64,000 nucleotides of DNA from Halichondria panicea (lineage: Eukaryota > Porifera > Demospongiae > Suberitida > Halichondriidae), in contig NC_087384.1 of the NCBI RefSeq assembly GCF_963675165.1, positions 2,130,501 through 2,194,500 of the forward strand. The letters run 5' to 3'. Below, in pieces: positions 1 to 64,000 of the stretch. The notes below the pieces were generated by a model. The model was not told where the DNA came from. It did no database searches and saw only the letters and a list, made by a program, of their open reading frames with translations. Position 1 is the first letter of the stretch, and every line of letters starts with the position of its first letter. The position numbers and the translations under genes are program-made.

Positions 1-1
1 T

Positions 2-2404
2 TTGTCACAAGCGTATCTACAGGTCGAACTCGATAAGGACTCTACCAAATACGTGACTATCAACACCCATCAAGGGTTATACCAGTTCAGCCGACTTCCT
101 TTTGGCGTGGCGTCAGCCCCAGCAATATTCCAAAGACTGATGGACACCATCCTACGTGGAGTGCCTCACGTTATCTGCTACTTAGACGATCTGTTGATAA
201 CAGGAGTGGATGAAGAAGACCACCTACACAATCTGGAGCAAGTCCTCAAACTTTTTACGGAACACGGGTTGCGATTGAAGAAGGAAAAATGTATCTTTTT
301 GGCCAAGTCGGTAGAATATCTTGGTCATCAGATCAGCAAAGAGGGAATCCAAGCTTTTCCAAGTAAAGTTGATGCTATTGCACAGGCTCCAGAACCAAAG
401 AATGTTCAAGAACTTCGCTCCTTCCTCGGGTTGCTGAACTACTACGGAAAGTTCATCAAGAATCTCTCTAGCATCCTTTACCCAATCAACCAACTTCTGC
501 AAGCGAGTCATAAGTGGGAATGGACACAGGAATGTCAGGAAGCTTTTACAGAAGCAAAGAAACAACTTACATCATCTGATGTGCTCACTCACTATGACCC
601 GGACCTACCAATCAACATGGCTGCGGACGCGTCAGCCTACGGCATTGGAGCCGTTATTTCTCATGTACTACCAGACGCGGCTGAGAGACCAATCTGTTTT
701 GCTTCACGCACGCTAACGACAAGCGAACAAAACTATGCTCAACTCGAGAAAGAAGCACTGGCATTGGTATTTGGTACCAAGAAGTTTCACCAGTATTTGT
801 ATGGCAGGAAATTCACGTTAATTACTGATCACAAACCTCTGACAGCTATATTTGGCCCAAAGAAAGGAATACCGTCCCTAGCAGCTGCTCGTCTCCAACG
901 TTGGGCAATTTTTCTCTCAGGTTATGATTACAATATCCAATTCAAGCCCACTCAAGCACACAGCAATGCTGATGCATTATCACGTCTCCCCTTGCCAGTA
1001 CAAGATTCGTACGAAACGGCTGACATTAATGCTATTCACACTTTCAATGTGGCTCAAATCGAAGCTCTTCCTGTAACATCTCAGCAGGTGCAGACGGCTA
1101 CCCGACGTGACCCAACCTTAAGCAAGGTGTTAAAGTATGTCAAATCAGGATGGCCACAGAAAGTGACACCGGATCTACAACCATATTTCAACCGCCGTCT
1201 TGAAATTGGCATCGAAAGTGGTTGCTTGATGTGGGGAATTCGCACAATCATTCCACAGAACCTGCATGCAAAGACCCTTCGTGCTCTCCATGAGAACCAC
1301 CCTGGAATGTCCCGAATGAAGGCTATTGCCCGCAGTTACGTGTGGTGGAGTGGACTCGATAAAGACATCGAAAACCAAGCAAAAGCGTGCCTATCGTGCC
1401 AGGAACAAGCCTCTAAACCTGCAGTAGCACCACTCCATCCTTGGGTTTGGCCAAACAGCCCATGGAAAAGGATCCATATTGACTACGCTGGTCCATTCTT
1501 GAACAAAATGTTTCTAGTGGTTGTAGATGCCCATTCCAAGTGGCCAGAAGTGATTCAGATGTCTTCCACTACGTCTCAAAACACGATCGAGGCACTGCAA
1601 GCACTATTTGCTCGGTATGGACTACCAGAACAGATTGTTTCCGACAATGGTGCACAATTCACATCCCAAGAATTTAGCGATTTTGTTCAAGCCAATGGCA
1701 TAAGACACATACGAAGTGCTCCATACCATCCCTCCACGAACGGCCATGCTGAACGATTTGTACAAACGTTCAAAAGAGCCATGAAAGCTGGAGAGAGAGA
1801 AGGACTGAGTTTGAAAACAAGATTGGCTCAGTTTTTACTGTCATACCGCTCAACTCCACATGCTACCACTAACGTCTCACCGAGTGAACTGTTCCTTCAA
1901 AGAAAAGTACGTACACGATTCGATCTCCTCAAACCAAACACAGAGGGAAACGTATCTGACAAGCAGATGAAACAGAAACAGCAACATGACAAACATGCTA
2001 AACCAAGGACGTTCTCTGTTGGTCAACAAGTAATGCTCAAAGATTTCCGAACAAACGGTACATGGCTTCCAGGAAGCATTGTACAACAGACAGGACCAGT
2101 ATCTTACAAAGTGGAAATTGGTGGTGGCAGGATACTACGTCGACATATCGACCACATACGTGATAGAACTCATTCTCTTTCCACCACCGAGTCGTCACAA
2201 GACGATATAACAAATCCAAACGATTTCGACGATACGGCAGCTCACAAGGATTTGCAAGATTTTGAAGTTTCCCCTGATCAGTCAACTGATCCGTCTCCGA
2301 CCCCACCTGATGAGTCACCCTCGACTGGTGCATTAACAGCTCGACAATATCCGCAAAGAAATCGCAACAGGCCTGATCGATATGGTGGGTACACTAACAT
2401 TTAA
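2..2404 (+). CDS. pol: Ty3/Gypsy retrotransposon pol (RT - RNase H - integrase), 5' cut by window edge
   Basis: The frame is open from the window edge to a TAA at 2402-2404, giving 800 residues of polyprotein. In order: reverse transcriptase palm from residue 1, with the catalytic YLDD at 60-63; RNase H at about 200-330, with acidic residues D209, E249 or E251, D276 and D324; an integrase zinc finger with H430, H433, C463 and C466; an integrase core with D494, D548 and E584 in DD35E spacing; and a GPV-type (GPY/F) motif at 699-705 near the C-terminus. This order, integrase after RNase H, defines Ty3/Gypsy. No stop or frameshift interrupts the visible part, so the copy is young or was recently active. 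Gag, protease and the 5' LTR lie outside the window. The nominal TTG start is only the window edge. Confidence 0.96.
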   Translation: MSQAYLQVELDKDSTKYVTINTHQGLYQFSRLPFGVASAPAIFQRLMDTILRGVPHVICYLDDLLITGVDEEDHLHNLEQVLKLFTEHGLRLKKEKCIFLAKSVEYLGHQISKEGIQAFPSKVDAIAQAPEPKNVQELRSFLGLLNYYGKFIKNLSSILYPINQLLQASHKWEWTQECQEAFTEAKKQLTSSDVLTHYDPDLPINMAADASAYGIGAVISHVLPDAAERPICFASRTLTTSEQNYAQLEKEALALVFGTKKFHQYLYGRKFTLITDHKPLTAIFGPKKGIPSLAAARLQRWAIFLSGYDYNIQFKPTQAHSNADALSRLPLPVQDSYETADINAIHTFNVAQIEALPVTSQQVQTATRRDPTLSKVLKYVKSGWPQKVTPDLQPYFNRRLEIGIESGCLMWGIRTIIPQNLHAKTLRALHENHPGMSRMKAIARSYVWWSGLDKDIENQAKACLSCQEQASKPAVAPLHPWVWPNSPWKRIHIDYAGPFLNKMFLVVVDAHSKWPEVIQMSSTTSQNTIEALQALFARYGLPEQIVSDNGAQFTSQEFSDFVQANGIRHIRSAPYHPSTNGHAERFVQTFKRAMKAGEREGLSLKTRLAQFLLSYRSTPHATTNVSPSELFLQRKVRTRFDLLKPNTEGNVSDKQMKQKQQHDKHAKPRTFSVGQQVMLKDFRTNGTWLPGSIVQQTGPVSYKVEIGGGRILRRHIDHIRDRTHSLSTTESSQDDITNPNDFDDTAAHKDLQDFEVSPDQSTDPSPTPPDESPSTGALTARQYPQRNRNRPDRYGGYTNI

Positions 2405-2416
2405 CAGGGGAGGAAA

Positions 2417-2692
2417 TGTGGTATCCTTACGACATGGAACTAACATTAAGATAAAGACTTGTGATTCCGTAAATACTGTACTGTAAACCTGTGATTCCGT
2501 AAATACTGTGTTGTGTTAGTTCTAGTGGTTTCATGTTCTTATTTAGTCATTTCTGTACTATTGTTCTAGAAGGTTCTTTCTAGTATTGTTTTTGTATAAA
2601 TAGCCTGTGTATTTTGTATCAGAGTTCTGATTTAATGAATTATTGAAGTTATCTCAGGTGTTTTGCACGTTAGCTCTGTATACTTTCAAACA
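2417..2692 (+). repeat. 3' LTR of the Gypsy element (3' end approximate)
   Basis: Starts with TGTGG directly after the polypurine tract at 2405-2416. It contains a TATA box (TATAAATAG near 2596) and a duplicated stretch with TGTGATTCCGTAAATACTGT near 2460 and 2490. The 3' boundary is placed at a CA near 2692. It cannot be fixed without the 5' LTR. Confidence 0.6.
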
Positions 2693-2959
2693 GTGTAGTG
2701 ATGTATAGACCCATTACGAAGGGCATCCTTTGGGGAACACTGCAATGTAATGAGAAGACAAGAAACTGCAGCAAGTCCTGCAGGCAGGATAAGGATTCAG
2801 CGGTAGCCATCTCTATACTCTGTTGTTTTAATGTATATTTCCTACGAACCATGCGGTAATGTATATTCTCATTCTGTTTATTTTCCGTTTTATTATCAAC
2901 AATAAATTTAGCGCACACGCATGTGCATGCATGCACTAACACTATATATGGTATATATT
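2693..2959. other. Spacer between LTR and OAS relic, nothing recognised
   Basis: No coding frame or repeat family is recognised. Similarity to the OAS gene 1 locus (intron 5, from about 42530) starts only near 2960. Confidence 0.4.
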
Positions 2960-3087
2960 ATGTGCAGAGAGTGGGCAGGTTATAATAAGAGGTATAACTA
3001 TGAGGGCACAGATAATAACAGGAGTGCATTACCGTCTACCATAATTATACAGTAGCAATGCATCAACTGTAATGAAATTCCTTGCAG

Positions 3088-3731
3088 TGCCACAGAAGAG
3101 GTGAAGAATATTGTATACAACTGTGACAAAGTCAAGTGAGTTAGTTTTAACATGGAATATTAGGGACAAACTGCATGTTGCTAATGGTATAATAAATTAT
3201 TATTATTATCCGAATATCTGGCTTGTCAATTTTAGGATATAATATAGGGTCAAAGTTCAACTGAATACTTTTACCGTGTATGGAAACAGTCAACGCTTAT
3301 TTTCTGCACATGAATGTGCACTCTGTTTGTTAAGTGGATGGATAAAAGCGTGGTTTATTCATTCGATTATCTGGCATATATTCAGTTATTCGGCCTGCCT
3401 CTGCAACCAAGGTGTCCAGATAATCAAGTACAGTTCTTATAAGTGATTCAATCAACATGCAGTAAATTAATCTACCCTCCCCTCACACACACGCAGCATA
3501 TACTGGGAGCAGTGCTACGCTATGAAGCAGTACCCTACCCTAGTTCCCCCGAGGGCACCTCGCATCATTGACCCGGCTAACCCCACACATAATCTGTACC
3601 TTACAGGGCTCGCGAATTTTGATCCCTACAAACGATGTGGAGAGTACGACACTGGGACGGGGGGCTGGAGCTCTCTCATCAGAAACATTGTAACGCTAGA
3701 CTTAAGTAAACCAGTAGAATATTATACATAG
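3088..3731 (+). pseudogene. OAS fragment: exons 6 and 7 only
   Basis: Two exons nearly identical to the last two of OAS gene 1. Exon 6 is 3088-3135 (48 nt, after CTTGCAG and before GTGAGT). Exon 7 is 3497-3731 and encodes the OAS C-terminal signature IIDPANPTHNLYLTG, ending at TAG. Exon lengths and phases match gene 1 (43964-44011 and 44745-44970). Exons 1-5 are absent; upstream sequence runs into unrelated DNA and a Gypsy LTR. The exons are still open, so loss of the 5' part is either recent or the 5' exons lie beyond the retrotransposon, outside the window. Without a catalytic domain it cannot encode a functional synthetase as seen here. Confidence 0.85.
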
Positions 3732-4360
3732 ATGCACAGCGTATAGTCTATATTTATCCAGTGTTGAAAAAATATTATTCACACATGCATGCATTCAGTG
3801 CTTCACACAAACAGGGGCGTTTCACCATGCAGTACGTGGGTATGATTTCTTATAGAAAATGGGTGGTAAATCTCAGTGAAGTATCGAATGTCAAAGGTAT
3901 ACTGATGAGGAACAAAAGCAGTGGAGAGCAGATGATGAATGCTCCGCATGCAAAACGTAAGTACAGAAACACACTGATCATGAGTTACATGCAGTACATA
4001 TTTACGCTCAGAAAACACGTTTTAAATGTTCAAGATTAAAACAAACATGGTCTATAATTATAGAGTAGAATATGTAGGCTGGGCTGCATTGAGGGGGGGT
4101 GCGAGGGGGATAATTCGCCCCCCCTAGGATGTGGTAGATTCCTGCTGATGACTTCGCCCCTCTTACATTTTTAATTTGCCCAATTCACCCCCACTGATCA
4201 AAAATCCTGGATGCAGCTCTGCATGGTAGGAATTAATATAAGACGCTGTTTTGGAGGTGTCTATATATACGGGATTTAGAACCCCCAAAGCACTACAAGT
4301 GCCTTGCTCTTAACAAAGATCAAATAATTATAAGGTCATGCAGCATCCTATGCATGCATG
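3732..4360. other. 3' flank of OAS fragment, paralogous to 45.0-46.5 kb
   Basis: Scattered collinear similarity to sequence downstream of OAS gene 1 (for example GGGGCGTTTCACCATGCAGT in both). A G/C-rich insert near 4083-4227, with ends reading GGGCTGCAT and ATGCAGCTC, is absent from the paralogue. Short frames here show no family resemblance. Confidence 0.5.
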
Positions 4361-4621
4361 TATTAGTAAAACCAGTAGGTTTTACATAGGATTGGCAGTG
4401 GGTTTGCCTGTGTTTAGCAATATTTCAATTATTTTGACTCATGTTCAAACTGTTCTATCTCTGCAGGGAAAGGCCACATCAAGAAACTGGCTGAACAGAT
4501 AGTTTATTTAGCCTTTTCTCTCTTTGTATCTCTCATTTCATAATCCATAAACATTTTAATGAATGAATATTTTCATTTTAAAAATTGCACTATTTCGACG
4601 TTTCACCGCTCTTTGTCTGAC

Positions 4622-5137
4622 CATAGATTGAAGAGTTAGAGGGATAGGAAACGGAGTGGTGCACGTGATGATTTTACATTGAATCTGCAGTGGAGCCGCG
4701 AAAATTATCCGCGCTACGCCCTATGAACGAGGCTATTAACCACATTTTTGCCGGGTAACTCCCAAAGCTGTGTTTCCTCGAGACATCATCTCTTTCAGCA
4801 ACTTATAACACGCCTAGTCCATGAGCCACGTGTAGTACTTGCTAATGACTGACCACACCCAGTAAAAAGAGACTTTCCAATAAAGTTATATGTTCCCAAT
4901 GCTGTTTTAGAGCTATTGGAACATGTAACGTGTAAGCGTGCTGGTTATGACTACTACAATAGGTATAGACCTTGAAATATAAGTGAGTTGCACGGACTAA
5001 GCACAGTTACTTGTAGTTTATTATGCACTGAGTGTAGAAATAGATATTGTTGTGATGGCCTCGATTAAACCGCAGCGTAGCGCGGATGTTACTCGAGATA
5101 CCAACCGTTTCCTATCCCTCTAACTCTTCAATCTATG
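4622..5137. mobile_element. TIR element with 7-bp target duplication GTCTGAC
   Basis: 516 bp, with about 35-bp terminal inverted repeats beginning CATAGATTGAAGAGTTAGAG. GTCTGAC flanks both sides (4615-4621 and 5138-5144). The empty site, with a single GTCTGAC, is preserved in the paralogous repeat near 33050, which proves the insertion and the duplication length. No transposase is seen, so it is non-autonomous. TIRs resemble those of the 28021-29575 element. Confidence 0.85.
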
Positions 5138-5746
5138 GTCTGACTGACTAAGTAAGTGAGTAAGTAAGTAAGTAAGTAAGTAAGTTTCTTGCCCAGCATT
5201 TACTCCAAGTACAGCCATCTCCAGGACATTCTGCGCAGGGTTTCCAAACGACTACAACCTGGATTACAAAGCGCTTCTTCAGATTTGCGATTGCTTCCAC
5301 GAGGCAGATGACCTCTCAGTCTCTATTTCTCTTACCTAGACAATTCCGCCATCTTTAATGACTCAGCAATTGCGTTGTGGCCAATAATAATAGATAGGCG
5401 TGGCTAATAAACCGTGCGCCTAAAATCAGTGCAGCAGTGCTTTTCCAGAGCCTGAGGTGTTCCTTTTCTTCACACTGTTCAGCTCTAGCTCCCTTTCTCT
5501 GACAGGCATGCTATATGCACTGGCTAGATATCATGCTCTTAAAATGGCTGTCATTTAATACTGATTCCCAAATTCAACATAATTATCAAGCAATAAATTA
5601 TTACTCATTATAGGTTCTACTATAATTATTAGTCCAGAGATATTCTAGAAGATATCTAATTAGTCCTGTCTTCTCTTCTTGTACTGCCTCTTGACGTTCC
5701 ACTTATGCATGTCATGATACGTAAACTGTACTGAAAAAGAAAGGGA

Positions 5747-6303
5747 ATCCGACTAGAAAAACATTTGCAATGTGAAAAATTGCTAGGATTGGCCAGGGGA
5801 ACCACAAAAAAGCGTGGGAACAAGAAATCAGATGAGAGCATAACTCCAATCCGTTACAACGTCATGAACATGTACAATACATAGTATATTATATAATAGA
5901 CTGTGTTCCAGATCCACCTATCAGCTTCCATCCACCACATCATTCCATGCAGGTCACCAGTACGGTCCGTGCATGTTACTACGCATGGATGGACTGTGTG
6001 TACCTGTGCTCAACACTGCATGTATTAGGAACATCAATTCATCACAAATCATCATGATTATGTGCCCCACATTCTAAAATGGATGTATAATAAATATATA
6101 TAGGGATTGGTCATCACTCCACCAGTAAAAATTGCGTGGCATATTGGCTGGGAAAACATGGGAAAACTACCAGTATACATGTGATTGACGTTGTAACGGA
6201 TTGGAGTTATGCTCTCATCTGATTTCTTGTTCCCACGCTTTTTTGTGGTTCCCCTGGCCAATCCTAGCAATTTTTCACATTGCAAATGTTTTTCTAGTCG
6301 GAT
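5747..6303. repeat. 557-bp palindromic TIR module (first copy)
   Basis: Ends read ATCCGACTAGAAAAACATTT and its complement; the two arms are about 120 bp and nearly identical. The second copy is 31895-32450. A diverged single arm lies at about 6771-6876. Open frames inside (for example minus 6058-6360) are read-through of the arms, not genes. Confidence 0.75.
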
Positions 6304-6320
6304 ACCTAGATAATTGTCTC

Positions 6321-6494
6321 TACACAGTAAAAACAGATTCGTTATAATAACATAAAACATCTCAAATAAAATGCATCATTTGAAATTTAATGTAGAAATG
6401 ATATAAATTTCTGTCATTTCTACATTAAATTTCAAATGATGCATTTTATTTGAGATGTTTTATGTTATTATAACGAATCTGTTTTTACTGTGTA
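6321..6494. repeat. Perfect 81-bp inverted repeat with 12-nt loop
   Basis: Arms 6321-6401 and 6414-6494 are exact reverse complements by eye, separated by 12 nt. Transcription from either strand would give a long perfect hairpin. It follows directly after the 5747-6303 module. Confidence 0.9.
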
Positions 6495-6512
6495 TATAGT
6501 AACTATAAAGTA

Positions 6513-6557
6513 GCCTCGAGACCAGGCCGATTAATTTAATCGGCCTGGATTCGAGGC
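6513..6557. mobile_element. 45-bp minimal TA-flanked palindromic element (GCCTCGA family)
   Basis: An almost perfect palindrome starting GCCTCGAGACCAGGCCGATT, flanked by TA on both sides. Same termini as the larger elements at 10154-10517, 38305-38713 and 42618-43701, and the same length as 29677-29721. Confidence 0.8.
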
Positions 6558-7034
6558 TAGCTATAAAGTGAGCTTTATACTAGACTGAAAAATGAACTCT
6601 TCACTATTATAGCGAAGGTCAATTGTACTGTCCACTATAGCGAAGGTATATAAACTCTCTACTATCAAAGGTCATCGTACTGTACTGTCCACTAGCAAAG
6701 GTCAATCGTACTCTTGTGAACTCTCTGCATGCATGGGCTATCATACAAAACTTTATACTACAAATTCAATCGGATTGGAGTTATGCTGCTCTCACCAGAC
6801 TTCTTGTTTCTATGCTTTTTGGTGTTCCGCCGGCCAAACCTAGCAACTTTTCACATTGCAAATGTTTTTGTGGTATTCATTTCACAACTTGAGCAGGAAT
6901 TAGCAGAATTTAATATTAATAAACAGCAAAATGAGCTAAACAGTGAAATCGCAAACAAATTACCTGTGAAAATAATTATGTTATACCTTAAGCCAGGTAT
7001 AATTATTCACAACGTATAGATATACATAAACAAG

Positions 7035-8310
7035 CTGATTTGAAGGGAAAAAGCATGGGAATACAAAAGTGATGGGACAGTAGAAACCAACAAGCCAAAC
7101 TTCTATCTCATTTCTTCACTATAATTATTATAGTAATCACAGCACATTTTCACGTCCAAGAAGATTCTAACTGCATATAATAAATTATACGGTCAAATAT
7201 ATAACTTTATAGCGCTTTATTTTTGAGGAGCAAAATTTTCGAGGTTCGAGGCCAATCCATGGAAACTGCATTTTATAGCTCCTCAAAAAATTATTAATAA
7301 AGAACTATAAAGTACCTTACATTATTGAAACAATAATTATTATTTATATGAAGCACTCACTATATGTTATAGTTATAACACGGGCACAAGGGATGTATGG
7401 AATATATTGCACTGAAGCACGAGGGCGTAAGCCCCGAGGGCTGAGTGCAATATATTCCATGCATCCTGAGTGCACGTGTAATAACTAGTTTATATCCCGA
7501 GGGCATAGCAACATAACACTGTCTTAGTAACACAATATAAACTGCACAAAAAGATGACAAAGACAACTCTAGACACAGCTCCATCTCTTCTCTCTCCTAG
7601 ACGCCAGTATATGCAGCGTATAAGATTGGCATGACAGACAATGGCTTGACACAAAATTGTTGGAGTTCCAACGCTGAAACCACTGCAAAACAGCCCCACC
7701 CCACTTCTGGTGCTGCAAAACAGCCCCACCCCTCTACTGCTGCAAAGAAACAGCCCCACCCCATTTACTGCTGCGAAGAAACAGCCACACCCCACTATAC
7801 TACTCAGTGTAACTGCTGCTCGAACAGCCCCCTCCACTGTACTAGCACTATCCTCGGTATCACAACCAAGCCAAAGAAGCTCGCCTCTACACTGCTGCAA
7901 AACAGCTCAAGCCCCCTGCAAAAAGAGCCGCTTCTAGTGCTATGATGAAGCCAGAATTGACCGTGCATCAAGAAGTGGAGGACTAGGTCTAGGATCACAG
8001 AATCTTCACAAAATGAACCTGGGACGATTTTAAAACCTGCATGGTTGCAAAAAAGAAACTCCAGCAGTGCTGAACATTCATGCATGGCTGGACTTACTTT
8101 GATGCTTATTATTTCTCATGATACAATATTTAATTTAATTATGCCAGAGGGGCGTTTTGTGGTCAGTGCAATATGACTTTTCAGCAGTGCAATATGCTTC
8201 ATATTGCACTTGGCAACAACATAGCAACGGGATATAAGACATGCATATATCCTGCATGCACTATTATGCTTAATAGTCTAGTGCCTTTCAAAGCTAAAGA
8301 CTCATGCAGG
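7035..8310 (+). pseudogene. Decayed OAS gene 2-like locus: exon 5 and exon 7-start relics
   Basis: 7035-7175 reads, in broken frame, as the OAS exon 5 helix region (AHFHV and YLIS remnants of the gene 2 motif). It has an in-frame stop and a 15-nt insertion. 7195-7330 matches gene 2 intron sequence at 54095-54225. 8262-8310 matches the gene 2 exon 7 acceptor region at 54255-54300. Order and strand are the same as in gene 2 (52956-54489), so this is a duplicated and degraded second OAS unit behind the fragment at 3.1-3.7 kb. It cannot be functional. Confidence 0.65.
7486..8250. repeat. Repeat element carrying CAGCCCCACCCC tandem repeats
   Basis: Bounded by weak inverted ends (TTATATCCCG near 7489 and its complement near 8244). 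The interior (about 7680-7925) holds irregular 24-33 bp tandem units with CAGCCCCACCCC and CTGCAAA. Long frames on both strands here, including Gly/Cys-rich minus frames, are products of the repeat. No transposase seen. Confidence 0.45.
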
Positions 8311-8442
8311 AGCTGACATTGCAATAAGGGATAAAATTAATAAGTTCAAGCCACAAAGCAAGCGAACACGTATACGTACACAGCTATAATATTATATTAA
8401 GTATGCACATGATGACTATAATTATGAATGCAGTAAGCAGTA

Positions 8443-8925
8443 CAGTGGAACCCCCATTAACGACCACCTCCAACCACACGCTATATAACGGCCAAGAGCT
8501 TAGGTCCGGATTGAAACTACAATGACTTCAATGTAAAGCAACCTCTCAGGAGCAACCACCTCTCTACTCCGTATAACGAGCAGCTTTCTAGTCCCCAACC
8601 ATGCAGCTTTAGCAATGGAAATAACCTCCCAGAACGGACAACCACATGCACCCAGAATTAGCAGAAAATTATTGCTGAGATAGCATTATTTTGCACAATC
8701 ATGCATAAGCACAATCGTGAAAACCTAGCTGTAGCTTGTCTCTACAGCCTTTTCAAAGCTTATATGAGCTAAAGAAGCATGGTTAGCTAAGCTCCAAGAT
8801 TCATTTGCAGCAAGAAATGACTCATTATATAGAGCATGCAATCAGAACCTCCCAAGGAAGACCACCTCTCTATAACGGCCTAAAGGCTGTTCCCCAATGG
8901 TGTCCGTTTTATGGAGGTTCCACTG
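8443..8925. mobile_element. 483-bp Tigger/pogo-like MITE, TA duplication
   Basis: Ends CAGTGGAACCCCCATTAACG and the approximate complement, flanked by TA. CAGTxGAACC-type termini with TA target sites are typical of pogo/Tigger elements. Non-coding. Confidence 0.7.
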
Positions 8926-9375
8926 TATAAGGAGTCTGCATGTGATCACATGATGAAAATGCTAGGAACACATTGTCATGGTGTCAGTGATCGGATAAAG
9001 GGAACTGGACCATCTGGTGGATACCAGATAGGAACATTATTAATTCCGTAAATAATTGCCAGCAGCAGAATACCCTACAGATTCACAAGTGGTCCAGACA
9101 TTCATTGCTTAAATATGTGCCAACACAGCAGAGACTTGCATTGCCAGCACATATCATTGCTGTATATGAATGTAGTTTAAAGGACTAACCTCTACATTGC
9201 ATTTCATGCAGTTCTTATGTTATCGGCTGGTACTGTTGTAGCAACAGTTTATTGCTATACCATCAATTACCATTAATTATTAGGTCATAATGGAGTGCTA
9301 GCTCATAATAATCAGAAACAACAAAAGTTTAACACTCACAATAATTACAAAACACAATGTGCACGACAATAATAA
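8926..9375. other. Intergenic, nothing recognised
   Basis: AT-rich sequence between a MITE and the presumed last exon of the ankyrin-Death gene. No frame or repeat family recognised. Confidence 0.4.
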
Positions 9376-27796
<18,421 letters not shown>

Positions 27797-28020
27797 CTGG
27801 AAAGATATTAAGATATTGTTTAATACTGTACAAAAACTGGCCAACTGAATGGAATCAGGAATACATAGACATGTAATACAAGTCACTCACCATCTCTGGA
27901 TTTAGATCTAACTTTCAGAGTGACTTATAATTATACTGCATCCTCAGTCGAGTCACGATCACTCACTGGTACGTACCTGGTCTCTAGCTAGCTAGCTCTA
28001 CAGATCTCAGTCATGAAAAT

Positions 28021-29575
28021 CATAGATAGAAAAGGGAGGGATTGGAAACGAATCACGTGTGCCGAACACTCCTTGTCTGCCGGAAGCATAGATCAAAGAG
28101 GGAAGTGATCACTACTTATACTTCCTCAAAATAAAAATTGTGTTCCAGCCAGCTGATTTCGAGTATATGGCTTTCTAGTTCTCAAGAATGGCTTTCTAGC
28201 TCAGGTCTACATTTGCACTGTACAATGGAAAGTAGTGCTCCGGCTCCATTTCAGAGTAAGTGATGTTGAACTGTTTGTTAATAATAAATAATAATTAATT
28301 ACTTTCCATTTACTTTCTTTCCTTTTCATGTAAATGCAGGTAGGTTTAAGGAAGCTTTTATGACTGTTTTGACAGAGAGTACATAGATTCAAAGCTTCAT
28401 CACCAGAGGAAGCAGTTGCCCTCAACACAGCTTCTGCGTTGATAGTTAATTTCGTTGGAGGGTTCTGAACATAGTGTGATGGTTCGGGCTGAAATTCTAC
28501 TCAGAATTGAAGTCGTGACACTCTGCAGCATCATTTAATTATCATGCACAGTTAAATTTATAGAATTGAACAATTATTTATCACAGTTAAGAATTGAACA
28601 TGTGAATGTGATTGAATTAACATGTGAACAATTGATTTCTCTATACATTATGCTGCCTTCTTTTGGGAAGGGGTTATTCTCATCACCTAGCTGCAATGGT
28701 CGTCTTCTATTGTCTTTCAGCAGTTGCCTCTAATTGTTGCACATGTGCTGTTGATCACCCGAAGAGCCTGTGTTCTTAGCAAATTCACTAACATTCGGGT
28801 TCTCGTTGGATTTACCCCTCTGTCTTTGTTGGCCAATTTAACGGGGTCCTGGCACAACCTGTTGCTGATGACTCCAGGTATTGTGAACAGATATCTAACC
28901 ATCTCCACAAATGACCTCACTGCAGGTATTGTTATAAAAGTATAGTGTGGGCAATAATCAGTATAGCATGCTTACCAGTAATCCTAAATTCATTCTTTTG
29001 TGAATGACGATTCAAAATTTTCACGGCATTTCTGTAAGTGCAAACAAAGACAATGCAAAACTTCAAATACTCCTCTAACAGTATATTAGCAGAATATATT
29101 CAACTAGCCCTTTTTAGAGATGAAAAAAGGAGACAAAAAACACTCCTGAAATACTTTATTTATTGATATAGTACAAAAGTTTCACTTGTATCATTCAAAA
29201 AGTAATACTTACGCAAAGCACTAGGACCCAAGTATACAGTTTGACACAGGTACAAACTGCAAATCAGCTTTACATATGTGCTAGAGGGAGACATAATTTT
29301 GACTATCACCTTACCCTACAAAACTGGCCTATTATTCTGCTTCAACTCTACTGAAGTAAGTTTCTAACTTACCAGGTATGAATACAGTTAAGCCACGGAC
29401 ATCTGGCCTAACCCAGAAGTCTAAGTTAGACTCTAACAACGTCTGCAAGAACTGAGTCAGAGAAAATCTTTGTTACAATCCCGCCAGAACGTGATTACGT
29501 AACAAGACAAGGAGTGTTTCAACGGATATCATTGAAATTGTCGTTCGTTTCCAATCCCTCCCTCTTCTATCTATG
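28021..29575. mobile_element. 1.55-kb TIR element with 7-bp duplication TGAAAAT
   Basis: TIR starts CATAGATAGAAAAGGGAGGG and recurs inverted at the right end. TGAAAAT flanks both sides (28014-28020, 29576-29582). Termini resemble the 4622-5137 element, also with a 7-bp duplication. The interior has short frames (RVHRFKASSPEEAVALNT near 28378; QLPLIVAHVLLITRRACVLS near 28722) without recognised similarity. The splice phases I tried do not join them. It could be a decayed autonomous member. Confidence 0.75.
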
Positions 29576-29676
29576 TGAAAATCATCCCATTTGGTCTGGG
29601 GGCGTATCATCTCAGGTGATGTTACCTCCATTTGGCATGCGCAAGAGCTTTTTATGGTGATCGAGCATGCTACATA

Positions 29677-29721
29677 GCCTAGATTCCAGGCCGTTAAATT
29701 AATCGGCCTTTGAATCGAGGC
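29677..29721. mobile_element. 45-bp minimal TA-flanked palindromic element (GCCTCGA family)
   Basis: Starts GCCTAGATTCCAGGCCGTTA and ends TTTGAATCGAGGC, with TA on both sides. Exactly the same length as 6513-6557, at an unrelated locus. Confidence 0.75.
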
Positions 29722-29739
29722 TAACACCTACGTATATAA

Positions 29740-29782
29740 TTATGCCTCGAGGCGTAGCCGCACCAGGGATACGGTAAAGCTG

Positions 29783-29816
<34 letters not shown>

Positions 29817-30010
29817 TGTGTGTCTGTGTGTCTGTTCCAGCTGTAACTGCTCAACGGTTGCAATGCGACGAAAACTAACAGCTTCTATAGGCTTCTAGCC
29901 ACGTTCTCTTGGATTTTGATTCGTGGATTAGCAAACTAAAGCTTCTTTCTCGAGTTATGGCTAGTTTGACTCACATTGAAGGCTGTTGCAGTCTCTTCAG
30001 AATCTTTCAT
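29740..30010 (+). repeat. Dispersed repeat with (TG)n, truncated copy
   Basis: Begins TATGCCTCGAGGCGTAGCCG, then GGTAAAGCTGACTG, (TG)n at about 29787-29815 and CTTCTATAGGCTTCTAGCCA. Same family as 15870-16575. The right part is missing. Confidence 0.6.
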
Positions 30011-30020
30011 AGCATCATCT

Positions 30021-30439
30021 GTGACAGGGCCTAGGAAAACAACCCTTATGGAGCAAACTAATTAATTGTATTTTATTGCTTAATTAAATAAAGCAGTGCT
30101 TAAGCTTCAAATTGATTCTAATATCACTCACTTTGCACCTTCCTACCCCAAAATATTTTCGGGTGAAAGGGGGACAGTATTGACCTACCGTTTTGAGAAA
30201 CTAATGTTCGAAGTTCTATCCGCATACAAGAACAGCATGAAAAAATTCAATGGCTGCCTTGTAACGGCTATACAAAAAAATGTTCGGATAAAAAATTTTT
30301 TTTTTAGTTAGAGGAGATATTGAAGTTACTTCTTATGAAAGAAAACCAAAATCCTAAAATAGCTCTAAATATTTTACTTTGTAGTGTACTGAACATTATT
30401 AGTTTGCTCCATAAGGGTTGTTTTCCTAGGCCCTGTCAC
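30021..30439. mobile_element. 419-bp TIR element, ATCT duplication
   Basis: About 43-bp TIRs beginning GTGACAGGGCCTAGGAAAAC and the complement. ATCT flanks both sides (30017-30020, 30440-30443). Predicted frames inside (for example 30096-30311) show no family resemblance. Confidence 0.75.
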
Positions 30440-30443
30440 ATCT

Positions 30444-31629
30444 GTCTGCACAAACTTTCTATTCAACATATGAGTTAGCCTTGCACTAAAGCGCTAGCTT
30501 TTTGTTAGCTACAAGACTCAGAAAATACCTGTTAAAACAGCTAGCTAGCAGTAGCCATTTGTGAAATTGATCTCTTTGGACACACCCTTTAATTATTCCT
30601 ATGGATGTAATGCGCATGCGCGCTCATTCCCCACATCCAGATCCTCCTGGCAGAATCATATTTTTCTTGAGGGCCTGGTAAGCCACAAAACACTACTATA
30701 GATAACAATATGCATGTACACAAGTCTTTTCTTCTTAAATATTATAATTATACACTGCATGAACTACAGATCCAATTTTCTTCTTTCTTGAGGTCCTGGT
30801 ATTAAAGCCACATAACTCTTTCCTTGGCAATCTGTTGTAGAAATTACAACAATGGGTAAGGAATCGTTATGATGAATTAGATGAAGTTGTATGTGAGCTC
30901 CTCCCTGACAAACAAACTGTAGTCTAGGTAACCGCCTTATCAGTCAAGTAGGCTAAAAATCTGTGTCCTTTGATGTAAGCTTTGATGTCTCTTTGTGCAT
31001 AAAAAAAAAAAAAAAAAAAAAGAAACCTTTGACTAGCTAGGAAGAGTAGCAGCAGTAGTAGTAGCAGTGCAAGCAGGACTAGACTAGATTAAAAAGTTGG
31101 TGGAAAGAATAACTGACCGTTTGGACGTCACCTGGCTGCCAGACTTTCATCTGGACTCTTCCCCCTGAGTAGCTGGCCTTTCTCTAAGCCACAAAACTGA
31201 GCAAGAAGCTGAAGAAGCAGCTAGACAGAGACATGTACCTAGCCTTGAGAATTGGGAGGCGTGGCTCAACTAGTTAGCCCAGCCCAGAGGAATTGTTACC
31301 GTGGGTACTGAACAACCGTAGAAGTAGGGCTACCCCTGGCTTTACTGAATTAACTAGCTGTGTCTGCTGTCTAGTTGGACCAGATTTAGCTAGATAATGG
31401 GGTAGAGAATAGTTGAGCGGTGCTGTGTGTAGCTTGAACTGTACTGGCTGGCAAGAATCTAGTAAGCACCCTATGCACTGATAACTCGTCAGAATGGAGG
31501 GTATGTTCTAGGGATCTGGACAGCTGTACATCCAAAGGAGCCAGGGAGTGCCAATCATCTTCTCCCAGTCTCTGACACGCTAAACAAAAGGAGCTAGAAC
31601 TGGGAGTCCCAGCTAGAATTGCTAGCCGG
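30444..31629. other. Intergenic, nothing recognised
   Basis: Contains an A-tract (31001-31021) and a few palindromic words. No coding frame recognised. The upstream exon or promoter of the minus-strand ankyrin-Death gene could lie here or further right, but no candidate stands out. Confidence 0.4.
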
Positions 31630-31894
31630 TGTCACAGGACACGGCCTCCCCCAGGACAGGAGCTCCGGGGGGGGTTCCGTCCTTAGGATAAATCCTCCCC
31701 CCGGAGTTTCTGTCCTAGGACAAAAGCTCCTACCCCAGGACCAGAGCTCCCCCATTCTGCGGTGCAGGTGAAAGTCAGTCCACAGGTAATCTGAGAGGAC
31801 TAGTCTAGGCTACGAAGTAAACAGCCATAGACAAAGCCTAACTAGATGCAATAGATGCTGTATCTATTATGTTATAGATCTCAATACTCAATAT

Positions 31895-33313
31895 ATCCGA
31901 CTAGAAAAACATTTGCAATGTGAAAAATTGCTAGGATTGGCCAGGGGAACCACAAAAAAGCGTGGGAACAAGAAATCAGACGAGAGCATAACTCCAATCC
32001 GTTACAACGTCAATCACATGTATACTGGTAGTTTTCCCTTGTTTTCCCAGCCAATATGCCACGCAATTTTTACTGGTGGAGTGATGACCAATCCCTATAT
32101 ATATTTATTATACATCCATTTTAGAATGTGGGGCACATAATCATGATGATTTGTGATGAATTGATGTTCCTAATACATGCAGTGTTGAGCACAGGTACAC
32201 ACAGTCCATCCATGCGTAGTAACATGCACGGACCGTACTGGTGACTGCATGGAATGATGTGGTGGATGGAAGCTGATAGGTGGATCTGGAACACAGTCTA
32301 TTATTTAATATACTATGTATTGTACATGTTCATGACGTTGTAACGGATTGGAGTTATGCTCTCGTCTGATTTCTTGTTCCCACGCTTTTTTGTGGTTCCC
32401 CTGGCCAATCCTAGCAATTTTTCACATTGCAAATGTTTTTCTAGTCGGATTCCCTTTCTTTTTCAGTACAGTTTACGTATCATGACATGCATAAGTGGAA
32501 CGTCAAGAGGCAGTACAAGAAGAGAAGACAGGACTAATCAGATATCTTCTCGAATATCTCTGGACTAATAATTATAGTATAATGAGTAATAATTTATTGC
32601 TTGATAATTATGTTGAATTTGCGAATCAGTATTAAATGACAGCCATTTTAAGAGCATGATATCTAGCCAGTGCATATAGCATGCCTGTCAGAGAAAGGGA
32701 GCTAGAGCTGAACAGTGTGAAGAAAAGGAACACCTCAGGCTCTGGAAAAGCACTGCTGCACTGATTTTAGGCGCACGGTTTATTAGCCACGCCTATCTAT
32801 TATTATTGGCCACAACGCAATTGCTGAGTCATTAAAGATGGCGGAATTGTCTAGGTAAGAGAAATAGAGACTGAGAGGTCATCTGCCTCGTGGAAGCAAT
32901 CGCAAATCTGAAGAAGCGCTTTGTAATCCAGGTTGTAGTCATTTGGAAACCCTGTGCAGAATGTCCTGGAGATGGCTGTACTTGGAGTAAATGCTGGGCA
33001 AGAAACTTACTTACTTACTTACTTACTTACTCACTTACTTACTTAGTCAGTCAGACAAAGAGCGGTGAAACGTCGAAATAGTGCAATTTTTAAAATGAAA
33101 ATATTCATTCATTAAAATGTTTATGGATTATGAAATGAAAGATACAAAGAGAGAAAAGGCTAAATAAACTATCTGTTCAGCCAGTTTCTTGATGTGGCCT
33201 TTCCCTGCAGAGATAGAACAGTTTGAACATGAGTCAAAATAATTGAAATATTGCTAAACACAGGCAAACCCACTGCCAATCCTATGTAAAACCTACTGGT
33301 TTTACTAATACAA
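31895..33313 (+). repeat. 1.42-kb dispersed repeat, copy 2 (inside the Ginger-like element)
   Basis: Near-identical to 4361-6303 in reverse complement. Contains the TIR module at 31895-32450 and a (TTAC)n tract at about 33003-33045. Retains the empty site of the 516-bp insertion seen in copy 1. Lies downstream (3') of the PHD exon and may be the transposon's 3' untranslated region or a nested element. Confidence 0.75.
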
Positions 33314-33360
33314 CAATGCAAGAGAAAGAAGTACAATAAATATAACCAAAAGTGCACAAA

Positions 33361-33902
33361 TCATAAAGTGATGCAACCAGAACAAAACCAATTACCTACT
33401 GGTTCTTTGCGAATTTTGGCACAGCGATAGTGATACCACTCACTACATTTGTCACACATGACCATATCCTCAAAAGAGTCCGGTCTCTTGCACATGCAGT
33501 ATATTGTAATGGCAATGGTTTGTGGTGTTGGTCTTTTGGGCATCGCTTTCTTTGTGCGAGGGAACCGTGAGAGTTTGCCCTTCTCAAAGCACTTAATGAG
33601 ATGTGCTCTCATTTTGGCCTCATCAAACACTAGAGAATCCACATTATCGTTCATAGCAGCGTGATATGCAGCAGCAATGCTAAATAGTCCGCAGTTGTTA
33701 GCACCCTCTTGCTGCTGGAGAGCCACCACAGAAATCAACAGCCCATTGCATTGAATTAATGGGCTATACACTTGTGCTATCTGGAGCTCAGTACTTGGGG
33801 AAAGCGTTCCATTGAAGCAGCTGTCGTATAAATACAGTTCACCCTTAAACAGAGAAGTGGCAATCCAGTGCTGTCGTTCTTCAACAAAGAAGATTTGCAC
33901 AG
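33361..33902 (-). CDS. Ulp1-type protease + PHD finger exon of the Ginger-like element
   Basis: This exon is open throughout. It carries catalytic His in RQHWIATS, Asp in LYLYDS and Cys in NNCGLF, the C48 (SUMO/ubiquitin-like protease) order. About 60 residues later a PHD finger spans CMCKRPDS to NWFCSGC, with all eight zinc ligands, and a TGA ends the frame. In a transposon these parts may bind chromatin or modify SUMO on host factors; that is inference. Confidence 0.85.
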
Positions 33903-34339
33903 CTGCACGTGTATACAAGTAAAATTATCATAATTACATAAACGTTGTCTTACCTGGGCCTTGATTATTGGAAACTGGTGGAAATGCCTTTAATTGGGCC
34001 AAGAGAGTATTATAGCAGCCTTCAAACTTAAGGAATTGCATCGATAATAACTGGTGGGCTGCACGCATATGCTTGTCGGAGAGCATACCACCTATTGCAC
34101 TCAACACTTGTTTGTCAAAGAGGTTTAGATCTAGGGTCTTCAGCCACATCGTTCCCTATAATCATATACACAGAAGTCTAAGAATTGTACAAGATATATA
34201 CACAGCTTATACAGAATATTCTACCAAGAAAATAGACATGTTATGATAATTATATATTATTACCTGACTCTTTTGTTTCTTCCTAGGAGGTGACTTGCAA
34301 GGATCTTTTGTGTCAAGAGGACGCTTATCACGCTTATCT

Positions 34340-34565
34340 TGCTTTTGAGAGGGTAGGTCAGGCTTTTGAGAGGGTAGGTCAGGTTTTTGAGAGGGTACAT
34401 CAGGCTTTTGAGAGGGTACATCAGGCTTTTGAGAGGGTAGGTCAGGCTTTTGAAAGGGTGCATCAGGCTTTTGAGAGGGTATATCAGGCTTTTGAGAGGG
34501 TAGGTCAGGCTTTTGAGAGGGTGCATCAGGCTTTTGAGAGGGTAGGTCAGGATTTTGAGAGGGTA
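34340..34565 (-). repeat. 21-bp tandem repeat, about 11 units
   Basis: Units vary around GAGGGTAGGTCAGGCTTTTGA. On the minus strand one frame reads PD-x-PSQK repeats that run into the basic tail; another reads YPLKSL repeats. No stop occurs in several frames, so overlapping predicted proteins (both strands) come from the repeat. Confidence 0.9.
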
Positions 34566-35338
34566 TACGTCAGGCATTCGTTTATTCTTAGGAGGTGATT
34601 TGACTGGAGAAGAGTGGTTGTCTTCAGAGCCAGGAAGAGTGTTTTCTTCATCGTTGGTTTCTGTAAAATGTTTTAAGCATAATTATATAGCAAGGAACAC
34701 GACAGAAGGAGGTTATTGCTAGCCACACTTTACCTGGAGAGTAGTATTCCTTTAGCAGTACCCCATTGTAACACTTTTTCAATACTTTGCCACTCCCAGA
34801 CTGCAACTCGTATCTACCCTTGTCAAGGATCTTATGGACAATATATGGACCTTTCCAGGTGCAGTCCATTTTCCCTCCCATTCGATGAGAATTGGCCATG
34901 ACATGATATAGCATAGCATGACACTGCTGCCAACTGGATAACTCTACGACAAAAATGGCAAAAAATAAGCTAAAGTTTGCTATATAAAATAATACCTTCA
35001 AAGAGTTATGCTTGTTGTCATACTGCTGCTTCTGTTTTTGCTGTGCAGCAGCAATGTTCTCCTTGGCATTGAGGTGACAGCGGTCACGAATTTCCATCAA
35101 CCTTCGGAGAATTCCATCCATGTCTTCTCCGTCTTCTTCATTTTCAGTCTCCTCTCCACTCAATTGGTCAGCATCTCCTCTATCTTCTATAGCGTCAACA
35201 CCATCTCGTTGATCCATATCAAAAGTAACAGCTTTCCGCGGGTGGCGATTGAACATTAGGAAAAAGGGTGTGTACTTTGATGACGCCTACAATCAAAAAA
35301 TAATATATGCATGCATGATATAATAATTAAAATTTTAC

Positions 35339-35897
35339 CTGTTTTGATATGCGATAGGCATAAAGAGCAGCAGAGAGATGCTAATCCCAGTCATCAGTAC
35401 TAGAATCGATTACCTTCTTGAGAGTGTTCACTATATAGAGTCTGGTTGAAGCGTTCATCAAGGCCATTTGTTTGTGGGTGATAAGCACTTGATACGCAGT
35501 GCTGTATGTCAGTCAACTGAAAAGGTCGGGTGTTGATTTCGTTGACAAACTCTCTTCCTTGGTCTGATTGAATCACTTTTGGCCACCCATGCCTGCAAAA
35601 TGTGTCAAACAGAAATTTTGCTACACCTTCTGCTGATTTTGATGGGAGTGGGGCAGCCTCAGGCCACTTAGAGAAATAGTCTGAGAGGGTGATAATGTAC
35701 TTGTTTCCAGAGCTTGTTTCAGGTAGAGGTCCTACCAAGTCAATACCAACTCTGTACCAGACCTTTGTCACAGGGATGGGGTGTAGTTCTGCTCTGGGCT
35801 TCTGCAGTTGGTGATTCGTTCGTTGGCATTTGTCGCAGTGCTTGCAGAGCTGTATGACGTCAGCATGTAGGCCTTTCCAGTAGAAATCCTGAGCAAC
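35339..35897 (-). pseudogene. Integrase core exon, disrupted after the catalytic Glu
   Basis: Open from VAQDFYWKGLHADVIQLCKH through the core to ERFNQTL. From about 35440 the frame is lost and a downstream TAG interrupts the continuation, while the rest of the domain (HLSAALYAYRISKQ) is still readable in another frame. The catalytic triad is intact, so inactivation is recent. Confidence 0.8.
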
Positions 35898-36453
35898 CTA
35901 CATGCATGAAACAGATATAATTATACTTTATAAGATATGATGATAAATATACCTTTCCATAGGTCTTGTCTCTCCCAAAATGCATCCCATCCAGTCCATC
36001 GTGGCACATGTTTAGTATCCTGCTTTTCTCCTCTTGCTTCACCACAACTCTTCTCATTCTATGCATGCCAGTGCTGTCCTTCTCAGGCAGGTATAAGCAT
36101 TGTTGCTGCAGAGCATATCTTTGAGCTTTGTCTCTTATACTTCTCTTGTCATTAGTGGAAAGCCCGTCTCTGTATTTCTTCTGGCCAGCATTGCTGGCAG
36201 CAGTCTTGTACAGCAGTATGTCCTCATACTCTTGTTGAGTAGCCATTCTGATTGCTAACAGTCTATACATTTCGCATGCACGCGCACGCTTATTATACGA
36301 CAGGTTTTGACAGGACGACATGTACCCGGATGATATATCCTGGGGGCGGGGATTCTGTCCTAGGACGAAACCACCGGGGGGGGAGGCATTGTCCTAAGAC
36401 CGCAGGCTCCGGGGGAGAAACTGTCGCCCGGAGGTTCTATCCTATGACACCGG

Positions 36454-38300
36454 ATCTAGACTAATAGAATGACATGGAGGCGTGGTGAGGCCGGATCCAC
36501 ACTAATTGATCCACCTAAAGACGCTCCTGTTCCAGATTTCACGAATGGCAAGGAAAGGGTTATATAATACAACAATAGATGCATGTAATAAGTCTTTTCT
36601 TCTCAGTGACTTTATATAGATAAGCTAACTTTATGAAATAATTATGCACTTCCGCTTATAATTAATTGAAAACAAAATCTTCTTCTTTGTTGCTTCCTAG
36701 ATCCTTGAGGTCCTGGTATAAGCAGCCACAAAACACAACAATGATACCATAATTATACAATTGCAAGTCAGTTTTAGACAGATTATTTTATACACTTTTT
36801 CCTCTTCTATACTTTCTCTTCTATACTTTTGAGCGAAAGCAAATCATGGCGAGAGGCATTAGCACAGCGCCAGCTTGAACACTAGTTATACTGCAGTTCA
36901 AAATTTAATACAGATGAAAATGGGCTAGCTTACAATGGTACATACTAGAAAAAGTAAATTTTATTGAATAAAATGTAGTGACATAATTTACAAATTAGTA
37001 GTCTACGTTTAGGAGCATAAAATTAATGACAATATCTTCGATCGGGACAGAACCGCGCACAAAAATATTAGACTCATGGTAGGGTCATTTTGCGGCTATT
37101 ATTTTTAATTTGTCTTATGAATGTTGAATGGAAAGTTAATTTGGGAGTCAGATAGAGATGAGCGTTAATTAAGGCCACTGTTAGTTTCATACTTGCAATT
37201 ACCTCCCTCCTCAGTTTTGCTCACCTGCTCATTTAATTGCTGATGTCAGCCATTATTTGAGGTCAAAGTCCTTTTTTTTACCATGTGCCATATGCAAGTT
37301 GCATTGTGCACCAAAAAGCCAATGCGTAAAAAAAATTAAACTATTTTTATGTTTAGACTCCGTCCTTTTGTGTATTTTCGTTAGTTAAAAAAACAGGATA
37401 TGACGTCATCAAATAATGGGATAATGAGTAATGAAGACCTCCCTCCCTCATCTGGGTTGAGCTAGTATTCTCATCTGAAACAAGTATACAACTAACAGTG
37501 GCCTAATGACTCAAATTAATACCCGTTTATAACATCGTATCTAAGTAACTTAGCTAGTGGGTTATTTTGAGGCACATTCACGGACTGCCCAAACTAGCTA
37601 GTCGCGGATTTTAGAGGTTCAACTGGCCACAGCAGAGATCGAGGTCTTTCAACCTATTTTCGAGATTCAAGGTCAATCCTCGAAAACATTATATAGATAG
37701 TGCATCGAGCATGCATGAATGATTCATTGCCTCAATTTAGGACAAACGTGCAACAGTTCATTAGATTCGAGGTATAAATTATATATATAAGATCTGTCAT
37801 CATTTTAAGCCGCGGCTATTATCTGCCACATCGCTAGTTCGGCCTAGCTGCACTGTCTAAGGGTGACCGAGTCTACTGTTCTCATTCAATTTACATAGCA
37901 GTGCAGTAAGTAATATATAGCGCACAAGAATAATACCCCCCCCCCTGCATGTACATGCAATCATTCTGGTATATTTATAGCTATTAATAATTATGGGATA
38001 TCGAAACATTTCAACAATTTACACAAAACACAACATACACAACCACACATAGTGATAAAGCTGATCTGAGGGTTCTGTTCTGACATCTCTACAGTCCATG
38101 GACCGGAGTGCTGTATTATGTGCACCTCCTCACAGCTCCTATGCATGGAGGCAATAAAGAGTGAGTTATTGGGTAGTACAAAAACTATCAATGACAGGTG
38201 GGTGCAGGGCATACATCTGTTAGGCTATAGACACACTGAGTGTGAGTGGTAGACTATGGGCATAGGACACAAAGTTTGCAATGTAACATTCAAATACCAC
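36454..38300. other. Intergenic; no gene recognised
   Basis: AT-rich sequence with long A/T runs. Only 38044-38086 is recognisable: it matches the presumed last coding exon of the ankyrin-Death gene (MSEQNPQISFI) and runs on into a different frame there. Confidence 0.5.
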
Positions 38301-38304
38301 ACTA

Positions 38305-38713
38305 GCCTCGATCCCAGGCCGATCCGTCTCTAATTGAACGCTAGGTCGCCTCCTCGGCCTGGTATTGATTGTATCTGGGCGTGACCGGAAACTGGTAAGT
38401 ATCAGCTATGTACTGTAAAATCTTCAGTTTATCACAGTTGGCTAAAAATACAGCGATATAATGATATAATAAACTTGCAAAGAATAGACCTATGACACGG
38501 AGTTCTTTGTGATTTACGGAGTAAGTATGCTTACATACACTATTAGTGTTCTATTCTCTCCACCTTGCTCAGGTATTCGCTCTTTTTTAGCGAATACCTG
38601 AGCAACCACAGCAACCACAGCACATGCCCAGATACACGCCCAGATACAATCAATACCAGGCCGAGGAGGCGACCTAGCGTTCAATTAGAGACGGATCGGC
38701 CTGGGATCGAGGC
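38305..38713. mobile_element. GCCTCGA-family MITE, 409 bp
   Basis: Ends GCCTCGATCCCAGGCCGATC and the exact complement, flanked by TA on both sides. TIRs about 75 bp. Inserted next to the Death-domain pseudogene. Confidence 0.85.
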
Positions 38714-38774
38714 TAATACCACACATGATGTACACAATAATATTATTATCTCGAGCTCACCTTCGAGGATCGAG

Positions 38775-39128
38775 GGCAGACATAACTTGTGCAGCAACCG
38801 CCTCTTTCTTCATCTGTCTAACATCTCCAGAAGGGCCCTGAATGTCGCTTGTGAAGGCTTCTTTCTTTTCCAGATTTCAAACACTTGATCATAGCTATAG
38901 GTGGTTATACTGTCAATTTTCTTCAACCGAACGTCAGTTTGCTCGCCAGGGGTTAATTCCAACGCATCGACATAGAGTTCTACATTATCAAAGCAGGCAG
39001 CCAAATATGATACATCTTTTTGTTGGATTTCCCTGTCACCCAGTTGATTTGTGAAATAGTGCATGAGTTGACATTTGCCCAGAAACCGTTGATGAGCTGT
39101 AGCTAGCTATTCACTGGTTGAGCACGCG
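38775..39128 (-). pseudogene. Broken copy of the Death-domain exon
   Basis: Reads VSYLAACFDNVELYVDALEL, then TPGEQTDV and FEIWKRKKPSQATFRALLEM, clearly paralogous to 10982-10648. The start has an in-frame stop and the end a frameshift after LLEML. The linker between helices has changed (TTYSYDQV region). Together with the tail relic at 38044-38086 it shows that a 3' segment of the ankyrin-Death gene was duplicated here, then died. Confidence 0.8.
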
Positions 39129-39890
39129 CAGATCCTACACTATGGAATGAAACTTAAAATAACACACTCATGCATATCCCGCTATAATTATGATACAACA
39201 ACAAAACAACCAATACACACACTAGTCGTGACGACAAAGAGCGAGTGAAAGAGGCGTGAAACTATACTCTACTTGACAAGAAGGACGAGTCCACTTTATA
39301 CCTCACATAAATTAAAAATCGTGCGGTCCATTACACGGGACCTAAATATAATTATGAAAGCACCGTGGATGCTGATGCCTCGATAGGGAGGCATAAAATA
39401 TGAAGCTATAAATATTATCGATTTTACATTCAAAAAGTGGTAAATGATCGACCACGATTGTTGCTAAAAAGATGCCAAAACTTTGAAGTAATGGCTACAG
39501 CATGAAACAGCTCAGTGCAGCTTTTTTCTCACTCTTGCAGCTACCAATAGCTATAGCGTTTTGGTGCTACTAAGTAGAGTAGCAACACTCCATGGACAAA
39601 TTTTGCTACGCAACTGTTCTGAAAGGCTACAATGGCATTCCAAGTAAGCCCACATATACAACTCGAGAAAGAAGCATTATTTTGCAAATCCACATCATTA
39701 TGTAATCGCGACTAGAAACTCTTACGTGCACTCACTAAGCAACTGTAACACTCTACTCACACACACAACACACACTTATAGTCTAAGACTACGTACCATA
39801 ATTATACCTCGCTGCTGTTATAATGACACTAACTGAATACGATGAATGCTCCAAAACGTATGGCAATAATTATTATTGTGTTATAATTAT
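39129..39890. other. Degraded duplicated flank and dispersed repeat
   Basis: 39180-39310 is similar to the intron at 11060-11170. 39355-39765 is a minus-strand copy of the CTCAAGGATCAAT dispersed repeat with a short AC tract at its end. No coding frame. Confidence 0.5.
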
Positions 39891-40502
39891 CAGGGGCGTA
39901 GCCACCATTGTTTCCTGGTTGCCCAGAAACCCCCCCCAGGAGCTGCTGAGAAAATTGGGCAGGGCTCCCTATAATTGAAATCATGCAGCCCTGCCCATCT
40001 TTTCACACGTGGCTGCAAATCAATAATCAGAGCAGCACCGTGAAGCGTTTCACTTTGGCTTTGTCTCAGCTAGTTAGTCTCAGCTAGCTAGCTACCTCAA
40101 ACAAAGAAGACCAAGACTTAAGTTCTAGATCTAGTATCAATCCTGAATGCTCCAGTATTCTCAGACTCAGCTCTAAGCACAACTTTATTCAGGAAGTGTA
40201 CAAGTTTAGAACAATCTCAGCCACATGAAACCTCTCAGGTAAATGACATTTAATTGTTGCTCAGCTAGACTAGCAATACACAATTGGCACCTGCATGCCT
40301 AGTATGTTACGTCTATAGCTAGCTAGCTTCTCACAAACATGTAAAAAAGTCATGAACAATAGATAGTCAATAACAGTAGGTGTGCCCCAATCAAGAGGGT
40401 GTGGTACCGGAAGTGGGCGTGGCCACAAAAAATTTCGCGGCGCTATCGCGCCGCTGATTTTTCTGCAGAAACCCCTGTCTCAAAAGTCTGGCTACGCCCC
40501 TG
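39891..40502. mobile_element. 612-bp TIR element (CAGGGGCGTAGCCA ends)
   Basis: CAGGGGCGTAGCCA at the left and TGGCTACGCCCCTG at the right. Such termini are common in hAT-like MITEs. No clean 8-bp duplication is seen (ATAATTAT versus ATTATGAT). Frames inside are products of the inverted ends. Confidence 0.65.
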
Positions 40503-40935
40503 ATTATGATGGATTGGCCGGTAGCTATAAAGAGGGCGTGAGTGACAACATTCCCTGGCAAGCTCACAAATGATAATATTTGGGCAGCTGACCAATTTTG
40601 TAACAAGAAGACATTCTACATCTTAAAAGTACAACACAGACGTCTAGTTAAACAATGAAAGTTTGAGGAATGTGCGAGTTTGGCAATGAATACAAATGTT
40701 TATTGCAGCTCAATAGACAGTTATAAGCATGCAGTGCAAACTTGACGGCTGTATGTACAAGTGTGAGTATAGACAACAGTGTTGCTGGTGTGCATCATTA
40801 ACTAGATACAGTGTGTTTTACTACGACATTGACAGCTTTAAAGACTAAAAAAAAAAGTTGAAGTTAATAACTAGTCGAAGCGATTATCAAATCAAGAGTT
40901 AATAGCTACGCAGATCAGTTAGCATTGTATACAAA

Positions 40936-43900
40936 ATGGCAGAGAGGTGCTCACCAGTGGTTGACATGACAATAGAAGAGGCCCTAGAAATAATGGAAGC
41001 TATGATGGATCTGCTTAAGGTACGTATATAAGAAATAACTGTTAGTGAACAAATGTATCCCAAGCAGTTATACGTATAAGTATAATATACAAGTTTCACC
41101 ACACAGATGCATGTCAAGCGCTTTAGCCGATTAAGAATTTGAACACAAAGCAACTAATTTTTAAGACATTAGCTCAGCAATAATGCGCAGAAACTTTTGA
41201 GATTATTCTATAGCTCTAATAGATAATTATAGTTATCGTACACGATATTATATATATAACGTATAGCGCAAAATTTTCGAAGGGCTTAATTTTAACAACC
41301 CACGAGCATTATGCAACGAAATGCTTTTAGAGGCCTTTCTACGAAATATAGTGCCTCGAACATTTTGCGCTATATATACAGGTAGCTATACAGAAATAAA
41401 TTTTATGTTAGTGACCATTTTCAGCAAAAGTTGCCTGTAAGGTGCGGCCTACGAGTACCGGAGATAGTACTAGGAGGGTCACTAGGCACAAGGACAGAGT
41501 TACCAGAACGATACGATGCTGACATCATCATATACTCACCAGGTATATACCATGCAGAGGCTTATTACCAAACTACCTGTTTTTTCAGGCATGCAGTTAA
41601 AAGAGTTTTGTCGACAACTTAACTCTGCATATAGCTACATTTCAACGCTAACCCTCTCACAGACATCACAATTAAGGAGGTGATAAGGAATGGCTATGGA
41701 CTCTGGCTAAACCAGATCAATCAGTTCATGCACTCGGAGAAAGACCTAGCTAAGGGGTTCGAATTCCATGCCCTCACAGACAAGGGGTTGCAATTCACAT
41801 TTGAGGGGATTGAGATTGAGATAATGGTCAGTCCAAATTGGAGAAAGCCAGCTGACTTCTACACCTTCCTAGAGACTTTGAGACCAGTACACAGAAAATT
41901 GTGAGTTGGTACTAATTGGCAGGTAATTTATTATTACGCTTTGGTCTGTCTCTGTAGGTTTACTCAGTGTGCTGCAAAATGGCAGATCCAGTTTCTAAAA
42001 AATCAAGCTACTCGGGTGAGAAAGAGACCGTTTACTATACTATAGATGTCTTATATGTGAAAGTATAGGAGACGTTTTAGTCTTGCTTACAAGCATGCAT
42101 GATTATGAGAAAGCAGTTCTGCCATTACAGATAATTTCATTAATACATAAAAAAAGTATCATCACTATATGATTATAACAAAATTAATGCAGTGTGAGTT
42201 TTGTTGTTTATCTCATTTAGAGAGGTAATTTTTGCCGTGAGTTCATTCGTCGAGCAAAGGCATGGCGTGCGCTCAAGTGGAGGCAATGTACAGGGGGACG
42301 AGGGAGGCCCTCCTCCTATCTGCTCTCCCTCCTGGTCATCCACGCCTACGAGAATGCTCACAAGACACTGGGTGTGTTCTCCACACTCAGTCCAGAGACA
42401 CTGGCACAACAGTGAGTGGGCGGGTAGAGAGGTAACCAAGGGTACAATGGGTACAATGTACATCAATGAGTGGGTGAATAAGGGAGGTATATATAGCTAT
42501 ATATAAGTACATGCATGCATGTACAGTTAGTGGGCAGGTAAGGAAGTAACTATGAGAGCATAGTATATATATAGGCCTAGCTAATAATTACATAAATCGA
42601 AAACATACTACTATATAGCCTCGATCCCAGGCCGAGTTTTCGCTTTTATAACGGTTAGGCAAACAACTGGGCCTGGTACTAGTTGTCTGCGCATGCGTCA
42701 AATTTTCATTGTATATTTGTGGTCGGCAAAAATATTTAATAAATCAATAATGGAAATTTGTACACAGAAAATGCACAGAGTGAGTACACAAAAGATGCAC
42801 ATAGGGAGCTGCTTCACAAAGGCCTGGGGAGTTGCCAGTTGTGCTGCAGCACAATTACAGTGACCCAGGGCAACTTCAGGATGATTGAATGCCTTCAAAT
42901 TACGTTTCAAAAAGATTTAGCAGGCTGCTGGACTTCTCTGATTCTAGGCCCCAACTCGTAACTCATTGCTTGAGAAAACGTAGATTCTCTTGATGTCTCT
43001 GAGCTACCCAGCAACACTCGAATGAGCAGGTCATACTCCAGTCCTGTGTCTGTGAGTATAGGACAATATTAAAAGAAACCAAAGACGGTTAAACCCTTAC
43101 CTCAAACTGTCCAGTCTCGTCCGTTAGTATAGCCAAGAGGAGCACTGTTGGGATAGCTGGATATTAGCCATTGCTCCTGTACAGAGAAGTAGACATTTTA
43201 AATACGTGTAGATCTATACATATTAAATTTCTCGGTTATAGTGTCATTGTCGACGAGCTGATGATGGCAGCACCAAGTTCTCTAGCTCACACTCTTCACT
43301 TGATCCACCATATTAATGATGAAACTATAGTCTACCTACATTCTTGCCAAACATGAACAAGACTTGATAGCATAGCCGGCCATAGGGCCCACGCAAAAAT
43401 ATCTGACCTTAACAAGCTTGACAAAGCTTTATACCTCTTCCCTTGTTGTTCAGTCTTCAGAATAAGCTTCAGAGAAGAGAGAAGCTTCAGCTAAGAGCCA
43501 TTCCAATCGATTCCAATAATGATAAAACGGGAACTGACTTCTAGTACACGATAGTACACGAATATAAATGTCACGAAAGTGAACAAGAATATCCATTCGT
43601 CAGAATCTGACGAACGATTGACGCATGCGCAGACAACTAGTACCAGGCCCAGTTGTTCGCCTAACCGTTATAAAAGCGAAAACTCGGCCTGGGATCGAGG
43701 CTAACTACTATACTGTATATATAACTATATACATACTACTATACTGTATATATACATACTACTATACTGTATAATTATATATAATTATATATAATTATAA
43801 GTATACAACATAATTATATACATTGCTATAAATTATACGTAATATATTTCTGCAACTTTAAGTGCTATAATTATAGCTGATTAATAAATAAACAAATTGT

Positions 43901-44970
43901 TTGTACAGTGTACATATGGTAGCAATCACTGATTTGCACCAACTGTAATGAAATTACTTGCAGTGCCACAGAAGAGGTGAAGAGTATTGTATACAACTGT
44001 GACAAAGTCAAGTGAGTTATAGCCGGTTATTCATTTAACATAAAGGCGACAAGCTGTTGCTATAACAGTATATAAAGTGGAACCTCGGCTACTCGACTTG
44101 TCATATTCAGTTCACCACGATATAATCATGTTCAACTAATAATCAGAAAATGAGCGAGTCCATTAAATATGCATGCATGCGCATTATATCTGTTACTATA
44201 CTATACTGTTACCGGATAATCGAATGGATAAACTACGCCTTTATCTACTCACAAACAGCAGTGCAAATTTAGTGTATGTGGTCGTCTGCACATGCGCAGA
44301 AAATATGTCTCCATGCATGCTGCATGCACCACACTAAATTTGCACTGCTGTTTGTTAAGTGGGTAGATAAAGGCGTGGTTTATCCATTCGATTATCCGGT
44401 ATATAATTATTCAGATATCTGGCCTGCCTCTGGAAATTAAAGGTGTCCGGATAATCAAGTGAAGTACAACCTGTGCCTTAATCTTATAAGTGAACCAAGC
44501 TCTTTTCTACAGTAAAATTTGTAGACGTGTGCCTTGGCTAGTTATTGTAGCAGGATAGACTCACTTAATCAAATTGATAATCATTGCACAACTGGACTTT
44601 ACATAAGATCAACTGCTGTTACATAGTTCCTATGACATCATACATGACATCATACACTGTTATATTATTATAAACAGTGCCAACTGTCACAAAATTAATC
44701 CCCCCCCCACGCACGCACGCACACACACACATACACACATGCAGCATATACTGGGAGCAGTGCTACGCTATGAAGCAGTACCCTACCCTAGTTCCCCTGA
44801 GGGCACCTCGCATCATTGACCCGGCTAACCCCACACATAATCTGTACCTTACAGGGCTCGCAAATTTTGAGCCCTACAAAAGGTGTGGAGAATACGACAC
44901 TGGGACGGGGGATTGGAGTTCTCTAATCAGAAACATTGGAACGCTAGACTTAAGTAAACCAGTAGAATGA
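40936..44970 (+). CDS. OAS: 2'-5'-oligoadenylate synthetase, gene 1 of cluster (320 aa, 7 exons)
   Basis: Exons 40936-41019, 41425-41542, 41663-41900, 41958-42015, 42221-42411, 43964-44011 and 44745-44970. All have AG/GT borders and the joined frame is exactly 963 nt. The nucleotidyltransferase core has G46-S47 and D59/D61 (PERYDADIIIY); the OAS1-type C-terminal domain has RRAKAWRALK, SYLLSLLVIHAYE and the family signature IIDPANPTHNLYLTG. The enzyme family makes 2',5'-linked oligoadenylates from ATP in the cytosol. Two oddities: the third catalytic acid (Asp in gene 4) is Glu120 here, and the usual TAVPG before DxD reads TELPE. Activity is therefore uncertain. Intron 5 holds a 1.08-kb MITE. 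Start chosen because exon 1 has the same 84-nt length as in gene 5. Confidence 0.9.
42618..43701. mobile_element. GCCTCGA-family element, 1084 bp, in intron 5 of OAS gene 1
   Basis: Ends GCCTCGATCCCAGGCCGAGT and the exact complement, TA on both sides; TIRs about 85 bp. It is the largest family member in the window. The interior has short frames (42758-42961, minus 42698-42910) but no recognised transposase. It is absent from the matching intron of the relic at 2.96-3.09 kb. Confidence 0.88.
43704..43850. repeat. AT-rich minisatellite (ACTACTATACTGTATATA units)
   Basis: Three or more units of about 25-30 bp, then an ATAATTATAT array. It begins directly at the right end of the 1084-bp element. 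Confidence 0.75.
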
Positions 44971-46689
44971 ATATAATTATCACAGCGTAATTGTGTCTAT
45001 AACTATTCTATCGAAAAAATTAACATACGAATAGGGGCGTTTCACCATGCAGTATACGTGGGTGTGATTTCAATATAGAAAATATTAGCCTGCATGCATG
45101 GGGGCCAGACCTTTTCTCAGAGGGGAGAGCGGCCGAGGGGCAAGAGAAGAAAAGGCCTGGAGACTCTTGCAGCAGTCGATGTACCTACATGCTCTTGGAA
45201 TGTCAATAATTAGTTAAAACTTGTGATATTGGAGGTTGTAAAGAAGGAGTAGATGTAGCAATACTCTCATTTCGTATTCAAGAGGCAATACTCGCATTTA
45301 TTTGGGTTAAAAATCACAAGACATAGGATATGCATTTCATTGGCTCTGCATGGCCACATTCTGCAGAGCACACGGAAATGCTGCAAGAGTCTCCAGACCT
45401 AATCCTAGGGCTCACAGGACAATGGCATGATATAAACAGATATAATTATAATTATATAATAAATACATGCAAGAGACTGAGTCGAGTCGCAGCCAGTAGG
45501 CTACTCAGTGGCTGCGAGTAGCTAGCTAGCGAGTTTAAGAGTATGGTAAAGTCAAAACTAACATTAATTTTAGTAACGAGTATTAGCTTAATATAGATCT
45601 ACATACACAGTAATACAGTGTGAAGGCATGATCTCAGTCATGGAATAATAGTATAAATTGTCAGTACAGTTTGATCCCTAAAAACTCCTTTCCATTCAAT
45701 ACCAGATGACATCCACCGCCGTTCTTTAGAAACTTGTCAGACACTGAGTGGCTATATAGGTATCCACCATGGGATGACTGGACAAGAGCCAGGAGAATCA
45801 GAGCTTTCATGAGCTTCATCTAGACTCGCAAGCCGTCACTGTTCGCCTGCAACAGTGACGGCTTGCGAGTCTAAGCTTCATGAGCTCGATAATCGATCAT
45901 GCACGGGAAGCCATCTTTGAGTAATAAAATTGAAAGGTCAAGTTTGGAATATTCCTGTAATAAAGTGAGTGAAGTACCGTAAAACCTCTATTTAAGGCGA
46001 CCCTCTAAATATGCAACATTTGGAAACTCTACTTTCGCAAAACGTAATTATTAAAAAGTGTCGCCTTAAATCGAGGTCTTACGGTGTATCGAAATATCAA
46101 AGTTTGTATCCTTCTGACAAGAAACAAGAGCAGTGCATAGCAGATTATATGAATGGCAGAGCAAACAGCATGATCACCAATTGTAAGGAATTGTATTTGA
46201 AGGTGCATCTGGAACACGGTGAAACAATAAAACAAGCTATATATATACATATATACATATATATGTAGAGGCTTCATGGTGGACAAAGTAGAAACACACA
46301 AAGTTACATGCAGCTATAAAATTATTAAGATTAAAATAAACATGGTCTATACATAATTATAATTATTATACACTGTTTCGGATGTGTCTACGGGATTTAG
46401 AATGCAAAGCACTGCTGTAGTACCCCGAGCGTAGCGAGTGTATTACAAGTGCCTGGCTCTATAAAAATGTAGCAAAAGTCAAATATAAGGTATAAGGTCA
46501 GCACCCCCCTAAATGTCTCTAGCTAAGGTAAGCTTTCACTAGACTGAAAAATGAACTCTCCACTAGCGAAGGTTAATCGCACTGTCCACTAGCTAAGATC
46601 AACTCTCTACTATCGAAGGTCACCGTATACTGTTCGCTAGCAAAGGTTAATCGTACTCTCTGGGCCACTGTACAATACAAATTCGATTC
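44971..46689. other. Spacer after OAS gene 1: degraded paralogous flank and repeats
   Basis: Collinear patches match 3732-4360 and 6560-6720. A diverged inverted-repeat unit lies at about 45115-45400 (GGAGACTCTTGCAGCA and TGCTGCAAGAGTCTCC) and a short one at 45980-46085 (CTCTATTTAAGGCGACCC and its complement). Predicted small frames are not supported. Confidence 0.5.
45819..45872. mobile_element. 54-bp hairpin element with 8-bp duplication AGCTTCAT
   Basis: TAGACTCGCAAGCCGTCACT and its complement form a perfect stem of 23 bp with a 7-nt loop. AGCTTCAT occurs on both sides (45811-45818, 45873-45880). An 8-bp duplication is the hAT pattern. Same termini as 27262-27638. Confidence 0.8.
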
Positions 46690-46835
46690 ACATGCAACGT
46701 AGATATACACAAGCTGATTCAAAGGGAAAAAGCATGAGCGTACAAAAGTGACAAGACAGTGGAACCCAATGAGCCAAACTCATATATTTCATCTCCTTGC
46801 TAGCACACTCCAAGAGTATCACGGGGACTGTAGGG
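46690..46835 (+). pseudogene. OAS exon 5 relic (gene 2-like)
   Basis: Weak, broken-frame similarity to the exon 5 segment from IKRAKKW to YLIS, with stops in place of Trp and within the helix. Closely matches the relic at 7035-7140. Its place between genes 1 and 2 marks a lost OAS copy. Confidence 0.6.
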
Positions 46836-47023
46836 AAAGTTCAGCTGTTTTTACAAAGTGTGAGGGCCGGTATAATTATGGCCTCTTCTTAGAGTTTATA
46901 TATAATCAATAGTGTACATGAACTGCATGTGTACCAAAAATCACCACTAGCCTAGTATAACCTATGTCCTATAACCTATGTCATTATTCAGTTGTGTGCT
47001 GTGTTTATGTCTGCGTCTAAATT

Positions 47024-48985
47024 TTGTCTATGTCCCATTTTTTGGAAAAAATCAGACACCTGATGCCTGGCCATGCTGGAAAAGACGGTTTGAACAATTT
47101 TAAGAAGCATCAGGCCTTGCAGGAGAGTCACAGTCCAAATTTTAACAAGTCAATACATTCTTTACTGCCTATAAGAGAAGAAGCGGAGACAGTCCTAGTG
47201 TTCACTAATATTACTGCTGAGGAGCGAAGACAGTATGCTGCAGTAGTGGAAAAATGTGAGGAGTTTTTCCAAGTATACGCAAGAACATCATTTTTGAAAA
47301 AGCTAGGTTCAACCGGAACCAACAAGCAGGAGAGACAGCGGAGCAGTACAATATGGCACTCTACACCCCTTGCCGAAAGCTGTGAATATGGTGAGACAAA
47401 GGATGAGATGATTAGAAATCGCTTATAGTAGTGGGCATCAGAGACAATACACTCTCAGAGAAGTTACAGATGGACCCAGCACTCACACTGGAATCAGCCA
47501 CGATTCGCCAGAGAGAGGCAGTACATGAACAAAAAAATAACTCTTAAACAAGAAGAAGGAGCTGGTAATATCGATTTGTTAAAACGGAAATCAACCTATG
47601 GTCAAGGAAAAGGTCCTCCACGTAACCCCAAGAAAGTTAAACGAGGACAGCCAAAACAGAACAGTTTGGGGGATAAATGCCGTCGCTGTGGACGAGAGAA
47701 GCATTCCTGAGACGAGTGTCCCATGCACAAAAGACGCAGAATGTCATCACTGTAAGCGCAGAGGTCACTACAGTGTAGCTAGTTGCTACAAAAAATCCCT
47801 TTCAAGTGTCCAACAAGAAGAAGAGAGCAGTTTTTCAGACACCTCATTCCTGGATGCGGTCACACAACAAGAGAAGGAGAGCTGGACAGCTAACCTCAAA
47901 GTCAATGACAAAGAGATACCATTTAAGATTGACACAGGAGCCGAGGTCACTGCCATTACAATTGAGACATACATTACCAGGAGAGCAAAGACCAGACAAA
48001 TAACGTACTGTCTGGTCCAACACAACAATCACTAGTATAGTAGTAAAAGGACAAATCACATGTGATCTCACTCTGGGTGCCAGGCGAGCCAGACAGAAAC
48101 TATTCGTCGTCGATCATCTCAAAACCAACCTTCTTGGCTTACCTACTATCAAAGCTCTAAAAATGATTGCCAGAATGGGTTAAGTCCAGGCAACCGATTG
48201 GTTTCACCAAGGTATTCAAAGGACTCAGGTACGCTGTCAAGGGAATACGAAATTAACTTGGAACCTGATTGCGAAACCACACGTAATTTACACCCCAAGA
48301 CACGTGCCCCTACTATTACAACCAAAGGTCCAGTAGTTGCTTAAACGAATGGAAAAGGCAGGAATGATATCAGAGCCGACACGTGGTGCGCAGGTATGGT
48401 TGTGACACCTAAAAAGAACGGAAACCTCCGTATCCGTATCTGTCGATCTCAAGCCACTTGTGAGACTAGAAGTCCACCCACTGCCTACCGTCGACGAGAC
48501 CTTAGCACAGACAACAGGAGCGAAAAAATGTTCTCCAAACTAGCAGCTTTTGGCAGACACCCCTAGCTCCCTCGTCGTGGCTACTAACCACGTTCATCAC
48601 TCCAATAGGACGCTACTGCTTCAATAAACTTCCATTTGGTATTTGCAGTGCACCAGAAGTGCTCCAACGCTGCATGAACAAGATTCTATAGTAGGCCTAC
48701 CGGGAGTATAGTATGTCAGATCGACGACATATTGGTGTTTGGGAGCACCCAAGAGGAACACGACACGAATCTGGAAACGTATTGAGAAAGCCCATGCATG
48801 TATATACACTCAGCAAAGAGAAATGCGAGTACAACATGACTATACAATCACATTCTTAGGACACATGGTTGGCCCGGACGGTGTCAAAGCATACCCAAAG
48901 GAAGCGGAAGCAATTGAAAAAATGGCCCCTCCAACCAACACGTCGAAGCTTCGAAGATTCCTAGGAATGGTAAACCAACTGGGTG
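47024..48985 (+). pseudogene. Degraded Ty3/Gypsy retrotransposon: gag, zinc knuckles, protease, RT fragments
   Basis: In order: a gag-like region (ITAEERRQYAAVVEKCEEFF) at 47024-47520; CRRCGREKHS and CHHCKRRGHY zinc knuckles near 47680-47790; an aspartic protease motif IDTGAEVTAI near 47930; RT pieces LPFGICSAPE (48629) and QIDDILVFGST (48720), with a catalytic IDD; and the RT connection TITFLGHMVGPDGVKAYPKE to FLGMVNQLGG (48845-48985). Several stops and frame changes. RNase H and integrase are absent and no LTRs were found. It is cut by a MITE at 48984. Confidence 0.85.
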
Positions 48986-49185
48986 GAAAATTTCGAGGGT
49001 GTAAATTTTCGTGCAATTGTCTTATTTGGAAAATTTCGCGGGTAGTAAATTTCGTGGAGTTAGGGTGTGGCACTATCTCGCATGCGTATACAAAGCCTTC
49101 CATGGGTTTTAATTTTCGTGTTCTGCAGCCACCCACGAAAAACGCGAAATTAAAAACACCTCGAAATGTTCTACCCGTACGGTAT
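48984..49185. mobile_element. TACCGTATAGCG-family palindromic MITE abutting the Gypsy relic
   Basis: Left arm GGAAAATTTCGAGGGTGTAA (slightly truncated); right end CTACCCGTACGGTA; inner TTTTCGTG and CACGAAAA arms. It replaces the rest of the Gypsy pol frame. Confidence 0.6.
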
Positions 49186-49456
49186 ACTGTACCGCAAGAG
49201 TAGAGGAGAGTTTCACAGAATATAGGGGCATAATTTCTTGTGTTCAAATCAGAATTAAAGACAAAGTATTCCTTGTTGTTGAAAGTAATTAGACTGTGGT
49301 TTCTTACTATAATTATTATTAGACTGTAGTTTTGTCATTCTATTAATAGACTAATATTATGTTATGTCATTATTTGTTTTGTATCTAGAATATTCTGCTA
49401 TAAAAATAGTGTGTTGATATAACTGTGAAAATCAGCACTTGTACCTAGTGCATGCA
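49186..49456. other. Upstream region of OAS gene 2
   Basis: AT-rich, no frame. The promoter should lie here; TATAAAAA at about 49399, 58 nt before the chosen ATG, is the only candidate. Confidence 0.35.
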
Positions 49457-51182
49457 ATGTCTAGGTTACCTAGGCTGTATCTCACTACAGCTGAAGAACG
49501 AAAATGGGAGAGAAAACTTGAAGAACAGAGCCACAGGTATTCCGAGGAACAAAAAATTACGGCAGCTACTTTCGAGCATGTCGATGAACCTCAGCCGACT
49601 GGTTGTTTCAAAGTGGATGATGCTAGAGCATTGGTGATTAATACAGTTATGAAAGCAACAGAAAGAGTAAGGGCTTAAAATACCAAGCTACCGTATATTA
49701 TAGCTGGTTATTTTCGAGACACGAAATTTCCAGGTTTTCGAGGATTGACCCAGAAACACGAAAATTGGTTTACATCCGGTTTAAACCTATCTACTGTAGG
49801 GGTGTGGTCATTTGAACCTCTATCCTAGAAATAAAATCCTTGAAATGTTTTATTTGGGCAATCCGCGAAAATAGCCTGCTATGCGATATTATAATACTGT
49901 ATATAATTATAGAGAGTCATAATTATATATAAATACACACTCATGTCAATTTGCGTATGCTGCATAATTATATAGAGAGAGTTTCAAAAGGATGCGGTAT
50001 TTTAAAGACTAAATTATATGAGGGTGGATCAGTCAAACAAGGTACAGCTGTACCTGGATGCTTTGACATTGACCTGGTGCTTTTCTCTAAAGGTAATTTA
50101 AATAAACCGGCCATTGTACCTCTCCCTGCATGGCTTATTGGCTTTATTCTAAACACAGATTTGAAATCGATAGATTGCATTAAAAACAAAGGCTATCCTG
50201 AGACACTTGAAAAAGTTGACGAGTATTTCGAGAAACAATTCCAAGAAAAGTATCACTGTGAAGATAAACAAGGAGTAACAGTGAAGTTCACATACAAATT
50301 GACTGATGATCGTAAAATCACAGTGAAGCTAAGCTTCTCCTGCTACTGGGACCCTGGTAAGCCTGAAGAGCTTTTTGATATGCTTGAAACAATCGACTCA
50401 CATGAGATAAGAGAACTGTAAGTGATAATAACCATAATCCTATATAATTATACAGTATAGACTCTTGTTAATCCGATCACCCTTGGGCCCGGCCGACAGT
50501 GCAGTTTTGGCTGCAATAACGATGTGGCTGCGTTTCAGAAAGTATATAGCCACAGCTAAATAGCCACTTTGATAATGAATCACTTTGTTCTCTATTTATG
50601 CTATTGTTCGGGTATATAATTGGCCTAGAGCACGCGATGTGCCAGAATAATTATGCCTCGGTGCGCATGCGCAAGTGAGGTATACGGTAGTGTGTTTATG
50701 TGTGTGTGTAGACTGTTTCAGCTGCTCAAGGATCAATGAAATGCAAGTAAGAGTTTCTATAGGCTTCTAGTCATGTTTTCTTGGCTTAATTGGTATTTGT
50801 GGATTTGCAAAACAAAGCTTCATTCTCGAGTTATGCCTAGTTTTGCTTATACTTGGAATGCCATTGCAGCCTTTTCAGAAGAAGAGTCCGTAGCAAAACT
50901 TGTTCACCAGTGTTGCTACTCTACTTAGTAGTTAGCTCTGCACTAGTATTGGTAGCTGCAAGAGTGAGAAGAGGGCTACAAGGCTCTGCTGACTTTTTTT
51001 TTTGCTGTTTTATATATCGACTTAAATTTTTTCGTGCTATCGCGCGACCTGAGCACCCTTCTACTGATATTCCTAGAAACGCCACTGCTTTCTCATGGCA
51101 GAGTTCAAGTTTATGCAGGTGAAAATAACTTTTGATGACAAATTGTTATGCCTCGGTGCGCATGCGCAAGCGAAGTATACGG

Positions 51183-51227
<45 letters not shown>

Positions 51228-54200
51228 CGTGTCTGTTTGTCTGTCTGTCTGTGTGTGTATAGACTGCTACAGCTGCTCAAGGATCAATGAAGTGCAAGTA
51301 AGAGTTTCTATAGGCTTCTAGTTATGTTTTCTTGGATTTTAATTCGTGGATTGGCAAAATAATGCTTCGTTCTATAGAGTTATGCCTATACTTGGAATGC
51401 CTTTTCAGAAGAGCACGTATATATAGCCAAATTTATTTCAATGAGTGTTGCTACTCTACTTAGTAGTTAGCTCTGCACTATAGAACGCTAGCTATTGGTA
51501 GCTGCAAGAGTGAGAAGAGAGCTGCAAGGCTCTGCTGATGGCAGCCATTAATTTTAGACTTGAACTTTGGCATCGATCGTTTTTAACAACAATCATGGTC
51601 GATCATTACCCACTCTTTGAGTTTGCATGCATCAATGAAGAATGTTTATTATGTGTATAAAATTAAGCTTTATGTTATGTAGCTTTGGCATCTCCACCGA
51701 GGCATCAGCACCTGCGGTGCTTTCATTGAATTAGCTGGAGCTAATAAACGCCACTCTTGAACAGTGGCCTCTCTCGAATTGTAGCCTCCTCTTCCAGTAA
51801 AATGAAACATTTAGTATATAGCCACGGCTCCTGCATGATCAAGCATATACGGTAATACTATATATAGGACAGCCAGAAGTGACCAATATAAAAGAATATA
51901 GCGAGTTGGCTGCGTTTTGAGCAATATACAACATAATAATAATGATCAAGCTAGCAATCGGAGCCAAATGAAGCGACCGGTATATTGAGGTGACCGTATT
52001 TCAGAGAGCCAGATTAGCGAGAGTCTATACTTACTGTATATAATGTATACGGTTACCTCATGTATGAGATATGACCATGCATGCTTTGAATAATTATACT
52101 CCGACCTATGCACAGAATTATATATACATGCAGGTTCATTCCTGGTACATTCAAAATGCAGTCTGACTTTATTAAGTGTGTGGACCCTGAAAATCACCCT
52201 AGAGGAAATCATAGGACCTGCCAAAACGTAAAAATTATACCTAGAATCATGCAGTTAGTTTGCGAGTGAAGAAAATGAGCCAAATCAGATCAGCAGAAAA
52301 TGTGACCCTTTGCAAGCTACCATGCAGCATAATATCAGGAGTGTATGAAGAGGAGTATCCAACTGTAGCAGTTGTAGTGTAAACCATGTTTCGGTACCAG
52401 TATGTCATACTGCGTCACTATCAGACCGCATCTTAAGTGGGTGCGTAGAATTAGTTAAAAATGATATCAGCATACACGCATGTGGTTTGTACCTCCAAGC
52501 CCACATTTATGCATGGCTAACAGTTTACACAACTACAAGTGTTAGTGACGGATTCAATCCGAAATATAGAATGGAATGTGCATGGGAGTCGCATACTCCT
52601 CTTCATACACTCCTGATAATATATACCAGAGATTTTGCGATTTTATTTTTTTGAAGTGACAAAAAATTGCACATGTTTGATGCTCATAAATATTCTAGTG
52701 ATACGGATGTACGTAAAAATGACATACCGTATAGCGGGTAATTTTCGTGGGGTAATGTATTCATTATTTTCGTGGGCAAGCTGGCCTCCACAAATAACGT
52801 AGGCGTGGCTTACGGGAACATAGGAATGCAGACAGGCAACAAGACTAAATGAAATTTTTACTCACGAAAACCACCGTTTCTCAATTAAGTTGAACGATTT
52901 TTTACCCCACGAAAATTACCCGCTATATACAGTATATACATGCATTGTTATACAGATACATCATCTGATTAAAAGGGCAAAAAAGTGGAGAAACAAACAA
53001 GATTGGACAGTCCACACTGAACATGGAGATCTACATGGCGAGCCTGGCTCCTATCTCATTTCCTTGCTAGTGATCACAGCACACTTTCATGTCGAAGAGA
53101 AGTTCGGGGAATACGGGTCCAAAACACAGCATTTTAGGCAGTATACAGCCAGGTATATAACCCTTTATAATGTTTATATATATCTGTCTGTCTTGACATC
53201 TGAGGTTGTACGAGTGTACCTAACAAAAGTCATGAATTATATAGAGTGACTGATGAATTCAAGAGAATTGTTAAGCAGATAGGAGAAAAAGAAGACTTTG
53301 GGTGAGCTAGTACCGTATCTGGAGTTCTGTGATATTATTTTCGTATGAAACCCTATATATAGGCATGGTTTACCGGAATCCATGTATAATGATGCAAAAG
53401 AAATTTTTAGTCACAAAAAGTACCGCTGTTCAATTTTTTTACCCCATGAAAATTACTTAGGGTGACATAAAATTATTTTCACCATTGTCAAACGTAGACT
53501 TTTTCTGCGATTTCAAGTACTGTTTAGTTCATTTTGCTGGTATTAAATTCTGCTAAAAGTTGTGAAATCACAGTGTTTGTAATTAATTACTCATAATAAT
53601 TTTATGTGGTTTCTATAATCATTCCCGAGTACACATTTTTGCGATTTTACTCTCATCCGCAGAATTAGCAGAAATTAATACCCAATTTTATGTCACTTTT
53701 AAGTACAGTAGAACCTAGCTAATCTGGACCCTTTTTAAAGTTCGAAGACCGGACAAAAAATAATATTAAACTGAAAAGAAGAGGGCTGTAGAATAGACTA
53801 CTGCACATGCGCACTTTATTAATAAACTGCTCAATATACCTCACTGAATACAATGGCTATACTGCAAAGAAAACGAAAAGAGCTCACAAGACTCGCTGTA
53901 TATTGGAGAGAAAGTTGAGATAAAATTAGCTAGCAGCTTTCCTTCTGGCCACAGTAATATCACATGCATGCATTTGAGTGTTCTTTGTTAATGATACTTA
54001 ATGACATCCGAAATTTTCATGTATATTTGAATGGGGGTTTGGTCCCGCTCATTCAGATTAGCGAGGTTCTACTGTATATATATATATATATAAAGTCCTT
54101 TATAAGCGCTTTGTTTTCGAGGAGCACAATTTTTAAGGTTCGAAGCCAATCCGCGGAAACTGCATTTTAGCTCCTCAAAAGTAAAGTACCTTACATTATT

Positions 54201-54489
54201 GAAACAATAATTGATATGAAGCACTATAATGATGACATACATGTACCTTGCATGCACTATTACTCTTAATAGTCCAGTGCCTTTCAAAGCTAAAGACTCT
54301 GGGCTAAAGATGATCCGAGAGAAGTACTCTCACCTCCTTCCTGCTCCGTGGTGGCTGATTGACCCGGCCAATCCTGCCAACAATGTGTACATCAGTGGCA
54401 TGTCTGGTTGGAGGAAGGACAAAGGATGGCAGGAATTTGCTATGAAGGTGGACAACATTGACCTCACCATAGACGTCCAGCAGCAGTAG
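49457..54489 (+). CDS. OAS: OAS-family protein, gene 2 of cluster (382 aa, 7 exons), catalytic site altered
   Basis: Exons 49457-49666, 49978-50092, 50159-50417, 52134-52227, 52956-53152, 53245-53301 and 54273-54489; joined length 1149 nt, in frame. Core: GGSVKQGTAVPGCFDIDL with D100/D102. C-terminal domain: HLIKRAKKWRNK, SYLISLLVITAHF and LIDPANPANNVY. At the third catalytic position (DVD in gene 4) the segment reads TVKLS, so Lys165 replaces Asp; metal-dependent catalysis is unlikely. Exon 1 (70 codons) is long and charged, unlike the 28-32 codons of genes 1, 4 and 5. Intron 2 is only 66 nt, a multiple of 3 and without stops. Introns 3 and 4 hold dispersed repeats and MITEs. Exon 4 (donor AAC/GTAAAA) is the weakest exon. 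Confidence 0.83.
50653..51110 (+). repeat. Dispersed repeat (TGCCTCGGTGCGCATGCGCA family), truncated
   Basis: First of two tandemly placed copies in intron 3 of OAS gene 2. Ends irregularly near 51110, where the next copy takes over. Confidence 0.6.
51148..51727 (+). repeat. Dispersed repeat (TGCCTCGGTGCGCATGCGCA family), most complete copy
   Basis: Runs from ATGCCTCGGTGCGCATGCGC through (GT)17 at about 51187-51221, CTGCTCAAGGATCAATGAAG, TTTTTAACAACAATCATGGT and GCATCTCCACCGAGGCATCA to GCGGTGCTTTCATT. Non-coding. Confidence 0.7.
52334..52617. mobile_element. 284-bp TIR element (ATCAGGAGTGTATGAAGAGG ends)
   Basis: About 28-bp TIRs reading ATCAGGAGTGTATGAAGAGG and the complement. Target duplication unclear. 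Lies in intron 4 of OAS gene 2. Confidence 0.65.
52725..52935. mobile_element. TACCGTATAGCG-family MITE just upstream of OAS gene 2 exon 5
   Basis: TACCGTATAGCGGGTAATTT and the complement AAATTACCCGCTATATACAG. It ends only about 20 nt before the exon 5 acceptor, so it supplies most of the intron's 3' part. Confidence 0.7.
53706..54074. mobile_element. Tigger/pogo-like MITE in intron 6 of OAS gene 2
   Basis: CAGTAGAACCTAGCTAATCT and the complement ending GGTTCTACTG, TA on both sides. Contains the same transposase-start remnant (AKKTKR-like) as 20461-20871, diverged. Confidence 0.7.
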
Positions 54490-54636
54490 ACACTTTACAA
54501 AATGCTGCTATACATAATAATTATAGGATATTCCAACAGCTGCATGCATATTTGTAACCTTAGCTATATACTTACGCATGCATCAGTGTTTGTATAATTA
54601 TGGACCAGTGCATGCAACCGTGTATATATTATCTAT

Positions 54637-55035
54637 ATGCTTCGGTGCGCATGCGTAAGCGAGGTATACGGTTGTGTGTGTCTGTGCAGAGTGCTACAGC
54701 TGCTCAAGGATCAATAAGTGCAAGTAAGAGTTTCTAGTCACATTTTCTTCGAGTCAATAATGCTTTGTTCTCGAGTTATGCCTAGTTTTGCTTACTTAAT
54801 TGGAATGCCATTGCATGCAGTCTTTTCAGAAGAGCACATAGCCAAACTTGTTTACCGAGTGTTGCTACTCTACTTAGGAACCTATAGCTATTGGTAGCTT
54901 CGAGAGTGAGAAAAGAGCTGCAAGGCTCTGCAGTGCTGATTGACAGCCATTGGCATCAATCGTTTTTAACAACAATCATGGTTGATCATTACCCACTTTT
55001 TGAGTTTGCATGCAAATTGAAAAAATGTTCAGTAA
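54637..55035 (+). repeat. Dispersed repeat (TGCCTCGGTGCGCATGCGCA family), diverged copy
   Basis: Starts ATGCTTCGGTGCGCATGCGT; has GCTGCTCAAGGATCAATAAG and GATCATTACCCACTTTTTGA. Part of the family's tail (GCATCTCCACCAAGGCATCA) appears detached at about 55577-55617. Confidence 0.6.
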
Positions 55036-56069
55036 TCTACAGTACACCAGTAATAAATATGCAAGCCATGCACCCGACTAGATACCATTACCACTACATA
55101 GTTATATATTGCTCTAGGTATCACTGTAAGCGTTGAGTACAGCTACCCATTACCGCAACGCCCCTTGAAGGGTGAGCCGGACCATGACTGAGGGCTGTTA
55201 ATATGATTAGGAAGCCCCTCTAATTAATTAGAGGAGTGTAACCTCGCTAATTAGGTAATGATTAAGCGTTTCTAATAATTATGTTGCTCCCCTAATTAAG
55301 TACTTGGGGGTAAAGAGGTGGCCTAGCCAACCACGGCTCAGTCATGTCGTAACGACAGAGAAGTGTATAGAAACCAAGGGAGGGTTGGGTGTGGGGCTTT
55401 AACTCAGGAAGCTATAATCAAGCATGAGGTGTAGAGATAATCAAGCTATAATCAAGCACATGCGCGTATAGATGCTGGGCAGTATACATAATGCAGTAGG
55501 CGAGGCAAGCGGATTAACCTTGTTTAACTACCTTAAACTTCATTTATGACTTGTGTATAACAGCATATGTTATGTAGCTTTGGCATCTCCACCAAGGCAT
55601 CAGCACCCCTGCGGTGCTTATAATACCGTATATAGCGGGTAATTTTCGTGGGCAAGCTGACTTCCACGAAGTTTTAATGCAGGCGTGGGGTATCGGAACG
55701 TACAAATGCTGTGCAGGCAATGAGACTAAACGAAATTTTTACTCACAAAAATCACCGTTTTCCCCGAAAATCTCGCTATACGGTAGTCATTTCTTGGATA
55801 ATATTTTCGTGATTGCTGTTGCAAAGGTGCATATAAACACTGTAGGCAAGGTCACTTCGTTCGTGGGTAAAATATTCGTGGTCAGACCTTCAACCACAAA
55901 AACCACAAAAATTACCCTATAGTATATTATTACTGCACACAGGAAACTGATTATTTTCAAGAATATACAGATTCACTCTAAAACCTGATAATTATACACA
56001 GACTACAATAATTACTATTACAGAGAACCTTCTAGAATCTTGGAATCTATATGAAACTACTTAATTTGA
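55036..56069. other. Spacer between OAS genes 2 and 3
   Basis: 55140-55360 holds irregular AATTAA palindromes between CCGGACCATGACTGAGGG and GGCTCAGTCATG. 55624-55785 is a TACCGTATAGCG-family MITE, and a related partial copy follows to about 55925. No gene recognised. Confidence 0.5.
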
Positions 56070-56077
56070 TATAAAAG
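56070..56077 (+). promoter_or_regulatory. TATA box candidate of OAS gene 3
   Basis: TATAAAAG, 56 nt before the first ATG of the locus (56126) and 81 nt before the in-frame ATG at 56151. Spacing fits a short 5' leader. Confidence 0.4.
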
Positions 56078-56125
56078 AGTTTAAAATTGGGGAGCAGTCT
56101 TCCAGACAGGAATTATAACTTCAAG

Positions 56126-57714
56126 ATGGCCTACTTTAGGCAACCTACACATGCTGAGGCTGAAGCATGCAGCCGTTAAGGAGTTGGTGTCTACTCTACA
56201 GGTAAGAATGAGGTATGCATGCAGAAACCTGTATAATTATATATGTTCAAAATGCAGCTTAATTTGTCAAGCTATACTCCTCCAAAAATTAGAGTGAGTG
56301 AGATCGTAAAAGCTGGCTCTATGACATGGAACAATTGTGCCTGGAAGCTTTGACATTGACCTGGTGCTCTACTCTCACGGCAAGCAAACCTGCGTGCATG
56401 CATGCATGTATAGCTGTATAGAGCATGCAACACCTGCCCATTCACTGGGCCTATATCACAACGTTGAAGTGCTAACTCAGAGGGCACCTGGAATCCCTAA
56501 CACCTAATGAGTATATAGCTATAATTATAGCTTAAAAAATTTGAGGCGAAACTGTAATTATAGACATGATCATCAAAAGCATACACCATGCATGCACGCA
56601 AACATATATTTAATTTTTTATATTAGTTGTGGCCTAACTGCATGAATAACACATACATGTTGTGCATGCAGATGTGAGCGGAGATACCATCATAACTGAC
56701 GGATATGACCAACACATACGACGGCTAAAAGCTTTCATTAGCAATCGACAGGTGTTTGGAGCAGGGGTCATTACAGAGCCCAACATAACAAGATATGCTG
56801 TGCAGTTCAAGTACAAGAGCTACATCGACGTGGATCTCTTGATCAGTCCAGTTTGGTGGAGTGATTATCCAAACGATCCGACAATGTTTTTTCAGTTCCT
56901 TCAAGATAGTGTGCCAAGACACAACCTGGAAGTCATGCACAGATTTAGTGTGAACGCTTCCAAGTGGCAAGTGGAGTTTATGAGAAAAAAGATCAGAAGG
57001 TACTATTACATAACAATGAATTTTTAATTTTTAATGTGCATGCCATGCTTTGTGTTGCATGCATGCCTATAATTTTATAACGCTTATATCGTACACTGCA
57101 TGAACTCCATGCGTTCTGCTTGAGTCATCAGTAATCTTGCGTGTATGATATTTATAGGTCAAGGTGTACATAGTCCGGGCTAAAGCATGGAGGAATTGCC
57201 TATTGCCTAAAAGTAGAGTAGGACGAAGAAGCCCTAGTTCCTTTCTAATATCCTTGTTGGTGCTTCGAGCCTATGAAAACCAGCAGTCGAGCCAAACTTA
57301 TGGCTACCGTGGACACAATGAAGCTAGAAGGTAAAATTGATTACCATGCATGATTAAACTTATAATTATGCAGTACCACTGAAGAGTTGAAGAAACTTGT
57401 TCGGAATCATAGCAGAATGGAGTATGTTTAATTAACTATAATTATATAGATAACATTATCTCAAATAATTTGTATACACATGCAGTATCTATTGGGAAGA
57501 CTACTACAAAGCTAGAGACTACCCCACCCTCTTTCCCTCGTCCACTCCACGCCTGGTCGACCCGGCCAATCCAGCTAACAATGTCTACCTGTCTGGCATT
57601 GGTACGTACCCACCCAACAAAAGGCCAAGTGAAAACAAGCAGGACTGGAGTCAGTTTGTGGACAAAGTGGAATACTTTGACCTTGAGAAGAGTGTGGAGG
57701 AGATCACACGTTAA
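56126..57714 (+). pseudogene. OAS: OAS, gene 3 of cluster (frameshifted)
   Basis: Exons: 1, to 56201 (ATG at 56126 leads to a stop; ATG at 56151 is in frame); 2, 56258-56379; 3+4 fused, 56672-56999; 5, 57158-57330; 6, 57374-57421; 7, 57486-57714 (stop TAA). The protein keeps all three Asp (FDIDLVLYSHG; SYIDVDLLISP), FSVNASKWQVEFM, VRAKAWRN and LVDPANPANNVYLSG. Breaks: exon 2 changes frame right after the conserved Gly-Ser (about 56315), the donor of exon 2 is GC instead of GT, and exon 4 leaves in a phase that does not fit exon 5 (an A6 run precedes it). The intron between exons 3 and 4 is absent. Either a recent pseudogene or an allele/assembly error in two places. Confidence 0.78.
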
Positions 57715-58321
57715 GACCGTTCAAGAGAGCTGACTAACTTTAGTAACTTAAACAGACAATTAAGACTATATTATAGCAGCACACAATATTATAGTGTAGT
57801 AGTGTATTATTATAGTAACTTGTTTCGCTGATGGCTTATGGCTGCATGATTATTAAATTTGTTTGCTGACCTTTGACTATAATTATATACACCAATACCT
57901 AAGTTTGATTGAGGTAATCCAGTTGGGTATACTCATTAGCAGTGCATGCATTGTGTATAGTTCTAGAAAATTAACAACTGACAAATTTAGTAGGAATATA
58001 GCCTTATCCTTTATTCATTATTATTTGATGGATTATTACTTATCTCAAAACAATGAATATTCTTAAGGGACTTTTTATGGGAATCAGCTCTAACAGTATA
58101 AGAACTGATGCTATAAGCATGATGATGGTGCAAGACGTGGGTGCAGCTGCATGTTGGGAGCATGGTAATACATCAATTAATGAGCCTATATGGACTTTCC
58201 CTGGGACAGTCCCTTTGCCCTTTGCTGACTAATCTCGTAAACACTACTTAAGAACACAAGACAAACACACACATATACACCCAATTAGAGATATAGACAT
58301 AGACAAATAAGAACATAACAA
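57715..58321. other. Spacer between OAS genes 3 and 4
   Basis: AT-rich, no repeat family recognised. It must hold the gene 3 terminator and gene 4 promoter; no strong TATA or AATAAA seen. Confidence 0.4.
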
Positions 58322-59781
58322 ATGGACTTTAGGAAGTGCCACCCTCCCCACAGCAATGAGCTACTCACTCACAAGGCTGCTAGAGAAGCAACAGATGAGT
58401 TGGCTACCCTCCTAAAAGTACTATAGAGCAACAGGTATAATGTGCAAAATTCACTTATCTGCTTTACATGACAGGACCAACAGCCAATTACTATCAGTGA
58501 AGTCATCAGAGCTGGCTCTCTGGGACACGGCACTGCAGTTCCTGGAGACTTTGATCTGGACATGGTCATCTACTCAAGAGGTGAGCACCTGCATGCTAAA
58601 CATTATTACATGAGGATTTTGTAGGCAGCTAACTCCTAAAATTTTGACAGACCTAGATCCACACAAAGTTCTTGAGCAAGGCTATGACTACTGGCTAGAG
58701 AAGCTTGAGAAATTCTTAAAAAGAAGCAGCGATGTGCAATTTAAGAATAGGACACCTCACTCTGTCCAGTTTCGGTACAAAGAACTCATTGACGTGGACA
58801 TGCTGGTGACCCCTTGGTGGGACAGTGTCTCCCAGCTGAGCCTGTTCTTGGACAAGATCCCGGTTCAAAAGCGCTTCCCGTGAGTTAAAATTTAAGAACA
58901 GAACTGCATGCATGCATGCATGCATAATAATAATTATACGATGGCCTATGTGTAGAAACAGGATTGCATGCACTCCTATATAGTAGAAATAATTAAATCA
59001 AGTATGCATGCCAATACATGCAGGTTCTCAATAGGAGCCTCAAAATGGCAGGTGCAATTTATGCAGAAGCAAGACAATGAGGTAAGAGATACATTATTAT
59101 GGATTGCAGTTCATCTACACATTGTGCATGTATGTATATACCACAATGGTATAGGTCAAAGTGCTTATTCAGCGTGCTAAGGCATGGAGAAACAAACAAT
59201 GGCCAAATGTTTACCCAGGACAGAAGAAGCCCAAGTCCTACTTTCTTTCTTTGCTCGTTTTGAAAGCTTATCAGCGTGCAAAGAAGAAATTTGGAAATCA
59301 AATCTTTCGTGATATGGCTGAAAAGTACGTACACGCATGCAGTTATCGTATACCCTTACATCGATTTTTTCACGCATAATTATACTATAATTATATTCAT
59401 GCTATAGGACCTCCTATGAGCTTAAAGACCTTGTTCTTAGGGAAGATCAACAAGAGTAAGTCGGTCTGTACATTGTTAATCACTATATATACTGTATGGG
59501 TATATCTAGATCTGTTACACAAACACACACATCACTCATTGAAATACAGTATTCACTGGGACGACTACTACATTGTGGGAGGAACTGGTAACACGATTCT
59601 GCATGACACCCCAAAACCCCCTCGCCTACTGGACCCAGCCAACCCAGCCAACAACCTGTTTGATACCGGCTTCACCACTACACGTACCGGTGACAGGTCA
59701 CATGATGAGGGGGAGGGGAACTGGGCTGAGATAAAGAAGAAGATTGAGACAATCGACCTTACTGTAGATATAACAGCCTAA
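58322..59781 (+). CDS. OAS: 2'-5'-oligoadenylate synthetase, gene 4 of cluster (312 aa, 7 exons), best active candidate
   Basis: Exons 58322-58417, 58475-58580, 58651-58879, 59024-59081, 59155-59324, 59408-59455 and 59550-59781; joined length 939 nt, in frame. The whole coding region fits in 1.46 kb with short introns and no transposon. Core: AGSLGHGTAVPGDFDLDMVI with D59/D61, and the third acid D117 in LIDVDMLVTPWW. Thus G-S and all three catalytic Asp of the nucleotidyltransferase fold are present. Then FSIGASKWQVQFMQKQ, VLIQRAKAWRNKQW, SYFLSLLVLKAY and the C-terminal LLDPANPANNLF. Expected to make 2',5'-oligoadenylates from ATP. Sponge OAS enzymes are reported to work without added dsRNA, unlike vertebrate ones (family knowledge). 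First-exon ATG chosen by phase and length. Confidence 0.93.
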
Positions 59782-60293
59782 TAATTATAAGAGTATTATA
59801 ACTCATCATACAGTATTGAACTTATAAGTATTATGTTGAAATTACTAATTGACAGCTAGTGCATGAGATTAGGTATGGTATAATTATATACTTTAAACTT
59901 AACATATTCCTAATATTACCGTATTCTACCGAGATTATGCACACTATAATTGCATGCTACAAAGCAGCTACAGTATACTTTGCTTGCGCATGCGCACCGA
60001 GGCATAACAAACATTAATTTCACAACTGCAGAATAGCAAATAATGAGAAATTGTACTGTGAAAATATGCCACCTTAAGGTATTTACAGTGAATACTCCGA
60101 GTTCAGAGAAACTGAAATTCATGGGTATATAGCACTACAGAGTATATTCATTGAATTACTGCATTATCACAACTACAGGAATGCAATCCTTGTATGGAGT
60201 GAAAATCCCCACACACACACACATGCAGTGGAATGAATAGAGTGCACGTATACATGCAGCAACAAGCCTATAAAGTAATTGCTATAATAAACT
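59782..60293. other. Spacer between OAS genes 4 and 5
   Basis: Contains one end of the TGCCTCGGTGCGCATGCGCA repeat (minus, about 59980-60010). TATAAAG at 60269 lies only 19 nt before the gene 5 ATG, so it is a doubtful TATA box. Confidence 0.4.
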
Positions 60294-63211
60294 ATGGCGA
60301 CAACCCAAGTCAGAGTAAAGAGGCCATTAAGAAAAGCTCGGATATTAAGCAACAAAGTTAGAACTACACTGATAAAAGTAAGTCAACAAACTTTCCAGCT
60401 GGAATCTGTTATCAGAGGCTTTAGACAGTTACTAAATTAATTGACATCACACAGGCATCTAAGAAGAAAGAAATAGACATTGACATATCAGATGTTGTTG
60501 TTGGAGGATCAGTGGCTCATGGTACAGCATTATATATACCTGGGCACTTTGACATAGACCTTACTGTCTTCTCACTAAGTAAGTAGTATAAAGTCTTAAG
60601 AGAGTTTATATTCCCATCAAGTAATTAGTCTTATTTAGAAAAAATTTGCATATTCAAGCTTTGAAGTGGCCACTGCTAATGAGGTGTCTATCCAACTAAG
60701 AAACCTGCTAGCAGGTCATTATCTGAGTTAGTGACCTGCTAGCAGGGCTCTAACTAGTACCCATAAAAATGCATTTTCTAAGTGAGATGAGTGATTAGTA
60801 GCTTCTGCAAGCCACTACACTCCCTCAGGTTTACTATCCAGCTAAGAAACCTACTACACATGGTCTAACTAATACATAGACAGTTATAGGAAACATCTTA
60901 CGTATACAAATAATTATTATACCTTCAAATAATTATTACCCGAGGCACGCGTAGGCGGCCACGAGTAGTAGTCGTTTGGTTTGTTTGTCTGTTTGTAATT
61001 TCTGAGTCTGCTTATCTGGATGCCATAGCGCTGCATGGATAGCCTTCACACAACAAGTTATTGTGGCAGATTTCGATGGTAAAGCTTATAAAAGTGAGCA
61101 AAAGCAAAAGCTAAACACGACCTTTCTTCGAGCTAGAACTACATATTTGCAGTTGAAATTATCCTTTACCATGCAGTCTCTATTAAAATAGTTTGTGGCT
61201 TTACCATGCATCCCTATGGTTTTTATAGATCTACTTATTCATGTCAACATGCAGCCGAGGGTTAGCACTTCAATGCTCTGCATGTATGTAATAGCTTGGT
61301 AAATTAACTTTAGCGCTATCAACAGGTGGCAGATTACATAACTCAATATAACGAGCAGTGTATGCTCAGAGCAATAATGCATACAGAATACGTTCACAGT
61401 TCAGAGTTCTAGTCCTTTATACACTGTATAATTATGATAGGTCTACATCCAATAAAGCAGACAGTAACCGAACAGACGTATAAAGACGGTATGGAACAGA
61501 TCATTCACTGTCTCCAAAAGCACTTGACAAATCACTACAAAATAAAGGACTCTGAGGAACTGTATGGAAACCATGGTCGACGTTTCCAATGTTGGCACTT
61601 CCAAGTGGATTTATCACTGAGCCCAAAATGAGAAAATCTAGAGGATATGTACAAATATATGAAGATGAACCCAAGCACAAGAAAGTTGTAAGTTAATTGC
61701 ATGCATTCTATTGACGTATATAGTACTAAGTAGTATTGGCACATATAATACAGAGAACTCAAGCATTCACTAAATCAAAGCATTGTGGGGCGAGCCTGCA
61801 TGCATGAGCAAACTAAGGACAGGTGCGGAAGAGAATATGGAAAGAAACGAATATATTATAGGCAGTGTAATTTATGACAATAATTATTGATAATTGTGTG
61901 CATGATGTATACTTGTGTGACAGTCATGAGAGGGGTTATGTTTATGGTGCATGTGATTGAACCAAATTATAGGCTTGATTACTAAGAAGTTTTATTCGCT
62001 CATGTATAGTGTATAGTGGACAAGTGTCAGGTCATTCTCTTCCACCTGCTGTTTCCTAAATGTCTTCCCTAACTGCGTTTTCCTCTTCCTCTTCAAATTC
62101 GTGCCTTTTGGCTTTATCTCCTCTTCATTTTCATCCTTTTCCTGATAATTATCGCAAAAAAGTGTATTGTTCTGTGCAAAGGTTATACTGTCTATTTTGG
62201 CTTTAATAACTGCCTGTACATGATTTTCTGAAAGAGCTATTCTCATGGCCATGCATGCACACCTTCTCGGTGTCAGCGTGCCCTGTCTTGATCACTTTGT
62301 GTTGTCAGCCTCTGCTCTTTCATAATATAAGAGTTTGATTTTTCTTGCTGTTTCTTCAGGTTCACTTTCTTGTCCCCTTACGTACAAAAACGCGGATTTC
62401 CGATCAGCATCCTCTCTCTGTATTCCACACTACTGTCGGGCTCGCTCATGCTCGCCCCAAATATGTGCAAGCATGCATGCATGCATGGCTCGTAATTTTG
62501 TGTTTGCCTCAGGTTCTCTACAGGAGTAACAGAGTTTCATAATCATATCCTGAAGTCACAGCCAGATAGGGTAAGTCCTAGAATTCTATAAACTACCGTA
62601 TACACACACTTAACGCGCACAAATTAAATTACAGGTAAAGGTGCTCATCAAAAGATTCAAAGTATGGAGAAACGAAATATGGCTTCCTGACTCACCAAGT
62701 GGTGGTCGCCCAAAATCTATATTCCTTTCATTCCTTGTTATAATCTCATACAACAGTGCACCAGAGTCTTATAAACAAGCCAGAAGACCGCGAACATTAG
62801 CAAAATGGTATAAAGTTATTTAGAAAGCATAACATAGTTATTGACTAATAATAATTACCACATGCATGCATGCAGGATGACAAAAGATTTGCAACGTCTT
62901 GCCAGTGAAAAAAGTTCAAGTTTGGAGTAAGTATAATTATATAATAGTAACGATCATTCTCAATAATATACACGTATCTATAATGCACATCGAAATTATT
63001 TGGCAGCCTCCAGGTTCCTGGGCAGAACCCTTTAATTATGGTGAAGTACAGCGATATCCTTCCAACCGCCACGCATCCTTGATCCAGCCAATCCTTTCAT
63101 CGAACAGGCCTCAGGGAAGTAGAACCAAGCGGGGGAGAAGACATTAAAAAATGATGGGAGATATTTGCAAAGAAAATTAAAACACTTAATCTTGTGATGA
63201 ACATCACATAG
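60294..63211 (+). pseudogene. OAS: OAS, gene 5 of cluster (premature stop, broken last exon)
   Basis: Exons 60294-60377 (84 nt, as in gene 1), 60455-60578, 61441-61687, 62513-62570, 62635-62807, 62876-62926 and a damaged exon 7 up to TAG 63209-63211. Exons 1-6 join in phase. Core: GGSVAHGTALYIPGHFDIDL with D61/D63, then FQVDLSLSPK, which keeps the third Asp but is followed at once by TGA (61629-61631). After the stop the frame continues normally to the donor. Exon 7 has PPRILDPANPFIEQASGK and WEIFAKKIKTLNL in different frames and no clear acceptor. A truncated protein would lose the whole C-terminal domain, so a pseudogene is most likely. Confidence 0.8.
61992..62252 (-). CDS. Small basic/acidic open frame inside gene 5 intron 3 (doubtful)
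   Basis: 86 codons from ATG, with an acidic stretch (EKDENEEE) followed by basic KRKRK, NLS-like. No family recognised, no splice partners or repeat counterpart seen. Could be chance. Confidence 0.15.
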   Translation of the reverse strand: MAMRIALSENHVQAVIKAKIDSITFAQNNTLFCDNYQEKDENEEEIKPKGTNLKRKRKTQLGKTFRKQQVEENDLTLVHYTLYMSE

Positions 63212-64000
63212 GTCATTTATACTGAGCCTTATAGTATGTTATACCATTATGTTATTTAGCCTTACAAGCACATTAATATACTGTCTCAATGCAGCTATAC
63301 CTATACAGTGCCTTTAGTCTAGAGAGTAATTTTGCTCCTATTGGTACATAAATGTAAATATTTTGAGATTAAAACATTTCTAAGAAGTTATGCATTGTGT
63401 AGGAAAAATCACATATCCAAAACTATTTCTATGGCAACCAAAGGTGATGGGTATGTGGTGGTTTATATAACGCCAACATATTTCTATAGTGAACAATCGC
63501 TTAGCAATGGAAAAGACCAATCGTCGTCGGCTATAAGGTCTGGAACTCTTGGCACAACATTCCTGAGAATAGTTTGCTTAACATATATTATATTAGCCTA
63601 CATAAGTACACACACTGATTACAACTATGATCCATTACTAAGTTTTTGTTTTTTGAGTGCCTTTTCGCTTAGCGATGGAGCTATAAAGCAAACTTGTCGG
63701 CTTTTCACAACATGAAATTGTCTATCTTCTGGTAGCAGCAACTTCATTGAAAACTTGAGATATTGAGGTTAGATTATAAGTGCTCTGTTTCTGTGACGTC
63801 AAAGACAAACCGCAATGGTAATGATGTTATACTGGCTTGTAATCTATGAATTTCCTGACTAAGAATCGCATGGGCAGTGACCGTACGTGACCAATACCTA
63901 CCACAATGTTAACGAAGCCATTTCACAGATGTCAATGAACGTCCCTCCAAGATGGCTGCTCCACACACAGTATATATAGATAGAGAAAGTAGCACTTAGC
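63212..64000. other. Right edge; one unrecognised open frame
   Basis: The longest frame (plus 63332-63715) has an ATG at 63431 (MATKGDGYVVVYITPTYF) and a hydrophobic stretch (FLRIVCLTYIILAYIS). CGCTTAGC(A/G)ATGGA occurs twice in it, which suggests repeat DNA more than a gene. No family recognised. Confidence 0.3.

What the first reader, a model, noticed from the sequence alone, without database searches (positions are those of the whole stretch)
40936..63211. Tandem cluster of five 2'-5'-oligoadenylate synthetase loci with one shared exon plan
Five plus-strand loci in 22 kb all carry the OAS core (G-S, DxD) and the C-terminal DPANP-x-N signature. Exon 4 is 58 nt in genes 1, 4 and 5, exon 6 is 48-57 nt, and the phase after each exon is the same (0, 1, 2, 0, 2, 2). 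This is a local family expansion of an innate-immunity nucleotidyltransferase outside vertebrates. The 7-exon structure differs from the vertebrate OAS1 structure, which I recall as 5-6 exons.
Basis: partly seen in the sequence, partly recalled or inferred. Interest (0 to 1): 0.85.

Follow-up and report, generated by a model that had tools for sequence, protein, structure and literature searches.

The report
Slice of a sponge OAS megacluster
The five antiviral-type OAS genes in this sponge window are real, though three are broken, and they are one slice of a roughly one-megabase array holding about 80 whole or partial OAS gene copies arranged as a repeating gene cassette.

Summary
Window 40936-63211 carries five plus-strand genes of the 2'-5'-oligoadenylate synthetase (OAS) family with the stated exon phases. 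They are of unequal health: G1 and G4 are open; G2, G3 and G5 are broken copies, and G3 lacks intron 3. The animal is the demosponge Halichondria panicea.

The real find is larger. The five are the first members (types C-D-B2-A-E) of a cassette of OAS paralogues repeated about ten times, in both orientations, over C8:1.62-2.56 Mb. I count 81 last-exon copies (78 on C8, 3 on C5) and 57 core-exon copies. A 2018 survey gives 1-12 OAS genes per species. Paralogue types are old (some group with other sponges' OASs); cassette copies are young (dS mostly 0.03-0.15). Five types show dN/dS of 0.08-0.22. Two types have changed the third catalytic Asp (C to Glu, D to Lys). Types A and D model as OAS1.

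Unexpectedly, three open and two broken genes for LRR-membrane-kinase-KEN endoribonuclease proteins lie between the two arms of the array. They resemble IRE1, not RNase L.

Sponge OASs and their non-vertebrate gene structure were already known; the megacluster was not found in the papers I could search.

The parts
40936..44970 (+). G1, OAS type C, open; exons 40936-41019, 41425-41542, 41663-41900, 41958-42015, 42221-42411, 43964-44011, 44745-44970; third catalytic Asp is Glu
   Evidence: Spliced model without frameshift or stop; OAS1_C 39.0 bits, cut-off 19.9; residue table
49490..54489 (+). G2, OAS type D, broken copy; exons 49490-49666, 49976-50092, 50159-50417, 52134-52227, 52956-53152, 53245-53301, 54273-54489; third catalytic Asp is Lys
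56126..57714 (+). G3, OAS type B2, broken copy; exons 56126-56201, 56258-56379, 56672-56999, 57158-57330, 57374-57421, 57486-57714; intron 3 absent, GC donor after exon 2
   Evidence: Three frameshifts against the open copy C8:2327000-2328501, which equals P0137
58322..59781 (+). G4, OAS type A, open; exons 58322-58417, 58475-58580, 58651-58879, 59024-59081, 59155-59324, 59408-59455, 59550-59781; GS, DxD and third Asp kept
   Evidence: Spliced models; 93% identical to H. panicea P0001
60473..63193 (+). G5, OAS type E, broken copy; exons 2-5 at 60473-60578, 61441-61687, 62513-62570, about 62635-62814, last exon about 63008-63193; first exon not found
   Evidence: In-frame stop in exon 3, last exon in two frames, DPANPFIE
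3088..3707 (+). Type-C OAS fragment: exon 6 (3088-3135) and exon 7 (3497-3707) only
   Evidence: 92.96% identical to G1 over exon 7

Best explanation
The five loci are types C, D, B2, A and E of one copy of an OAS gene cassette in Halichondria panicea. An old set of OAS paralogues (about ten types) lies in fixed order over up to about 45 kb. That block was later copied about ten times, into a minus-strand arm (1.62-1.83 Mb) and a plus-strand arm (2.07-2.56 Mb) of one chromosome, with a small offshoot on C5. Shown here: family, exon plan, repeated order, recent copying, decay of many copies, low dN/dS for several types. Inferred: types A, B1, B2, F, G and H, which keep GS, DxD and the third Asp, are metal-dependent nucleotidyltransferases that join ATP into 2',5'-linked (perhaps also 3',5'-linked) oligonucleotides without needing dsRNA, as reported for other sponge OASs; type C (Asp to Glu) is weakened or altered; type D (Asp to Lys) is a non-catalytic OAS-fold protein, comparable to OASL of mammals. 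Also inferred: copy number is driven by conflict with viruses or other intracellular parasites.
Against: No activity, expression or infection data. 11 of 27 near-complete loci in the stretches that I held are broken, so much of the array may be inert. dN/dS is 0.35 for H and 0.53-0.75 for B2, the E subgroups and D. In the five low-dN/dS types, A and G each compare an open copy with a broken one, and the counts are small (for F, 7 synonymous and 2 nonsynonymous changes). Type labels rest on my reading of best matches.
Confidence: 0.8

Rival explanations
1. The array is largely an assembly artefact: unmerged haplotypes or misjoined contigs make a few OAS genes look like about 80.
For: Only one assembly could be searched; some copies give identical scores; read depth is not available.
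Against: Copies on one contig, in both orientations, differ by 0.5-15% in blocks of 1.5 kb or more; each copy has its own breaks. A database contig of 581,556 bp carries both P0017 (C8:1.97 Mb) and P0149 (window G2, C8:2.18 Mb) as exact matches, judged by equal contig length only.
Confidence: 0.08
2. The expansion is neutral: recombination between repeats keeps duplicating and killing copies, and only a few genes matter.
For: 11 of 27 near-complete loci are broken; dN/dS 0.53-0.75 in D, B2 and the E subgroups.
Against: B1, C and F compare two open copies each at dN/dS 0.16, 0.22 and 0.08; types old enough to group with other sponges' OASs persist.
Confidence: 0.2
3. These are cyclic-oligonucleotide synthases (CD-NTase/CBASS-like) rather than OAS proper.
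For: NCBIfam's nearest model is CBASS_cyclase_a (44.5 bits for P0001, 58.6 for P0008, far under its cut-off of 200). Type D has no Pfam hit.
Against: OAS1_C is over cut-off for G1 and types A and B1; OAS1 leads the PDB sequence search; OAS chains lead the fold comparison by about 6-7 Z units at the top; named sponge OASs are in the same profile family.
Confidence: 0.03

Closest known systems
Sponge OASs (Geodia cydonium P0143, Suberites domuncula P0138, Lubomirskia P0007, Ephydatia P0002 and P0006)
   Same: Same domain make-up and length; matched by one profile; B types group with Suberites at 100/100.
   Different: Here an ordered cassette is copied about ten times; two types have altered third Asp; G3's type lacks intron 3.
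Vertebrate OAS1/OAS2/OAS3
   Different: About 20-24% identity in the structural alignment; exon plan reported to differ (PMC2852836, passages; not tested here); sponge OASs reported to be dsRNA-independent (PMC6307210, passage).
OASL (OAS-like, non-catalytic)
   Different: No ubiquitin-like domains reported by Pfam in P0016; the Asp-to-Lys change is its own.
Bacterial CD-NTases (CdnC, CBASS)
   Different: OAS chains match clearly better; no neighbouring CBASS genes were looked for.
IRE1 and RNase L (for the linked LRR-KEN genes)
   Same: Kinase plus KEN RNase; IRE1 best at 1.8e-53.
   Different: LRR ectodomain instead of IRE1's luminal domain or RNase L's ankyrin repeats; KEN closer to IRE1 (1.8e-5) than to RNase L (0.0058).

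Membership tests
OAS family | OAS1_C domain (PF10421) | tested here: met
   Over cut-off for G1, the G4 query, P0001 and P0008. Type D (P0016): no hit.
OAS family | Nucleotidyltransferase core: GS motif and DxD | tested here: met
   13 of 13 aligned rows; also readable in G2, G3 (frameshift inside the motif) and G5.
OAS family | Third catalytic Asp | tested here: inconclusive
   Kept in A, B1, B2, E, F, G, H; Glu in type C (G1), Lys in type D (G2). Met for the first group, not met for C and D.
OAS family | OAS fold | tested here: met
OAS family | 2',5'-oligonucleotide synthesis from ATP | not testable with these tools
   Needs an enzyme assay.
Vertebrate-type OAS | Activation by dsRNA | not testable with these tools
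   Sponge OASs are reported to be dsRNA-independent (PMC6307210, passage).
Sponge OAS exon plan | Same junctions as published sponge OAS genes | not tested
   Reintamm 2008 not held; title only.
RNase L (for the linked LRR-KEN genes) | Ankyrin-repeat 2-5A sensor N-terminal to pseudokinase and KEN | tested here: not met
   Kinase and KEN present, but the N-terminal part is LRR; no ankyrin family among the Pfam hits of the three open frames.
IRE1 (for the linked LRR-KEN genes) | Kinase plus KEN of IRE1 type with an IRE1 luminal domain | tested here: inconclusive
   Kinase and KEN of IRE1 type; LRR found where the luminal domain would be.

The most novel reading that the evidence does not exclude
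The OAS array and the LRR-membrane-kinase-KEN endoribonuclease genes lying between its two arms form one linked defence locus: OAS-made 2',5'-oligonucleotides, or a common trigger, would drive KEN RNases that arose from IRE1 independently of RNase L, giving sponges a parallel of the OAS-RNase L pathway that they are said to lack. KEN was the one effector family that I looked for. Apart from a three-row locus on C3 (probably IRE1) and one weak row on C14, its four C8 rows all fall inside the 0.7% of the genome spanned by the array. A second, more distant pair (LRR-KEN P0023 at about 51% and OAS fragment P0153 at about 77% identity) sits on contigs of the same length, 659,124 bp.
Probability: 0.06. 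Interest if true: 0.9.

Novelty: new variant of a known kind. Interest (0 to 1): 0.6.

Why it matters
[quoted passage not shown] An ordered OAS cassette copied about ten times, with catalysis-altered types kept inside it, suggests that OAS is an actively diversifying family in an early-branching animal. It supplies a natural enzyme series (Asp, Glu or Lys at the third metal site) and a marker locus for sponge-parasite conflict. Finding IRE1-like LRR receptor RNases between the arms makes the question of what reads 2-5A outside vertebrates directly testable.

Tried and rejected
Pfam OAS1_C against the whole genome found nothing, and nothing in its 14 control genomes either: a limit of the method for spliced genes, so I used protein queries. 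The control genomes of the KEN search also gave nothing. My first G4 model began exon 3 too early, with a poor acceptor; P0001 and the other types showed the start after ...ACAG, giving the 310-aa model. The wrong 324-aa form was still the query. An apparent frameshift in G1 exon 3 was the same mistake. RNase L as the identity of the linked KEN genes was rejected. Phage collection: no match. No tRNA in the window. Print searches that bear on an OAS expansion of this size listed none; Halichondria panicea + oligoadenylate returned one paper, on lectins (listing only). PMC8242945 (H. panicea immune repertoire) has no occurrence of the OAS terms in its main text. Listed papers on oyster and other mollusc immunity were not read, so a larger OAS count elsewhere is possible. 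Searches for LRR + IRE1 + KEN + RNase L gave no paper and for invertebrate RNase L six, not read. In the last-exon tally I merged second pieces of one exon and dropped two weak rows (C8:2262042 and 2467648, E 0.07). The 78 C8 coordinates were typed; types were assigned from best matches and in a few cases (for instance H at 1815 kb) are unsure. The 57 core-exon rows were counted by eye.

Full report
What is in the window. A splice-aware protein-to-DNA alignment (my script) gives five plus-strand OAS-family loci. G1 (40936-44970) is open, exons 84, 118, 238, 58, 191, 48 and 226 nt with stop. G2 (49490-54489) follows the same plan, but its usual ATG is a Thr codon (another in-frame ATG lies about ten codons upstream) and exon 2 lacks one base. 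G3 (56126-57714) has three frameshifts and lacks intron 3. G4 (58322-59781) is open, exons 96, 106, 229, 58, 170, 48 and 232 nt with stop. G5 (60473-63193) has an in-frame stop in exon 3 and a last exon split over two frames. So 2 of 5 are open. The phases 0,1,2,0,2,2 hold for G1, G2 and G4, and for G3 apart from the lost intron. A sixth piece, exons 6-7 of a type-C gene, lies at 3088-3707.

Which animal. The nearest proteins are named Halichondria panicea and lie on a contig of 7,091,591 bp; the window's contig C8 has exactly that length. Three of these proteins equal my models of sister copies outside the window letter for letter. G4 itself is 93% identical to P0001, so P0001 comes from another copy.

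The megacluster. One G4 query gave 155 exon matches in the own genome; of the rows listed, four are on C5 and the rest on C8:1.62-2.56 Mb, in both orientations. An exon-7 composite gave 74 rows. After merging pieces of one exon and adding six type-D sites and five type-E sites, there are 78 last-exon copies on C8 and 3 on C5. Core exons give 57 of the 141 rows (55 on C8, 2 on C5; counted by eye). The order repeats: C-D-B2-A-E, then in the longer copies more E, D' and H, then B1-E-F-G. There are ten C starts, nine of them followed by D. Adjacent-type coincidence is 138, against a mean of 25 and a maximum of 45 in 2000 shuffles. The window's five genes are the head of the copy at 2171-2202 kb.

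Age and selection. Self-comparison of 259.5 kb shows 24 blocks of 1.5 kb or more at 85-99.5% identity. Between cassette copies dS is 0.03-0.15 for types A, B1, B2, C, F, G and within the two E subgroups, 0.004 for D and 0.385 for H. dN/dS is 0.21 (A), 0.16 (B1), 0.22 (C), 0.08 (F), 0.15 (G), 0.35 (H), 0.58 (B2), 0.53 and 0.60 (E subgroups) and 0.75 (D). The A, B2, D, G and one of the two E comparisons involve a broken copy; B1, C, F, H and the other E comparison are between open copies. Counts are small. In a tree of 32 proteins the H. panicea types do not form one clade (at least four changes are forced by well-supported branches): B groups with Suberites at 100/100, C with a metagenome protein at 99/94. 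So the paralogue types are older than some sponge lineages and the cassette copies are recent. Of 27 near-complete loci in the stretches that I held, 16 are open and 11 broken; the E and H models lack a confirmed first exon, and the E models cover only part of the last exon.

Catalytic residues. GS and both Asp of DxD are kept in 13 of 13 aligned rows. The third Asp is kept in 11; it is Glu in type C and Lys in type D. How each type works is inferred from known OAS chemistry; no activity was measured. Sponge OASs are reported to make both 2',5'- and 3',5'-linked products without dsRNA (PMC6307210, passage).

Between the arms. Looking for an effector, I searched the genome for the RNase L/IRE1 KEN domain (PF06479). 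It gave 8 rows: three on C3 (probably IRE1), one weak on C14, and four on C8 at 1.961-1.976 Mb. The fetched stretch holds three long open frames (736, 675 and 682 aa) with LRR, protein kinase and KEN domains (the membrane segment is read from the sequence by eye), plus two broken copies, one of which carries the fourth KEN row. PDB places kinase and KEN nearest IRE1 (1.8e-53; KEN alone 1.8e-5 against 0.0058 for RNase L). Of 120 listed database relatives (284 found), 31 carry LRR, kinase and KEN, none of them named by a source. On two database contigs, judged only by equal length, LRR-KEN and OAS pieces occur together: 581,556 bp (P0017, P0149; exact matches to this genome) and 659,124 bp (P0023, P0153; more distant). 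This is a lead, not a demonstrated pathway.

What is known. Sponges have OASs of unknown role; a recombinant Geodia enzyme was characterised; their gene structures differ from those of vertebrates (PMC2852836, passages). A 2018 survey gives 1-12 OAS genes per species and reports OAS but no RNase L in four sponges (PMC6307210, abstract and passages). I found no report of an OAS array of this size, within a library that lacks most subscription papers.

Verdict. The new part is the scale and order of the array around them, and the IRE1-like receptor RNases between its arms.

Noticed in passing
L026:2310-4520 (-), L027:1373-3400 (-), L027:4719-6767 (-), i.e. C8:1.961-1.975 Mb: Three open frames with LRR, protein kinase and KEN RNase domains, plus broken copies at L026:5120-6652 and L027:8425-9891; IRE1-like by PDB match. 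Frames on the opposite strand look like GCN1 exons (recalled, not tested).
   Followed up: partly
window 2-2401 (+): An 800-aa open frame with reverse transcriptase, RNase H and integrase domains, Ty3/gypsy-like (label recalled), just upstream of the type-C OAS fragment.
   Followed up: partly
window 10492-11037 (-), 12066-12743 (-), 38813-39106 (-): Death-like and ZU5-like stretches, both under Pfam's cut-offs; the third frame looks similar to the first by eye but had no Pfam hit. It lies inside a block 99.5% identical to C8:2315399-2318404.
   Followed up: partly
window 33364-33924 (-), 35403-35897 (-): A PHD-finger frame and an integrase fragment, both over Pfam cut-offs; probably a mobile element.
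   Followed up: no
window 47021-49203 (+): Frames between G1 and G2 that look like broken gag/pol pieces by eye; not searched.
   Followed up: no
window about 42617-43703 (+): Inside intron 5 of G1, a stretch of about 1.1 kb bounded by inverted repeats of some 40 bases (read by eye), like a small transposon without genes.
   Followed up: no
window about 16346-16640: A long CA/TG dinucleotide run (seen in the frames).
   Followed up: no
L021/L022 (C5:3143501-3155500): A small OAS offshoot on another chromosome: types G (open from exon 2 on), H (broken) and an E-like piece.
   Followed up: partly
P0001 and P0008 (types A, B1): NCBIfam's nearest model is the bacterial CBASS_cyclase_a (44.5 and 58.6 bits, cut-off 200), in line with the shared OAS/CD-NTase ancestry.
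   Followed up: no
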